From assembly GCF_900113575.1 (NCBI RefSeq), contig NZ_FOPV01000012.1, forward strand, positions 1 to 64,000: a stretch of 64,000 nt of DNA, given 5' to 3'. Under the pieces are notes generated by a model. That model was not told where the DNA came from and ran no database searches. It saw only the letters and a list, made by a program, of their open reading frames with translations. The position numbers and the translations under genes are program-made. Positions 1-64,000 of this stretch are shown piece after piece (position 1 is the first letter of the stretch; each line of letters begins with the position of its first letter). The DNA comes from Nitrosospira sp. Nsp14 (GTDB lineage Bacteria; Pseudomonadota; Gammaproteobacteria; Burkholderiales; Nitrosomonadaceae).

Positions 1-389
1 CAGCGCTCAATTTGATAAAGATTCGCACCTCTATCAAACCGGGTAACCCCACCTTTGGCAAGGCCCTACTGTCAGATTAAATCGAAACTACTACAATTAA
101 CTGGACGCTAGCCTGTTACACCTCTTATGTTCACGCCGTGCCTAGATAAATTAATAGTCTGTCGCTAGTAAACGGCAAGTCATTGATCCCACCCGGGCCC
201 TTCTGATTACAAATCAGCGTGGCGTTCTCTACAGTGGGATGTTTCTTCCCTCATTGGACACTTATGAGGCTACTTGCGCCATTCCTGGCTTGGCAGGCGG
301 TGAGACGCTCGGCGCCCCCTTTTCCGCCTGCTACCACGGATGACCGCCGCAGCCACCTCTTATTTCCGGCATCCCGCAACAACACAGTC
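1..389. other. Left-edge intergenic stretch, no gene supported
   Basis: I see no coding region with a credible start here. It lies downstream of clpB, which is read leftward, and no clear hairpin plus T-run terminator follows clpB. A tRNA-like anticodon stem around 203-217 on the minus strand was considered and rejected because the other arms do not fold. Confidence 0.5.
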
Positions 390-2975
<2,586 letters not shown>

Positions 2976-3010
2976 GGGGCGAATTCCTCAGTTAGTTTTG
3001 AATGGTTTGT

Positions 3011-3038
3011 ATATGAGGCACGGGCCGCGGATTTCAAG
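3011..3038 (-). promoter_or_regulatory. Putative sigma32 (heat-shock) promoter of clpB
   Basis: Read on the minus strand, CTTGAAA (3038-3032) is followed after 13 nt by CCTCATAT (3018-3011). The enterobacterial sigma32 consensus is CTTGAAA, 13-15 nt, CCCCATNT, so there is one mismatch. It ends 36 nt before the clpB start codon. The rest of the 417-bp clpB-nadC divergent spacer holds nothing else I recognise. Confidence 0.7.
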
Positions 3039-3392
3039 TTCGACGCAGTCGGCCTTGGCAGGCACTGTCGACAGGCGGTGCGCGATGGCGATTACCGCCC
3101 GTGCGCCCTTCACTGCCTGCCCCTCCAATGCCCCTCCAACGAAGCGCCAGCGTTACTTTCCTTATTCAGCGTAGGACAAGAAGGCGCGAGGCGCAACAAG
3201 CGCAGCACATTGCGCCGCATGTTCATGCGAATATTGCGCGGGATGACGCGCACTTACCCGTCTGATCACCTCCTGCAACAGGGCGATATCCTGCGCTCGG
3301 CACCCTTGGCGCGCCCTACGCCCTGCTACTTCCCCCCGGAACGTATTCGGTTAAAATGTCCGCCCACGCTCCGCTTGATGCAGGTCTTCACT

Positions 3393-4244
3393 ATGGATTT
3401 AACAGCAGAAATCGAGAGAAACGTCAGCCAGGCGCTGGCAGAAGATATCGGGACGGGCGACCTGACTGTAAGCCTGCTTGCGGCCACCCAGGCCGCGACC
3501 GCAACGGTGATCAGCCGTGAAAAGGCCGTGTTATGCGGTGTGCAATGGTTTGAGGCGACTTTTCGGCAACTGTCGCCCCAGGCGGATATACGCTGGTTCG
3601 CGCAGGATGGAGACATCGTTGGGCCCGGACAGAAGCTTTGCGAAATCATCGGACCCGCGCGCGCCCTGCTCACGGCGGAGCGCACCGCGCTCAACTTCGT
3701 CCAACTGCTGTCGGCGGTCGCTACGCGGACGCGGCTCTACGTAGATGCGGTCGCCAAAACCGGCGCGGTCATCCTCGACACCCGCAAGACATTGCCTGGA
3801 TTGCGAGTGTCGCAAAAATACGCCGTCAAATGCGGCGGCGGAACCAATCACCGGCTGGGCTTGTACGACGGCATCCTCATCAAGGAGAATCATATCATCG
3901 CGGCCGGCGGCATCGAACCTGCATTGCGAACAGCGAGAAAGATCGCCCCGCCGGGTGTATTCATCCAGATCGAGGTGGAAACGCTGGACGACCTGCGCTC
4001 GGCGCTCGATGCCGGCGCAAAACTGGTTCTACTAGACAACTTCAATCTCGACCGCATGTGCGAAGCGGTGATATTGAACGCCCGCCTGACCAACCGCGCC
4101 GCCGCGCTGGAGGCATCGGGCGGGATAACGCTCGACAACGTACGCGCGGTGGCGGAAACCGGGGTGGACCGCATCTCCGTCGGCAGCCTCACCAAGGACA
4201 TCAAAGCCGTGGATCTGTCCATGCGCTTTTCATCAGGCGGCTAA
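3393..4244 (+). CDS. nadC: Nicotinate-nucleotide pyrophosphorylase (carboxylating), quinolinate phosphoribosyltransferase
   Basis: It converts quinolinate and PRPP to nicotinate mononucleotide, CO2 and PPi, the step where de novo NAD synthesis joins the shared pathway. The 283-residue product is of normal length. Family signatures are DTRKT at 129-133, GGGTNHR near 148-154, KENH at 164-167 and the C-terminal phosphate-binding stretch with ASGGI and SVGSLTKD. The reading frame stays open far upstream, but homology begins at MDLTAEIERN, so I chose ATG 3393; an in-frame ATG at 3378 would add only five residues. The ribosome-binding site is weak (AGG only). nadA and nadB are not in the window, so it appears as a single gene. 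Confidence 0.95.
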   Translation: MDLTAEIERNVSQALAEDIGTGDLTVSLLAATQAATATVISREKAVLCGVQWFEATFRQLSPQADIRWFAQDGDIVGPGQKLCEIIGPARALLTAERTALNFVQLLSAVATRTRLYVDAVAKTGAVILDTRKTLPGLRVSQKYAVKCGGGTNHRLGLYDGILIKENHIIAAGGIEPALRTARKIAPPGVFIQIEVETLDDLRSALDAGAKLVLLDNFNLDRMCEAVILNARLTNRAAALEASGGITLDNVRAVAETGVDRISVGSLTKDIKAVDLSMRFSSGG

Positions 4245-4431
4245 GGGAGAGCCGCCAGTTTGAGGTTGGGAGCGCTACAGGAACATCGCCCAAGCGGTCA
4301 TTTTCCCTGCTTGGATTCCAACCAGCGAACGATTTACTCCCTTGAACGGCGAGAGACGCATACATCGAGTCCGCAAAGTACTCAAGATCCGGCGGGATAA
4401 TCGAAAGAGGGCAAGCGGTTTATAACTGCAC

Positions 4432-6570
4432 TCAGGTCCTTAAGCATTCGTTCAGGTACGGTTTTTCAATTCCGTACCCTTGGGCATAATCCACTCCGAC
4501 CCGTCGCAATGCCACCAAAACGGCTTCGTTCTCAACAAACTCGGCAATCGTCTCGATCTTCATGACATGTCCTATGTGGTTGATCGCCTCCACCATCGCA
4601 TGGTCTATCGGATCTTCAATCATGTCCTTCACAAAACCCCCATCTATTTTCAGATAGTCGACGGGCAGATGTTTTAAATAGGCGAAAGAGGACATGCCGC
4701 TCCCGAAATCGTCGAGGGAAAAACGGCAGCCCAGGTCTTTTAACTGACAGATCAATGCTGTCGCTCGTGCCAGATTGGCAATTGCAGAGGTCTCCGTAAT
4801 CTCAAAACAGATTCCGGCAGGTGGAATCTTGTAAAGACTGAATTGATCCGCCACGAACTTATGAAAACTTTCATCGCAAACAGATGCGCCCGAAAGATTG
4901 ATGGCGCAGGTGCCTAGAGCACTACCGAAGGGATGACGCCGCCTGTATTGTGCGAAAGCCGTAGCAACGACCAAACGATCGATTTGAGGCATCAGGCCGT
5001 AGCGCTCCGCAGCCGGAATAAAAGCCATGGGCGGAATCAGCTTGCCGTCCTCATCCAGCATGCGCAAAAGCACTTCATAGTGCTCACCAGCGTCCGGGCT
5101 ATCCTCTAGTGCCAATATTTTCTGGGCGTATAGCACGAACCTATGTTCCTCCAGTGCCCTCTGTATTCGACCTACCCATCCCATCTCGCCATGACGTTGT
5201 GCAAGTCGTGTGTCGTCCGCCGTATAGATTTGTATACGATTGCGCCCCTTGTCCTTAGCAAGATAACAAGCCGCATCAGCTTTACGCAGAATATCGCCTA
5301 GTGTTTCCTTGGCATCGCTAAAGGTAACTAATCCTATACTTGCTCCGACTGTAAACACCCTATCCTGCCAAACGAAACGGAACTCATGCACCGTCTGCCG
5401 TAACAGCTCGGCCACGCGTAACGCAGTCCCCGATGCGCAATTTTCCAGCAATAAACCAAATTCATCGCCTCCCAGACGGGCTAATGTATCGTTGCTGCGA
5501 AGGTCCGCATGCATTACGCTGGTCAGTTGCCGTAATAACTCATCGCCAGCGATGTGACCACAGGTATCGTTGACGATTTTGAACTGATCGAGGTCGAGAT
5601 AAAGCAACGTATGCTGCTCGTCTTCCTGTTGCGCGGTTTGTAGGGCATGCTCCAGGCGCCGCTCAAATTCCCGTCGGTTAATAAGGCCGGTCAATGCATC
5701 GTGGGATGCTTGGTAAGTCATCTCGGCCGCCATCGTATGGGCATGGGTGACATCATGGAACACCAGCACTGCACCCATAATTTCACCGTGTTGGTCCCGT
5801 ATCGGGGCAGCCGAATCTTCAATTGGAAAAGTATCTCCACTTCGCTGTATCAGCAGTGTATTCAGAGGCAAGCCCACGGTCTGCTTATTCTGGAGAACCA
5901 GTTCAACGGGGTTGAAAACAGTTTCATTGGTTTCGGAATTGACGATGTGAAATACATCCGGCAACGGAAGACCGTCCGCTTCCTGAGAAGTCCAGCCCGT
6001 CATGGTTTCGGCAACCGAGTTTAGATAGGTCACGTTGCCGAAAATATCCGTCGTAATTACCGCATCACCGATACAGCTCAGCGTCACGCGCAGACGCTCC
6101 TTCTCTTCAAAAAGCGCTTTTTCAGCAAGCTGACGTTCCATGATGTCGCGGCGCAGCTCAGTCTGGATTTCCCTCGAGCGCACAAGTAGGGCACTGGGGC
6201 TTACAAGAGCCAATGCTTTTGATGTGAGAGGCCATAACACGGCGGCAGTTGCAAGCGAAACAAAGGCAGTGACGGCTTTGACTACACCCTCAATCCAATA
6301 AATGGGCGTCCAGATTGTCACGATGCCCAGTACATGAGTAAATCCGCATAGCATAATGAATAGACCGAACATGACGAACGCGGATTTAAAGGGCAAATCG
6401 GTACGGCGTTTTACAAAGTATGCCAGCGCGAAGGGAATCGTGAAATACGACAAAGTGATGATGGCATCGGCGATCACATGCAGCCATAACACTTCTGGCA
6501 GCCATAGATAGCAATACCCGTGGGGGATAAATCCTTCCGGATCGAAAAGAGCGCCCAATTGACTTAACAT
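4432..6570 (-). CDS. Membrane PAS-GGDEF-EAL c-di-GMP protein with ethylene-receptor-like sensor domain
   Basis: 712 residues. The N-terminal 120 residues form three membrane helices that closely resemble the plant ETR1 ethylene-binding domain. The seven ETR1 residues known to matter for ligand binding (D25, Y32, I35, P36, I62, C65, H69) are all present at a constant +10 offset: D35, Y42, I45, P46, I72, C75, H79, the last two in LCGFTH. Next come a linker helix, a PAS domain (about 155-280), a GGDEF domain with intact GGDEF at 367-371 and an intact inhibitory RSND site five residues earlier, and an EAL domain with EVL at 499-501 and DDFG at 620-623. It should therefore be able to make c-di-GMP and probably degrade it. 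The ligand is inferred from homology and not shown. It is convergent with nadC and has no operon partner. Confidence 0.88.
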   Translation of the reverse strand: MLSQLGALFDPEGFIPHGYCYLWLPEVLWLHVIADAIITLSYFTIPFALAYFVKRRTDLPFKSAFVMFGLFIMLCGFTHVLGIVTIWTPIYWIEGVVKAVTAFVSLATAAVLWPLTSKALALVSPSALLVRSREIQTELRRDIMERQLAEKALFEEKERLRVTLSCIGDAVITTDIFGNVTYLNSVAETMTGWTSQEADGLPLPDVFHIVNSETNETVFNPVELVLQNKQTVGLPLNTLLIQRSGDTFPIEDSAAPIRDQHGEIMGAVLVFHDVTHAHTMAAEMTYQASHDALTGLINRREFERRLEHALQTAQQEDEQHTLLYLDLDQFKIVNDTCGHIAGDELLRQLTSVMHADLRSNDTLARLGGDEFGLLLENCASGTALRVAELLRQTVHEFRFVWQDRVFTVGASIGLVTFSDAKETLGDILRKADAACYLAKDKGRNRIQIYTADDTRLAQRHGEMGWVGRIQRALEEHRFVLYAQKILALEDSPDAGEHYEVLLRMLDEDGKLIPPMAFIPAAERYGLMPQIDRLVVATAFAQYRRRHPFGSALGTCAINLSGASVCDESFHKFVADQFSLYKIPPAGICFEITETSAIANLARATALICQLKDLGCRFSLDDFGSGMSSFAYLKHLPVDYLKIDGGFVKDMIEDPIDHAMVEAINHIGHVMKIETIAEFVENEAVLVALRRVGVDYAQGYGIEKPYLNECLRT

Positions 6571-7222
6571 GTTTTTCCCATGCCTTTGTGAGAACTCCTA
6601 CCGGTGTTCGGGTAAGAGACGAATAACGTCTTTCATCACAACCTGGAGAGATCGACCGCACGTTCGCGTGGAGGGGCCGTAGTAGGCAAAAGGCCTACTA
6701 GGTGAAATATATGGAGATTGTAAGTTTGGAACGGCACGAGTTATTACATCATGCCGTTTTGCCTTTTAATAGCTGTATGATTTTACAGGGCCCATTAGCA
6801 AAGCGTCTTTTTCCGGGATCACTGTTCGCTGTATTGGTTCGATAAGCCGCGCACTCATTTCATAACAGTTCATAACAGCCCCGCGGTTCTTGAACGATAG
6901 CTTGGTCCTTAAGAACGGAGACGTTAGCTTTGCCGATTTGCCGCGAGCCGCTGTACCGATCGATCGCGCGAGGGGGGCAGGCAGGTGATAGTTTGACGTA
7001 CCGGCAGGGTGTTCGAGCCCTGCAAAGGATTTAACGGCCGGATACTTACCGAGTTGGATGCGCAGCAACCACCAGGCGGTCACTGATGAGGTGGGGTATG
7101 AAGGGGATCAAGGAAGAAATACTACCGATCCACTTTGAGGCGCTAAAAAGACCTCTGACTGTGCCGATTCCAAAGGCCGGAGCAGCAACTCGCGGAGCCT
7201 GGATGACCTGTGGCGGGAATTT
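6571..7222. other. Intergenic stretch, no gene supported
   Basis: This 650-bp stretch lies between the start of the GGDEF-EAL gene and the end of the DUF1810 gene. A short minus-strand frame (6766-6873, 35 residues starting MNCYEMSARL) has only a weak GGGG-type ribosome site and no recognisable homology. I do not call it a gene. Confidence 0.4.
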
Positions 7223-7669
7223 TTAGAAATCAGGCAGTGCAGCAAGCGTCACGCGGTCCGGCTCGCCGCCGAAATATTTTTCCAGGCAGCGCTGGAATAT
7301 TTCCTTATCCTTATTCTTATCCTTATCGACCGCCGCGCGCGCGAATAGCGTCATCGACGAGCGAAACTTCATATCATCGGGGTAACCGAAAATATCTTCG
7401 ACGGGCTTGCCCTCCAAGTCGGCAACAATGCGGGTGCACTCCCGCAAACGGGGTCCGAGGATGGGGTGCGACAGGTATGCTTCGGCTTCCTCGCGCGAAG
7501 AGATGGCGAATTTTTGCGCCATCGCGCTGTGGCCGAGGCCCTGGATCTGCGGAAAGATGAACCACATCCAGTGACTTTGCTTGCGTCCCTGCCGCAGCTC
7601 CCGGCAAACCCTCTCGTATACGGGCCACTGGGCATCCACAAAGCGCTGAAGATTATAAGAATCCTCCAT
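7223..7669 (-). CDS. DUF1810 family protein
   Basis: This is a 148-residue protein of the DUF1810 family, whose function is unknown. The family's pattern is visible from the N terminus: LQRFVDAQ, then ELRQGRKQSHWMWFIFPQ, GLGHS, and EAEAYLSHPILGPRLREC, followed by a FGYPDDMKFRSSMTLF segment. The length is typical (about 140-150). A Lys/Asp-rich DKDKNKDK stretch near residue 115 is a small local insertion. There is no signal peptide or membrane segment, so it should be cytosolic. It stands alone between two spacers without recognisable genes. Confidence 0.9.
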   Translation of the reverse strand: MEDSYNLQRFVDAQWPVYERVCRELRQGRKQSHWMWFIFPQIQGLGHSAMAQKFAISSREEAEAYLSHPILGPRLRECTRIVADLEGKPVEDIFGYPDDMKFRSSMTLFARAAVDKDKNKDKEIFQRCLEKYFGGEPDRVTLAALPDF

Positions 7670-8077
7670 TTTTCACAACCCGAAGCGGTTGAAGGGTTAA
7701 ATTATCGATACCGCGGCCGTTACTTATTAAGCAGATGTGTACGCATTTACGGTGGGATCGAGCTTGATTCCAGTGAACGTGCATTCCGCTTCCGGGGCGT
7801 GATAGTCCCGCTTGATCCACAGCACAAGGAGTATACAGACTCAGCGGTTGGGTTTTTCTCATCCCGTTCATAGTTTATAATGGTTCTCCTTCCACTTGGC
7901 ACTTGGGATTCAGTACCCTCAGTATCATATGCGGGCGCGGCTGGAGAGTCCCCGAGTTTCTTCAAATCATCCAACATCCGTTTTGATCCAATCACCCCCG
8001 AGGAGACCGGATGCAACTGATAAAACATTTGTCGCTATGCGGAAGCGCGTGTTTGCGCAATCCCTCCCCGGAGCCGC
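7670..8077. other. Intergenic stretch, no gene supported
   Basis: This divergent spacer lies between DUF1810 and the antiporter operon. Short open frames on both strands have no ribosome sites or recognisable motifs. It presumably carries both promoters, but none is clear by eye. Confidence 0.4.
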
Positions 8078-9286
8078 ATGACCTGGTCTGACTACCTTCC
8101 GGTCTGGCCGCTCGCGGTGAGCCCGGCATTATGGCTGGCGCTGACGCTTGTGGTCGCGGTGCTCATCAGCGAATTGATGGTGCGGCACCTGAGATGGCCG
8201 CGCATTGTCGGTTATATCGGCATCGGCATATTGCTGGGCCCGGGCGGGCTGAGTCTGATACCCGAGCTGCCGGCTGCAGAATGGCGCCTGGTCGTGGACT
8301 TGGCGCTGGGAATCCTTTTGTTCGAGTTGGGGAATCGGGTGAATCTGCGCTGGCTCAAGGCCAATCCCTGGATTGCCGCCACCAGCCTGCTGGAAGCCAC
8401 CGCCACATTTGTCGCCGTTTTCGCACTGTTGGTGTCGTTCGGTTTCACCGGCGCGGCTGCCGCGATCGTCGCCACCATTGTCATCGCCACGTCCCCCGCA
8501 ATCGTCGTTCGCATGGTGACCGAATCGCGTGCGCAAGGCCAAGTGACTGACCGACTGATGCTCATGACCGCCCTGAATTGCATCTACGCAGTCATATTCC
8601 ATAAACTTGCAGTCGCCGTCATGCATGGCGAAACTGGCGCCGAATTTATCCATACCGTACTGCCTCCTCTCTACCTCCTTGGAGGCTCCGCCCTGCTGGC
8701 ATGGCTGTTCGGCATTACCTTCGAGCGCATCCATCACTACCTGGGGCAACACGAGGAGACGTTCTCCTTCGTCCTGTTCGGCATGATCGCGTTCGCAACC
8801 ATCATGGCCTCGACGCTCAAGCTTAGCCCAATCCTGGTTTTGCTGGCCGCCGGTCTCATCACGCGCTACCGTCGCCAGCGCTCGCGTGCTTTCCCCCCCC
8901 ACTTTGGCTCGGCAGGAGCTGTCCTCGTGGTGCTTATGTTCATCGCCACTGGTCTTGCGGCGGACCTCGGCGGCTTGCGCGACAATTTCCTGCTGGTATT
9001 GCTGCTAATCGCCGTGCGGGCGGCGGCCAAGCTCCTGACGGTGCTTGCTCTGGCAAATTACAGCGGCATCGGCTTGCGCCAGGCTATTTCACTGGGCGTG
9101 GCGTTGACGCCCATGTCCAGCGTCGCGCTTCTGCTCACGCTTGATACGGGAACCGTTTTCCCTGGTTTCGCTTCCGGGCTGGGCCTGGCGCTCATGAGTT
9201 GCATTGTCATCCTTGAGCTTGTCAGCCCGTTCCTGGTGCAAGCTGCTCTGCGAAAAGCAGGCGAGACATCGGAGAGAAAAACATGA
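8078..9286 (+). CDS. CPA2-type cation:proton antiporter
   Basis: 402 residues, almost wholly hydrophobic, with roughly a dozen membrane helices and no signal peptide. The N-terminal helix pair with RHLRWPRIVGYIGIGILLGP, the DLALGILLFELG helix and the ATSPAIVVRM segment are typical of the Na+/H+ exchanger (KefB/Kch-like CPA2) family. The usual C-terminal RCK/TrkA-N domain is absent, so this is a membrane-only antiporter. Its stop overlaps the next start (ATGA at 9283-9286), which shows translational coupling to the YbdK-type ligase. Transport of Na+ or K+ against H+ is inferred from the family; an organic-ion substrate is possible given the amide-metabolism neighbours. Confidence 0.88.
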   Translation: MTWSDYLPVWPLAVSPALWLALTLVVAVLISELMVRHLRWPRIVGYIGIGILLGPGGLSLIPELPAAEWRLVVDLALGILLFELGNRVNLRWLKANPWIAATSLLEATATFVAVFALLVSFGFTGAAAAIVATIVIATSPAIVVRMVTESRAQGQVTDRLMLMTALNCIYAVIFHKLAVAVMHGETGAEFIHTVLPPLYLLGGSALLAWLFGITFERIHHYLGQHEETFSFVLFGMIAFATIMASTLKLSPILVLLAAGLITRYRRQRSRAFPPHFGSAGAVLVVLMFIATGLAADLGGLRDNFLLVLLLIAVRAAAKLLTVLALANYSGIGLRQAISLGVALTPMSSVALLLTLDTGTVFPGFASGLGLALMSCIVILELVSPFLVQAALRKAGETSERKT

Positions 9287-10398
9287 GCCTGATGCCGTTT
9301 GCATCCTCGCGCCCCCTGACGCTGGGGGTGGAACTTGAGTTGCAGCTGCTCAGCTGTAATGACTATAACCTCGTTTCGTCTGCGCCCGATATCCTGCGGC
9401 GGCTGGCCAAATCCTCCCATCCGGGGGAAATAAAACCGGAGATGACCCGCAGCATGATCGAAATCAATACCTCGGTGCAGTACGAATATGCCGTGCTGGT
9501 TGAGGAGCTGCGCGCCCTGCGCGAGGTCGTCACCGAGGCTGGACGCTTTCTCGACGTCGCGATCGCCGGCGGCGGCACTCACCCGTTCCAGCACTGGAGC
9601 GAACAGAAGATTTTTGACGCGCCGCGCTTCCATTACCTGTCGGAGCTATACGGGTATCTGGCGAAACAGTTCACCATCTTTGGCCAGCACGTCCATATTG
9701 GCTGCCCGGGCCCGGACGAGGCGCTGCACCTGATGCACATGCTGTCGCGCTACATTCCCCATTTCATTGCCCTGTCGGCCAGTTCTCCCTTCGTGCAGGG
9801 ACACGATACCGGCTTTGCCTCCGCGCGCTTGAATTCGGTGTTTTCCTTCCCCTTGAGTGGACGGGCTCCGTTCGTGCTACGCTGGGAGGAGTTCGAACAA
9901 TTTTTCTCAAAAATGACCGGTACCGGCGTGGTGGAATCGATGAAGGATTTTTACTGGGATATTCGTCCAAAACCGGAATTCGGCACCATTGAAGTCAGGG
10001 TATGCGATACCCCGCTCACGGTGGAGATCGCCGCGGCCATCGCCTGCTACATCCAGTCGATGTCGCGCTACATCATGGTGGAACAGCGTACCGCGCCGGA
10101 AGAGGACGATTACCTCGTCTATACGTTCAATCGTTTCCAGGCTTGCCGGTTCGGACTCGACGGCATCTTCGTCGACCCGCGCACGCATGAGCGACGCAGC
10201 ATCCGTGAGGATATCACCCACATGCTGGCACGCATCAGCGATCACGCACGCGAGCTGCATGCCTCCGAGGCGCTGGAGCGCATCCGCGAGATACTCATAG
10301 TCGGCAACGGCACCAGCTGGTTGCGCCAAACCTATGCCCGCGAGCACAATCTCGGCGATGTAATGCAATTGCAAGCCGAATTGTGGATGGGTAATTGA
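9283..10398 (+). CDS. YbdK-type carboxylate-amine ligase (glutamate-cysteine ligase family 2)
   Basis: 371 residues, the usual length for the YbdK branch of the GCS2 family. These enzymes use ATP to join a carboxylate (often the gamma-carboxyl of glutamate) to an amine; E. coli YbdK has weak gamma-glutamylcysteine ligase activity. Signatures are the N-terminal TLGVELELQLL, the MIEINTSVQ segment, GGGTHPFQHW, FGQHVHIGCP and the late FGTIEVRVCD. The start overlaps the antiporter stop by 4 bp, and a C26 glutamine-amidotransferase-like hydrolase follows after 27 bp. A gamma-glutamyl ligase next to a gamma-glutamyl hydrolase suggests a gamma-glutamylation and release cycle on one compound; that is inference. 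Confidence 0.9.
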   Translation: MSLMPFASSRPLTLGVELELQLLSCNDYNLVSSAPDILRRLAKSSHPGEIKPEMTRSMIEINTSVQYEYAVLVEELRALREVVTEAGRFLDVAIAGGGTHPFQHWSEQKIFDAPRFHYLSELYGYLAKQFTIFGQHVHIGCPGPDEALHLMHMLSRYIPHFIALSASSPFVQGHDTGFASARLNSVFSFPLSGRAPFVLRWEEFEQFFSKMTGTGVVESMKDFYWDIRPKPEFGTIEVRVCDTPLTVEIAAAIACYIQSMSRYIMVEQRTAPEEDDYLVYTFNRFQACRFGLDGIFVDPRTHERRSIREDITHMLARISDHARELHASEALERIREILIVGNGTSWLRQTYAREHNLGDVMQLQAELWMGN

Positions 10399-10425
10399 GG
10401 GCATTGCCTTCGCCTGCCCCCACAA

Positions 10426-11202
10426 ATGCCCCGCCCGCTACGGATTGGCCTGTCGCCACGTATTCTGCATAACCCGCCGCCGGAACTCGGCTTTCGCAAC
10501 AAAACCCTGCAATACCTCGAACAGACCGTCGCGCACTGGATCATGCGTCGCGGCGCACTGGTATTCATGCTGCCGGCGATTGAAACCGGTGGCGTCGAGC
10601 GCTCGAAGGTGCGCGTCAGCGACTATGTCCGGGAAATAGACGGCCTGGTCCTGCAAGGCGGCGCAGACGTCAGCCCCATCTCCTACGGCGAAACGCCGGC
10701 CCGGCCCGAATGGGCGGGGGACCGCGTGCGCGATCTGTACGAGATGGAGCTTTTCTGGGAGTGCGTGGTGCAGGGGAGACCCGTGCTGGGCATCTGCCGC
10801 GGGTTGCAGCTGATCAACGTGGCACTGGGGGGAAGCCTCTACCAGGATATCGTCACGGACAACCCCGATGCCATGGCGCACGTGGATGCCGACTTGTACG
10901 ACCAGCACCGGCATACGGTACTGATCGAGGAGAACTCGCGCCTGGCAAAGCTATATGGAGACCAGCACCAGCACCTGGTCAACAGCATCCACCATCAGGC
11001 CATCAAGCGGCTGGGGCGCGACTCCTTGGTCGAGGCCGTTTCCGCCAGCGACGGGATCATCGAGGCCATACGCATGCGCGGCCAATCCTATGTAACCGGC
11101 TTTCAATGGCATCCCGAGTTCCACGGCTTGGGCAGCGAACTGCTCGATTCCGGGCCTATCCTGGACGATTTTCTTGCTGCTGCCGAAAAGCAGCGAAAGT
11201 AA
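10426..11202 (+). CDS. Gamma-glutamyl-gamma-aminobutyrate hydrolase family (peptidase C26)
   Basis: 258 residues of the class I glutamine-amidotransferase fold, PuuD-like. E. coli PuuD hydrolyses gamma-glutamyl-GABA to glutamate and GABA. The nucleophile Cys124 sits in GICRGLQLINV, and the His229/Glu231 pair in FQWHPEF completes the triad. GLVLQGGADVSP is the oxyanion-side loop. It is third in a tight run after the antiporter and the YbdK-type ligase and probably shares their transcript. The true substrate is unknown; the putrescine-pathway partners puuA, puuB and puuC are not nearby, so this is probably not the Puu pathway proper. Confidence 0.88.
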   Translation: MPRPLRIGLSPRILHNPPPELGFRNKTLQYLEQTVAHWIMRRGALVFMLPAIETGGVERSKVRVSDYVREIDGLVLQGGADVSPISYGETPARPEWAGDRVRDLYEMELFWECVVQGRPVLGICRGLQLINVALGGSLYQDIVTDNPDAMAHVDADLYDQHRHTVLIEENSRLAKLYGDQHQHLVNSIHHQAIKRLGRDSLVEAVSASDGIIEAIRMRGQSYVTGFQWHPEFHGLGSELLDSGPILDDFLAAAEKQRK

Positions 11203-11279
11203 TCAATCACGGAGGCAGATATTATTATCGCCTGTAGTCAGATGGCCAAGTTGCTAAGCAATCCTCATGATAGTTTTAC

Positions 11280-12317
11280 CTAAAAAACAATTGTCCAGCC
11301 GGGCTGATTCGCTTGTTGCTTGGTGTAGGAAACGCCATGTACCTTTAAACCATCCTGGTTCAGCAGCGTGATAATACCTCCCTTATTGGACAAGGCCACT
11401 GGCGGTTGAACATCGACGCGCACCGTGGCACCGGGGTCGAGCATGCCACCCAAAGGCATTTTCGCTTTCTGCTTGTCGGCCAGCTGCCAACCGTCCAGCG
11501 AGATGACACGATCGCTGGCATTCAGTATGTGGACCCATTCCCTCTCTGGGGATTCCTTCGAATTAACCATTGCCGCAACTATGCGTACCAGCCCATCGGG
11601 CAATGTTTCAGTCGGCTGCGGCGCAATAGGGTCGGGATTTACAGGCTCGCCTGCCTCCGGCACACTTAATGTATGCCCTGTTACGTCATCTGTATGCCAG
11701 CTTTGCGATTGGAACTTCAGAAAAATGGCTGTCCACTGTTGCTCACCGGGAAAGTGAAATAGTACTCCGCCATCCTGCCAAACCCCATCGTCGCGAACAA
11801 ACGAACCTACATTACCCTGGTTCATGTGGATGTCATGTATGCCGTTACCTGGTACAAAGCCGAAATACTTGTCGGCTTTGTTGGCTTCTGGTCCCCATCG
11901 TTCGCCAAAAGCATAGACCAGGGCCTCCTCATCTGCCATCGCCCTCTGGACAATTTGATCAAGCTTCTCGTTCAGGTCGTTATCCGGGCCTGGCAGATTC
12001 GCAGGGAGAGGAGTCATCATTGCGGGCTGAAGCAAGTTTCCACGGATCAGATCAAGCGCGCCCGAAGAGGAGTTAGGTGCAAGACTGCTGAAACCGCTTG
12101 GTAGAATGGATACTATTTCCGTAAGCGGATGGATAAAGTACGGTTTGATGTAGTACATCAGCTCGGACGGCCCCAATTGAGACTTGACGTTAATCGCGAT
12201 GCGATAATTGGTACCGATCTCATCAACAATATGGATTTGATAGTGGGGTGAAGACCCTGAACCCAAACGGCGGGAAATCGCCCTCCCTTTCAAAACGCCG
12301 TAAGCGTTTAGTGGCAT
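11280..12317 (-). CDS. DUF2278 (YukJ-like) protein with C-terminal lamin-tail domain
   Basis: 345 residues. The N-terminal two thirds match the DUF2278/YukJ family: the opening MPLNAYGVLKG, a PHYQIHI strand, and YAFGERWG...HDIHMNQGN with a later DGGVLFHFP. After a Pro-rich hinge (about residues 220-240) comes a lamin-tail-like beta sandwich carrying WVHILNASD, LDGWQLAD and VDVQPPVALSNKGG. No signal peptide is visible. The DUF2278-LTD pairing occurs in bacteria, but its role is unknown. It converges with the antiporter operon and has no operon partner. Confidence 0.85.
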   Translation of the reverse strand: MPLNAYGVLKGRAISRRLGSGSSPHYQIHIVDEIGTNYRIAINVKSQLGPSELMYYIKPYFIHPLTEIVSILPSGFSSLAPNSSSGALDLIRGNLLQPAMMTPLPANLPGPDNDLNEKLDQIVQRAMADEEALVYAFGERWGPEANKADKYFGFVPGNGIHDIHMNQGNVGSFVRDDGVWQDGGVLFHFPGEQQWTAIFLKFQSQSWHTDDVTGHTLSVPEAGEPVNPDPIAPQPTETLPDGLVRIVAAMVNSKESPEREWVHILNASDRVISLDGWQLADKQKAKMPLGGMLDPGATVRVDVQPPVALSNKGGIITLLNQDGLKVHGVSYTKQQANQPGWTIVF

Positions 12318-12709
12318 ATTATTCTCCTCAGTCGATGTGGAAAAAAAGGTTATCCGGAATGCAGGTTAACGTGGCCTTCCTAGATCACAATTGATCAATA
12401 GTGCAAACTCTGGCTGATTGGCGGGCCTGCAAAACGCTCCCTTGGGCCTTGCAGGCGTATTGGGCAGGTGCGGCTACTGCAACGCAAAGTGAGGACCGTT
12501 CTCATTATAGTCAGCGAATTGATTCCATGCTCCCGCGATTCTTCGGCGCTATGCCGCTCGGTTTCCTTCAATGGCCGACCACTCGTGCTTTAGGTAAAGC
12601 AGGATTTCGTGTAATAACCAAAAAAGTTTTCTCAAAGTCTGATGTGCGAAAATTCATCAAATCGATTCCCGGATATCAAGCATCCTTTTAGCAACAAGGA
12701 GAAACCAAA
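12318..12709. other. Intergenic stretch, no gene supported
   Basis: This spacer lies between the DUF2278 start and GrpB. A plus-strand open frame at 12401-12691 has no ribosome site and no recognisable motif. The only functional signal I accept is AAGGAG at about 12694-12699, which serves the TTG start of grpB-like. Confidence 0.4.
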
Positions 12710-13240
12710 TTGCCACCGCCAATCAAGGTCGAACTGCAACCATATGATCCGCAGTGGGTCGAGAACACCGTTGCGGAAAGCAAGGTGCTCGCATCTATCC
12801 TGGGGAGAATCCTGTTGGCCGTCCACCATGTCGGATCAACTGCGATACCGGGCATCCGTGCAAAACCAGCTCTCGATCTCATGCCAGTGGTCACAAGTCT
12901 GACTGAGCTGGATGACCACCAGACCGATCTTGAAATGCTTGGCTATGATTGGTGGGCTGAACTTGGTTTGCCTGGACGACGCTACTGCACGAAAGCCGAT
13001 CCCATGACGAATCGCAGGTTAATCCAGCTTCACTGCTATGCCGAAGGTTCACCGGAGATCACGCGGCAACTCGCATTTCGTGACTATCTTCGCGAGAATC
13101 CCCGCATTGCTGCTGCCTATGACCAGGAGAAATCCCGCTGCCAGAGCCTGCACCCCGACGATTCGCACGCCTATGGCGACTGCAAGGAAGCATGGATCAG
13201 GAAGGTTGAAGCAGAAGCACTTGCTGGAGGGGCTTGGTAG
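12710..13240 (+). CDS. GrpB family protein (UPF0157, nucleotidyltransferase fold)
   Basis: 176 residues. The family hallmark VHHVGSTAIPGI followed by AKPALDLMPVV appears at about residues 39-61, and RLIQLHCY and FRDYLRENP follow as in other UPF0157 members. The fold belongs to the nucleotidyltransferase superfamily, but the biological function is not established; do not confuse it with GrpE. I chose the TTG start at 12710 because an AAGGAG box lies about 10 nt upstream and homology begins at once (VELQPYDPQW). No operon partner is apparent. Confidence 0.88.
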   Translation: MPPPIKVELQPYDPQWVENTVAESKVLASILGRILLAVHHVGSTAIPGIRAKPALDLMPVVTSLTELDDHQTDLEMLGYDWWAELGLPGRRYCTKADPMTNRRLIQLHCYAEGSPEITRQLAFRDYLRENPRIAAAYDQEKSRCQSLHPDDSHAYGDCKEAWIRKVEAEALAGGAW

Positions 13241-13350
13241 GTAAGATGACCCTTGGCTAATCCCTGCCAGCTTTCTTGCTACCGGGATTGATTTTGCGGG
13301 ACGAGTTTTTTTACAGCTTGATATGCGAAAATTCCACTCCTGAACCCCTT

Positions 13351-14766
13351 CTAGTCCTGCCGGGTCTGCTCGGCGATGAATGCCTTGACCACGTCTACAT
13401 CCGCGTTCATCACCACATACCGTTGCGGCAGGTCTTCGATATTCTCGTACCCGGCAGGGCGGGCGGGTTCATCGCCGATGGCCTCGACGATGCTCTCGGA
13501 AAATTTCACCGGCAGGGCCGTTTCGAGGCAGACCAGCGGTATGCCAGCTTCCCGATGCTCCAGCCCTACTTTCAATCCGTCCGCCGTATGCGGATCGATC
13601 AGCAGGCCATATTTTTCGTGCACTTCGCGTATGATGCCGATCCGGGCCGAATGGCTGCTGGTCCCGGAGATCATGCCGAAATCGTTTATTTTTTCCCATA
13701 AAGGCGTATCGACAAGATCGAATGCCCCGCCCGTGTCCACGACGCCCCACAATTCCTTCACCTTGGCCGCATCTCGCCCGGTCAGGTCGAAAATAAAGCG
13801 CTCGAAGTTGGACGCTTTCGAAATATCCATCGACGGACTGCTGGTATGGAGTGTTTCCGCTGTCTCGCGCGGGCGATAGCACCCGGTCGTGAAAAATTCG
13901 TCCAGCACATCGTTCTCGTTGGTGGCGAGAATCAGCTTCCTGATCGGCAGCCCCATCATGCGCGCCACATGGCCGGCGCAAATATTGCCGAAATTGCCCG
14001 ACGGCACGGAAAAGGAAACCTGCTCCTCGTTCGACCGGGTGGCGGCAAAGTAGCCTTTGAAATAATAGACGATTTGCGCCGCGATCCTGGCCCAGTTGAT
14101 CGAATTGACGGTGCCAATGCGGTACTTCTGCTTGAAGACGATATCATTGCTGACCGCCTTGACGATGTCCTGGCAATCGTCGAATACCCCGCGAATGGCG
14201 ATATTGAAAATGTTCGGGTCCTGCAGTGAAAACATCTGCGCGGTCTGGAACGGGCTCATCTTGCCCTGAGGCGACAGCATGAACACGCGGATGCTGCGCT
14301 TGCCGCGCATGGCGTATTCCGCGCTCGGACCGGTGTCGCCCGAGGTGGCGCCGAGGATATTCAGGCGCTCTCCGGTTTTTTCCAGCGCATATTCAAACAG
14401 GTTGCCCAGCAATTGCATGGCGATATCCTTGAATGCCAGTGTCGGGCCATGCGACAACCCCAGGATATGCAGCTCCGGCTCCAGGGTTTTGAGCGGCGTG
14501 ATGTCGTCGCTTTGGAACGAATCCGCGCTATAGGTGCGCGTGATGATATTGCGCAGGTCATCCGCGGGAATATCGTCGGCAAACCGGGAAATAATCTCGA
14601 AGGCAAGTTCCGGGTAACTCAGGCCGCGCCATCGGGCCAGTTCGCCCGCATCGATTTGCGGATAAGTTTCGGGCATTGCAAGCCCGCCATCGGACGCGAG
14701 CCCGCCCAGCAGGATTTGGGAAAACTTTTTCGGCGGCATGCCGCCGCGAGTGGAAATGTAGCGCAT
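13351..14766 (-). CDS. thrC: Threonine synthase
   Basis: A PLP enzyme that converts O-phosphohomoserine to threonine, the last step of threonine synthesis. 471 residues, the length of the larger (class I) bacterial enzymes. The N-terminal MRYISTRGG is the family opening; Lys113 in GPTLAFKDIAMQLLGN is the PLP Schiff-base lysine; SVPSGNFGNICAG is the phosphate-binding loop. It is third in a minus-strand run alaA-hom-thrC. The hom-thrC gap is 185 bp, long for strict coupling, so thrC may have an internal promoter as well. Confidence 0.96.
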   Translation of the reverse strand: MRYISTRGGMPPKKFSQILLGGLASDGGLAMPETYPQIDAGELARWRGLSYPELAFEIISRFADDIPADDLRNIITRTYSADSFQSDDITPLKTLEPELHILGLSHGPTLAFKDIAMQLLGNLFEYALEKTGERLNILGATSGDTGPSAEYAMRGKRSIRVFMLSPQGKMSPFQTAQMFSLQDPNIFNIAIRGVFDDCQDIVKAVSNDIVFKQKYRIGTVNSINWARIAAQIVYYFKGYFAATRSNEEQVSFSVPSGNFGNICAGHVARMMGLPIRKLILATNENDVLDEFFTTGCYRPRETAETLHTSSPSMDISKASNFERFIFDLTGRDAAKVKELWGVVDTGGAFDLVDTPLWEKINDFGMISGTSSHSARIGIIREVHEKYGLLIDPHTADGLKVGLEHREAGIPLVCLETALPVKFSESIVEAIGDEPARPAGYENIEDLPQRYVVMNADVDVVKAFIAEQTRQD

Positions 14767-14951
14767 GAGTTCGGCACCAGGGGATACGGAATGTTATTTG
14801 AAGATTCTTATTAAAAATAAAAGCTGGACCGTAGGTCGCGCGCACTGTAACTCGCGCTTCAGACTCTCATTGCAGAAGTTTATTGAAGACCGCTATCGCC
14901 GCCGCACGAAACGCGGCTGCGCAGCGGAAGTGTCTTTCGCCGGCACCGAGC

Positions 14952-16268
14952 TCATTTGCCGCCTAATTGTTCCATGCGGATGCGCGTGACCTTGCCGGTC
15001 ATCGTCGGCAGCTTCTTGATCCTGGCAATGGCCGTGTTAATGTTTTTTTCGACTGCCCGGTGCGTAAGCATGATGATATCGACCTGTTCCTCGCCTTCAC
15101 TCGGTTCTTTCTGCACCATGGCTTCGATTGAGATGCCCAGGTCTGCAAGCACGCGGGCAATGTCGGCCAGTGCCCCCGGCTTGTCCAGCACCCGGAGCCT
15201 GAGATAATAGGAAGTCTCTACTTCCTCCATGGGCAGGATCGGCGTATCCGACAGCAGGTCGGGCTGGAATGCGAGATGGGGAACGCGATGTTTGGGATCC
15301 GCGGTGTGCATGCGGGTCACATCCACGAGGTCCGCCACTACGGCGCTGCCGGTCGGCTCCGCCCCCGCACCCGCGCCATAATAAAGCGTGGCGCCGACGG
15401 CATCGCCCTTTACCACCACTGCATTCATCACGCCCTCGACATTGGCGATCAGCCGCCGCGTTGGAATCAGCGTGGGATGAACCCGGAGTTCGATCCCCTT
15501 CGGCGTGCGCCGGGTAAGGCCGAGCAGCTTGATGCGATAACCCAGTTCCTCGGCGTAGCGGATATCTTCGCGCGTCAGTTTGGCGATACCTTCGGTATAG
15601 ACCTTCTCAAACTGCATGGGGATGCCAAAGGCGATCGACGCCATGATGGTGAGCTTGTGTGCAGCGTCGATGCCCTCGATGTCGAAGGTTGGATCGGCTT
15701 CGGCATAGCCCAGCTTCTGCGCCTGCTTGAGCGCAGTATCGAACGTCAACCCTTTGTCGCGCATTTCCGACAGGATGAAATTGCTGGTGCCGTTGATGAT
15801 CCCGGCAATCCATTCGATGCGGTTGGCGGTCAATCCCTCGCGCAACGCCTTGATAATGGGAATGCCGCCAGCCACCGCCGCCTCGAACGCGACCATCACG
15901 CCCTTTTTCTGCGCCGCAGCGAAGATTTCGGTGCCGTGCGAGGCGAGCAAGGCCTTATTGGCGGTAATGACATGCTTGCCATTGTCGATAGCCTTCAGTA
16001 TCAGCTCTTTCGCGACCGTATAGCCGCCGATCAGCTCGACCACGATATCGATATCCGGATTCGATACAACTTCATTCGCATCGGCGGTGACAGTCACCCC
16101 TTCCCCCGCGAGCTGGCGCGCCTTCTCCAGGTCGCGGTCGGCGATCATGCTGACGACAATGCCCCTACCGGCCCGGCGCGTGATTTCTTCCTGGTTGCGT
16201 TCGAGCACGGCATACGTACCGCCACCGACAGTGCCTACGCCTATTAATCCTACATTGATGGGTTTCAT
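14952..16268 (-). CDS. hom: Homoserine dehydrogenase
   Basis: It reduces aspartate semialdehyde to homoserine with NAD(P)H, the branch point to threonine and methionine. 438 residues: a Rossmann NAD(P) domain with GVGTVGGGTY at the N terminus, a catalytic domain containing GIINGTSNFIL and the TEGIAKLTREDIRYAEELGY segment, and a C-terminal ACT domain (about 350-430) that usually binds threonine for feedback inhibition. It is monofunctional, with no aspartokinase fusion. It sits between alaA (101 bp upstream) and thrC, so homoserine and threonine formation are likely co-expressed. Confidence 0.97.
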   Translation of the reverse strand: MKPINVGLIGVGTVGGGTYAVLERNQEEITRRAGRGIVVSMIADRDLEKARQLAGEGVTVTADANEVVSNPDIDIVVELIGGYTVAKELILKAIDNGKHVITANKALLASHGTEIFAAAQKKGVMVAFEAAVAGGIPIIKALREGLTANRIEWIAGIINGTSNFILSEMRDKGLTFDTALKQAQKLGYAEADPTFDIEGIDAAHKLTIMASIAFGIPMQFEKVYTEGIAKLTREDIRYAEELGYRIKLLGLTRRTPKGIELRVHPTLIPTRRLIANVEGVMNAVVVKGDAVGATLYYGAGAGAEPTGSAVVADLVDVTRMHTADPKHRVPHLAFQPDLLSDTPILPMEEVETSYYLRLRVLDKPGALADIARVLADLGISIEAMVQKEPSEGEEQVDIIMLTHRAVEKNINTAIARIKKLPTMTGKVTRIRMEQLGGK

Positions 16269-16369
16269 AGCGTGAGTAATTGTTATTTGGATAAATCAGT
16301 CGTTCGGCCGGGAGACAGTATCTTTATTTCCCTCCGCCGTGCTTTTTTCCACTTCGAAGCCATGGCCCC

Positions 16370-17614
16370 TCAGGTTGTTCTGCCGAGGCAGGTGCCATGA
16401 CGCTTGCGGTACCGCCCCAGGAAATTGGCGACCCGGCCCAGCGCTTCGGTCAGGTCATCGCTGTTGGGCAAAAAGACGACACGAAAATGATCCGTATACG
16501 GCCAGTTGAATCCGCTGCCCTGCACCACCAGCACCTTTTCTTCCAGTAGCAGATCCAATGCGAACTGCTCATCGTCCTCGATCGGATACATTTTCGGATC
16601 GAGGCGCGGGAATAAATACATGGCCGCTTTCGGCTTGACGCAGGTTATGCCGGGGATATCCGTCAGCAGTTTCCAGGCAAGGTCGCGCTGGCGCATGAGC
16701 CGCCCCGTCGGCAGGACAAGATCGTTAATGCTCTGGTAGCCACCCAAGGCAGTCTGGATACCGAATTGCGAGGGAACATTGGCGCACAGGCGCATCGAAG
16801 CCAGCATGGTCAATCCGGCGATGTAGTCGCGGGCGTATTGTTTCGTTCCTGAAACCACCGCCCAGCCGGAACGGAAGCCCGCGGCGCGATAGTTCTTCGA
16901 CAAACCATTGAGGGTGACGAAAAGCACGTCATCCGCAAGCGAGGCGATCGATGTGTGCTCAGCGCCGTCATACAGCACTTTATCGTAGATTTCGTCGGCA
17001 TAAACGATGAGTTGATGCTGGCGGGCGATCTCGATGATTTCGAGCAGCATCTCATCCGGGTAAAGCGCACCGGTGGGATTATTCGGGTTGATGATGACGA
17101 TGGCGCGGGTATTTGAATTGACCTTGGAGCGGATATCGTCCAGGTCGGGCAGCCAGCCGGACTGCTCATCGCACACATAGTGCCGGGCTGTACCCCCCGC
17201 AAGCACCACGGCCGCGGTCCACAGCGGATAGTCGGGTGAAGGAACCAGCACCTCATCGCCCGTATTAAGAAGCGCCTGCATTGCCATCACGATCAGCTCG
17301 GAAACGCCATTGCCGATGTAGATGTCCTCCATCCGCACATCCTTGATGCGCTTCTGCTGCGTGTAGTGCATGATCGCCTTGCGCGCTGCGAACAAACCTT
17401 TCGAATCGCAATAGCCGGAGGCGGCGGAAAGGTTGTGTATCACATCCTGCAGGATTTCTGCGGGGGCGTCGAAGCCGAACGATGCGGGATTGCCGATATT
17501 CAGCTTGATGATGTGCTGGCCTTCCTCCTCCATCTGCCGCGCGCGGTCGAGCACCGGCCCGCGGATGTCATAACAGACATTCGCCAGCTTGCTGGATTTC
17601 AGGATAGGGCGCAT
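16370..17614 (-). CDS. alaA: Alanine-synthesising pyridoxal-phosphate aminotransferase AlaA
   Basis: 414 residues, strongly like E. coli AlaA, which transfers the amino group of glutamate to pyruvate to make alanine. Shared blocks include SSKLANVCYDIRGPVL, LNIGNPASFGFDAP, IYIGNGVSELIV, VIINPNNPTGALY and the Schiff-base lysine in LSKNYRAAGFRSGW. The C terminus has an extra dozen residues after the usual end (RKRHGTCLGRTT). It heads the alaA-hom-thrC run, an order often seen in betaproteobacteria. The start ATG gives MRPILKSSK, collinear with the E. coli protein. Confidence 0.93.
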   Translation of the reverse strand: MRPILKSSKLANVCYDIRGPVLDRARQMEEEGQHIIKLNIGNPASFGFDAPAEILQDVIHNLSAASGYCDSKGLFAARKAIMHYTQQKRIKDVRMEDIYIGNGVSELIVMAMQALLNTGDEVLVPSPDYPLWTAAVVLAGGTARHYVCDEQSGWLPDLDDIRSKVNSNTRAIVIINPNNPTGALYPDEMLLEIIEIARQHQLIVYADEIYDKVLYDGAEHTSIASLADDVLFVTLNGLSKNYRAAGFRSGWAVVSGTKQYARDYIAGLTMLASMRLCANVPSQFGIQTALGGYQSINDLVLPTGRLMRQRDLAWKLLTDIPGITCVKPKAAMYLFPRLDPKMYPIEDDEQFALDLLLEEKVLVVQGSGFNWPYTDHFRVVFLPNSDDLTEALGRVANFLGRYRKRHGTCLGRTT

Positions 17615-17847
17615 GGATGGGAAAACGTAATCGCGGGGATCGGATAAGGTACCGGTAGTGCCAGTCGAGCGCCAATAAGCAATAGCCAGCGGAATACAAT
17701 GGAATAAATGAAGTGACGCGTTTCGGCCGCTTCAGGATGCCACTTTTTCACCATTGTTTACGCTGGCGCGGGCACAAAAACTTTATCGCGGCATGAAAAA
17801 GATGTAATGTTACCCGACCAGCCAACCTGTCGCAAATGGAGCCTTGA

Positions 17848-18216
17848 TTGAAGCTGCATCTTTCCGGAATGACCGGGCAGAATATGTTCACCGGCTACGG
17901 GGCCGGGCATGTCATGATCAATCACGCGCGTTATGAGCGTAGCCTGATCGTGTTGCCCGACCGCATTATCGAAGACTGGAACGCAAACGCGTTCGAAGAC
18001 ATTACGGCCGAGCACTTCGACTTCGTGCTGTCGCTACAGCCCGAGATGGTGCTGTTCGGCACCGGCGCCACGCTGCGCTTTCCTCACCCGCGGCTGACGC
18101 GGGGCCTGATCCAGGTCGGCATTGGCGTCGAGGTAATGGACACCGCAGCGGCGTGCCGGACGTACAACATCCTCACGGCCGAGGGGCGGCGGGTCGCGGC
18201 CGCGCTGCTGATTTAG
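17848..18216 (+). CDS. Mth938-like (DUF498) domain protein
   Basis: 122 residues, a single Mth938/DUF498 domain: the central GYGAGHVMIN and SLIVLPDRII strands, the VLFGTGATLRFPHP loop and the closing helix TAAACRTYNILTAEGRRVAAALL. Homologues include the mitochondrial complex I assembly factor NDUFAF3, but the bacterial role is not established. The start is TTG at 17848, chosen because translation from it gives the conserved opening MKLHLSG; no in-frame ATG precedes it. It diverges from alaA and is followed directly by a decayed mgtC. Confidence 0.85.
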   Translation: MKLHLSGMTGQNMFTGYGAGHVMINHARYERSLIVLPDRIIEDWNANAFEDITAEHFDFVLSLQPEMVLFGTGATLRFPHPRLTRGLIQVGIGVEVMDTAAACRTYNILTAEGRRVAAALLI

Positions 18217-18299
18217 CCCCACGTCCCATGCCCCACACGCGACGTATGCGCCGTTGTGCGGTTCCTGCCTAGCCCCTGGAACAGCTACAAGTGCGGTAG

Positions 18300-18905
18300 C
18301 TTGGGCCCGGACATGAACATTCCGTACTGTCGGCGCAGCGCTTTTTGTGGACATGGCGAATCGCCTGCAAGCTCACGAGGGGGCTGTTCATGTCATCACC
18401 TCCGTAGTCTCTGGCATAGGCTTCCTCGGTGCCGGTGTGATCATGTGAGGAAGGGAATGTGCGGGAATCAACACCGCTGTCACGCTGTAAGGCTCTGCGG
18501 TAGTGGGGGCGCAACCGGGGCCGATCTGATCCTGGAGGCGCTACTCGGCACGATCTTCGTGCTCACGGCTAACACGCTTTTGCGGCCGGTGGTGAATCGC
18601 ATCAACCGCCAGCCCGACGATACACTAAAGCGTGGAGATGACCAATACGGTCTATGTAATCACCAAACGTGAGTTTCGGAAGGAGGCGCTCGCACTGCTA
18701 GAGCAGATTCTTGAGGAGGCCAACTGTCCAAGGAGCGATCTTGTAGTGCATGCTTTCGGGCAAACGACGTGGAGATCGAGGCAGTGTTGCAGGTTGCCTC
18801 GGTCGACGGTGCGGAACTCGATAATCTTACCGAGCGATTAACGCGGGAGGCCTATGTCAGTCAAGCTTCTGGAATCCCAGTAGCTTGGAGTAGCTATTTT
18901 CAACT
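18300..18905 (+). pseudogene. Decayed MgtC/SapB family membrane protein gene
   Basis: Pieces of an MgtC/SapB protein can be read in order but in different frames: VGAALFVDMANRL then VVSGIGFLGAGVIM followed by a stop (18352-18414), then ADLILEALLGTIFVL and TANTLLRPVVNRIN (about 18515-18610), then the C-terminal ACT-like region VYVITKREFRKEALALLEQ with EEANCPRSDLVVHAFGQ (18647-18765), then after another shift VEIEAVLQVASVDGAEL and LTREAYVSQA. At least three frameshifts and the loss of the N-terminal helices rule out a functional product. Intact MgtC proteins are inner-membrane proteins linked to low Mg2+ and ATP-synthase control. Boundaries are approximate. Confidence 0.85.
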
Positions 18906-18950
18906 GCTGGTCGAACATCAGAAATCCTTTATAAGATCAAGCTGAAGCAA

Positions 18951-20399
18951 CTAAAATTCGGCATGGACCCTCATCCCAAAAACATTCACGGGGCCCCGAT
19001 CAGCATTGAAGCCCGGGTTGGTAATATGCTGATAATCCGCCGTCACCCATACCGAGCTTAATAGACTGAGGCTATAAAAAATATCAACAACGTGTTCAGG
19101 ACCTCTTCTAATTCGGCCATCGCCGATGAATCCATCAATACCACCCATACCCAGATACCTGGCATGCTCGCTTGAAATCCAGCCTGCGGCGAACCCAATT
19201 CCAAGCGAATCCCTTCTACGCCCCCATCGGGTACCGCGAGCCAGAGCACCCAGTGAGATCGATCTGTCCGTTGACGTATAGGTATACACTTCGGTTTTGC
19301 CGTCGCTGTACATTCCCCGGAAGAATAAGCCTATGTCGCCCAGCACCTGTTGCTCGAGATTAATCCCTATGCCCATTTTGTTATTGGGTTTGCGTCCCCA
19401 GCATAAATCCGGGGCTCCCGCATTTCCTGATCCATAATTGAAACCGGTACAGGTTGTGGCATTTCTATTAGGGTCGGATTGGAAAGCGGCAATGGCATCA
19501 TTGAATTTGCCCATGTTTTCGTGATTCCTATAAGCCAGCACCCTTACAGCGCCGGGCTGGCCATTTAACAGATGCTTATGCTCAAACTCAACTTGCTATC
19601 CATAATAGGTAAATACTCTAGTGTCGATGGCAAGCTCATTAGGGTCTATGGGAACGGCTGCATGACCGAAGCGCAGCGCCCAATTATCATGAATGTATTC
19701 ACCCAGCAGCCCCCAGGTGTATCCTTTCGCATCCGCGGCGAAATCGTACGCCGCATATGTCATGAAGCCCATGTTAAAGAATTGCCGGCGAAGATCGCCT
19801 GAATACGAATTCTTGTCGAAGAAATCGAGAATACTGAATTTGCCAACCCTGACCACGAGGCGTCTGCTATCCACGGTTGTGCCGAGCTGCATGGGGTCAG
19901 AATCGAGTTGTACGCGGTCTCCGCCAAACCCCCAGGTCTGTTTGAAAAATAATCTGGATGTGAAATAGACAGGGATTTCAGAACCTCCTTTTTGCAGCTC
20001 GAAGTTGTGTATCGCTCCACCCAAACCCTTCAAATCCGAGAAAGGCCGCGTGGAAATCATATCCGGCGCATAATAAATTTCGCCACCCTTCCAGGTCTTG
20101 AGTCCCAGATACAGCGTAGCAGTTCCACTAAAGCTTCTTTCGCTTTCCGGCAACAGAGAATTGGGGCTTCCATTCAGATTGGTATACAAGGCCGGAAATG
20201 CGCCCTTCCAGCTGGAAATATAGGTGAATTGGCCATATATGTTCCAGCGTTCGTCCTTCAGATCATGCCACCCTTTTTTCGCAAATACGTTCATGAAATC
20301 GAATGCGTCCGTAGCGCGTGGGTCCGGCTCGGTCTGCGCCTGAACCGGCACAACGGGAAACAGCATGGAACAGAGAAGAAGTATCCTTACAAGAACCAT
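18951..20399 (-). pseudogene. Carbohydrate-selective porin (OprB-like) gene with one in-frame amber stop
   Basis: Translation from ATG 20399 gives a clear signal peptide (MVLVRILLLCSMLF...VQAQ), then an outer-membrane beta-barrel pattern of alternating aromatic strands (YGQFTYISSW, TATLYLGLKTW, GEIYYAPDM, DSRRLVVRVGKFSILDFFDKNSYSGD) like OprB-family porins. At 19598-19596 a TAG codon interrupts, after which the same frame continues for about 214 residues (QVEFEHKHLLNGQPG to the terminal FGMRVHAEF, ending on the aromatic residue typical of porins). With the stop read as one residue the protein would be about 482 residues, a normal length. So only one base prevents a complete gene: a very recent nonsense mutation (CAG or TGG to TAG) or a sequence error. 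Confidence 0.8.
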
Positions 20400-20572
20400 G
20401 GCTCTGATGTTTTCTGAACCCTGGCGCATTGTTGCAGGCAAGTTGGAATTTGATCGGCAATTGGCCTGGATGATTATTTGAAAGGATATCATTAGCTATC
20501 ACTCCAGACAGGGAGTTCTCCCATGGCGGACAGCCTATTATTCCTCGCGAAAGCCAGACAGTTGCACAGCCC

Positions 20573-20752
20573 ATGATTCAAACACTCACCATCGATGTGT
20601 CCACGGAAATCAAGAAAGTTATTACTTTCTATGAAGCATTAGCCGCTGAGCAAGACGTTAGGGTAACCTGCGAGGGAGATGGGACAGTTCTGCCGGCTCA
20701 CGCTTCTGATCCCGGCAAGCGGATGTGGCGTGCTTACTTGGTATCAAGGTGA
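20573..20752 (+). CDS. Small hypothetical protein (59 residues)
   Basis: An ATG at 20573 opens a 59-residue frame beginning MIQTLTIDVSTEIKKV and ending RMWRAYLVSR. The composition looks protein-like, with a beta-strand, helix, strand alternation (FYEALAAEQDVRVTCEGDG). No strong ribosome-binding site precedes it and I recognise no family. It diverges from the broken porin gene and converges with the REC-EAL gene. It is marginal; conservation would decide. Confidence 0.35.
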   Translation: MIQTLTIDVSTEIKKVITFYEALAAEQDVRVTCEGDGTVLPAHASDPGKRMWRAYLVSR

Positions 20753-20815
20753 GCAAGGGTAAAGCACTTTTTATTCCTAATCCGACCGTATACTAATCGG
20801 GGTCACAATATCCGA

Positions 20816-22051
20816 CTATTCCTTAGCGCCCTCGGCCACGAGCAATTCCGTGCGTACCCGTTCGCGCCAGCTTTCCACCCACCCGGGCAGATCGGCGGGC
20901 AGCATCGGCCGCGACATGAACATTCCCTGGGCCAGGTCACAGCCGGTCTGGCGCAGCAGCTCCCAATCGTCACGGTCCGCGACACCCTCGGCAACCACTT
21001 CCATTCCGAGCTGCCGTGCCAGCGACAGGCTGGCGTCATACATGGCGCGCAGGGTTTCATCCACCAGGGCGCCGTGCACGAATCCCTGGTCGATCTTCAA
21101 TTCGTCAAACGGAATATCGCGCAGTTGGGCAAGCGAGGAATGCCCCGTGCCAAAATCGTCAATGGAAAGACGGAAGCGCTTCAGCCGCAGCCGCGTGAGG
21201 ATCTCCAGTGGCGCGCGCGTATCCTGCATCAGCTTCGTTTCGGTAACTTCCAGGACCACGCTCTGGGGCGAAATACCGGCGCTCGCAGTCAGTTCGGCGA
21301 CAAAATTAAGAAAATCGAGGGAGGCAAGGTTATCCATCGACACATTGACAGCGACCCGCAACGGCAATTGGGCTTCGCGCCAGGTTTTCGCTTGCTCGAT
21401 GGCGCCCGCAAATACCATGCGCGTCAACGCATCGATCAGCCCAGCTGATTCAGCCAGGCCAATGAATTGATCCGGGAAAACGATACCGTCCACCGGATGC
21501 CGCCATCTCACCAGTGTCTCGACGCCTACAATCTCGCCGGTGGCGACCGACACCTTAGGCTGGTAATAGTTGATCAGCTCGCCGTTTTCGATCGCCGCCC
21601 GCAACTCGTCCGCGCTATAGGCCTTTTTTGCCGGACCGCCTTCGACGCTGGAGGCAGGGGCCCACTGCTCAACCAGTGCCGCCAGGGCATCGGGCTTGAC
21701 CGGCTTGTGCAGGTAACCGAGTATGGGAATATGATGGGCCTGAACCAGCTTCTCGGCCGTTCGCAGCATGCGCTCATCCTCTCCGCTGACCAGGATGAGG
21801 CTGCCCTGGTATTTCAGGCCGACCAGGTGCCGCACGAACTCGATCCCATCCATGACTGGCATGTTGAGGTCAAGCAGGATGACATCCGGTCCGCCCCCCT
21901 GCATGCCGGTAATCCGGTCCAGAGCAGCTTGCCCGTTGTCAAACAGCGTGACGTCGGTAAAACCCGCATTTACGAGGACGCGGTTCAGCAGCTTGAGCAT
22001 GAAGGACTCATCGTCCAGCACCAGAATTCTGATCGCCGATCTTTCAACCAT
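20816..22051 (-). CDS. Response regulator with EAL phosphodiesterase domain
   Basis: 411 residues. An N-terminal receiver (about 5-125) has the acidic pair in LVLDDE, phospho-acceptor Asp61 in LLDLNMP and Lys116 in LHKPV. An EAL domain follows (about 145-400) with ETL at 178-180, IDDFGTGHSSL and LKIDQGFV, so the metal- and substrate-binding residues for c-di-GMP hydrolysis look intact. It should be a cytosolic c-di-GMP phosphodiesterase switched by phosphorylation. No cognate kinase is adjacent; the hybrid kinase at 22.6-26.7 kb, on the same strand and separated by one gene, is a candidate because its Hpt domain needs a downstream receiver. Confidence 0.93.
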   Translation of the reverse strand: MVERSAIRILVLDDESFMLKLLNRVLVNAGFTDVTLFDNGQAALDRITGMQGGGPDVILLDLNMPVMDGIEFVRHLVGLKYQGSLILVSGEDERMLRTAEKLVQAHHIPILGYLHKPVKPDALAALVEQWAPASSVEGGPAKKAYSADELRAAIENGELINYYQPKVSVATGEIVGVETLVRWRHPVDGIVFPDQFIGLAESAGLIDALTRMVFAGAIEQAKTWREAQLPLRVAVNVSMDNLASLDFLNFVAELTASAGISPQSVVLEVTETKLMQDTRAPLEILTRLRLKRFRLSIDDFGTGHSSLAQLRDIPFDELKIDQGFVHGALVDETLRAMYDASLSLARQLGMEVVAEGVADRDDWELLRQTGCDLAQGMFMSRPMLPADLPGWVESWRERVRTELLVAEGAKE

Positions 22052-22107
22052 TGCTTTTATCGCCTGAATTAAGCCGGGCCGCGAAGCGACTGTGCTTGAG
22101 TGTATTG

Positions 22108-22503
22108 TTAGACGGCATGGTTAAGCTGCCAGGAAACACCAAAGCGGTCACTTAACCAGCCAAACCGCTTGCTAAAACCATAGTTGCCCAGCGGCATAAA
22201 AACCTTGCCTTCATCCGGCAGTATGCCAAACGTACGGTCAAGCTCCTCTTCAGTAGAGAATTCCACGAAAATCGAGCTTGAAGGTGTAAACGTAAAATCA
22301 TGTTTGACGGGACTATCCGAACACATGAACTCCCGGCCACAGAGCGTAAAAACTGCGACTTTGACTGTATCGACAGGGCCGGGCTCGCCTTGCGCGTAGC
22401 GCTCAACGCGCATAATACGGGAATCAGGAAGCATGGCGACGTACAGATCCATCGCGGCTTGCGCGTTGCCCGTAAACATCAAGAACGGCCTGGCAGTTAC
22501 CAT
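22108..22503 (-). CDS. VOC superfamily protein, PhnB/YjdN-like
   Basis: About 131 residues from ATG 22503: MVTARPFLMFTGNAQAAMDLY opens a PhnB-like glyoxalase/3-demethylubiquinone-methyltransferase-like domain, with FTLCGREFMCSDS and a closing FGVSWQLN. The fold is a beta-alpha-beta-beta-beta module that often binds a metal; the substrate is unknown. An upstream in-frame ATG (22578) would add 25 residues (MHRGFFPSTNN...) that do not match the family, so I prefer the shorter form, though no strong ribosome site supports either. It lies between two signalling genes on the same strand. Confidence 0.8.
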   Translation of the reverse strand: MVTARPFLMFTGNAQAAMDLYVAMLPDSRIMRVERYAQGEPGPVDTVKVAVFTLCGREFMCSDSPVKHDFTFTPSSSIFVEFSTEEELDRTFGILPDEGKVFMPLGNYGFSKRFGWLSDRFGVSWQLNHAV

Positions 22504-22631
22504 CACATCAAGTACCCCGGGAGTCGTTTGCTGACTAACTTTAACGTTATTCGTTGACGGGAAAAATCCGCGATGCATCCAATGGAAGCACGGTGAACCC
22601 CACGTCCGAGAATGCCTAGCGAGAATGCCTA

Positions 22632-25600
22632 TTATGCCAATGATTCGATATATTTATCCACCAACGCCAACTCCGACTCGAAACGCGGCAAGAGCGTGTT
22701 CAACGCCTGCGCGTCGCCCGCTTTTCCGGCACGCTCCATCTCCGCGCATAACTCACCCAGGCCGAGGGCGCCAACCGAACGCGCCGCCGATTTAAGCTTG
22801 TGTGCGGCGGCGCCAGCCGTCGCAGTATCCCCCGCTACGCAGGCCGCACCCAGCTCGGTTCCGATTTTGGTCGCGCTGACGCGGAAATCCTGCAGAAATT
22901 CTCCAATTACCGCGGGGTCGTCCCCCACCAACTGTTCCAGGACCTTCACATCCACCGGTTTTTGCGTAACGGTTACTGGCACTGCGGCAGGGGTGACGAG
23001 CTTGATCAACTGAGCAGTGGCCGGCACCGGCATCCACTTCTGCAGGATGGCCCTCAGGTGCGCAAGCTGCACCGGCTTGCTGAGGTAATCGTCCATGCCC
23101 ACCGCGCGGCAATGCTCGGCCTCGCCTTTGAGCGCATTGGCGGTGAAAGCGATAATCGGGGCGCGGCGCTTGCCCTCCTCCGCCTGGCGGATCGCGGCGG
23201 TCAATTCGTAGCCGTCCATCTCCGGCATGTGTATATCGGTCAGCAGCAGCGCGTAGTTTCCGCTTTTCCAGCGTTCCAGCGCTTCACGGCCGTTCCCAGC
23301 AATGTCAGCTGCATATCCCAGCAAGGTCAGCTGCTGCCGGATTACCTTCTGGTTGATTTCATTATCCTCGGCCACCAGGATGAGCCTGCCTTCGCTCAGC
23401 GCCTGCTCGCGGGATGGAACCGCAACCGGTTCGATCTCGGGTGGACGCACCTCGGCTTCTTCTTCCAGACGACCCGCCGCAAGAGCCACGGCGCGCAGAA
23501 ACGCGTCGCGATGCATGACATCGCCGTCAACCGTGACGGTATCCACTGTTTCGGCACGCTCGTGACGGCGCCGCCCGCGCCTGATTACGACAAAACGTGG
23601 TTCCATGTCGGGCTTGTGGTGTCCATGCTCGAGCACCACGAAGTGGGGATCGACGTCCGGCCGGGCGTGAAAAGCGGCGCGCAAATTATCAAGCGGCGGA
23701 ATATCGTGTCCCGCATCGATGATGACCAGCCACAAGCCGGGCGGGAGCTGCTCGATGCGCTTGCACGCCTCCGCCACATCCGTTGCCCGCTCGGCGATCG
23801 CCCCACTGTATCGCAGATAGATCGCGAGATCATCCGCCAACCCTCTCGGGTCACCCACCACGAGGCAAGAGATACCGCTCAGATCCAGGATTTTGCTTGC
23901 GGCGGGGGCGGCAAGCGGCGACGTGAACGCGAGACGCACCGTGAAAATGGACCCCTCGCCCGGCGCGCTCTTTACGTTCACCGCCCCCCCCATCAATTGA
24001 ACCAGATGATGGGAAATCGCCAAGCCCAGACCAGTCCCGCCGAAACGCCTGGTGGTGGACGCGTCGCCCTGGGTAAAGGAAGTAAACAGCCGAGCCTGGG
24101 TTTCCTCGTCCATGCCAATGCCATTGTCAATGATCTGGAATTCCACCGTTGCCTGGTCGAGACTGCGATCCACCAGCACCGCGCGCACCGACACGCGGCC
24201 GGGTTCCTGCCGGCCGCTGGAGAATTTAATCGCGTTATTGGCAAGATTGACCAGCACCTGGCGCAGGCGCAGGGCATCCCCGCGCACCTCGTCCGGAATG
24301 GCCGGGTCCAGAAACATGGTCAGCTCGACTCCCTTCCTTACCGCCAGACTTTCGAGCATGGCACAGGCCTTTTCCACTACTTTTGTCACCGACATGGGCG
24401 CCTGTTCGATTTCAAGCCGGCCGGCCTCGATTTTGGAAAAATCGAGAATATCCTCGATGATCTCCAGCAAGGCGAACGCCGATTCGCGGATGAGATCGAC
24501 CATCTCCGCCTGGTAACCGCTGAGACTGGTTTGCTGCAATACGTCTGCCATTCCGATCACACCGTTCATGGGCGTGCGTATTTCATGACTCATGGCCGCG
24601 AGGAAGATGGATTTCGCCTGGTTGGCCTGCTCGGCATCGCGGCGCGCCTGCTGCAACTCCTTAAGGATGCGCATCCGCTCGCTGATGTCGATCGCAGAAG
24701 GAATTATTTTCACCACCCGGCCTTTGGCGTCGAGAACCGGCACCAGCATGCAATCAGCCGTCATGAGACCGCCATTGGCAATGCGTATCTCAAGGTCACG
24801 GCGAACTATTTCGCCGGCTCGCGCCCGGTTGATGTCTTCTTGAATCTGGGCCTTTACCTCCGGTTTGTACGAGAACCAGGGTGTTTCGTCGAGCGTCTTG
24901 CCGATGACATCCTGGCTCTGCAGGCCGCCTACCTCCAGTGCGGTACGGTTGACGTCCACCATGACGCCATCAGGGGTCATTTCGCCAACAAGCGCAGCCA
25001 GGTTGTCCACAATGGCGCGAAAACGCTGCTCACTGTTGCGCAGCGCCTGCTCCACGCGCTTGCGTTCGCGGATATCGCGCAATACCCCGGTGAAATATCG
25101 TTTTCCCCCAACGAAATATTCGCTGACCGCGACATACAGGTCAACGATTTCTCCGTTCTTGTGCTGCCCTTCGACCTCGCGGCCCATACCGATGTTATGC
25201 AGGCCCTCTACCTCCAGCGAGAGTATATGGTCGAATTCACACCGGCCGCGCCCGGTCCGGTAGTACCGGTTGATGTATCCCTCGTGCCCGCTGCGGTGGG
25301 GTTCGGGCATGAGTATGGAGATACTCTTGCCAATCACCTCGTCGCGCGTATAGCCAAAAAGTTTTTCTATCACCGGGTTGACCGATCGGATGATGCTTTT
25401 GTCGTCGATCGTGATGATGCAATCCACCATGTGCTCAACAATGGAACGCATTTCCTCTTCCTTGCTCACCAGGATCGCATTGGCTCGCTCAAGGTCGGCG
25501 GTTCGTACCGCGACCCTGTTCTCCAGCCCCAGGTTGAGCTGCCGCAGATCGTCTTCGGCGACGTCGCGCTCGCGGTTGCTGGCGTTGAGGCGCTCGGTCA

Positions 25601-26747
25601 TGGTGTTGAAAGTGAGCGCCAGTTGCCCGATTTCGTCCCATCCTTCAACCGGCACGCGCTGCTGCAGGTTTCCCTCCGCGATGCGGCGGGCGCTCAGGCT
25701 GAGATTCTTAAGCGTCGTGACGACGCGCCTGCTGAACAAAAGCGCCCCCAGCATGGCGGCGATGAGGGTCAGCCCCGAAATCAGCAGGCCGAACGTGCGC
25801 ACCCGATCCATGAAGGCAAACACCTCGTCCGCATCCATCTTGACCTCGATGCTCCAGTTCATGCGCGGCAGGTAGCGCCACGCCGCCACCACTTCCTTGC
25901 CGCGGTAATCCATCTTCAGCCCGCCCCCGCGTTCGCCGTGCAACCCGCTTTGTATCGCGGTGGACAATGACGGACTATTAAGCGGTACCTTGAACTCCAG
26001 CGCGGCGTTGGGCTCATGCTTCAGGGGCGCCATCACCAGCCCGGTGCTCTCGTTCAACAGGCGCGTCAGCACCGTTTCGCCGCTCGCCCCGAGGCCGACG
26101 TTGTCCGTCACCACCTGGAATACGCGCTCGCTATAGATCTGCAACCCCAGCACGCCCTCCAACCTGCCCTCGATTACGATCGGAAACGCCATGAATGCGG
26201 CAATCCTCCCGTGGGAGGGCGCATAACGCTCGAAATCGGAAACGCCGTCCTGCAGCGTATTCAAGGCCTGACGCGTAACTATCGCGAGCCCGGAGGTCCG
26301 GTACGGGCCCGTTATCAGGTTGGTGTCGAAGTCGGCTTCATGAGCGTCGGTATAGACGATTTGACCCTGGGGAGAGATCAGGAACAGATCGTAATAGTCT
26401 GCTTCCTCCACGAAGCGCTTGAAGTGTTCCCGGTAGCGCGCGTCCAAACGCCGATAGGCGTCGGAGTTCACCCCCCAGCGGGCATGGGCCTCCGCAAACT
26501 CGCGCATCGCCTGGCGCGTCGTGCTCGCCGTCTGGATGACACGAGCATCGAGGAGGCGTTCGCGCAGGTAACTGTCGATCTGCTCTGCTTTCATATCGGC
26601 AATCGCTGAAACCTGCCGGATGGCGGTCTGTTCCATCTCGGTTTCGAACGTGCGCATGAGGGTGTAGCCGATGATCAGGATAGGCAGCAGGGAAACCGCG
26701 ACAAACCAGACCGCGAAGCGCTGCGTGAGCGAGGTGAACCGCATCAT
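22632..26747 (-). CDS. Hybrid sensor histidine kinase (Cache-like, HAMP, PAS x2, HisKA-HATPase, REC x2, Hpt)
   Basis: 1371 residues. A membrane helix (about 10-31), a periplasmic double-Cache-like sensor region (about 35-315), a second helix (about 318-340), HAMP, PAS about 430-560, PAS about 575-695, HisKA with His721 in [13 protein letters not shown], HATPase with DNGIGMD and [11 protein letters not shown], a degenerate receiver (about 958-1095) lacking a clear acidic pocket, a canonical receiver with Asp1171 in [14 protein letters not shown], and an Hpt domain with His1316 in [11 protein letters not shown]. This is a complete internal phosphorelay. The start ATG overlaps the stop of the upstream UrtA-like gene (ATGA), so sensor and binding protein are made together. 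The reading frame stays open 285 bp further upstream within that gene, but only the ATG at 26747 gives the membrane anchor. Confidence 0.93.
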
Positions 26748-28018
26748 GATTTCTGCTCCCCGGCCAAGCTGAGCGACTTCAGCAGCAGATCCCACTCTTC
26801 CCGCGACCGGTAGGAAGGGAATGGCGCAGGCTCCAGCGGCCGCCCCGATTCCCAGACGATATCGAACTGCCCATCCTCGCGCGCCCTGCCGACGCGCGCC
26901 ACTTTCCACGCATGGTGCGTGATGGGATCGAGCGAGACGATCCCCTCGGGCGCGGCCAGGCTCTGGCGCAAGATGGTGCGTTGCACACTGCTCAGGCTGC
27001 CCGATCCGGCCTCGCGCGCCGCGTCGATCCACATTTTCATGTTGACGTAGGAGGCTTCTGTCGGGCTATCGAGCACCGCGCGGCTACCGAAGCGCTCCTG
27101 AAATTTTTTTACGAAGTCCCGGTTCTCGGGGGAGTTAACCGTCTGGAAATAATTTCGTGCCGCGTAGTGCCCGGCCATGCGGGCAGTATCCTCGGCGACC
27201 AGCACCTCGGTTACACTGAAGGAGAGCACCGGCACATCGTCAGCAGTTATCCCCCGCGCACGCAGCGCATTGAAGAACGGCGCATTGTCGATGCCGCTGA
27301 TGGAATTGAACACGATGTCGGGTTGCTGCAAGGCAATGTCGGCCGCCATCTCATCCATTGCCGCACTCTGCATGGACGCATAGAATTCGCCCACTACCTC
27401 TGCGCGATGAGCGGTGAGGAGATCCTTGATAAGCAGATTCAGCACGCGCGAAAATGTATAGTCCGAGCCGACCAGATAAACGCGCTTGACGCCCTGCCGT
27501 GAATTGCCGGCCTTTCCAAGATTTTCCAGCGCCCAGTGCACCGCCGGCATGACCAGTTGATTGGGTACAGCACCGCCATAAACGATATTTGGCGACTGCT
27601 CGAGACCTTCATACCGCAGCGCATAAAAGAGCAAATGCCGGTGCTTCTCGACCACCGGTCTCACCGCTTCCCGGCAAGCCGATGTCCAGCATCCGAACAG
27701 GGCCTCGACATACTCCTGTGTTATCAGCCGCTCCGCCTGCCGGGCGCAGTGTTCCGGGTCCGGCGCGCAATCGAGCACGAGCGCCTCTATCTTCCGCCCG
27801 TTGATACCACCGGCCGCGTTTGCCTCATCGATCGCCAGATGAATCGCATCTATCAACGGCTTTTCGCTAATCGCCATGGGACCCGAGAGCGAATGCAGCA
27901 CCCCGACCCGGATCGCCACCTGCACCCGGGAGTAGTGCTGCCAGATCGCGATGCCTACGACCAGCAGCACGGTCAGCAGGACAAGCGCGACACGCCCCTT
28001 ATGGCTGATATTCACCAC
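26744..28018 (-). CDS. UrtA/FmdD-like substrate-binding protein coupled to a histidine kinase
   Basis: 424 residues. An N-terminal hydrophobic helix (about 10-26, no lipobox cysteine) likely anchors or exports it; the rest is a type I periplasmic-binding fold close to urea/short-chain-amide binding proteins: [67 protein letters not shown] and [10 protein letters not shown]. No permease or ATPase genes (urtBCDE-like) are near; instead the stop codon overlaps the hybrid kinase start by 4 bp. It is therefore probably a ligand-sensing partner rather than a transport component. Urea or an amide would be a meaningful signal for a ureolytic ammonia oxidiser, but the ligand is inferred. Confidence 0.88.
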
Positions 28019-28386
28019 CTGTTTTTTGGCGTAAGGCCCTCATAAGTAATCCGATAGTAAAAATTTGCATAACCCTGCGCAGAGTACGTTCTTATCATAG
28101 ACACAATGGTCGCGTTACGAAACAAATTGCTAAAAATAACTGATGCTGATGTGGCACGTCGCGCCTGAGGTTCAGAACCCAAGATTGGGGGCTTGAGGTT
28201 CGGGGCTTGCGCCGAAGCGTGGCAGGGACACTGGTCTGGGCCCTAAAGCTGTGCCGAGGTTCCCCCCTCCGGCATTCCGGCCGCAGCCTATACAAAGGGC
28301 AGGGGCCGCGTGAGCGGAGAGCCACTCGGACTCACGCATCAGGAACACCGGCCACACGTAATGCTCCCGAAACGCTCACGAAACGC
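28019..28386. other. Intergenic stretch, no gene supported
   Basis: This spacer lies between the HDAC-like gene end and the UrtA-like gene start, both on the minus strand. It presumably holds the promoter of the sensor operon. I see no open frame with a ribosome site, no clear terminator hairpin and no repeat. Confidence 0.4.
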
Positions 28387-29319
28387 TTACGAAGTGTTCA
28401 GGGCCTGCACGTGGGCTGCCACGCTCCGCCCCAGCGCCTTCAGGTCATAGCCCCCTTCGAGAACCGATACGATGCGGTTGCCTGCAAATCGGCGACCCGC
28501 TGCGCATATGGTTTCGGTGACCCACGCGTAGTCATCTTCGACAAGATTCAAGGAGGAAAGATCGTCGTCTCGATGCGCGTCGAACCCGGCTGAAACAAAC
28601 AGCATCTCGGGCTGGAAGCGATCGAGCGCCGGCAGCCAGAACTCATGCACAGCCGCGCGAAATAATTTACCGCCGGCGCCAGCTGGCAGCGGAATGTTGA
28701 CCATGCGCTCGGATCTCCCCTCGGCCCCACTGAACGGATAGAACGGGTGCTGGAATATGGAAACCATCATGACCCGCTCATCGTCGCGAAAAATATCTTC
28801 GGTGCCATTGCCGTGATGCACGTCGAAATCCACCACGGCGACACGCTCCAGGCCATGCGCCTCCAGCGCGTGCGCCGCCCCGACCGCGACATTGTTGATG
28901 AAGCAAAAACCCATCGCGCGGCCCCTTCCGGCATGATGGCCGGGCGGGCGGATGTTGCAAAAAGCATTATCAGCCTTCTTTTCGATCACGAGGTCGGTCG
29001 CCAGCACGGCCGCCCCCGCTGCCCGCAACGCCGCGTTCATGGAATGACGGTTCATCGCGGTGTCGGGATCAAGATATGCCGCGCCTGAGGATGCTGCACG
29101 CAGGCTTGCTGCCTCCAGCATTTCGATGTAATCAGCTGCATGCACACGCAACAGTTGCTCATGAGTCGCGAGGGGCGCAACATGACGCTCCAGCTTGGGC
29201 ATGAGTCCGCACGCGACCAGTTCATCCTCGATTGCCGGCAGCCGTGCCGGGCGTTCAGGATGATAGGGGCCGCATTCATGCAAGAGGCAATCGGGATGCG
29301 ATATAAAAGCGGTATGCAT
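28387..29319 (-). CDS. Histone-deacetylase family amidohydrolase
   Basis: 310 residues, a single HDAC/acetoin-utilisation (AcuC/Hda) domain. Catalytic and zinc-binding elements are visible: RPPGHHAGRGRAMGFCFINN with the tandem histidines, DFDVHHGNGT with the metal-binding Asp and His, SAGFDAHRDD with the second metal Asp, and the final VSVLEGGYDL tyrosine motif. Bacterial members deacetylate acetyl-lysine or acetylated polyamines; no acs or acetyltransferase partner is nearby to narrow this. The short N-terminal HECGPYHPERPARL is typical. It is cytosolic, with no signal peptide. Confidence 0.93.
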   Translation of the reverse strand: MHTAFISHPDCLLHECGPYHPERPARLPAIEDELVACGLMPKLERHVAPLATHEQLLRVHAADYIEMLEAASLRAASSGAAYLDPDTAMNRHSMNAALRAAGAAVLATDLVIEKKADNAFCNIRPPGHHAGRGRAMGFCFINNVAVGAAHALEAHGLERVAVVDFDVHHGNGTEDIFRDDERVMMVSIFQHPFYPFSGAEGRSERMVNIPLPAGAGGKLFRAAVHEFWLPALDRFQPEMLFVSAGFDAHRDDDLSSLNLVEDDYAWVTETICAAGRRFAGNRIVSVLEGGYDLKALGRSVAAHVQALNTS

Positions 29320-29673
29320 AAATGTTCTCAGGCGGTGGAGGCCCCGGGCTTACCCCGGAGGCATATTCTTTCGCACTCGATCTTCCCCGGAAATTGAACC
29401 ACCGTCCAGTCCGTGATACCCTCGAATGGAATTTCTAAATGAACCCGCCGCGTGTGCGTTGCAGGTAGAATCAGAATAAAAGTAAAGGCGCATGTTCGGG
29501 GTCTCTCGCGCTCGATCCTGGCCGACTGGATGCCAGGGCGGGCGCCTTCCCCAGAAGACTCTGCTGCGCTGCGCGCTGCCCTCGCTTCGCCGCCTTTCGC
29601 GCATCCTGTCCGCCGGATTCCGCGAACGGGCAGTTGCGGATTTATTTAGACGTTTCCTAAAATCAGGCGTTCA
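29320..29673. other. Divergent intergenic stretch, no gene supported
   Basis: This spacer separates the HDAC-like gene (minus) from the LapD-like gene (plus). It should contain both promoters. Short open frames exist on both strands but lack ribosome sites and motifs. Confidence 0.4.
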
Positions 29674-31806
29674 ATGTCTCTTTTCCGACAACTCTGGCTG
29701 ACCATCATCCTGGTCACGCTGATAAGTTTTTCCGGCAGCTTTGCCGTGAGCCTGCTCAGCACCCGCAGCTACCTTGAACAGCAATTGCACCGCAAGAATG
29801 TGGATAGCGCCAATTCGCTGGCCCATTCCATTTCCCGGCTAAGCAAGGACCCGGCCACTGTCGGCCTGCAGATCGACGCATTCTTCAATAGCGGCCAGTA
29901 TGAGGCGATCTCGATCACCGCGCCGGACGGCACAGTTATCACCGAACGCGTTGCGAGTCCGGTGGACACCGGAGTCCCAGAATGGTTCGTCGATCTCCTC
30001 CCCATCAGCGCACCCGCCGGACCGGCTCAAATCCCCGACAGCTGGATGCATTTTGGCGTGATCAAGGTCGTGAGCAGCGTCGGCCTTGCCCATCAGGCGC
30101 TATGGGAACAGGCGGAAACCCTGCTGGCCTGGTTCCTGGCGGCCGGCATCTTGTGCGGATTCATCGGCGTACTGATACTGCAACGCATCAACAAGCCTCT
30201 GGGCGCGATGGTCGCACAGGCTGAGGCCATTACCGAACGGCGCTTTCTCACCGTTTCCGAACCACGTATCGCCGAGCTCCGCAGCATCGCGCGCGCCATG
30301 AACGACCTGGTGAGACGCCTGCACAACAGGACGCTCGAGGAAGCGTTGCGGCTGGACGTCTTTCAGCAGCAGATCAACCACGACCCCATCACCGGTCTCA
30401 CCACCCGCGAGTATTTCATGAGCCGGTTTGGAGCATTGCTGGAACCCGAGGAAGCGCTGCCCGACGCCAAAGATCTGGGCGAGCCCCCAACCCAGGGCAA
30501 TGCCGGTGCAGTCGCCCAAGCGGCCCAAACGGGCGGCGAAGCTATCAGCGTCGCGGGCGCCGGGGAAGCCACCACACCGGGCGGGACCAGATTGAGAGAG
30601 GCCGAACTGACGGAGGCGGACCAGGAACCCGTTGCAGCCGCAACCGCAGCTGTCATCGCGTTGGATGGACAACGCGGCGTTCTCTTCCTCATCCGCTTGC
30701 ACGGTCTGGAGAAGATCAACCAGACGCTTGGCTACAGGCAGGCAAACAGTTTTTTGCGCCAGATCGGCGATCTCGTCAGCAAGATCGCCGGTGACAGGGG
30801 CGGCGAAACCTCCGGTCACCTCGCGGCGCGCCTCAACGGGTCGGATTTTGCCCTCATCGCCCCGCATATCGAGGATGCAGCCGAATTCGCGAACCGCTTG
30901 ATGGTCGAACTCGCTGCGCTGTCGTCCCGGCTTGGCTGTGACTCAACCAACCTCTACCATATCGGCGCCGTCCATTTTCAGACCGGGGATACGCTAGGCG
31001 AGCTTCTCGCCAGCGCGGACAGCGCACTGGCCGTGGCGGAGCGCAAGGGCGTAAATGCCTGGCATGTCAGCAATCCCCCGCCCGCCGCCAAGCCTGCTCC
31101 CGATATCAGCAACTGGCGCGATATTTTCGGCGGGGCGTTCGCTCATGACCGCTTCAAGCTGGTCCTCTATCCCGTGGCTGGCGCCGCTGGCGCGACATTG
31201 CACCAGGAAGCCGTCGTGCGCATGCAAGCCCAGGCCGATGGCGGGTGGCTGGAGGCAAGCGATTTCATCCCCACCGCGGCGCGCCTCAACCTGACCGGCC
31301 CGCTCGATCTGGCGGTCATGCGTCACGCGCTTCAGGTGCTGGAGTCGAGCACGGGCGACCTGGCGATCAATCTGTGCATCGAGTCTGTTGCGGAGCGGGC
31401 CGACCGCGACCAGCTGGTGAACCTGTTGCGCCAACACCCCGAGCTGTGCAGTCGCCTGTGGATGGAGGTGCCTGAGGATGAGGCTTTCCGCAATTTCGAC
31501 GCCTTGCAGGACTTTTGCCGGGTGTTCCAGGAACTCGGGTGCCGCACCGGCATCGAGCACTTCGGCCATCACCAGGGCGAGTTTGGGCGGCTGACTGGTC
31601 TGGGCCTGCATTATCTGAAGATCGATGCCAGCTTTGCGCACGGGATCAATCAGAACAGGAGCAACCAGAAATTCCTCAAAGGGTTATGCAACCTTGCCCG
31701 CGGTAACGGCATCATGGTCATTGCCGGCGGTGTCCAGAACGAGGCAGAGCTGAAAACACTGACCAAACTGGGTGTCAAAGGGTTTACCGGCCCGGGCGTG
31801 AAGTAA
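29674..31806 (+). CDS. LapD-like membrane c-di-GMP receptor with degenerate GGDEF and EAL domains
   Basis: 710 residues. N-terminal helix (about 5-28), a LapD/MoxY-type periplasmic domain (about 30-145; VDSANSLAHSISRL and APDGTVI), a second helix (about 147-170), HAMP, then GGDEF and EAL domains. The GGDEF motif reads NGSDF and the EAL motif EAV, with the usual DDFG replaced by EHFG, so catalysis is unlikely and a receptor role is likely. In Pseudomonas, LapD sequesters the protease LapG to keep adhesins on the surface; no lapG or large adhesin is in the window. An Ala/Gly/Glu-rich insert of about 75 residues (about 260-335) interrupts the front of the GGDEF domain, which is unusual. Confidence 0.88.
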   Translation: MSLFRQLWLTIILVTLISFSGSFAVSLLSTRSYLEQQLHRKNVDSANSLAHSISRLSKDPATVGLQIDAFFNSGQYEAISITAPDGTVITERVASPVDTGVPEWFVDLLPISAPAGPAQIPDSWMHFGVIKVVSSVGLAHQALWEQAETLLAWFLAAGILCGFIGVLILQRINKPLGAMVAQAEAITERRFLTVSEPRIAELRSIARAMNDLVRRLHNRTLEEALRLDVFQQQINHDPITGLTTREYFMSRFGALLEPEEALPDAKDLGEPPTQGNAGAVAQAAQTGGEAISVAGAGEATTPGGTRLREAELTEADQEPVAAATAAVIALDGQRGVLFLIRLHGLEKINQTLGYRQANSFLRQIGDLVSKIAGDRGGETSGHLAARLNGSDFALIAPHIEDAAEFANRLMVELAALSSRLGCDSTNLYHIGAVHFQTGDTLGELLASADSALAVAERKGVNAWHVSNPPPAAKPAPDISNWRDIFGGAFAHDRFKLVLYPVAGAAGATLHQEAVVRMQAQADGGWLEASDFIPTAARLNLTGPLDLAVMRHALQVLESSTGDLAINLCIESVAERADRDQLVNLLRQHPELCSRLWMEVPEDEAFRNFDALQDFCRVFQELGCRTGIEHFGHHQGEFGRLTGLGLHYLKIDASFAHGINQNRSNQKFLKGLCNLARGNGIMVIAGGVQNEAELKTLTKLGVKGFTGPGVK

Positions 31807-31950
31807 TCACCGGCCAACCCCCCCTCGCCTTTGCGCTGATGGGCGCATTCTGCGAAACCTGGGGTTACGTTAATTTTTAATTCCCTTGCTTGCAATGCAT
31901 GCAGGATGTATCTATAAAAAAGGGATGCTGTGTGGGGTTCGTCCAGCGTC

Positions 31951-32231
31951 AAGGACCGCTGAACAAATCTGCGCTGGCGCGACGGCGGCTTTGCGGGATG
32001 GGATGCGAAGGCGACGACGCGAATGGGTGATCCCCTTCGCTAGGAGTCTGACAAGGCAGACCACCCGCAAAGCCCCGTCCCATCAGGGTTGCGATAAATC
32101 GGGTGCTCATGGCGTTGCACTCCTTGGCATCGTCGTACGAGCTGCGGCCAGCTACGACCGGCGTCGCGCGCCTTATGATCATCCCGATTTTAACAGTAAC
32201 GCGCTCAGCGGAGATTTGTTCAGCGGTCCTT
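31951..32231. mobile_element. MITE-like 281-bp element with perfect 20-bp terminal inverted repeats
   Basis: The left end (31951-31970) reads AAGGACCGCTGAACAAATCT and the right end (32212-32231) is its exact reverse complement; weaker pairing continues about 10 bp inward (GCGCTGGCGC against CCGCTGAGCGC). No transposase fits inside 281 bp. A 53-residue minus-strand frame (32110-31949, starting MSTRFIATLMG) ends in the left repeat and is probably incidental. No target-site duplication is obvious at the flanks. This is the structure of a non-autonomous insertion element moved in trans by an IS with the same ends. It sits between two plus-strand genes. Confidence 0.65.
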
Positions 32232-32381
32232 AAGCAAGGGACGCGAACTTTATCCCGCCGTTCCCTGGCATGCCCTGGCATGAAGATGGACACGCCGCGT
32301 CGGGGATTGACGGGTTTATCGGAAGTCGCGCGACAAAAAAAATTCTGTTTGGCGAACAACCCACAAAAAAAAGGATAAATC

Positions 32382-34535
32382 ATGGCCACGCACTCACCCG
32401 TACCCTCACACACATGGAACTTCTTCCGTGCCGGCGGTTTCGACCAGGTGCAAATCGATACCGGCGCGGACCTGCTGGCGTTGAAGGAACTGGATCAGAA
32501 ATTATGGGTAGCGCTGAGCTGCCCGACACGCGGCATAGAATTCGATACGAAAACGCTCGACCTGATCGACAGCGATAACGATGCCCGCGTGCACGCCAAC
32601 GAAGTGCTGGGGGCGATCGGCTGGGCCGGGCGGTTGTTGCGAAATCCCGATCTGCTGGTGGAAGGCGGCAATAGCCTGGCCCTGGGCGAAATAGACGATG
32701 CCACGGAGGAAGGTCAACAAGTCCTGGCTTCAGCGCACTACATCCTTAAGAACCTCGGCAAGCCCGAGGCCGCCAGTATTTCCCTGGCGGACATGGCCGA
32801 CATCGAGAAATTCGTCGCGGGGTTGGAATTCAACGGCGACGGTGTCATTGCCGCGGCGCGCATTGCCGACGCAAGTTTACGGGCAACCATCGACGACATT
32901 ATCAAATGCCGCGGACCGGTAGCGGATTTGAGCGGCGAGCCCGGCATCAACCAGGAAATCAGTGACGCGTTTTTTACTGAAGTCTCCGCCTGGCTCGACT
33001 GGGAGGCCAACGCGGACGGGGACAAGGATGTCCGTTTCCTCGGGGAGAAGACCGGCGCCGCAGCCGATGCATTCCAGGCTGTCAAGGAAAAGGTAAACGA
33101 CTACTTTACGCGCTGCGGCATGGCCACCTACGACATTCGCGCAGCGATACCGCTCAGCCGGTCCGCGGAGGATTACCAGGGTGTCGCCGCGCAAACGCTA
33201 TCAACGCAAAGCATCGACATCGCGAATTTCCCGCTGGCGACAGTGGAGGCAGATAAACCTCTGCCTTTGGTTGCCGGCATCAACCCGGCCTGGCAAAGAC
33301 AGATCGAAGCGTTGCGCCAACATGCCATCGTTCCCCTGCTCGGCAAGAAGGAAAGCCTCTCCGCCGCCGAATGGGCAACGCTTGGCGCCCGGTTCGAGGC
33401 GTTCGAGGCTTGGCAAGCCGCCCGACCCGCCGGGAACGTCGAGCAACTGGGCGTGGCGCGCCTGCGCGAGATTGCCGCCAGCAACCATCGCGACGAGATC
33501 GACGAGTTGATCAGATTGGATAAATCGGTGGAAACCGAGGTAAAGGCGACCCTCTCGGTGGAACGGCTGCTGCGTTACCGCCGCGACCTGTACAAGCTGG
33601 TGAATAACTTCGTCTCGTTCCGCAGTTTTTACACGGGACGGGACAAGGCGATATTCCAGGTCGGAACGCTATACCTGGACAGCCGCAGCTGCGACCTGTG
33701 CGTGCGAGTCGAGGATATCGCCAAGCATGCGGAGTTTGCAGCCATGAGCGGCCTTTATCTCGCGTATTGCGACTGCATCCGCAAGGGTGGCACGGAAAAA
33801 ATGAGCATTGCCGCTGCGTTTACCGCCGGCGATTCGGATTTTCTCCTGGTGGGCCGCAACGGCATTTTCTATGATCGCAAAGGCAACGACTGGGACGCCA
33901 CCATCGTGCGCATCGTAGACCATCCGATCAGCATCCGCCAGGCGTTCTGGTCACCCTATAAAAAACTGGTCAGGTTCATCAACGATCAGTTGCGGAAACT
34001 CGCGGCCGCACGAGCCGCGGCGGCGGACGCAAAGCTTATCCAGACAGCTGTCGCGACCGCCACGCCGGTCGCCGCGGGCACGCCCCCGCCACCGCCCAAG
34101 GCGCCTTTCGACGTTGGCAAGTTCGCCGGGATCTTTGCCGCGATCGGGCTGGCGCTTGGTGCCATCGGCGGAGTGCTCGCATCCGTTATTGGCGGAATAC
34201 TGGGGTTGAAACTCTGGCAGATTCCCTTGGCTATACTCGGCATTATCCTGCTGATTTCTGGGCCGGCGATGATTGTCGCCTGGTTCAAGTTGAAAAAACG
34301 CAACCTGGGTCCGATGCTGGATGCAAACGGCTGGGCGATCAACTCGAGAGCCCTCATCAACATCTCGTTCGGCACCTCCCTGACCAAGCTCGCCCGCCTG
34401 CCGGAAGGCTCGAATCGCTCCCTGACCGATCCCTACGCGGACAAGAAACCGGTCTGGCCGTATTACCTGATCATCGCCGGAGTTGTCGTTGCCATGATCT
34501 TGCTGTGGCTGATGGGCCTGTTCGACGGGTCTTGA
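32382..34535 (+). CDS. Unrecognised 717-residue protein with EF-hand-like loops and C-terminal membrane helices
   Basis: The start ATG follows AAGGA at about 8 nt. The N terminus has no signal peptide. Near residues 66-77 DSDNDARVHANE has acidic residues at EF-hand positions 1, 3, 5 and 12; a second loop (FNGDGVI, about 148-155) and a third (NADGDKDVRF, about 210-219) are weaker. The long middle (about 230-560) is helical and soluble, with CDLCVRVEDIAKHAEF and an AYCDCIRKGG pair of cysteines. A Pro-rich linker (TPPPPPKAPF) leads to three membrane helices (about 575-600, 605-627, 690-712). I do not recognise the family or a function. The layout suggests a large cytosolic or periplasmic domain held at the membrane by its C terminus, possibly calcium-responsive. 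No operon partner is evident. Confidence 0.85.
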   Translation: MATHSPVPSHTWNFFRAGGFDQVQIDTGADLLALKELDQKLWVALSCPTRGIEFDTKTLDLIDSDNDARVHANEVLGAIGWAGRLLRNPDLLVEGGNSLALGEIDDATEEGQQVLASAHYILKNLGKPEAASISLADMADIEKFVAGLEFNGDGVIAAARIADASLRATIDDIIKCRGPVADLSGEPGINQEISDAFFTEVSAWLDWEANADGDKDVRFLGEKTGAAADAFQAVKEKVNDYFTRCGMATYDIRAAIPLSRSAEDYQGVAAQTLSTQSIDIANFPLATVEADKPLPLVAGINPAWQRQIEALRQHAIVPLLGKKESLSAAEWATLGARFEAFEAWQAARPAGNVEQLGVARLREIAASNHRDEIDELIRLDKSVETEVKATLSVERLLRYRRDLYKLVNNFVSFRSFYTGRDKAIFQVGTLYLDSRSCDLCVRVEDIAKHAEFAAMSGLYLAYCDCIRKGGTEKMSIAAAFTAGDSDFLLVGRNGIFYDRKGNDWDATIVRIVDHPISIRQAFWSPYKKLVRFINDQLRKLAAARAAAADAKLIQTAVATATPVAAGTPPPPPKAPFDVGKFAGIFAAIGLALGAIGGVLASVIGGILGLKLWQIPLAILGIILLISGPAMIVAWFKLKKRNLGPMLDANGWAINSRALINISFGTSLTKLARLPEGSNRSLTDPYADKKPVWPYYLIIAGVVVAMILLWLMGLFDGS

Positions 34536-34777
34536 ACCTCACGGAACGCAATACGCCAGCGCTGGAAGATTGCGTCGCGCTCTATTGATTGTCGGCGTGT
34601 TCGGGCATAAGCTGATATTTGTTCTATTTCGCCTTATCTGCGGCCGCATGCGCTTCTTCATATGCGGGAGGCAGTGAGGCCCGGGCTGCGATCCCGCGAT
34701 GGGCGCGGACGCGAACTGCGGCCCCGTTTTCTTTCTGGGAGAAGACGGAGGGAAAGATAATCGAGGAGGATAAAGCA

Positions 34778-35797
34778 ATGAATATCGATGAACTCAAGTC
34801 AACGGCGGAACAAATCGCCGCCCCGCAAAAAGGCATCCTTGCGGCAGACGAAAGCGGTCCAACCATCAAGAAGCGCTTCGAGCCGATCGGGGTGGAATCA
34901 ACCGAGGAAACACGGCGCCGGTACCGCGAAATACTTTTCACCACCGAAGGCATCGAACGTTATATCGGCGGCGTCATATTCTATGACGAAACGCTGCGCC
35001 AGACCGCCAGCGATGGCACGCCCTTCCCCAAACTGCTCTGGAACCGGGGCATCCTGCCCGGCATCAAGGTGGATAAAGGCGCGAAGGCGCTGGCATTGCA
35101 GCCGGGCAACAAAGTGACCGAAGGCCTGGACGGATTGCGCGACCGGCTCGCAGAGTATAAGCAGCTCGGGGCAAGATTTGCCAAATGGCGCGCCGTAATG
35201 GAAATCGACGAGCACGACATTCCCTCCGACTACGCCATTTGCGCCAATGCCCATGCGTTGGCGCGCTATGCGGCCCTGTGCCAGGAAGTCGATCTTGTGC
35301 CAATCGTCGAACCTGAAGTGCTCATGGACGGCGCCCATGACATCGACCGGTGCGAGGTCGCCACATCGTGGATGCTCGCTCGTGTCTTCGCGGAGCTTGA
35401 CGCTCACGGGGTCCTGTTTGAGGGCATGCTGCTCAAGCCTAATATGGTGATACCCGGAAAGAAGTGCCCGCAACAGGCCAGCGTCCCCGAAGTCGCTGAA
35501 GCGACAGTCCGCTGCATGCGCCGCTACGTCCCCGCCGCGGTGCCGGGCATCGTTTTCCTCTCCGGTGGGCAAAGCGCGGAGGATGCGACCGACCATCTAA
35601 ACGCCATGAACGCGATGGGGGAGTATCCGTGGCAACTCAGTTTCTCCTACGGACGCGCACTGCAGGCGCCGGTCCTCTCAACCTGGAAAGGACAGGAAGA
35701 AAATGTCCCGGCGGCGCAGCGGGAATTTCACAAACGCTGCCAGTTGAACGGCTTGGCGCGCGAAGGCATATACAGCAGGGCGATGGAAGCCGCCTGA
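34778..35797 (+). CDS. Class I fructose-bisphosphate aldolase
   Basis: It cleaves fructose 1,6-bisphosphate to dihydroxyacetone phosphate and glyceraldehyde 3-phosphate (and the reverse, in gluconeogenesis and the Calvin cycle) through a Schiff-base lysine, without metal. 339 residues, homologous to the eukaryotic-type class I enzyme: AAPQKGILAADESGPTIKKR at the N terminus, VIFYDETLRQ, FAKWRAVMEI, PIVEPEVLMDG, the active lysine in GMLLKPNMV and FLSGGQSAEDAT. The ATG at 34778 follows a strong GAGGAGGA; the frame is open further upstream but without homology. In an autotroph it would serve carbon fixation; that is inference. DUF190 follows 33 bp later. Confidence 0.95.
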   Translation: MNIDELKSTAEQIAAPQKGILAADESGPTIKKRFEPIGVESTEETRRRYREILFTTEGIERYIGGVIFYDETLRQTASDGTPFPKLLWNRGILPGIKVDKGAKALALQPGNKVTEGLDGLRDRLAEYKQLGARFAKWRAVMEIDEHDIPSDYAICANAHALARYAALCQEVDLVPIVEPEVLMDGAHDIDRCEVATSWMLARVFAELDAHGVLFEGMLLKPNMVIPGKKCPQQASVPEVAEATVRCMRRYVPAAVPGIVFLSGGQSAEDATDHLNAMNAMGEYPWQLSFSYGRALQAPVLSTWKGQEENVPAAQREFHKRCQLNGLAREGIYSRAMEAA

Positions 35798-35830
35798 ACG
35801 CAGCGCACCGATCGTCCATGCGGGGCATTC

Positions 35831-36157
35831 ATGGAAAGCGCACGCGGAATATACCTCAAGTTCTATGTAAGCGAATACCGCGAACACAAGGGCATCCTGG
35901 TGTTCGAATGGCTGCTTGAGCGCGCACGCAAGTTCGGCCTGGAGGGGGGCACCGCAACGCGCGCTGTTGCCGGCTTCGGGCGCCACGGCGCGCTGCACGA
36001 GGAAACGTTCCTTGAGATCGCGGCGGACCTGCCGGTGGAAGTGAGTTTCGTCCTGACTGAGGAGGAGGCCGCGCTTTTCCTCGACCTGCTGCAACTGGAA
36101 AACATCGACCTGTTCTATGTCAAATTCCCGGTGGAGTACGGGTTTCTGCCCGACTAG
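35831..36157 (+). CDS. DUF190 family protein (PII-like fold)
   Basis: 108 residues of the DUF190 family: LKFYVSEYREHKGILVFEWLLERARKFG is the first strand-helix, TRAVAGFGRHGALH is the conserved loop, and DLPVEVSFVLTEEEAALFLDLL the second half. DUF190 proteins resemble PII signal proteins and often form trimers; some occur beside ion-channel genes. Here it follows the aldolase gene by 33 bp on the same strand, with only a weak ribosome site, so it may be co-transcribed with it. No ligand or partner can be named from the sequence. Confidence 0.85.
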   Translation: MESARGIYLKFYVSEYREHKGILVFEWLLERARKFGLEGGTATRAVAGFGRHGALHEETFLEIAADLPVEVSFVLTEEEAALFLDLLQLENIDLFYVKFPVEYGFLPD

Positions 36158-36255
36158 TCATGCCTTCAAGCGCCGCCGCTAGCGTGTGCAATCGCAACTC
36201 GGAGAGTTCGACTCCCTCTTTCCTCCATATTAACTGCCTAAATTTCTACGTGCGT

Positions 36256-37392
36256 CTAGCCCAATGGACGCTTTCGCCGCGCCGTGAACCCCAGCAGGCC
36301 CAGCCCTGCTAAAACCATGGCGTAGGATTCCGGTTCAGGGATAAGGCCAACGGCGATGACCTGGCCCGCGTTATTGATGTCTAAGGCGGTGTATAGCCAA
36401 ACTCCGTCCGGATCAACCAGTGAATTGAGATCGGTAACCCCCGTGCCATTGGCACCGGTAATGAAAGCAGCGGCGCTAGTCGAGGTGGATGAAAATCCCA
36501 CCACCTGCCCCGCATCGTTGATGCCAGATGCGTAGCTGTAATTACCACCTAAAGTATCGAGGAACCTTATACTCTCGCCATTGGGACCGGTCATGAAAGC
36601 ATGAAGATCATCGGGGGTTGTGGAATATCCCACCACTTGCCCAGCATCGTTGATGTCAGAAGCGCTGCTCCCAACGCCCCCTAAAGTGCCAAGATCCATC
36701 ATTCTTACGCCTTCGGGACTGGTGACGAAAGCATGATTTGGACCGTTGGTCGTCTCCGAAGCACCCACCACTTGCCCAGCAGCGTTGATGCCAGTAGCCC
36801 CGCTATTATTCCCGCCAAGAGTGCCAAGGTCCCTCATGCTTTCGCCATTGGGACCGGTGATAAAAGCATGACTCTCCCCGCCGGCTCTCTCGGAAAATCC
36901 CACCACTTGCCCAGCATCGTTGATATCAGAAGCGATGCTCTGAACGCCCCCTAAAGTGCCAAGGTCCCTCATCCCCAACCCATCAGGGCCAGTGATGAAA
37001 GCATGAATCATCCCGCTCGCGGTATCGGAATATCCCACCACCTGCCCGGCGCCGTTGATGCCATTAGCCCAGCTCCGGTTCCCGCCCAGGGTGCCAAGGT
37101 CCCTCATGCCCACCCCATCCGGGCCGGTGATAAAAGCATGATCCCAAGCCCCAGGAGCGCTCCCCTGAAGGGAGTAACTCCCCACCACTTGTCCGGCATC
37201 GTTGATCGCCTGGGCATCTGTGACACCCCCGCCCAAACTCCCTAGCTGTCTCGCGGTGTTGCTGTTAAGGTCAATCAGGAATGTTTCCCAGATAAGGTCC
37301 TGGGCGGTGGCATGAGTGACAAAACCGAGGCCAGCAAACAGAGATGCAGCGAGGATAAAGGTGCGGATTTTAGAGCGAAGCGCAATTTTCAT
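36256..37392 (-). CDS. HAF-repeat PEP-CTERM protein, copy 1
   Basis: 378 residues. Parts in order: signal peptide (MKIALRSKIRTFILAASLF...ATAQ, about 1-30); a short strand (LIDLNSNTARQLGSLGG); six repeats of about 45 residues, each built as HAFITGPDG.GMRDLGTLGG followed by ..A.GINDAGQVVG (the HAF extracellular repeat); a distinct terminal half-repeat (VTDLNSLVDPDGVWL...DINNAGQVIAVG); and a PEP-CTERM tail PEPESYAMVLAGLGLLGF with the basic end ARRKRPLG. The tail is the sorting signal cleaved by an exosortase, so the protein should be exported and processed at the cell surface. No exosortase is in the window. RBS AGGAGAG lies about 9 nt upstream. It is the first and outermost of the tandem family, with a slightly degraded promoter. 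Confidence 0.9.
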   Translation of the reverse strand: MKIALRSKIRTFILAASLFAGLGFVTHATAQDLIWETFLIDLNSNTARQLGSLGGGVTDAQAINDAGQVVGSYSLQGSAPGAWDHAFITGPDGVGMRDLGTLGGNRSWANGINGAGQVVGYSDTASGMIHAFITGPDGLGMRDLGTLGGVQSIASDINDAGQVVGFSERAGGESHAFITGPNGESMRDLGTLGGNNSGATGINAAGQVVGASETTNGPNHAFVTSPEGVRMMDLGTLGGVGSSASDINDAGQVVGYSTTPDDLHAFMTGPNGESIRFLDTLGGNYSYASGINDAGQVVGFSSTSTSAAAFITGANGTGVTDLNSLVDPDGVWLYTALDINNAGQVIAVGLIPEPESYAMVLAGLGLLGFTARRKRPLG

Positions 37393-37442
37393 GATGATCT
37401 CTCCTGAGAAGGATGCGCACTATCGAAGCAGGGCCCGATTTA

Positions 37443-37470
37443 ACACTGGGTGAAGAAGCTGAATTGTCAA
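37443..37470 (-). promoter_or_regulatory. Family promoter of HAF copy 1
   Basis: TTGACA at 37470-37465 on the minus strand, then 16 nt, then CAGTGT at 37448-37443. The -35 box and the following ATTC match the other family promoters; the -10 box is the poorest of the set. Confidence 0.5.
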
Positions 37471-37641
37471 GGCAGGAGGGATAGGCATCTTGGCCCTTTG
37501 GTAACATCTGTAAAAACCTATCCTGAGCCTGAACGTCGGTTCGGCAGGGGGTTCGCAGGGGTCAGATAGGACAAAGACCGGAGGCAGGCGGGAGGCCCGT
37601 GATGGCTCTGAGCAGATACCGCGGTAAATTGGAACGCGAAT

Positions 37642-38355
37642 CTAGATCAGCAGGCGCTGTCGCCGCGCCATGAACCCCAGCAGGCCCAGCCCAGCTAAAA
37701 ACATGGCGTACGACTCGGGCTCGGGAATTTGGATGGCGATGACCTGACCCTCGTTATTGATGTCTATCCGTTACCTAGAATAACGCCATCCGGCAGGTCG
37801 ACTAGCGAATTGAGGTCGGTCATGCCTTCGCCATTAGGCCCGTGACGAAAGCATGGGCAGGGCCTCGGATGTCCAGGAATATCCAACAACCTGCCCGATA
37901 TCATTGGTGCCCAATGCGAAATTGCCGTAAAAACCACCTAACGTACCAAGGTCCCTCATGCCGAGGCCATCGGCTCCCCGTGATGAAAGCATAGGCGGAG
38001 CCCAGAGCCGTGTAGGACCACCACACCGACCGCCTGGCCAGCATCGTTAACGCCAAAAGCCTCGCTGTAACCGCCCCAAGCGTGCCAAGATCTCTCATCC
38101 CCATGCCACCAGCGCTGGTGAGGAAGGCATGGTAATCTCCAGCAGCAACGCGGGACTATCCTACCGCCTGCCCCGCATCGTTGATGCCAGTAGCACGGCA
38201 CGGCTGGAACTGCCGCCCACTGTGCCAAGGTCCCTCATACCCATCCCATTCGGTCCGGTGATGAAAGCACGGATTGCCCCGCATTATTAATGTCGTAAAC
38301 CCAGTCGCCAGGGTTGCCAATAACCCTCATGTCATCACCGTCGGGGGCACAGCAC
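37642..38355 (-). pseudogene. HAF-repeat PEP-CTERM remnant, copy 2
   Basis: The 3' end is intact as a PEP-CTERM tail (PEPESYAMFLAGLGLLGF then MARRQRLLI and a stop at 37642), but upstream the HAF repeats are in several frames, with small deletions around 37765, 37840, 37975, 38090 and 38270, and no signal peptide or start can be found. About four repeat units can be traced. No family promoter precedes it. It is a long-decayed copy lying between two intact ones. Confidence 0.85.
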
Positions 38356-38371
38356 GAGTTTTAACGGGTTT

Positions 38372-39532
38372 CTACAACGCCTCCCGCCTTTGCCGAATCA
38401 TGAACGCGAGTAGTCCCAGCCCGGCTAAAAACATGGCGTAGGTTCCGGGTTCGGGGATAACGCCGATGGCTATCACTTGGTCCACGTTATTGATGCCGGT
38501 GGCTTCGGTTAGAACCAGCCCACCACGCACATCAACGAGCGAATTGAGATCCATCATGCCTGTGCCATCGGGGCCGGTAATGAAAGCATGGCGAGCGCCT
38601 TCAACCGTGGGAGAATAACCCACCACCTGTCCAGCCTCGTTGAAGCCCTGAGCGATGCTGTAATCAAATCCGCCACTACCGCCCAAAGTGCCAAGGTCTC
38701 TCATCCCCATCCCATCGGGGCCGATGATGAAAGCATGGGGGGCGCCTCCAGCGGTGTAAGACCAACCCGCCGCCTGCCCGGCGCCGTTGATGCCAGAAGC
38801 ATCGCTGTGATCACCGCCCAAAGTGCCAAGGTCTCTCATACCCATCCCGTCGGGGCCGGTGATGAAAGCATGCTGAAGACCTTCAGCCGTGTAAGACCAA
38901 CCCGCCACCTGCCCGGCGTCGTTGATGCTGGAAGCACTGCTTTCAGTACCGCCCAAAGTGCCAAGGTCTCTCATACCCATCCCGTCGGGGCCGGTGATGA
39001 AAGCATGGCTGGGGCCGCCTCCAGCCGCGAGAGACCAACCCACCACCTGCCCGGCGTCGTTGATGCTGGAAGCACCGCTATGATCATAGAAGCCAGTGCC
39101 GCCCAACGTGCCAAGGTCTCTCATCCCCATCCCGTCGGGGCCGGTGACGAAAGCATGGTGAAGACCTTCAGCCGTGTAAGACCAACCCGCCACCTGTCCC
39201 GCATCGTTAATGCTGGAAGCACCGCTATGATCATAGAAGCCAGTGCCGCCCAACGTGCCAAGGTCTCTCATCCCCATCCCGTCGGGGCCGGTGATGAAAG
39301 CATGCCGAAGACCTTCAGCCGTGGAAGACCAACCCGCCACCTGCCCGGCGTCGTTGATGCGGTTAAAGCCGGAATCATACGGGCCACCACCACCGCCCAA
39401 AGTGCCAAGCTCGGTTACCGTCTTGCTGTTGAGGTCGATGAGATATGAACGTACTTGTGCGGAGGCGGGGGTGCCGAAACCCAGACCAGCGAAAAATGCT
39501 GCAGCGAGGATAAAGCCAGGGATGATTTTCAT
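38372..39532 (-). CDS. HAF-repeat PEP-CTERM protein, copy 3
   Basis: 386 residues, signal peptide MKIIPGFILAAAFFAGLG...ASAQ, six HAF repeats, terminal module MMDLNSLVDVRGG...INNVDQVIAIG and tail PEPGTYAMFLAGLGLLAFMIRQRREAL. The first three repeats contain an insert, and repeats 1-2 and 2-3 junctions carry GTGFYDHSGASSINDAGQV twice almost unchanged, also at DNA level (around 39040-39110 and 39190-39250), which points to a recent internal duplication. The tail lacks the usual ARR and has Q and E among the basic residues. RBS AAGAGGAG precedes the ATG. Confidence 0.9.
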   Translation of the reverse strand: MKIIPGFILAAAFFAGLGFGTPASAQVRSYLIDLNSKTVTELGTLGGGGGPYDSGFNRINDAGQVAGWSSTAEGLRHAFITGPDGMGMRDLGTLGGTGFYDHSGASSINDAGQVAGWSYTAEGLHHAFVTGPDGMGMRDLGTLGGTGFYDHSGASSINDAGQVVGWSLAAGGGPSHAFITGPDGMGMRDLGTLGGTESSASSINDAGQVAGWSYTAEGLQHAFITGPDGMGMRDLGTLGGDHSDASGINGAGQAAGWSYTAGGAPHAFIIGPDGMGMRDLGTLGGSGGFDYSIAQGFNEAGQVVGYSPTVEGARHAFITGPDGTGMMDLNSLVDVRGGLVLTEATGINNVDQVIAIGVIPEPGTYAMFLAGLGLLAFMIRQRREAL

Positions 39533-39605
39533 GATGCTCCTCTTCGGTATTCTTCAACAACAGGATGGGACTGCCAAGCTGTGAAAAAGCAATAATCCTA
39601 GTTTA

Positions 39606-39633
39606 AAGATAGATTAAAGACTTGAATTGGCAA
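39606..39633 (-). promoter_or_regulatory. Family promoter of HAF copy 3
   Basis: TTGCCA at 39633-39628, 16 nt, TATCTT at 39611-39606. One change from the family TTGACA box. The rest of the 336-bp spacer (39533-39868) has no gene; its left part resembles the spacer after copy 7 (GGCCAG...GAAGTTATTA...CAGGGCTATCCCAGGCTAA). Confidence 0.55.
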
Positions 39634-39868
39634 GGCGGACGAAATGGGAGATGCGCCTGGAAAGGCAACAGCAAAGGCGCCTTTGGGCGGTTCCTGAGGG
39701 AAAGGCAGTCTTCCTCTTTTAACGCTCCGGCGGCTTTAAACGCGCTGCCCATTTCTCGGCAAAAGCAACCCGCAGGGCCTTATGTTGGGGAGAGCATGCC
39801 AGGTGCGAGGGCTCATCAAGCAGCAGCTGCAACTACAGCATCATGGAAGTTATTAGGCCAGTACAGGG

Positions 39869-41194
39869 CTATCCCAGGCTAAACGTATTCCGGGCACTCA
39901 TCTTCTTTCGTCGCGCAATGAATCCAATCATGGCCAGGCCTGCAAGAAAGAGCGCAGAGGTCTCCGGCTCCGGGATGACTCCAATCGCGATGACCTGCCC
40001 TGCGTTATTGATGTCCACCGCCCCGGTTAGAATAATTCCCTCCGGCAGGTCAACCAGCGAATTGAGGTCGGTAATGCCCGCGCCATTAGGGCCAGTTATA
40101 AAAGCGTGGAAGGCCAAAGACCCGGCCTCGAGGTTAGACTGCCCAACCACCTGCCCGGCATTGTTGATCGCATACGCTCCGCTGTAATCTCCACCGAGCG
40201 TGCCGAGCTCCCTGGTGCCTGCGCCATCCGGCCCGGTAATGAAGGAGCGGTGAAGGTCAGGGAAGTCTTCTTCCGGCATCCAGTAAGTTAAGGTAACCTG
40301 GCCAGTATCATTAATTCCGGTAGCGCCACTTGAAATTGCGTTAGAGTCGGAGAGGCCAACGTCTCTAATGCCGACCCCATCCTCGCCGGTGATAAACGGT
40401 TGGTGGGAAGGATCGCCGGCGCTACCCGTAACCTGCCCTGATGCATTGATACTGGAAGGACTGACAAAATACCAGCCGCCGCCACCCCCGTCAGGACCAA
40501 CAGCGATATCCTTCATGCCCGCCCCATTCGGACCCGTGATAAAGGCATGCCAACTCCAACTCCCACAACACGGTTCGATCCGCTCCTCCGTGAACCATCC
40601 CACCACTTGCCCTTTATCATTGATGTCCCCAGCCTTACTGATGAGCTTACTTGCTGTGAGATCCCGCATACTCATTCCATCAACGTCGGTCATAAAAGCA
40701 TGCGAGGCGCCTCCAGATGTATCGGACGATCCCACCACCTGCCCGGAATTGTTGATGCCAGAGGCCTCGCTGTTCCTCCCGCCTAGAGTGCCAAGATCCC
40801 TCATCCCCATGCCGTTGGGGCCAGTGATGAAAGAATGGAAAGAATAGTCGTATGTTGTTACCACTACCTGCCCGCTATCGTTGATGTCATAAGCAACGGT
40901 GTACATCCCACCAAGAGTGCCAAGGTCCTTCATTCCTACCCCATCAGGGCCGGTGATAAAAGCATGCGAACCGCCGATGGAGTAAGACTCCCCCACCACC
41001 TGCCCGGCGTCGTTCAGCGCCGCGGGGCGAGTCTGTCCTCCCTCGAGGTTCCCTAACTCGGTCGCTGTCCTGGTGTTCAGATCAATAAAATAGGCGCGGT
41101 CCTGTGCGGCGGCATGAGTAATAAACCCAGGGCCCGCAAACAGGGCTGCAGCGAGGATAAAGCTGCTCGCTTTGAAGCAATGGGTAATTTTCAT
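39869..41194 (-). CDS. HAF-repeat PEP-CTERM protein, copy 4 (seven repeats)
   Basis: 441 residues from ATG 41194, the longest intact member. Signal peptide MKITHCFKASSFILAAALFAG...AAAQ, then seven diverged HAF units instead of six; several have lost the GMRDLGTLGG core (for example MRDLTASKLISKAGDI and GIRDVGLSDSNAI), and one carries two adjacent cysteines (RIEPCCGSW), rare in this family. Terminal module ITDLNSLVDLPEG...DINNAGQVIAIG and tail PEPETSALFLAGLAMIGF with IARRKKMSARNTFSLG. The frame remains open 48 bp upstream, but the signal peptide sets the start. It is probably an older copy under looser constraint. Confidence 0.88.
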   Translation of the reverse strand: MKITHCFKASSFILAAALFAGPGFITHAAAQDRAYFIDLNTRTATELGNLEGGQTRPAALNDAGQVVGESYSIGGSHAFITGPDGVGMKDLGTLGGMYTVAYDINDSGQVVVTTYDYSFHSFITGPNGMGMRDLGTLGGRNSEASGINNSGQVVGSSDTSGGASHAFMTDVDGMSMRDLTASKLISKAGDINDKGQVVGWFTEERIEPCCGSWSWHAFITGPNGAGMKDIAVGPDGGGGGWYFVSPSSINASGQVTGSAGDPSHQPFITGEDGVGIRDVGLSDSNAISSGATGINDTGQVTLTYWMPEEDFPDLHRSFITGPDGAGTRELGTLGGDYSGAYAINNAGQVVGQSNLEAGSLAFHAFITGPNGAGITDLNSLVDLPEGIILTGAVDINNAGQVIAIGVIPEPETSALFLAGLAMIGFIARRKKMSARNTFSLG

Positions 41195-41245
41195 GATCGA
41201 GTTGTCCCTCGGAAGGACGCACACTGCGAAAGCAAGGCACATTTA

Positions 41246-41273
41246 AAACTAGACGAGGAAGCCGAATTGTCAA
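41246..41273 (-). promoter_or_regulatory. Family promoter of HAF copy 4
   Basis: TTGACA at 41273-41268, 16 nt, TAGTTT at 41251-41246. The spacer sequence ATTCGGC...CGTC is shared almost base for base with copies 12 and 13. Confidence 0.6.
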
Positions 41274-41435
41274 GGCACGATGAATTCCAAGTCGGGCCGC
41301 CCGCTTCAACCCGCGCATTAACGCATCTAACAAACGACGCTTCGATAGCGTGTTGACAGAGATCTGACGGGATAAAAACCGGTGGTCGGCCGCAGGCGGT
41401 CCGGGACGACGCCCACAGATGCAGCGGTAGCTTAC

Positions 41436-41597
41436 ATGGCACATCTAAACGGTAGCCACTTCCGCAAGGCGCGCGACAGGGAATACTACCTCGTCCAACT
41501 GACGCGGACAGGCATCAAGAACCGTGAGAATGCATACTGGGCGGAGCGTGACATCGACTCGCACGACGTGATGAGCCGCTACGCCCTGGAGGATTAG
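41436..41597 (+). pseudogene. Truncated copy of the RHH antitoxin-like gene
   Basis: Residues from about ARDREYYLVQLTRTGIKN to the end DSHDVMSRYALED match the C-terminal two thirds of the intact gene at 53520-53714, but the DNA-binding N-terminal strand and helix are missing. The preceding DNA (CTAAACGGTAGCCACTTCCGCAA) matches 53281-53305, upstream of the intact gene, so about 285 bp were deleted here relative to that locus. An ATG at 41436 could still give a 53-residue peptide, but without the RHH strand I regard it as a remnant. Confidence 0.7.
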
Positions 41598-41619
41598 CAC
41601 CGAGTGCAGGGTAAGTAAT

Positions 41620-41861
41620 GCGGGGCGGATCGTTGTGCTGAGGCCACCCCACGACTTGTCCCGAGCTGTTTATGTCATCTGCCCAAACACGATAGCCGCC
41701 GCTTAAAGTGCTAATCTCGGTCGCGGTCCTGCTGTTGAGATCATGAGATAAGAACGATAAGGTTGGTCCTGGGCGATCGCCTGAGTTATAAAGCCGGGGC
41801 TAGCGAACAGAGCTACAGGGAGGAAAAACTTCCGGTTTTAAAGCCGTGGGGTCTTTTTCGT
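41620..41861 (-). pseudogene. HAF-repeat protein remnant, copy 5 (N-terminal piece)
   Basis: On the minus strand the sequence matches the family signal peptide and first strand (FASPGFITQAIAQDQPYR...TATEISTLSGG...INSSGQVVGWP), then ends. The would-be start codon is ACG instead of ATG at 41861, and a stop follows within the signal peptide. Only the first unit remains, next to the truncated antitoxin-like gene. Together they look like the scar of a deletion in a once complete unit. Confidence 0.75.
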
Positions 41862-41942
41862 GATGAGGGACTTCGCTGGAAGGGATACTGCTGGAGGAGC
41901 AGCACGATTTCAAGGTAGACCACGGAGTCGGCTAGCATAGGC

Positions 41943-43112
41943 CTACCCCAGGCTAAAACCTCCAGCATTCATCTTTTTTCGCCGCGCGGTGAATCCGACA
42001 AGGGCCAGGCCTGCAAGAAAGAGCGCATAAATCTCCGGCTCCGGGACAACTCCGATTGCCACCACTTGCCCGTTGTTATTGATGCCGATGGCATCAGTAA
42101 AAATCACCCCGGGCGGATGAACCAGGGAATTGAGGTCCGTCACGCCCGCGCCATTGGGGCCGGTGATAAAAGCATGCGGATCGCGTCCATCGTAACGGCC
42201 TCCAGCCGTGTAAAATGAGCCCACCACCTGCCCGGAATCGTTGATGCCATTAGCGTTGGTCAACGGAGGGCCCATAGGGGTAAGATCCCTCATATCCATC
42301 CCGTCCGGGCCGGTGATGAAAGCATGCGAGTCGTTTATCGGCGTCTCCGTTATAAAAGATCCCACCACCTGGCCCGTAGCGTTGATGCCATTAGCACCGC
42401 TGTTAATACTGGCTAAAGGTCCAAGGTCTCTCATACCCATCCCGTTGGCGCCGGTAATGAAAGCAAGGTAGCCCCCGCTAGCCGCGCCAAACTCGCCCAC
42501 CACCTGTCCGGCATCGTTGATGCCCCTTGCAACGCTGTTAATCCCCAAACTGGCAAGGGCTCTCATACCCATCCCATCGGGGCTCGTGATGAAAGCATCA
42601 TGCAAACCACTAGCCAGATCAGAAGCACCCACTACCTGGCCAGCCTCATTGATGGCATAAGCCGAGCTCCTACCACCGTCCAAAGTGCCAAGGTCTCTCA
42701 TACCCATCCCATTGGGTTCGGTGATGAAAGCATGGAGAGCGCCTCCAGCCGTTTCAGACGAACCCACCACCTGCCCGGCGTCGTTGATGTCGGATGCCCC
42801 GCTGCTAGAGCCGCCCAAGGTGCCAAGGTCTCTCATGCCGGTCCCGTTGGGGCCAGTGATGAAAGCGTGGGGAAAGCCGCCAGCTGTGACAAACGTACCC
42901 ACCACTTGTCCGGAATCGTTGATGCCATATGCAGAGCTAAAATTATGGTTCACGGTGCCGAGATCGGTTGCTGTTTTGCTGTTGAGGTCGATAAAGAATG
43001 CATGTTCTACTTGTTGTACTTGGGCGGAAGCGCTGGTGCCGAAACCCAGACCAGCAGAAAATGCTGCAGCAAGGATAAGGCCACGGACTTTGAAGCCACG
43101 GATGACTTTCAT
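41943..43112 (-). CDS. HAF-repeat PEP-CTERM protein, copy 6
   Basis: 389 residues. Signal peptide MKVIRGFKVRGLILAAAFSAG...ASAQ; six HAF repeats, with GMRDLGTLGGSSSGASDIN near the middle; terminal module VTDLNSLVHPPGVIF...GINNNGQVVAIG; tail PEPEIYALFLAGLALVGF with TARRKKMNAGGFSLG. The C-terminal FSLG ending is shared with copies 4, 7, 8, 10 and 11 and marks a subfamily. The spacer upstream holds the largest of the Tn3 transposase remnants. Confidence 0.9.
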   Translation of the reverse strand: MKVIRGFKVRGLILAAAFSAGLGFGTSASAQVQQVEHAFFIDLNSKTATDLGTVNHNFSSAYGINDSGQVVGTFVTAGGFPHAFITGPNGTGMRDLGTLGGSSSGASDINDAGQVVGSSETAGGALHAFITEPNGMGMRDLGTLDGGRSSAYAINEAGQVVGASDLASGLHDAFITSPDGMGMRALASLGINSVARGINDAGQVVGEFGAASGGYLAFITGANGMGMRDLGPLASINSGANGINATGQVVGSFITETPINDSHAFITGPDGMDMRDLTPMGPPLTNANGINDSGQVVGSFYTAGGRYDGRDPHAFITGPNGAGVTDLNSLVHPPGVIFTDAIGINNNGQVVAIGVVPEPEIYALFLAGLALVGFTARRKKMNAGGFSLG

Positions 43113-43185
43113 GATGAATCCTTCCTAGTTTTCTCAACAAAAGGTGGGACTGCCAAGCTGTCAAAAAGCAATGCTCCTGCTTTGA

Positions 43186-43213
43186 GGATAGATCAAAGAT
43201 TTGAATCATCAAG
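43186..43213 (-). promoter_or_regulatory. Family promoter of HAF copy 6
   Basis: TTGATG at 43213-43208, 16 nt, TATCCT at 43191-43186. The inner spacer (ATTCAAATC...GATC) is of the second promoter subtype, shared with copies 3, 7, 9 and 10. Confidence 0.5.
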
Positions 43214-43248
43214 GGGCACGAAGTACAGGATGCCTGTCAGGTCGTCAA

Positions 43249-43530
43249 ACGCCACCGCGCGAGCGGTCTGAATTTACTCGTCGCCGCCATCATTTATGGA
43301 ACACGAACTATCTGCAGCGGGCTGTCGATCACCTTCGAAAGCAAGGGCACCATCCGGCGCCCGGATATCTTGCCCATCCGTTCCCCTTGGGCTGGGAGCA
43401 CATCAACCTGACGGGCGATTACCAATGGGATACGTCTCCGATTCTCGGGCCAGACCAGTTTCGGCCGCTTCGAACCCGTATACATGACTTCGCCGCAGCG
43501 GCTTGGCGTGCTTTAAAGCGCGAATCGTGT
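43249..43530 (+). pseudogene. Tn3-family transposase 3' remnant, site 1
   Basis: In one frame RASGLNLLVAAI, then after a +1 shift LWNTNYLQRAVDHLRKQGHH and PLGWEHINLTGDYQW...DQFRPLR. This is the C-terminal end of Tn3/Tn21-type TnpA (the family ends in a SPLGWEHINLTGDY...FRPLR pattern). Only about the last 80 residues survive and no terminal inverted repeat or resolvase is visible. It lies in the spacer between HAF copies 6 and 7; the DNA after FRPLR (to about 43530) is repeated at sites 2 and 3. Confidence 0.85.
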
Positions 43531-43537
43531 CTTTACC

Positions 43538-44728
43538 TCAACTACCGGCCTGCCCCAGGCTAAAAGCTTCCCCACCCATCTCCTTTCGCCGTGCAATGAA
43601 ACCGATCAGGGCCAGGCCTGCAAGAAGCAGCGCGTAGGTCTCAGGCTCCGGAACGATTCCGATGGCAACCACCTGCCCATTGTTATTGATGTCGTTGGCA
43701 TGCGTTAGAACCACTCCCACCGGCAGATCAACCAGCAAATTGAGGTCCATCATGCCTGCTCCGTTGGGGCCGGTGACGAAAGCATGCTCTATGTCCGGGC
43801 CTCCAGCAATGCCCGAATGACCCATGGCCGAACTACCCACCACCTGCCCCGCGTTATTGATGGCGCGAGCCTCGCTGCCATTACCGCCCAAAGTGCCAAG
43901 GTCTCTCATGTTTGTCCCGTTGGAGCCGGTAATAAAGGCATGACCGTAAGAATAAGGATCAATGTCCACGGCATTTGTGGCCCTTCCCACCACTTGGCCG
44001 GCATTGTTAATATCATTGGCCCAGCTGTCGTTCCCGCCGAGAGTTCCAAGATCTGTCATGCCGACGCCGTTGGGGCCCGTTATAAAAGCATGAGATGGTC
44101 CGGTCGTGTAGTCGTACCCTACGACCTAGCCCGCGTCATTGATTCCGAAAGCGGAACTGTATCGTCCTCCAAGGCTCTTCATGCCCATGCCATTCGGGCC
44201 AGTTATAAAAGCATGAGATACTTGATCACTTCTAACCGATAGGTCCCCGACGACCTGCCCGGTGTTATTGATATCATAAGCATGACTAAGCGAATACTCT
44301 TCGAATGGGCCTAGATTGGTCATTCCCCTACCATTGGGCCCAGTTATGAAAGCATGTGAAGTGTTCCCTACGCCGGGAAGAAAGGAGGTACCGGCCACTT
44401 GCCCCGAAGCGTTGATACCAGAAGCCGAACTCCCGCCTCCGCCCAGATCACCGAGATCGGTCATGCCGACGCCATTGGGTCCGGTAATAAAAGCACGCTG
44501 ACCGGCGGCGGTGTAGGAGAATCCCGCTACTTGCCCGGAATCGTTGATAGCAGAGGCGTAACTAGAATCCCCGCCCAGCATACCGAGACTTGTCACCTGC
44601 CCAGTGTTGAGGTCAACAATGTACGAGACATTTTGTTGGGCAGAGGCAGGAAATATAAAACCGAAACCGGCACTCACTGCTGCGGCGAGGATAAGGCTGG
44701 GAATTTTGAAGCCACGGATGATTTTCAT
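43538..44728 (-). pseudogene. HAF-repeat PEP-CTERM gene with in-frame amber stop, copy 7
   Basis: From ATG 44728 (MKIIRGFKIPSLILAAAVSAG...ASAQ) the frame runs through three repeats into a fourth, where TAG at 44128-44126 replaces the invariant Gln codon of NDAGQVVG; the same frame then continues for two and a half further repeats, the terminal module MMDLNLLVDLPVG and tail PEPETYALLLAGLALIGF with IARRKEMGGEAFSLGQAGS. Every other member has CAG at this place, so a single C-to-T change is the only lesion. Without it the product would be 396 residues with six repeats. The promoter and RBS are intact. Confidence 0.85.
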
Positions 44729-44800
44729 GATGAATCCTTCTCGGTTTTCTCAACAAAAGGTGGGGCCGCCAGGGTGTCAAAAAGCAATACTCCTGTTTTG

Positions 44801-44828
44801 AGGGTAGATCAAGGATTTGAATTATCAA
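44801..44828 (-). promoter_or_regulatory. Family promoter of HAF copy 7
   Basis: TTGATA at 44828-44823, 16 nt, TACCCT at 44806-44801. The upstream 40 bp match copy 6 up to GGATGCCTGTCAGGTCGTC, where the two spacers diverge. Confidence 0.5.
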
Positions 44829-44972
44829 GGGGCACGAAATCCAGGATGCCTGTCAGGTCGTCCACCTCAGAGCCTGCAGGCCCTTCTGGGGCCAGCATGG
44901 ACGGTGCGCATTGGCACGACGAAGCTTCAGCGTCCCGGAAGTTATTAACCCGAAGTTTATTCAACTACAGGC

Positions 44973-45505
44973 CTATCCCAAGCTAATAGCTTCCCCATCC
45001 ATCTTCTTTCGCCGCGCGATGAAACGATCAGAGCTAAGCCTGCAAGAAGAAGCGCGAGCGATGCTGACATCTTCACCTAACGAGCCAAGGTCCCTTATGC
45101 TCTCGCCATTAGAGCCAGTGATGAAGGCAGTTTTAGAAGAAGAAGTTGGAGTAGAATTTCCCACCACTTGCGCCGCCTCATTGATGTCCGCCGCGTCATC
45201 GTAGATACTACTACCTGCCAAGCTCAGATCTCTCATCCCCATGCCATCAGGACCGGTAATGAAGCCATGGTTAAGTCCTTGACCTGAGGGAAAATAATAT
45301 CCCACCACCCGTCCGACATCATTCAACGCCCTAGGTACGGTCGTACCTCCCTCCAGGCGTTCAAGCTGGGTTACCGTCCTTGTGTTGAGGTCAATCAGGA
45401 ATGGAAGGTGTTCCTGGGCGACGGCATGAGTACCATGGCCCAGACCGACATCAGGGCAACGCGCAGAATGAGGTTGCTGACGTTGAAGCAACGGTTGAGT
45501 GACAT
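44973..45505 (-). pseudogene. HAF-repeat protein remnant, copy 8 (internal deletion)
   Basis: ATG 45505 starts a degraded signal peptide (MSLNRCFNVSNLILRVALM) that shifts frame before LPFLIDLNTRTVTQLERLEGG. About two and a half repeats follow, then GEDVSIA runs straight into the PEP-CTERM helix in the wrong frame (ALLLAGLALI readable in another frame; ARRKKMDGEAISLG in this one). The middle repeats, the terminal module and the PEP motif are deleted. The promoter upstream is still near-consensus, so transcription may persist. Confidence 0.85.
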
Positions 45506-45545
45506 GGCATCCTCCGGCAGGGCGATGTTTAGGATCGGTTACTTC

Positions 45546-45574
45546 AAAATAGGTAATGGAAGTTAAGCTGTCAA
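45546..45574 (-). promoter_or_regulatory. Promoter of HAF copy 8
   Basis: TTGACA at 45574-45569, 17 nt, TATTTT at 45551-45546. The spacing is 17 rather than the 16 nt seen in the rest of the family, and the inner spacer sequence is unrelated. Confidence 0.55.
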
Positions 45575-45588
45575 AAGGCAGTCCCTAT

Positions 45589-46679
45589 TTATCCCGGATT
45601 TTCCGCCTTCTTTCGTCTCGCCATGAACCCGACCAAGCCTAAGCCAGCCAGCAGCAAGGCATAGGTTTCAGGTTCGGGAACACTCGTTGCGATGATCTGC
45701 CCCCGGTTATTGATGTCCACGGCGTTTGTTAAAAGAAGCCCGTCCGGCAGGAAATCCAGCGAATTAAGGTCCGTCATGCCTACGCCATTGGGGCCGGTCA
45801 CAAAGGCATGAATATTGCCAGAGACGGTGGGGGAATTTCCAACCACCTGTCCCGCGTCATTGATCCCCTCAGCGTCGGTACCAAGTCTGCCTAAATTGCC
45901 AAGGGCCGTTATACCCACACCATTGGGTCCCGTGATGCCCGCGCCCCCCGCTACCTGCCCGGAAGCGTTCATGTCGCTGGCAACATCGCCACGGCCCCCA
46001 AATCTGCCAAGAACCTGCGTCCCGGCGCCGTCGGGACCGGTGATGAACGAAACAAAGCCCCCCCCTCCGGCGGTGCGAACACTGCAAGCACCTGCCCCGC
46101 ATCGTTTATCGCAAACGCAGCGCTGTCGGCACCCGCCGGAATGCCGCCAAGATCCCTCATCCCCACGCCGTTGGGACCAGTGATGAAAGCATGCAGAGAA
46201 TTGTCTGTAGTGGTACGTACTCCCACCACCTGCCCCGCACTGTTGATGCCTGTAGCCCTACTATTATCTCGCCCCAAAGTGCCTAAGTCGCGCATCCCGA
46301 TGCCATTGGGACCGGTGATAAAAGCATGGTCAGCGCCCGTCGCCGTCCTGAACTCTCCCACCACCTGCCCCGAATCGTTAATCCCTAAAGCCCGGCTGAA
46401 GTTGCCGCCCAAAGAGACCAGGTTCCTGATGCCCTCGCCATCAGGCCCGGTGATGAAGCCCATCCCTGAGGTTTCTCCCACCAGCTGCCCAGCATGGTTT
46501 ATGGCCTCAACAGATATGAGATGACCCGGAGACCCAAGCTCCTTTACTGTCCTGTTGTTGAGGTCGATGAGGTATGAATGTTGTACTTGTGCGGCGGCGC
46601 TGGTGGCGAAACCCAGACCAGCAGAAAATGCTGCAGCGAGGATAAAGCCACGGACTTTGAAACCAGGGGTGATTTTCAT
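45589..46679 (-). pseudogene. HAF-repeat PEP-CTERM gene frameshifted in a G8 tract, copy 9
   Basis: ATG 46679 gives signal peptide MKITPGFKVRGFILAAAFSAG...AAAQ and four repeats up to VFAPPEGGALF; at the run of eight G (minus strand; C8 at 46058-46065) the family sequence continues in another frame (GGFVSFITGPDGAGTQVLG...MNASGQVAG) to the terminal module MTDLNSLDFLPDG and tail PEPETYALLLAGLGLVGF with MARRKKAENPG. A G9 (or G6) tract would give one open frame of about 363 residues with six repeats. As sequenced, the product would stop shortly after the tract, without the sorting tail. This fits either slipped-strand on/off switching or a homopolymer sequencing error. Confidence 0.8.
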
Positions 46680-46755
46680 GATGAATCCTCTTTATTTTTT
46701 TTCGATGAAAGGATAGGACTGCCGGTGCTGTCAAAAAGCAATACTCCAATTTTTA

Positions 46756-46783
46756 AAAATAGATAAAGGATTTGAATTGTCAA
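46756..46783 (-). promoter_or_regulatory. Family promoter of HAF copy 9
   Basis: TTGACA at 46783-46778, 16 nt, TATTTT at 46761-46756, the best match in the family to the sigma70 consensus together with copy 10. Confidence 0.65.
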
Positions 46784-46830
46784 GGCGACGAAATGCAGGA
46801 TGCCTGTCCGCGCGTCCGTCGCCATGCCTG

Positions 46831-47000
46831 GAAATCTTGCCCATCGGTCGCCCTTAGGCTGGCAGCACATCAACCTGACAGTCGATTACCTACGGGATAC
46901 GTCTCCGATTCTTGGGCCAAACCAGTTTCGGCCGCTTCGGACCCTTATGCATGACTTCCCCGCAGCGGCTTAGCGTGCTTTAAAGCGCGAACCGTGTCTT
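46831..47000 (+). pseudogene. Tn3-family transposase 3' remnant, site 2
   Basis: NLAHRSPLGWQHINLTVDYL and PILGPNQFRPLRT can be read, the very end of a Tn3-type TnpA, shorter than site 1. The following DNA up to the 3' end of HAF copy 10 (CTTTAAAGCGCGAACCGTGTC...) is common to all three sites. It is almost identical to site 3. Confidence 0.8.
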
Positions 47001-47004
47001 TACC

Positions 47005-48150
47005 TCAACTACCGGCCTGCCCCAGGCTAAAAGCTTCCCCACCCATCTTCTTTCGCCGCGCGACAAACCCGACAAGGGCCAGGCCAGCAAGAAGCAGCGC
47101 GTAGCTCTCAGGCTCCGGAACGATTCCGATGGCAATGACCTGCCCCGCGTTATTATTGATGCCGTAGGCTCGTTCTAGAATCACCCCGCCAGGCACGTTA
47201 ACCAGAGAATTGAGGTCCATCATGCCCATGCCATCGGGGCCAGTGATGAAAGCATGGCTGTAGACGCCCCCAGCCGTGGAAGAATAACCCGCCACCTGCC
47301 CGGCGTCGTTGATGCCATAAGCCTGGCTGTTAGCACCACCTAAGGTGCCAAGGCCTCTCATGCCCATCCCATCGGGGCCGGTGATGAAAGCCTCTGCAGG
47401 CTCGAAAGGCCAACCGCCCACCACCTGCCCGGCATTGTTAATATCATTGGCCCAGCTGTCGGTCCCGCCGAGAGTTCCAAGGTCTCTCATGCCCATCCCG
47501 TCGGGGCCGGTGATGAAAGCATGGTAGGTGGCGTCTCCAGCCTTGTAAAAACTACCCGCCACCTGCCCGGCGTCGTTGATGCCATTAGCAATACTATCAG
47601 CACCGCCTAAAGTGCCAAGGTCTCTCATGCCCATCCCGTTGGGGCCGGTGATGAAGGCATGGGCGTGAGACTGACCTACCACCTGCCCGGCGTCGTTGAT
47701 GCCCCGAGCGTCGCTAAAAGTACGACCTATGCCAAGGTCTCTCATGCCCATCCCGTCGGGGCCGGTGATGAAAGCATGGTAGATGCCGTCTCCAGCCAAG
47801 TAAGCATTACCCACCACCTGGCCGGCAGCGTTGATGCCCCAAGCAACGCTGTAATTACCACCTAAGGCGCCAAGGTCTCTCATGCCCATGCCATCGGGGC
47901 CAGTGATGAAAGCATGGCTGTAGACGTCCCCAGCCTTAGAATAACCCGCCACCTGCCCGGCGTCGTTGATGCCGAAAGCATAGGCTTCAGCACCGCCTAA
48001 GGTGCCAATATCAGTTACCGTCTTGCTGTTGAGGTCGACGAGGAATGAATGTCTTACTTGTGCGGAGGCACTGGTGGCGAAACCCAGACCAGCAGAAAAT
48101 GCTGCAGCCAGGATAAAGCCACCAAGTTTGAAGCCAAGGGTGATTTTCAT
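47005..48150 (-). CDS. HAF-repeat PEP-CTERM protein, copy 10
   Basis: 381 residues. Signal peptide MKITLGFKLGGFILAAAFSAG...ASAQ; six repeats very close to the consensus HAFITGPDGMGMRDLGTLGG, one of them shortened (GRTFSDARGINDAGQVVGQSHAHAFITG); terminal module MMDLNSLVNVPGGVILERAYGINNN; tail PEPESYALLLAGLALVGF with VARRKKMGGEAFSLGQAGS. It lies within a 1.47-kb direct repeat: the 350 bp before and after it are nearly identical (46680-47030 and 48151-48500), so this copy was part of a recent tandem duplication. Confidence 0.92.
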   Translation of the reverse strand: MKITLGFKLGGFILAAAFSAGLGFATSASAQVRHSFLVDLNSKTVTDIGTLGGAEAYAFGINDAGQVAGYSKAGDVYSHAFITGPDGMGMRDLGALGGNYSVAWGINAAGQVVGNAYLAGDGIYHAFITGPDGMGMRDLGIGRTFSDARGINDAGQVVGQSHAHAFITGPNGMGMRDLGTLGGADSIANGINDAGQVAGSFYKAGDATYHAFITGPDGMGMRDLGTLGGTDSWANDINNAGQVVGGWPFEPAEAFITGPDGMGMRGLGTLGGANSQAYGINDAGQVAGYSSTAGGVYSHAFITGPDGMGMMDLNSLVNVPGGVILERAYGINNNAGQVIAIGIVPEPESYALLLAGLALVGFVARRKKMGGEAFSLGQAGS

Positions 48151-48225
48151 GATGAATCCTCTTTATTTTTTTTCGAGGAAAGGATAGGACTGCCGGTGCT
48201 GTCAAAAAGCAATACTCCAATTTTA

Positions 48226-48253
48226 AAAATAGATAAAGGATTTGAATTGTCAA
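48226..48253 (-). promoter_or_regulatory. Family promoter of HAF copy 10
   Basis: TTGACA at 48253-48248, 16 nt, TATTTT at 48231-48226; identical to the promoter of copy 9 apart from one base in the T/A run downstream. Confidence 0.65.
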
Positions 48254-48300
48254 GGCGACGAAATGCAGGATGCCTGTCCGCGCGTCCGTCGCCATGCCTG

Positions 48301-48472
48301 GAAATCTTGCCCATCGGTCGCCCTTAGGCTGGCAGCACATCAACCTGACAGTCGATTACCTACGGGATACGTCTCCGATTCTCGGGCCAAACCAGTTTCG
48401 GCCGCTTCGGACCCTTATGCATGACTTCGCCGCAGCGGCTTAGCGTGCTTTAAAGCGCGAACCGTGTCTTTA
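48301..48472 (+). pseudogene. Tn3-family transposase 3' remnant, site 3
   Basis: This is the same TnpA end as site 2 (SPLGWQHINLTVDYL, FRPLRT), differing by only a few bases. It precedes the 3' end of the truncated HAF copy 11. No inverted repeat or resolvase is present. Confidence 0.8.
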
Positions 48473-48474
48473 CC

Positions 48475-48845
48475 TCAACTACAGGCCTTCCCCAGGCTAA
48501 AATCTTCCCCACCCGTCTTCTTTCGTCGCGCGATGAATCCGACAAGGGCCAGGCCTGCAAGAAAGAGCGCATAAATCTCCTGCTCCGGGACGATTCCAAT
48601 AGCGATGACCTGTCCCGCGTTATTGATTCCGGTGGCTCGTTCTGGAATCCACCCGTTGGGCAGATGAATCAGAGAATTGAGGTCCATCCCCGTCGGGGCC
48701 GATGATGAAAGCATGGGTGCCGCCTTCAGCCGTGCCAGAATAACCCGCCACCTGCCCGATGCCGTTGATGCCATTAGCCTCAGATGTGCCGGTAACACCG
48801 TCTAAGGTGCCAAGGTCTCTCATACCCATCCCATCGGGGCCGGCA
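48475..48845 (-). pseudogene. HAF-repeat PEP-CTERM remnant, copy 11 (5' truncated)
   Basis: One repeat (GPDGMGMRDLGTLDGVTGTSEANGIN...GQVAGYSGTAEGGTHAF) begins abruptly near 48845; a frameshift follows at about 48690 (IIGPDGDGP against MDLNSLIHLPNGW), then the terminal module and tail, where the motif is PEQE instead of PEPE (PEQEIYALFLAGLALVGF with IARRKKTGGEDFSLGKACS). It has no signal peptide, promoter or start, and cannot be expressed as a family protein. Confidence 0.85.
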
Positions 48846-49054
48846 CCAGCGCATAAATGCATCCCGTACGCGGGCGTTACTTATCGGCTGAAGGATGTAT
48901 AAGGTGTCCAATCCCGGGTGCGCTATCCGGCGCCACTCCGCTTTTGCTCGCCCATCTGCCTTTATCGATGAGCAAAAAGCAAGACTGGAGTCTTCTTCTC
49001 CCACACACGAGATGGGGCACAGCAATCCATAACGAGGCTGGTTCCAGGCGATTT

Positions 49055-50200
49055 CTATACCAGCAGCCGGTTTCGAGAGGTGATGACCCCCATTAGGCCC
49101 AGCCCGGCTAAAAACAGGGCGTAGGCTTCGGGTTCAGGTATAACGCCAAAAGCGATGACTTGACCCACGTTATTTATGTCCACGGCGTCAGTTAGAATAA
49201 TCCCGCCTGGCAAGTCGACCAGCGAATTCAGGTCAGTCATGCCTATGCCATCTGCGCTGGTGATGAAAGCATGGTCTGTCCCCCAGGACATCCGGGAACG
49301 CCCCACCGCCTGCCCGGCATCGTTGATCCCCAAAGCGGAACTGTCATTACCCCCTAAAGTTCCAAGGTCCCTCATGCCGACGCCATCGGGGCCAGTGATG
49401 AAAGCATGGTAAGTGCCGCTGGACGTCGCGGAATACCCGACCACTCGCCCGGTGTTGTTGATGCTGTGAGCGACGCTCAAATCGCTGAGATCGCCGCTTA
49501 ATGTGCCAAGGTCACTCATGCCTGCGCCATCTGCGCCGGTGATGAAAGCATGGTCGCTGCCCCAGCGCGATACGGAACGCCCCACCACCTGTCCGGCATC
49601 GTTGATATCATAGGCGTGGCTGACGCCCAATTTAGAATTGATAGAATCAAATAAAGTGCCTAGGTTCGTTAGCCCGGCGCCGTTAGGGCCGGAGATGAAA
49701 GCACGAGTATTACCTTCGGTCGTGCCGGAATATCCCACCACCTGCCCCGTATCGTTGATGCTAAATGCGTAGCTGTAATTACCGCCTAAAGTGCCTAGGT
49801 CCCTCATGCCCATACCATTAGCGCCGGTAATGAAAGCATGGGATTGACGGTTGGCCGTCACAGATACACCCACCACCTGCGCGGCATCGTTGATGCCATA
49901 TGCGGAACTGTAACTGTAAGGAGCTAAATCGCCAAGGTCCCTCATGCCCACGCCATCGGGGCCGGTAATGAAAGCGCGGGCTCGAAAGTCCGTCGCAGAA
50001 AGACCCGCCACCTGCCCGGAATCGTTGAGCGCCCGGGGAAGAGTTGGCCATCCGCCGAAACTCCCTAATTCGGTCGCTGTTCGAGTATCAATATCAATAA
50101 GATAGATCTGTGCGGCGGCGTAAGGTATAAAACCAAGACCGGTAAAAAGAGCTGCACCCAGCAGCACACCACAGGCTTTGGCGCAATGAGTGGTGTTCAT
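49055..50200 (-). CDS. HAF-repeat PEP-CTERM protein, copy 12
   Basis: 381 residues. Signal peptide MNTTHCAKACGVLLGAALFTG...AAAQ, which carries two cysteines unlike its neighbours; first strand LIDIDTRTATELGSFGG; six repeats including the variant AFISGPNGAGLTNLGTLFDSIN; terminal module MTDLNSLVDLPGGIILTDAVDINN and tail PEPEAYALFLAGLGLMGVITSRNRLLV. The basic cluster is weaker than usual (SRNR instead of ARRK). The spacer upstream (50201-50460) holds only the promoter and a segment also found after copy 13. Confidence 0.9.
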   Translation of the reverse strand: MNTTHCAKACGVLLGAALFTGLGFIPYAAAQIYLIDIDTRTATELGSFGGWPTLPRALNDSGQVAGLSATDFRARAFITGPDGVGMRDLGDLAPYSYSSAYGINDAAQVVGVSVTANRQSHAFITGANGMGMRDLGTLGGNYSYAFSINDTGQVVGYSGTTEGNTRAFISGPNGAGLTNLGTLFDSINSKLGVSHAYDINDAGQVVGRSVSRWGSDHAFITGADGAGMSDLGTLSGDLSDLSVAHSINNTGRVVGYSATSSGTYHAFITGPDGVGMRDLGTLGGNDSSALGINDAGQAVGRSRMSWGTDHAFITSADGIGMTDLNSLVDLPGGIILTDAVDINNVGQVIAFGVIPEPEAYALFLAGLGLMGVITSRNRLLV

Positions 50201-50250
50201 CTTGTTATCACCTCAGGAAGAAGGGTGCTGCCAGCAGAAAGCATATTTTT

Positions 50251-50278
50251 ACACTAGACGACAAGACTGTATTGTCAA
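50251..50278 (-). promoter_or_regulatory. Family promoter of HAF copy 12
   Basis: TTGACA at 50278-50273, 16 nt, TAGTGT at 50256-50251. Confidence 0.55.
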
Positions 50279-50460
50279 GGCGGAACAAGCCTCAAGTTCT
50301 GATCACCTAAGTAAAGCAGCGCAAACACGCGCGTCAGCTGCCGTGCTTGCTTCGTTAGTCAGCGAAGGACGCACGCAGGGCAAAAGCGGAGGCACCCCGG
50401 CAGGCGGAGGGGCTTGTAGCGTGTCCCTACCCGGATACAGCAATAGTTTCTGAGGCGTGT

Positions 50461-51621
50461 TTAGATCAGTACGCGCTTTCGCCGAGCCATGAACCCGATC
50501 AGGCCCAGCCCGGCTAGAAACAGGATGTAGGATTCGGGTTCAGGGATAACGCCGATGGCTATGACTTGCCCTAGGTTATTAATTCCAGTAGCCTCGGTTA
50601 GAACAACCCCGTCTGGCAGATTCACAACTGAATTGAGGTCCGTCATGCCGTAGCCATCCGGGCCGGCGATGAAAGCACGGTCGGGCCCCCAGACCCCGGA
50701 CATCCGGGAACGTCCCACCACCTGCCCTGCATCGTTGATGTCATAAGGTACGTCGATCAACCCGCCGCCTAAAGTGCCAAGGTCCCTCATGCCCACGTCA
50801 TCGGGGCCGATAATGAAAGCACGAGTGGCCCCGCTCGCGGTATCCGAATATCCCACAACCTGCCCGGAATTGTTGATGCTCATTGCGTAGCTGGTTTCGC
50901 CCCCCAGCGTCCCGAGATCTGTCATGCCCGTCCCATTCGGGCCTGTGATAAAGCCGTGAGCAGTACCCTCGTACGTCGGGGGGCCTCCCCATGTGAAAGA
51001 ATAGCCTACCACCTGGCCCTGGCTGTTGACGTCACCGGGCACGACCAATGTTCCGCCAAGCGTGCCCAAAAGGGTCATGCCTTCGCCATTGGCCCCCGTG
51101 ATGAAAGGATGGGGGATGCCATTGGAGTTGGGGGAATGTCCCACCACCTGCCCGGCATCATTGATGCCAGATGCGTAGCTGTAATCGCCTGGAATGCCAA
51201 GGTCTCTCATGCCTTCGCCATTGGGGCCGGTAATAAATGCGCGGAGGGGAGCATCGGCGGAAGTATTGGACTCCCCCACCACCTGCCCGCTATCGTTGAT
51301 GTCAGATGCGTAGCTGTAATCGCTTGGAATGCCCAGATCCCTCATTTCCACCCCATCAGGGCCGGTGATGAAAGCATGGAATTGACCATTGACCGTCCGA
51401 GAAACACCCACCACCTGCCCAGAATCGTTCAGCGCCCTGGGACTAGCGTATCCTCCGCCGAGGCTTCCTAACTCGGTCACTGATCTATCGCTAAGATCTA
51501 TAAAATAGGCCCGTTCCTGGGGTAATTCCTGGGCGGTGACAGGAGCAATAAAACCAAGCCCAGAGAACAGGGCTGCACCGAGGATAACGTTGCCCGCTTT
51601 GAAGCAACGGGTGATTCTCAT
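50461..51621 (-). CDS. HAF-repeat PEP-CTERM protein, copy 13
   Basis: 386 residues from ATG 51621; the frame is open 81 bp more, but MRITRCFKAGNVILGAALFSG...VTAQ is the signal peptide. Six repeats; units 1-2 share RDLGIPSDYSYASDIN and RDLGIPGDYSYASGIN, a shortened IPSDYS variant in place of GTLGG, so these two arose from one another. Terminal module MTDLNSVVNLPDGVVLTEATGINN and tail PEPESYILFLAGLGLIGF with MARRKRVLI. The upstream spacer (51622-51843) is closely related to those of copies 4 and 14. Confidence 0.9.
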   Translation of the reverse strand: MRITRCFKAGNVILGAALFSGLGFIAPVTAQELPQERAYFIDLSDRSVTELGSLGGGYASPRALNDSGQVVGVSRTVNGQFHAFITGPDGVEMRDLGIPSDYSYASDINDSGQVVGESNTSADAPLRAFITGPNGEGMRDLGIPGDYSYASGINDAGQVVGHSPNSNGIPHPFITGANGEGMTLLGTLGGTLVVPGDVNSQGQVVGYSFTWGGPPTYEGTAHGFITGPNGTGMTDLGTLGGETSYAMSINNSGQVVGYSDTASGATRAFIIGPDDVGMRDLGTLGGGLIDVPYDINDAGQVVGRSRMSGVWGPDRAFIAGPDGYGMTDLNSVVNLPDGVVLTEATGINNLGQVIAIGVIPEPESYILFLAGLGLIGFMARRKRVLI

Positions 51622-51674
51622 GATGAAGGTCTCCCTCGGGAAGGACGGCCACTGCCGAAGCAAGGCACGTTTTA

Positions 51675-51702
51675 AAACTAGACGATGGGGCCGAATTGTC
51701 AA
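51675..51702 (-). promoter_or_regulatory. Family promoter of HAF copy 13
   Basis: TTGACA at 51702-51697, 16 nt, TAGTTT at 51680-51675. Confidence 0.6.
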
Positions 51703-51843
51703 GGCGGGACGAATTCCCAGGTGCGGCCACTCGCTTCAACCCGCGCATTAACGCATCCAACAAACAACGCTTCGATAGGGTGTTGGTAGGGATCGGATAG
51801 GATAAAAACCGGAGGTCGGTCGGCAGACGTGCCCGCCAAGGCT

Positions 51844-53022
51844 TCAACCCGGATACAGCGATAGTTTCCAAGGCGTGTTTAGACCAATAAGCCGTTTTCG
51901 CGAGGCCATGAACCCAATCAAGCCCATCCCGGCTAAAAACATGGCGTAGGATTCGGGCTCGGGAACACCCAGTGCGATTACCTGGCCCACGTTATTGATG
52001 TCCCTGGCTTCAGTTAGAATAACGCCCCGCGGCAGGTTAACCACCGAATTCAGGTCCATCATACCCTTGCCATCGGGGCCGGTTATGAAAGCATGGGGGG
52101 AGTCCCCACCCATGTATGCCATGCCCACAACTTGCCCGGCGTCGTTGACGCCACGAGCCACGCTGTAGTCCATGGCTAACGCGCTAAGGTCCCTCATGCC
52201 CAGGCCATCAGGCCCGGTGATGAAAGCATGCCAAGAGCCGGCAGCCGTGGTTGACTGCCCCACAACCTGCCCGGCATCGTTTATGCCAGAAACGGTACTG
52301 AAGAAATTACCTCCTAAAGTGCCAAGGTCCGTTATGCCCTCGCCCGAGGGCCCGGTGATGAAAGCATGCAGGGGGGCGCCGGACATTGTGGACTCCCCTG
52401 CCACCTGACCGGAGTTATTGATGGCGACCGCGTTGTAAAGAACAACGCCATTCGGCAAATCGAACATCGAATTGAGGTCCGCGGGATCCGCGCCATTGGG
52501 GCCGGTGATGAAAGCGCGCTGAGTGCCGATTGTGGGATAGAAAAATCCCACCACCTGCCCGGCATCGTTGATGCCAGTAGCATAGCTGCTATCCCCGCCT
52601 AATCTGCCAAGGTCTTTCATCTCTGTGCCATTGGGACCGGTAATGAAAGCATGGGGGGTGTCGGACGTGGAGGAATACCCAACCACCTGCCCCGCATTAT
52701 TGATGCCCAAAGCCTCGACATAAACGTAATTACCACCTAAGGTGCCAACGTCCCTCATGCCCACGCCGTCGGACCCGGTGATGAAAGCACGCCCATGACC
52801 CGTGGACGTGGAGGCATTCCCAACCACCTGCCCGGCATCATTGATCGCATTGGCCGCCGTGAAATCTCCACCGAGGTTCCCAAGTTGAATCACTGTCCTG
52901 CTGCTCAGGTCAATGAGATAGGAAGCTTGCCGCGCAGCCGCCTGAGTAGGAATACCCGAGCCAGCAACCAGCGCTGCGGCGAGCACTAGGCTGTGGACTT
53001 TGAAACTGTGAGTAATTTTCAT
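51844..53022 (-). CDS. HAF-repeat PEP-CTERM protein, copy 14 (mosaic)
   Basis: 392 residues from ATG 53022 (signal peptide MKITHSFKVHSLVLAAALVAG...AAAR). Six repeats, but in the middle (about 52420-52500 on the DNA) stands ADLNSMFDLPNGVVLYNAVAIN with NSGQVAGES, which is the terminal module normally found once, just before the tail. Here further HAF repeats and a second terminal module (MMDLNSVVNLPRGVILTEARDINN) follow. The tail is PEPESYAMFLAGMGLIGF with MASRKRLIGLNTPWKLSLYPG, longer than usual. It looks like the product of recombination between the 3' part of one copy and the internal repeats of another. Confidence 0.88.
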   Translation of the reverse strand: MKITHSFKVHSLVLAAALVAGSGIPTQAAARQASYLIDLSSRTVIQLGNLGGDFTAANAINDAGQVVGNASTSTGHGRAFITGSDGVGMRDVGTLGGNYVYVEALGINNAGQVVGYSSTSDTPHAFITGPNGTEMKDLGRLGGDSSYATGINDAGQVVGFFYPTIGTQRAFITGPNGADPADLNSMFDLPNGVVLYNAVAINNSGQVAGESTMSGAPLHAFITGPSGEGITDLGTLGGNFFSTVSGINDAGQVVGQSTTAAGSWHAFITGPDGLGMRDLSALAMDYSVARGVNDAGQVVGMAYMGGDSPHAFITGPDGKGMMDLNSVVNLPRGVILTEARDINNVGQVIALGVPEPESYAMFLAGMGLIGFMASRKRLIGLNTPWKLSLYPG

Positions 53023-53073
53023 GATGGGGTCTCCTCCGGAAGGATGGGCAGGGCCAAGGCAAAGCACGCTCTT

Positions 53074-53101
53074 AAACTAGACGACGGAGCTGAATTGTCA
53101 A
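53074..53101 (-). promoter_or_regulatory. Family promoter of HAF copy 14
   Basis: TTGACA at 53101-53096, 16 nt, TAGTTT at 53079-53074. The rest of the spacer up to 53280 is homologous to the spacers upstream of copies 4 and 13; from 53280 to 53519 I see nothing recognisable. Confidence 0.6.
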
Positions 53102-53519
53102 GGCACCGCGATTTCCGGTTACGCAACCGCGGCCACTCACTTCAACCCGCGCATTAACCCCTCCAACAAACAAGGCTTCGATAGCGTGTTGGTAGAGATC
53201 AGACAGGATAAAAACCGCTGGTCGGCCGCAGGCGGTGGGGAAAGGCGCCCACAGATGCAGCGATAGGTTATGAGGCGGGTCTAAGCCAGTAGCCACTTCC
53301 GCAAAACCATTACGCGACCAGACTCAGCGATGCCCCGGCATGCCAGGCTGCGATGCGCGTGTCCAGCAACAATTCCGCTGCTAAATGTGTACTTCGGTCC
53401 AATAGCTAAAACTGCGAAACTCTGTAACATCAATGCCATGTTTGGACGAATCGGGGCGGTGGCCCTCATCAGGCCGCCGGGTTTAGCAAGAAGGATCAGT
53501 TAACAAAGGGAGCGACATC

Positions 53520-53714
53520 ATGGAACTCAGGCTGGAGATTAACTCTGATATCGAATTAAGGCTGAACCGCCTTGTCGAGCGGTATGGGCATGACAGGGAA
53601 TACTATCTCTCTGAATTGACACACACGGGCATCAAGAACCTTGAGAGCGCATACTGGGCCGAGAGCAGCATCGACTCGAACGAGGTGATGAGCCGATACG
53701 CGTTGGAGGACTAG
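53520..53714 (+). CDS. Ribbon-helix-helix (CopG/RelB-like) antitoxin-type protein
   Basis: 64 residues. An N-terminal strand (MELRLEINSDIE) followed by two short helices (LRLNRLVERYGHDREYYLSEL) and a C-terminal acidic tail (SAYWAESSIDSNEVMSRYALED) match the RHH antitoxin/stability-protein plan, in which the strand pair binds operator DNA and the tail binds a toxin. AAGGGAG lies about 8 nt before the ATG. No RelE/ParE-type toxin frame follows: the next gene is a HAF copy on the opposite strand. It is the only intact plus-strand gene in the array, and a truncated second copy lies at 41.4 kb, so it was probably carried along in the duplications. Confidence 0.7.
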   Translation: MELRLEINSDIELRLNRLVERYGHDREYYLSELTHTGIKNLESAYWAESSIDSNEVMSRYALED

Positions 53715-53760
53715 CGTAAGAAACGTGATCGTGGAGATCGGGCAACTGGACGAAGCCAGT

Positions 53761-54918
53761 TTAGAAAGAATGGAAATAACGTTGGACTTCAGGCCGCTTC
53801 TCCGCGACGAGACGCTCCCGCCATACCACGAATCCGATCAACCCCAACCCGGCCAGGATCATGGCATAGGCTTCGAGTTCCGGGACTTGAGCGATGGCAA
53901 GGACTTGGCCCGCGTCATTAATATCCACGGCGCGAATTAGAAGAACCCGGTCCGGCCAGTCAACCAGTGAATTAAGGTCCGTCATGCCCTCTCCATTAGG
54001 GCCAGTGATGAAAGCATGCCAGCCTCCTTCCGCACCCGTCGTCGACCCGCCTACTACGCGCCCCTCATTATTGATTCCGGTGGCTTCGCTGGCACGCCCA
54101 CCGAGCGTCCCGAGATCGGTCATGCCCTCGCCATTCGGTCCGGTGATGAAGGCATGCTGGTAAGAGTCACTCATTGCGGTGTAAGAAAGGCCGGCCACTT
54201 GCCCGGCATCGTTGATTCCGTGCCCCTCGCTATAGCTTCCACCCAGTGTTCCAAGATCAGTTATCCCTATACCGTCAGGACCGGTGACGAAAGCGTGGCT
54301 GTTGAACACTCCCACTGCCTGTCCGGAATTGTTGATTCGGAAGGATGCGCCAACGCCCCCGGTGACGGGAGTGTTCCAGCCTTCTCCATTGGAGCCAGTG
54401 ACCACAATGTCGGCTTCTGATGCCGTGACCGACTGGCCCACCACCTGCCCGGCGTCGTTAATGCCCGTGGCGAAGCTGTAATCTCCGCCAAACGTGCCGA
54501 GATCAGTCATGCCTTTGCCCTTTGGGCCTGTAATAAAGGCACGTAAGTCTCCCGCGCCATTTTCGGCCCAGCCCGCCACCTGGCCAGCGCTGTTGATGTC
54601 ATGCGCGCGGCTGTTCACTCCACCGAGGGTTCCGAGGCTGATCATGCCTATGCCGCCGGGGCCGGTAATGAAGGCCTCGTGATGTCCTTCTGCCCCCGAA
54701 TAATAAGACCAACCCACTACCTGCCCGGATTCGTTTATTGCATCTGCTTCAGTTATGCCCCCGAAGCTTCCGAGCTCCGTCAACGTCCTCGTATTCAAAT
54801 CGATAAGGTAGGGGCGTTCCTGGGCGACGGCGAGGGTTACAACCCCCAGGTTGGCGGATAAGACTGCCACAAGGAAAAGGAAAAAGCAGCGCACCTGTGC
54901 AGTATGCATAATCTTCAT
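53761..54918 (-). CDS. HAF-repeat PEP-CTERM-like protein, copy 15
   Basis: 385 residues, the most diverged intact copy. Signal peptide MKIMHTAQVRCFFLFLVAVLS...AVAQ; six repeats, one of which has lost the HAF core (ADIVVTGSNGEGWNTPVTGG); terminal module MTDLNSLVDWPDRVLLIRAVDIND; tail PELEAYAMILAGLGLIGF followed by VVWRERLVAEKRPEVQRYFHSF. The sorting motif is PEL instead of PEP and the basic residues are spread out, so processing by exosortase may be impaired and the protein may stay membrane-anchored or be non-functional. Confidence 0.88.
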   Translation of the reverse strand: MKIMHTAQVRCFFLFLVAVLSANLGVVTLAVAQERPYLIDLNTRTLTELGSFGGITEADAINESGQVVGWSYYSGAEGHHEAFITGPGGIGMISLGTLGGVNSRAHDINSAGQVAGWAENGAGDLRAFITGPKGKGMTDLGTFGGDYSFATGINDAGQVVGQSVTASEADIVVTGSNGEGWNTPVTGGVGASFRINNSGQAVGVFNSHAFVTGPDGIGITDLGTLGGSYSEGHGINDAGQVAGLSYTAMSDSYQHAFITGPNGEGMTDLGTLGGRASEATGINNEGRVVGGSTTGAEGGWHAFITGPNGEGMTDLNSLVDWPDRVLLIRAVDINDAGQVLAIAQVPELEAYAMILAGLGLIGFVVWRERLVAEKRPEVQRYFHSF

Positions 54919-54969
54919 GATCGAATGCTCCTCCTTGAGAAAGACAGCAGCGCCAGCAGGGCATGCTTT

Positions 54970-54997
54970 AAAATAGGCGACAGAGTCGGATTGTCAA
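54970..54997 (-). promoter_or_regulatory. Family promoter of HAF copy 15
   Basis: TTGACA at 54997-54992, 16 nt, TATTTT at 54975-54970. Good consensus although the gene it serves is the most diverged. Confidence 0.6.
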
Positions 54998-55212
54998 GGC
55001 AGGAGGAAATCTCCGTCGTAGCAGCGATAGCAGCAACAGCGCAAACTCATCTGCGCTACAGCGAGGATTTGGTAGTGGATCTGAAAGGGATCAGGTAGAT
55101 TAAATGCGGGGTCAGTCGCTGGGCGACGCCCATGAAGGTGAAGGTCGCGGTCGTAGATGGCGATAAAGAATAGTATCTAAGCAAAGTCTAGACCAGCCAC
55201 GGCGGACCAGCT

Positions 55213-55400
55213 ACGGCGCCCGCCGCACCATGAATCCAATCAACCCAAGTCCGGCAAGTAGCATGGCATAGGCCTCCGGTTCAGGGATGACCTGAGCGAT
55301 GACAGGGACCTGGCCCGCGTCATTGATACCCAAGGCGCTGGTGAGAACAACCCATAGGGCAGATCAATCAGCGAATTGAGGTCGATCGTGCCCTGCCACT
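55213..55400 (-). pseudogene. HAF-repeat PEP-CTERM remnant, copy 16 (tail only)
   Basis: The PEP-CTERM tail is readable (VIPEPEAYAMLLAGLGLIGF with MVRRAP and a stop), preceded by part of the terminal module (LNSLIDLPYG...LTSALGINDAGQVPVIAQ) with a frameshift. No HAF repeat, signal peptide or start remains. It marks the inner edge of the array; beyond it the sequence is unrelated. Confidence 0.8.
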
Positions 55401-55496
55401 AAAGCCAGCGATCTCCCAAGAGTTGGTCTCTACCTATAGCACAACCACGACAATTAACTTTCTAAATAGCAGAGATCGTTAACCGCACCGGAAAAT

Positions 55497-56159
55497 TCAG
55501 TTATACCCCTCCTCCCATTTAACCGGTGCAAACCGGATTAGTGGCAACGGGGGGTCTCCAACACTGCCGAGGTCCTGGAGTGCGCGCGACAGATCGAGCG
55601 AAATGCCGTTCGACCTGGGCGAAGGAACGGGAACATCGAACTCCAGCGACAACAGGTAACGCTGGTGGGGCTGGGTAAGGGCCAGTCCCGCTCCGACATC
55701 GCGGTGATCCCATGTTCCCCCGGTATTCGTCTGCTTTCCCTCCGCATCCCACATGCCAAACTCGAAACCGCGCACCGCTGCATACTGCTTGCCCCCGATC
55801 ACAAGGGATGCAAGCAGCGGCCGGAATACGAACCCGCCTGTCTGCGGCGTCACGTTCACGAAAACGCGCGTCTTCCCCGGATGGTGATTTTTCGGATATA
55901 CGTTTCGGGGATCGATGGAGAGCGGCAAGCCGAAGAAGATCTGCGTGTCGTACGTCTGCAAACGGTTGTCGATGCTGACATTCAGTTTCACTCCGGGCAG
56001 GTTCAGCTCCCGCTCTCCCCCCGAATGCTGGCTGCGGGGCGTCGTGGAAGCAATGCGGTGCGTATACGCGACACTTTCCCAGCCGCCGCGAAACCCCGCG
56101 CAACCGGCAGCGGTGGTGCATAGCGTCAGGATGACGCAAAGTCGCGATAATCTGTTCAT
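55497..56159 (-). CDS. Putative outer-membrane lipoprotein, function unknown
   Basis: 220 residues from ATG 56159. MNRLSRLCVILTLCTTAAGC is a lipoprotein signal peptide with lipobox TAAGC, so the mature protein should start at a lipidated Cys20. The rest is beta-rich: TRVFVNVTPQTGGFVFRPLL, a YAAVRGFEFGMWD strand, and RYLLSLEFDVPVPSPRSNGI. I do not recognise the family. The frame remains open upstream, but without sense as a signal peptide. It converges with the HAF array remnant and lies near a periplasmic Spy-like gene, which hints at an envelope role only. Confidence 0.75.
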   Translation of the reverse strand: MNRLSRLCVILTLCTTAAGCAGFRGGWESVAYTHRIASTTPRSQHSGGERELNLPGVKLNVSIDNRLQTYDTQIFFGLPLSIDPRNVYPKNHHPGKTRVFVNVTPQTGGFVFRPLLASLVIGGKQYAAVRGFEFGMWDAEGKQTNTGGTWDHRDVGAGLALTQPHQRYLLSLEFDVPVPSPRSNGISLDLSRALQDLGSVGDPPLPLIRFAPVKWEEGYN

Positions 56160-56360
56160 CCCAACCAATCGGTCACAGCAGAGAGTTGCCAAAATGCGGA
56201 ACATGTGCCAGCAGCCATCGGTCCCGTCAGCCAGCTATCCCTTTGCCCTGCTATCGGGCAAAGGGAAGCAGTTGAGCGCAGATCAAATCGCCTTCCTCCC
56301 GGGGCGTCCCATGTTCCGAAGGTGGCGCGCACGAGACCTTATTTCCAGAGTCGTTGTGTT

Positions 56361-56861
56361 TCAGGCTTTATGACGATGCTCATGCCGATATTCTTCGCGC
56401 ATCTGCTTAATCTGTTCACGCTGGATATCGGTCAATATCTGGCGTATATCATCGCGCATCTGGGTGCGCTGAATCGTCAGGTCGGCCACCAGGTTGCCGC
56501 GCTCTCGTGCCAATGCCTGTAGTCGGCTTTCGTCACCGATGCCAACTTGACGAAGCTCTCGCAACGCTTCTCGATTTGTCCGCATTTTTTCTCTTAAGTC
56601 TGCAAGTCGGGGCTTGGCATTTTCCACCGTGGCTTTCACCAACGTACGCTGCTCAGTAGTAAGTTTAAGGCGATCCGCCATTTTTTCCCAGTATGGTCCT
56701 TTGCCTTCCATCCCTTTCGTCCCTTCCATCTTTCCGGAACGTGCGCCGTGATGGCATCCCCGCCCTCCCTCTTTCAGATAGTTATCGGTATGCGGATCGG
56801 CCAAGGCAAGACTGCTTGCCAACAGGCCGCTGATCAACGTAACCATCGTGATTGTCTTCAT
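56361..56861 (-). CDS. Spy/CpxP-like periplasmic protein (LTXXQ motif)
   Basis: 166 residues from ATG 56861 with AGAGGA about 9 nt upstream. A signal peptide (MKTITMVTLISGLLASSLALA) leads to a His/Gly-rich stretch (GGRGCHHGARSG) that could bind metal, then a charged helical domain with LTTEQR (LTXXQ) and long Arg/Glu/Gln helices (MRTNREALRELRQVG, QREQIKQMREEYRHEHRHKA). Spy and CpxP are periplasmic chaperones or stress feedback factors induced by Cpx/Bae systems. It diverges from an OmpR-type regulator and sensor kinase, the usual cpxP-cpxRA arrangement, so it is probably controlled by them. Confidence 0.85.
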   Translation of the reverse strand: MKTITMVTLISGLLASSLALADPHTDNYLKEGGRGCHHGARSGKMEGTKGMEGKGPYWEKMADRLKLTTEQRTLVKATVENAKPRLADLREKMRTNREALRELRQVGIGDESRLQALARERGNLVADLTIQRTQMRDDIRQILTDIQREQIKQMREEYRHEHRHKA

Positions 56862-57072
56862 AGCCAAATCCTCTTGAATGTTGTTGAGAATATCGCCGCG
56901 CATGTGCACGGCTTGAACGAAGAATAAGACCGGGGAACGTCAAGTGGGGTTACGGAAGCGTAAAGTTATGTAAAGAAACCGGAAGATACTGTATTTGCCG
57001 CCATTAATTTGGCAATATCCAAACTGGATACATCGCGCAAGTCTTCGCAGAATGATCGAGTTGGGGAAACGG

Positions 57073-57771
57073 ATGGTGCGCATACTATTGGCGGATGACG
57101 ATATCGAGTTGAGCAGCATGCTGGTCGATTACCTTGCCGAAGAGGGCTTCGAGGTCGACATGGCGCATGACGGCGATACGGCGTTAAGCAAGGCGCAGAT
57201 CAATCAGTACGATCTGCTGATACTCGATGTGATGATGCCGCACCGGAATGGCTTCGATGTATTGCGCGAGCTACGTACCCGGTCCCAGCTTCCCGTGCTG
57301 ATGCTGACTGTGCGCGGGCACGATGTGGACAGCATCGTCGGACTCGAACTTGGAGCAGATGATTATCTCGCCAAACCCTCGAATCCGCGCGTCACGGTGG
57401 CGCGTATTCGCGCAATCTTAAGGAGAGCAGAGGCGCGAGCCACGCACCAGAATGGAAGAGATCGGCCTGATCAAATCGTGCTGGATGACTTCGTCATGCA
57501 CGTCGGCTCCCGTACCGTCACGTGCGATAGTTATCCCATCGAGATGACCAGTACCGAATTCAGCCTGTTGCACGTGCTGCTGCGGGAAGCGGGTAGTGTC
57601 GTTTTGAAGTCGGCACTCTCACAGCACGCGCTTGGCCGTAAATTAAGCCGTTATGACCGCAGCCTCGACATGCATGTAAGCAACCTGCGCAAAAAGCTGG
57701 GTCCGCTGCCGGATGGCCAGGAGCGGATCAAGACGGTCCGTGGTATGGGCTACATTTGTACCCGGAGCTGA
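57073..57771 (+). CDS. OmpR/CpxR-like response regulator
   Basis: 232 residues from ATG 57073 (MVRILLADDDIELSSMLVDY). Receiver domain with acidic pair D8/D9, phospho-acceptor Asp52 in LLILDVMMPHRNG and Lys in YLAKPSNP (the usual F after KP is S). The C-terminal winged helix contains the transactivation loop and recognition helix (MTSTEFSLLHVLL, LDMHVSNLRKKLG, IKTVRGMGYI). It resembles CpxR in order and in its divergence from a spy/cpxP-like gene. The kinase gene starts one base after its stop, so the two are co-translated. Confidence 0.93.
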   Translation: MVRILLADDDIELSSMLVDYLAEEGFEVDMAHDGDTALSKAQINQYDLLILDVMMPHRNGFDVLRELRTRSQLPVLMLTVRGHDVDSIVGLELGADDYLAKPSNPRVTVARIRAILRRAEARATHQNGRDRPDQIVLDDFVMHVGSRTVTCDSYPIEMTSTEFSLLHVLLREAGSVVLKSALSQHALGRKLSRYDRSLDMHVSNLRKKLGPLPDGQERIKTVRGMGYICTRS

Positions 57772-57772
57772 C

Positions 57773-59208
57773 GTGCACAGCCTCTTCTGGAAAATATTCC
57801 TGTCGTTCTGGCTTACGCTGGTTATTTTTGCCGGACTGCTTCTCTTCGCTGTCTCCAGCTATCTCGAACATATCCGAACCCAGCAGGATATCGGCAGCAT
57901 GCATGCACGCTTGGCACAATACCTCGATCAAGGCCGGGACGCCGCGGAACAGGGCGTGTCAAAGACCTTGAAGCATGGCTTGAGCGCCTGGATCGTAGCG
58001 AAGCGATTCCCATTTTCCTGATCGATGCAGCCGGGCATGATTTGCTGGGGCGCGAGGTCCCCGCCTATATCGTCGCAAGGCTGGACCGGAGGCGCCAGAA
58101 TGCTGAACGCATGGAACGGAAGGGCCCGCCTCACCTGCGGTCCATCCGCCTGGCGGATGGAAGCTCCTACAGCATGGTGCCGGACTTCCAGAGCATTACC
58201 TTGCTCAGGGTTTTGCAGCGTCCGCGGGTGATTGCGTTTCCGGTGGCTGTTGCAGCCCTTGTAAGTGCGCTGATCTGCCTGTTGCTCAGCCGCTACCAGA
58301 CATTTCCCCTGGAGCGATTGCGGCGCGCCGCCCAGAATATCGCAGCTGGCGATCTTACCCAGCGCGTTTCCCCCTCAATGCGCGACCGGCGCGATGAAAT
58401 CGCCGACCTGGCGGCCGCTTTCGACAAGATGGCTGAACGCCTGGAGAAAGTATTCAGCTCGCAACGGCAACTGCTGAGCGATGCCTCCCATGAGCTGCGT
58501 TCTCCGCTCGCACGCATGCAGGTTGCATTAGGTCTGGCTCGCCAGCGATCGGGGGGGCGGGCCGGGAATGAGCTTGACCGTATCGAAATCGAGGTGGAAC
58601 GCCTGAATGACCTGATTGGCCAGCTTCTCGAGCTCTCCCGCCTCGAAGCGGAAGTAGACCCGGCGCGCGCCGACAAGGTGGACATGCGCGAACTGCTCGA
58701 AGAAGTCGCGGAAGATGCACGATTTGAAGCAGGATTCCGAGGATGCCGGGTGGAAGTGCGCGACGCCTTTCCCGCCATTGTCCAGTCAAACGCCAGCCTG
58801 CTCCACAGCGCGATTGAAAACGTCGTGCGCAATGCCATCCGGTACACAAAACCTGATGCGCCCGTGGAAATAAGCATGCTCGCCGACACGGATCACCCCA
58901 ACAGCATCCTTGTTCAGGTTCGAGACCACGGGCCGGGCGTGCCCGAACACATGCTCTCCCACCTTTTCGAACCCTTCGTCCGGGTGGAAGAAGCGAGGGA
59001 CCGCGAGAGCGGTGGACACGGACTGGGGTTAGCCATCGCCGAGCGGGCTGTGCGGCTGCATGGCGGCGAAATTGTGGCAAGAAATGAACCGGATGGAGGG
59101 TTGAATATCCAGATTCGCTTGCAGCTCGCGGGAGGAGAACTTGAGCCATACGCGCTCCTTCCTGATACCGCCCGCATCCTCGCGCGGGCATGGAAAAAAC
59201 CCCGGTGA
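57773..59208 (+). pseudogene. CpxA-like sensor histidine kinase gene with a frameshift
   Basis: GTG 57773 begins VHSLFWKIFLSFWLTLVIFAGLL, a first membrane helix, and a periplasmic start (SSYLEHIRTQQDIGSMHARL). Near 57955-57965 the frame changes: the expected continuation VKDLEAWLERLDRSEAIPIFLIDAAGHDLLG is read one frame over. Removing one GT from GCGTGTC, or adding one base there, restores a protein of about 477 residues. The rest is complete: second helix (about 58225-58290), HAMP, HisKA with LLSDASHELRSPLARMQ, HATPase with VRDHGPGVPE and SGGHGLGLAIAERA. As sequenced, the product stops at 58021 before the kinase domains, unless translation restarts downstream. Confidence 0.85.
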
Positions 59209-59610
59209 AACCGGTCGAGCTTATCCGAGGGGACAGCTATCAGCCATTTCGAGTCCAATAGAAGGCCCGGAGGCAGCAGCGCTGCGACCGGGCCATGGCG
59301 TTTACTTCTATTTCCACTGGGAAAGCTACCAACTACATCGTTGCCACCATTGCTTCCCCGATTGCAGGTTACCGGTTCCCGGGCGTATTACTATTGGACT
59401 TAGGTACTAGTAGGTACTAGTCCAACCCCTGCTCATGCACGGCGGCGCTTCGGATTGAAGGATCAGAGGGCGGAACTCGGTCTATTTTTTCGCGCTTTTA
59501 CTCGCCGGAACATCAGTATAAAGAGCAATTCACCTCTAATTCCCTTTGATTGACATTGATATTTTGCCTAAAACCCAATACGCTCGTCCTATCCAATTCG
59601 GAGGACCAGC
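59209..59610. other. Intergenic stretch with a strong hairpin
   Basis: GGCCCGG (59264-59270) pairs with CCGGGCC (59288-59294), with an inner GCAGC/GCTGC stem and a three-base loop. No T-run follows on either strand, so it is not a standard intrinsic terminator, although it lies just downstream of the kinase gene. Parts of the following 110 bp (CCACCATTGCTTCCC, CTATTGGACT) recur after the CNNM gene. A near-palindromic GGTACTAGTAGGTACTAG lies at about 59403-59420. No gene is supported. Confidence 0.5.
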
Positions 59611-59811
59611 ATGAATACTGAATACAAAGGGTATCGAATTACCGCCTGGGCTGAGCGCGACGACACCACCGGTCTCTGGAACGGCCGTTACCGGATTCTC
59701 GACCAGAAGGGCACAGTTGCGTATGAGAGCTTCGCCGAGCCGACGGACGATGAACACAGTGCGCACGAGGCTGCGAGTGCCAAGGCCCGCGCCTGGGTAG
59801 CGGAGCAATAG
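59611..59811 (+). CDS. Small hypothetical protein (66 residues)
   Basis: MNTEYKGYRITAWAERDDTT opens a compact soluble protein with a beta-hairpin (GRYRILDQKGTVAYESF) and a C-terminal Ala-rich helix (SAHEAASAKARAWVAEQ). A good GGAGGA box lies about 7 nt before the ATG, which supports translation. I do not recognise the family. It stands alone and converges with the VOC gene. Confidence 0.75.
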   Translation: MNTEYKGYRITAWAERDDTTGLWNGRYRILDQKGTVAYESFAEPTDDEHSAHEAASAKARAWVAEQ

Positions 59812-59932
59812 TCCTCGCTGAGTGGTTCAGTCCACGGATAGATTGATCTCCCCGCTATTGCAAGACGCGCCTCGTATAGCCGTCCTCGTATAGCCGTAAA
59901 ACCGGATGCCCGTTCCCGGCTATTCGCGCCGG

Positions 59933-60403
59933 CTATTCGCGCCCGGGTTCGATTCCCTTGGTACGCAGCTCCGCTTTTGCCTCCTCGGTCTTGTCCAGCT
60001 CCAGTTTCATGTACTTCAGCACCGCGTCGGTCTTGGTGAATTGCAAGTCGCGGTATTCGACCACCTGAACACGGTTGCCCCACGGGTCGAGAAAGTCCAG
60101 CCTGCCACCTTCCAGCATGGTTGCACCCGCCGCTTCGGCGAGCTCCCCCACACGGGAGCGGTCATCGACCACCAGACCGAAATGCCTCTGCTCATCCGGC
60201 GGTTGTTTCCGCCCTTCCATCAGCGCGATGAACTGATCGCCCATGTCGATAAAAGCGGTGTGGGTTCCGCGGCCCCGCAATTTGAAGGTAAAGATGCGCC
60301 CGTAGAAGTCCAGCGCCTCGTCGATATTTCCAACCTCGAGCGCAATATGATTGACCCCAACGATGTGCGGCTTCGTTTTTTCATCCACGTTTTTCTCATC
60401 CAT
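59933..60403 (-). CDS. VOC superfamily (glyoxalase-like) protein
   Basis: 156 residues from ATG 60403, with GGGAGGA about 5 nt upstream. A single vicinal-oxygen-chelate domain: HIVGVNHIALEVGNIDEALDFYGRIF, then FIDMGDQFIALME, HFGLVVDD and FLDPWGNRVQVVEYRD. The His in NHIAL, the His in RHFGLVV and the Glu in VVEY are at the usual metal-binding places. A Lys/Glu-rich C-terminal helix (LELDKTEEAKAELRTKG) extends beyond the domain. The substrate is unknown. The frame is open upstream but the ribosome site sets the start. Confidence 0.88.
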   Translation of the reverse strand: MDEKNVDEKTKPHIVGVNHIALEVGNIDEALDFYGRIFTFKLRGRGTHTAFIDMGDQFIALMEGRKQPPDEQRHFGLVVDDRSRVGELAEAAGATMLEGGRLDFLDPWGNRVQVVEYRDLQFTKTDAVLKYMKLELDKTEEAKAELRTKGIEPGRE

Positions 60404-60630
60404 TTTGTCCTCCCGACTGATGATGGTTTGATTGTACCGTTTCCTGGGCTTGCTCATAAACGCTAAACATCTCATCGGACTAAATCTCATCTATTCTGAA
60501 GAGAGAATAGTTTGCAGAGATGGGTATGCCGTTCAGCTCTACCGTTACGCCGAACCTTGCCTGCTCATTCTTGCCAAAACTCAAGACCCCTGTTTTCAAC
60601 AACCGTCTTCGTTCGAACACATAACTACTC

Positions 60631-61953
60631 ATGGAAATCTCATTACTGTTTGCCCTCATCCTTCTCAATGGCGTTTTCGCCATGTCTGAAATCGCCTTGA
60701 TTTCAGCCCGCAGGGCCCAGCTTCAGACCTTGGCGCAGAACGGCAATAGCGGCGCAGCCGCAGCGATACAGCTGGGCGAAGATCCAAACCGCTTTCTCTC
60801 GACGATCCAGATCGGGATCACCTTTATCGGCATCATGAACGGAATCATCGGTGAAGCCGCGCTGGCAAGGCCCTTTACCGAGTGGATTGAAAACCTTGGC
60901 GTGGAGAAACCCTTCTCCGACTATCTCGCCACCGGGCTGGTGGTCGTTGGCATCACCTATTTCACCATCGTGGTGGGCGAACTGGTTCCCAAGCGGCTGG
61001 GGCAGCTCAATCCCGAGTCCGTCGCCCGCCGGGTTTCGCGCCCCATGCTTTGGCTTGCTGTTGCCTCCAAGCCGTTCGTTAAACTGCTGGCCGGTTCGAC
61101 CCAACTGACATTGAGCCTCCTTGGGGTCAAGGAGCAAGGCAGGCCAAGCCTCACGCAGGAGGAAATCCACCTGATACTTGCGGAGGGCTCCAGCGCCGGC
61201 GTGATCGAGCACGAAGAACATCAGATGATCCGAAACGTGTTCCGCCTGGATGATCGTCAGATTGCATCACTCATGGTGCCACGCAGTGACGTGGTCTATC
61301 TGGACATCGAGGAACCACTGGAAGAAAATATCAAGAAAATCGAGGCCAGCGAGCATTCGCGCTTTCCCGTGCTCAAGGGCAGTTGGGAAGAAATACTCGG
61401 GGTAGCCCGGGCGCGTCAATTCCTCACCCAGACATTGCGCGGCAAAAAACCGAGCCTCACGGAAAACTTGTATCCGCCAGTATTCGTTCCTGAGTCGCTC
61501 ACCGGTATCGAGCTATTGGAAAACTTCAAGCATTCGGGCACCAACCTTGCGTTCGTCATCGATGAGTATGGCGAAGTGCAGGGTATCGTCACTCTGAAGG
61601 ACGTAATGGAGGCGATAACCGGAGAGTTCAAGCCGAAACGGCCGGAAGATGCATGGGCGGTGAGACGCGACGATGGCAGCTGGCTCCTCGATGGTTTTAT
61701 TCCCGTGCCGGAGCTTAAGGACCGTCTTGGCCTTAAGGAAGTGCCTGAAGAGGAAAGGGGGCGCTACAACACCCTCAGTGGCATGGTCATGCTGCTGGTG
61801 GGAAGACTGCCGCAGACCGCGGACCGGTGCGAATGGGAGGGATGGAGCTTCGAAGTCATGGATATGGATGGAAAGCGCATCGACAAGGTGCTGGCGACGC
61901 GAACAAGCCCCGCCTCTGCCGATACCCCTCTACTGGATGAGTCTGGAAAGTAA
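60631..61953 (+). CDS. CNNM/CBS-domain membrane protein (hemolysin C/CorC family)
   Basis: 440 residues. An N-terminal CNNM (DUF21) domain with three to four membrane helices (EISLLFALILLNGVFAMSEIALI, FLSTIQIGITFIGIMNG, VVVGITYFTIVVGELVPK), two CBS domains (about 200-330; MVPRSDVVYLD and FVIDEYGEVQGIVTLKDVMEAI), and a C-terminal CorC_HlyC transporter-associated domain (about 345-425; DGFIPVPELKDRLGL, WEGWSFEVMDMDGKRIDKV). These proteins are associated with Mg2+/Co2+ export or homeostasis; the name hemolysin is historical. No operon partner is adjacent. Confidence 0.92.
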   Translation: MEISLLFALILLNGVFAMSEIALISARRAQLQTLAQNGNSGAAAAIQLGEDPNRFLSTIQIGITFIGIMNGIIGEAALARPFTEWIENLGVEKPFSDYLATGLVVVGITYFTIVVGELVPKRLGQLNPESVARRVSRPMLWLAVASKPFVKLLAGSTQLTLSLLGVKEQGRPSLTQEEIHLILAEGSSAGVIEHEEHQMIRNVFRLDDRQIASLMVPRSDVVYLDIEEPLEENIKKIEASEHSRFPVLKGSWEEILGVARARQFLTQTLRGKKPSLTENLYPPVFVPESLTGIELLENFKHSGTNLAFVIDEYGEVQGIVTLKDVMEAITGEFKPKRPEDAWAVRRDDGSWLLDGFIPVPELKDRLGLKEVPEEERGRYNTLSGMVMLLVGRLPQTADRCEWEGWSFEVMDMDGKRIDKVLATRTSPASADTPLLDESGK

Positions 61954-62563
61954 AGGCGCGATTTCCACGGAGCGGGATGAGAAATCTTCCAGAGTTTGGA
62001 AGATTCGGCCCCGTGCAGCGGCATGCGTAATATCCCGCCGCAAGCCCGGAGGGGCATTTAAGCTTGACCTTAAAACGAACAAAAAACCCGGTCACAGCGG
62101 TGCTGCGACCGGGGTCCAATGGGCATTTGCTTACGTCTACTTGCTTTTATGTGTTTCCATGCTTCTGTTGCCTTCTGTTTCTGCTGCTTTCCACTTGCGT
62201 AAGTGACTCTATTTCACTTAGGGAAACGTCCTGCTCCACCATTGCTTCCCGGGTGTTATATTGGCCAATTTCAGGCGGGCTGGCTATTGGACTGAAGTAC
62301 AATCCAGGCTTCTCCGCGGTCCCGCTGCCATGTTAGCAGCCTCAATCCGGCAGCCTGAATCGCTCGTCAGGCGTTTCCCCTGCAATCCGCGCCGCCATGG
62401 CCTCCTTCCCAATCGGCGCGCACGCTTGAGCTGAGTGCTTTATAGTTTTACAGTCCTTTACTATAAATAATGGCAATCCCGGCCATGTAGAGCGTTTGCT
62501 CCCCTTGTCAACTTGATCGCCCCGGCGAGGCCCCGCCATGAATGGGCTATAGGGGCTTGGAAA
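61954..62563. other. Intergenic stretch with hairpin and A6 run
   Basis: CCCGGTC (62087-62093) pairs with GACCGGG (62107-62113), with an inner CAGC/GCTG stem. It is preceded by AAAAAA, so on the minus strand it reads hairpin then TTTTTT, the form of an intrinsic terminator for a leftward transcript; no leftward gene is visible to its right. Several short blocks match the spacer at 59.26-59.41 kb. No coding gene is supported in this 610 bp. Confidence 0.5.
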
Positions 62564-64000
62564 ATGGCGGAAAAACAGGACGAAAAATCAAGGCTGCCGC
62601 TGGCCGGACTCATAGCGCTGGTGGCGATGATCAGCGGGTTCCTCTACTACGAAGGGATCACGTTGAAGACGGTGCGCCCGATCGACAAGGAAAAGGCGAC
62701 AACCATGTTCCAGAAAAAGGGGCTGGTGCAGTCGCGCCTGTGGCAGGACCCTTTTGAAGCAATTGAGGCGCACCGGTTGCTGGAGCAAAAGCTCTCGAAG
62801 CAGCCGGAAGAAGAAAATGACGTGCACACGCTCAAGAGACTGGTTGAAGTTCTGCGCGGGTCAGGGATTTCCACCCTGCGCGTGCTGCCGGTATTCGTGG
62901 ATGGCAGCCCATACGTCAATGGCGGCGAATCCCGGCTAAAGGATCGTTATGCGGTGGTATCAGCGCTAGGCGCTGCCGGCTATGTGCCGGAGTCGGGCGA
63001 GTACCTGCGCTTTTTCAAATGGGACCGCTCCCGCCAAAGCGATAGCCGTGGCAATAGCGATAATAATAAGGGTACGGCTGTCACGCCCATGGCGGCAGAG
63101 GAGAGTGGCGAAATAGCTGCGCTCGTTCCCGCCGAATTGTTCATACCCAAGGCCAAGTTTCGCGGCCAGCCATACGCCAAGCCCGTGCTCATCCTGTGGC
63201 TGAAAGAACAGGACGCCGGCAACCAGCCGCTCACATTCCTCAACGATCTCGTCGCCCATCTAAGCATCGCCCTTCGCCCATTGCCCTCCCAGCGCGCACG
63301 CCAGCCGGAGATAAGGGCGACTTACGAAGTGCTCGGCCCGCGGAGCTCCTCCGGTTTAAGCGCGATGCTGAAAGAGCTGCAGTCCGCCCAGCGCGGCGCC
63401 CCGCCTGCCCTGGATAGCCTGAAGGGCGTCCGTTTCTTTTCCCCCTCTGCCACCGCCGAGGATACTTTTCTGCTTGACCGGCCGCCCGCGCCCGAGGCCG
63501 CAAGCCGACAAGCAGACGAGTCTGTGGAAAAGCTGTTCGCGCGCGCGCAGATCAGGCTGACCCGGACCATCGGCACCGATGCCACGTTGGCGGAACAGCT
63601 TTTGCAGGAGCTGAAGCGCCGCCAGGTCGATTTGAAACCTTGCGCCGCCAGAGACTGCAATCCCAAAATCGCGCTGATCTCGGAATGGGATACGCTCTAC
63701 GGGCGCTCGCTGCCGCGCACATTTGCCGCCGTTGCAATGAATCAGGGCTCCGGCACGAGCGGCGCGACGCTGGCGGCCGAGATCGATAAACTGCGCCGGG
63801 ACGAATGGCCGGCCTGGGTTTACCGGCATTCCTATCTGGCTGGCCTGGACGGGGAATTGCCCGCCACGGGGAACGGCAAGGAAAGCGAAAAAAAAGACGA
63901 CAGCCAGGCCCGGATCAGGGCGTGGTACGAGGGGCAGCTTCCCGGGATGGAGCAGAATGCGGGCCAGCGGCCCGAAGGGCGTGGTCAACTGGACTATGTC
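62564..64000 (+). CDS. Large membrane-anchored protein, incomplete at the window end
   Basis: At least 479 residues; the frame is still open at base 64000. An N-terminal helix (LPLAGLIALVAMISGFLYYEG, about 11-31) follows a charged start, so the bulk is probably periplasmic with a signal anchor. Later stretches such as YEVLGPRSSSGLSAMLKEL (about 248-266) and PKIALISEWDTLYGRSLPRTF (about 367-387) resemble the ligand-cleft motifs of type I periplasmic-binding folds, in which case this would be a sensory or binding protein, but I am not sure. I do not recognise the family. The ribosome site is weak (AGGGGC). Confidence 0.75.
   Translation, partial: MAEKQDEKSRLPLAGLIALVAMISGFLYYEGITLKTVRPIDKEKATTMFQKKGLVQSRLWQDPFEAIEAHRLLEQKLSKQPEEENDVHTLKRLVEVLRGSGISTLRVLPVFVDGSPYVNGGESRLKDRYAVVSALGAAGYVPESGEYLRFFKWDRSRQSDSRGNSDNNKGTAVTPMAAEESGEIAALVPAELFIPKAKFRGQPYAKPVLILWLKEQDAGNQPLTFLNDLVAHLSIALRPLPSQRARQPEIRATYEVLGPRSSSGLSAMLKELQSAQRGAPPALDSLKGVRFFSPSATAEDTFLLDRPPAPEAASRQADESVEKLFARAQIRLTRTIGTDATLAEQLLQELKRRQVDLKPCAARDCNPKIALISEWDTLYGRSLPRTFAAVAMNQGSGTSGATLAAEIDKLRRDEWPAWVYRHSYLAGLDGELPATGNGKESEKKDDSQARIRAWYEGQLPGMEQNAGQRPEGRGQLDYV

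What the first reader, a model, noticed from the sequence alone, without database searches (positions are those of the whole stretch)
36256..55400. Tandem array of about 16 HAF-repeat PEP-CTERM genes
Sixteen related genes or remnants lie head to tail on the minus strand over 19 kb: nine intact, two with a single lesion, five decayed. HAF repeats and PEP-CTERM tails are known families, but such a dense expansion with independent promoters and shared relics suggests an actively diversifying surface-protein locus, comparable to antigenic or adhesin gene families. Nothing else is interleaved except transposase relics and an antitoxin-like gene.
Basis: partly seen in the sequence, partly recalled or inferred. 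Interest (0 to 1): 0.85.

Follow-up and report, generated by a model that had tools for sequence, protein, structure and literature searches.

The report
Array of surface propeller-protein genes
A soil ammonia-oxidising bacterium carries a 19-kb row of sixteen related genes and gene remnants for what look like exported, propeller-shaped proteins that gain, lose and exchange parts over time, probably giving the cell a varied set of surface or matrix proteins.

Summary
Window 36256-55417 carries 16 HAF-repeat units on the minus strand: 9 open, 2 with apparently one lesion, 5 decayed. The genome is a Nitrosospira with exosortase A, exosortase B and PrsR.

Two congeners (Nitrosospira sp. Nsp2 and an unnamed species) hold an array between the same flanks; 16 others show no HAF frame in 12-14 kb there, three could be checked over 3-5 kb only, one lacks the flank gene. 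HAF repeats are most numerous in these three of 23 genomes.

The proteins are predicted seven-bladed beta-propellers with a signal-peptide-like start and PEP-CTERM tail. Across blades, variation and indels concentrate in loops of one face. Open copies are old paralogs (51-69% identical), mostly without orthologs in the sister arrays. Gene-end junctions were recently copied (98.7% over 300 bp, with a Tn3 relic); blades duplicate within genes. A TTGACA box lies 78-81 nt before six of nine open genes.

Sister orthologs show dN/dS 0.23-0.35 without excess change on the variable face. I favour birth-and-death of specialised proteins over antigenic variation. PEP-CTERM expansion, including in N. multiformis, was published in 2006; the locus anatomy and propeller repertoire are the new parts.

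The parts
36256..37392 (-). g01, open HAF/PEP-CTERM gene, 378 aa
   Evidence: structure model
37645..38319 (-). p02, decayed HAF unit in several frames with PEP-CTERM end
   Evidence: PF07589 at 37660-37731
38372..39532 (-). g03, open HAF/PEP-CTERM gene, 386 aa; two blades 95% identical in DNA
39869..41194 (-). g04, open gene, 441 aa from ATG at 41194; one HAF-like unit more than most
41471..41598 (+). fragment related to the RelB-like antitoxin frame at 53520
   Evidence: DNA match to the sister arrays; translation; no Pfam match
41611..41864 (-). p05, N-terminal remnant of a HAF gene
41943..43112 (-). g06, open HAF/PEP-CTERM gene, 389 aa
43294..43422 (+). Tn3 transposase C-terminal relic in the p07/g06 junction
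   Evidence: PF01526 E 2.7e-9, 1.2e-8
43538..44728 (-). p07, HAF/PEP-CTERM gene with a single in-frame stop
44964..45533 (-). p08, chimeric remnant: its 5' part is 90% identical to an open gene of Nsp2, its 3' end resembles another HAF group
45589..46679 (-). p09, HAF gene with one frameshift at a run of eight G; part of its body is 77% identical to an open gene in both sister arrays
46544..47154 (-). junction J1: 3' end of g10, intergenic stretch with Tn3 relic, promoter box and 5' end of p09
47005..48150 (-). g10, open HAF/PEP-CTERM gene, 381 aa
48015..48624 (-). junction J2: 3' end of p11, intergenic stretch with Tn3 relic, promoter box and 5' end of g10; near-copy of J1
48475..48841 (-). 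p11, truncated and frameshifted HAF remnant
49055..50200 (-). g12, open HAF/PEP-CTERM gene, 381 aa
50461..51621 (-). g13, open HAF/PEP-CTERM gene, 386 aa from ATG at 51621
51844..53022 (-). g14, open HAF/PEP-CTERM gene, 392 aa from ATG at 53022
53520..53711 (+). RelB-like antitoxin frame; 53488-53723 is 88-90% identical in DNA to both sister arrays
53761..54918 (-). g16, open HAF gene, 385 aa, with a degenerate PEP-CTERM motif (PELE)
55220..55417 (-). p17, C-terminal remnant with PEP-CTERM motif

Best explanation
This is a birth-and-death gene array for exported, exosortase-processed beta-propellers. Shown by sequence: the open genes encode a signal-peptide-like start, six complete HAF units plus a split seventh (g04 has one more), and a PEP-CTERM-type tail (degenerate in g16); the genome has exosortase A, exosortase B and PrsR; arrays lie between the same flanks in two sister species with largely different members; gene-end junctions within the array have been copied recently; blades have been duplicated within genes. 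Predicted by model: a seven-bladed propeller closed by pairing of the N- and C-terminal strands. Inferred: exosortase A cuts the tail and releases or anchors the propeller in the exopolysaccharide layer; each gene has its own sigma-70-like promoter; one face of the propeller is a constant structural face while loops of the other carry copy-specific binding sites; the array supplies a repertoire of matrix- or cell-binding proteins, made by recombination at the near-identical gene ends and by blade duplication, thinned by decay, and then held by purifying selection.
Against: No expression, localisation or binding data. The faces are assigned from strand alternation, not measured on coordinates. 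Replacements between sister orthologs are not enriched in face-2 loops; the trend is the other way (Fisher p 0.08). In the array alone the same-gene nearest-blade count (12 of 54) exceeds the permutation mean (5.1) but not the maximum (16). Array genes do not form a clade and are not significantly clustered in the tree (76 of 500 shuffles as low), so copies also arrive from, or go to, other loci. Seven of 16 units are broken, which would also fit a family in decline. TM-scores of the Foldseek matches are only about 0.5.
Confidence: 0.6

Rival explanations
1. An antigenic or adhesin variation locus under an arms race (phage, protist or competitor), in which new variants are favoured and copies act as donors for switching.
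For: Decayed copies next to open ones; recent junction copying; differing members between sister arrays; one-face variability between blades; the p09 frameshift sits at a run of eight G, absent from the sister genes, so p09 could in principle switch by slippage.
Against: Gene-wide dN/dS 0.23-0.35 between sister orthologs; no excess of replacements in variable loops; in the array only three runs of eight of one base and no longer ones, no di- to nonanucleotide tract in the size range scanned, about one C8/G8 run expected by chance; seven of nine open copies carry the exact TTGACA box, with no single expression site seen.
Confidence: 0.12
2. Largely neutral gene-family turnover: HAF genes multiply by unequal crossing-over and mobile-element activity, and most copies add little.
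For: Seven of 16 units broken; Tn3 relic copied along with the junctions; star-like tree with long tips; dN/dS 0.30-0.67 in three paralog pairs of the genome.
Against: Nine full-length open frames at 51-69% identity are unlikely to persist without selection; ortholog dN/dS well under 1; conserved upstream box.
Confidence: 0.2
3. HAF genes are cargo of a mobile element that inserts them at preferred sites.
For: Tn3 transposase relics in three junctions; contigs C23, C36 and C31 end in the same 95 bp near HAF genes; relatives of array members lie at other loci.
Against: No intact Tn3 transposase found in the genome (one relic over cut-off, one weak match); the relic is found only in the three junctions of this array among the loci compared; no inverted repeats of 40 nt or more in the array.
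Confidence: 0.08

Closest known systems
HAF repeat proteins (TIGR02913) with PEP-CTERM tails (TIGR02595/PF07589)
   Same: Repeat, signal-peptide-like start and tail are present in the open genes; the family is the formal home of these proteins.
   Different: Nine open and seven broken copies in 19 kb, and at least 150 HAF matches in the genome (150 of 297 candidates scored). In a sample of 299 genomes of the phylum 9, the window genome included, have a HAF match at E 1e-6; the other eight have at most nine, with at most 24 candidates scored per genome.
Lineage-specific PEP-CTERM expansions described by Haft et al. 2006 (PMC1569441; sections 5 and 7 and passages read)
   Same: That paper reports a clade of 20 PEP-CTERM domains, 17 from N. 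multiformis, and frequent duplication and loss between related species.
   Different: The sections read describe no tandem array, no HAF propeller and no junction exchange. Their sigma-54 motif pair was not tested as such; a simple -24/-12 scan found no score of 10 or more before 25 HAF frames, against 4 of 28 other rows (three genes, one counted twice).
Seven-bladed propeller lectins of Photorhabdus (PLL2, PHL) and the CylK propeller
   Different: 10-15% identity; no PDB sequence matched the profile at E 0.01; fold likeness shows no function. The blade number of PLL2 and PHL is recalled.
Cassette-based surface variation loci (vls, pilS and similar; recalled)
   Same: Conserved ends, variable middles, broken copies, copying between units.
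   Different: No single expression site seen, promoter box before most copies, purifying selection between sister orthologs, free-living host (habitat of the genus recalled).

Membership tests
HAF repeat family TIGR02913 | HAF unit above the curated cut-off | tested here: met
   9 of 9 open genes, 126-218 bits against 22.65
PEP-CTERM / exosortase substrate | C-terminal PEP motif, hydrophobic helix, basic end | tested here: met
   8 of 9 open genes match PF07589 in the genome search; g16 fails
PEP-CTERM / exosortase substrate | Exosortase in the same genome | tested here: met
   XrtA 355 bits (cut-off 208), XrtB 458 bits (cut-off 275)
PEP-CTERM / exosortase substrate | N-terminal signal peptide | tested here: inconclusive
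   Basic start, hydrophobic stretch and A-x-A type site seen by eye in 9 of 9; no signal-peptide predictor was available
PEP-CTERM / exosortase substrate | Tail is cleaved and protein sorted | not testable with these tools
   needs proteomics
Seven-bladed beta-propeller | Seven four-stranded blades around an axis | tested here: met
PrsR/sigma-54 PEP-CTERM regulon | -24/-12 promoter before the gene | tested here: inconclusive
   0 of 25 HAF frames score 10 or more, 4 of 28 other rows (three genes) do; simple scan, start sites guessed, some rows spurious
Antigenic-variation locus | One expression site with silent donor copies, or phase switching | tested here: inconclusive
   Promoter-like box before most copies; one C8/G8 run at the p09 frameshift, about one expected by chance; no other short tract except two T8 runs before the starts of p09 and g10
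Antigenic-variation locus | Diversifying selection on exposed loops | tested here: inconclusive
   dN/dS 0.23-0.35; face-2 8 of 272, face-1 14 of 220 replacements; leans against, but four gene pairs of sister species and gene-wide averages only

The most novel reading that the evidence does not exclude
The array is a recognition repertoire: a constant propeller scaffold with one variable face, remade by blade duplication and by recombination at near-identical promoter/signal-peptide and anchor ends, so that each Nitrosospira lineage displays its own set of matrix lectins that decide which cells or polysaccharides it aggregates with.
Probability: 0.12. Interest if true: 0.75.

Novelty: new variant of a known kind. 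Interest (0 to 1): 0.5.

Why it matters
Exosortase substrates are numerous in environmental bacteria and mostly without known function. Here a family with one fold, many copies, clean sister-species comparisons and natural recombination markers sits in one locus of an ammonia oxidiser that matters for soil nitrogen. It makes testable whether PEP-CTERM proteins act as specific matrix or cell binders, and how a bacterium builds a propeller repertoire by shuffling blades and gene ends.

Tried and rejected
Phase switching: Tandem Repeats Finder gave no unit under 11 nt; a direct scan gave three runs of eight of one base in the array, one of them at the p09 frameshift. So slippage could concern p09; the overlaps or splits of four other broken copies that I looked at (three in the sister arrays, one at C23) have no run of six or more.

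Recent tandem duplication of whole genes: rejected as the main source, since open array copies are 51-69% identical and do not cluster in the tree. The recent copying seen is confined to junctions and blades.

A single unequal crossover as the source of g10: it predicts that g10 matches p09 from the 5' side and p11 from the 3' side up to one shared point. On the p09 side identity falls to 42-70% within about 130 bp of the start. On the p11 side it falls from 95-100% to 68-85% on entering the gene and can be followed for about 350 bp only, because p11 is truncated. Junction conversion or body replacement fits better, but the p11 side is weak evidence.

g01 as a true ortholog of the first sister gene: protein identity 54-58%, dS 1.3-1.5 against 0.56-0.77 for the flanks, DNA 57-72% within the gene; not claimed.

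Eight blades in g04: the second model left the extra stretch at low confidence; undecided.

Sequence relatives with solved structures: none at E 0.01. RNA families in the array: none at the gathering score; one match at the window start.

Literature, papers found: HAF repeat with PEP-CTERM 0; PEP-CTERM with Nitrosospira 2; HAF family or extracellular repeat 113, the 20 listed off topic; PEP-CTERM with exosortase and paralogous 3; with gene family, expansion and tandem 1; PEP-CTERM with beta-propeller 3; Nitrosospira with exosortase 1; N. multiformis with genome and surface proteins 3; PEP-CTERM with exosortase and extracellular matrix 6. No listed paper appeared from title and abstract start to describe this locus; two papers were opened (PMC1569441, sections 5 and 7 and passages; PMC9850573, abstract and outline). 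Most subscription papers and preprints are not in that library.

Rows dropped: searches used the window and nine of the fifteen other own-genome stretches (L020 and L026-L030 left out, among them an open 377-aa HAF frame in L030), and only HAF frames of at least 340 aa (25 own, 16 in the sister arrays; add one more sister gene). One search kept repeat units of 36-60 aa. One search used only flank alignments over 600 nt. The rows were limited to 120 nt and 76% identity or more. Some rows are spurious frames or the same gene twice, and start sites were guessed. The start choice for C36_6367, G22b_977 and some others is uncertain.
Full report
What is there. The window is G000:C35:1-64000, part of a 3.36-Mb genome in 54 contigs, 99.98% complete. 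The genus is Nitrosospira: congener G015 has a contig of the same length (761,712 bp) as the record of Nitrosospira sp. Nsp2 found with the gene that bounds the array (77% identity). Between a class I fructose-bisphosphate aldolase gene and that gene, which matches no NCBIfam family, lie 16 HAF units on the minus strand, from 36256 to 55417. Nine are open; p07 has one in-frame TAG; p09 a frameshift at a run of eight G; p02, p05, p08, p11 and p17 are remnants.

Sorting machinery. The genome has an exosortase A with an EpsI domain and an exosortase B, both above their cut-offs, and PrsR. All 23 genus genomes have exosortase matches. The genome has 76 PEP-CTERM matches at E 0.01; Haft et al. list 39 for N. 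multiformis (PMC1569441, passage seen, by a different model).

How unusual. In the genus search, matches at E 1e-6 were 100, 100 and 97 in G000, G022 and G015, where only 100 candidates per genome were scored, and 0 to 47 in the other 20. First-look candidates were 297, 208 and 187 against 12 to 89. In a sample of 299 genomes of the phylum, 9 had any match (the window genome among them), the other eight at most nine; there at most 24 candidates per genome were scored. The expansion is thus concentrated in three species of one genus, which are also the closest by the aldolase (88-89% identity, the next 83%).

Synteny. Flank genes run collinear into G015 and G022, with arrays of about 14.2 and 17.5 kb between them. 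By open frames they hold 8 and 9 long genes plus at least 2 and 3 broken ones. In 16 other congeners, 12-14 kb stretches holding the aldolase gene show no HAF frame by the motif scan; in three (G018, G008, G001) contig ends limit the stretch to 3-5 kb, also without HAF; G017 has no aldolase match. Two stretches around the relative of the other flank gene in G011 and G004 show none either; that gene was found in five of 23 genomes. Only p08, p09 and the antitoxin-like frame have DNA relatives of over 200 nt and 76% identity inside the sister arrays, apart from the end of a flank alignment that runs into g01. p08 and p09 lie in the opposite order there. p08 is a remnant here but an open gene in both sisters. 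Its 573 bp are 90.4% identical to Nsp2, above the best of 87 flank windows (86.7%, median 81%), which suggests exchange after the species parted. In contrast, four genes are 94-99.5% identical between G015 and G022.

Copying inside the array. Junctions J1 (46544-47154) and J2 (48015-48624), each holding the 3' end of one gene, the intergenic stretch and the 5' end of the next, are 92-94% identical without gaps, with a 300-bp core at 98.7%. In the p09 and g10 bodies identity is 42-82% per 40 bp; on the p11 side it drops to 68-85% on entering the gene, with single windows up to 94%. A third, older junction copy at 43359-43687 is 90% identical to J1. The core carries the C-terminal end of a Tn3 transposase, a non-HAF marker that shows that the junction itself was copied. 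Blades too are copied: 36 of 136 own-genome blades have their nearest relative in the same gene (4.8 expected, maximum 14 in 1000 permutations); in the array alone it is 12 of 54 (5.1 expected, maximum 16), which is suggestive only. When the nearest own-genome blade is in another gene, the same ordinal position is found in 32 of 100 cases against 16% by permutation, the mark of whole-gene duplication. The tree is star-like, array genes do not form a clade (76 of 500 shuffles as clustered), and some pair with genes at other loci.

Promoters. An upstream alignment of 13 units shows a conserved CCTTGACAATTC box; the exact TTGACA is present in 9 of 13, and in 7 of the 9 open genes. It lies 78-81 nt before the start in g01, g04, g12, g13, g14 and g16 and 103 nt before g10 (g04 and g16 recomputed from their starts). 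TTGACA occurs within 350 nt of 12 of 25 HAF frames and 2 of 28 other rows, with about 7% expected by shuffling. Haft et al. describe a sigma-54 element for many proteobacterial PEP-CTERM genes (section 7). My scan found no strong -24/-12 site before HAF frames, but it is simple and its power is low.

Selection and faces. Over 226 blades of 42 genes in three genomes, loops between strands B and C and between D and the next A average 2.87 bits of entropy, loops A-B and C-D 1.18 bits (permutation p 0.0004). Units with insertions: 55 in B-C, 34 in D (at its end, by my column borders), 37 in D-A, 1 in C-D. In an up-and-down meander the first pair of loops lies on one face and the second on the other (established geometry; I had no coordinates). 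Between sister orthologs, however, replacements are 8 of 272 sites on the variable face and 14 of 220 on the other (Fisher p 0.08), and dN/dS is 0.23-0.35. As yardsticks in the same pair of species, the other flank gene gives 0.13 and the aldolase 0.64 on six changes only. So copies differ on that face, yet each copy seems to keep its own version. That speaks for specialised paralogs and against an arms race, on the evidence of four gene pairs.

Verdict. The array is real and unusually dense. Its parts are known families, and PEP-CTERM expansion with gain and loss was reported in 2006, including for N. multiformis. What the searches named under Tried and rejected did not show in print is the shared locus in three Nitrosospira species, the propeller with one variable face, and junction copying marked by a Tn3 relic. 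Function as a set of matrix or cell binders is inference, helped by the floc role of a PEP-CTERM protein in Aquincola (PMC9850573, abstract).

Noticed in passing
L020 right end, L023 8151-8245, L027 1-95: Three contigs of the genome end in the same 95 bp, each near a HAF gene; it looks like a mobile-element end that broke the assembly.
   Followed up: partly
L018 13941-14651 and L019 7361-8071: A 711-bp stretch duplicated at 93% identity beside two HAF clusters, holding a frame that looks sialidase-like by eye.
   Followed up: partly
L018 11292-12806: A 505-aa HAF gene whose units are up to 90% identical in DNA: a young blade amplification in another cluster.
   Followed up: partly
window 46058-46065: A run of eight C (G on the coding strand) at the p09 frameshift; the genes of G015 and G022 have no run of eight there. 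A ten-base C run also lies at L026 6120, near another HAF cluster.
   Followed up: partly
window 53520-53711: RelB-like antitoxin frame, its region kept at 88-90% DNA identity in both sister arrays; the two overlapping upstream frames scanned beside it match no Pfam family.
   Followed up: partly
window 1-182: Match to the Rfam family psRNA2 (RF02349), cut by the window edge.
   Followed up: no
window 56361-59208: Response regulator and sensor kinase with CpxR/CpxA as best (below cut-off) matches, next to a Spy-like gene, just beyond the array flank.
   Followed up: no
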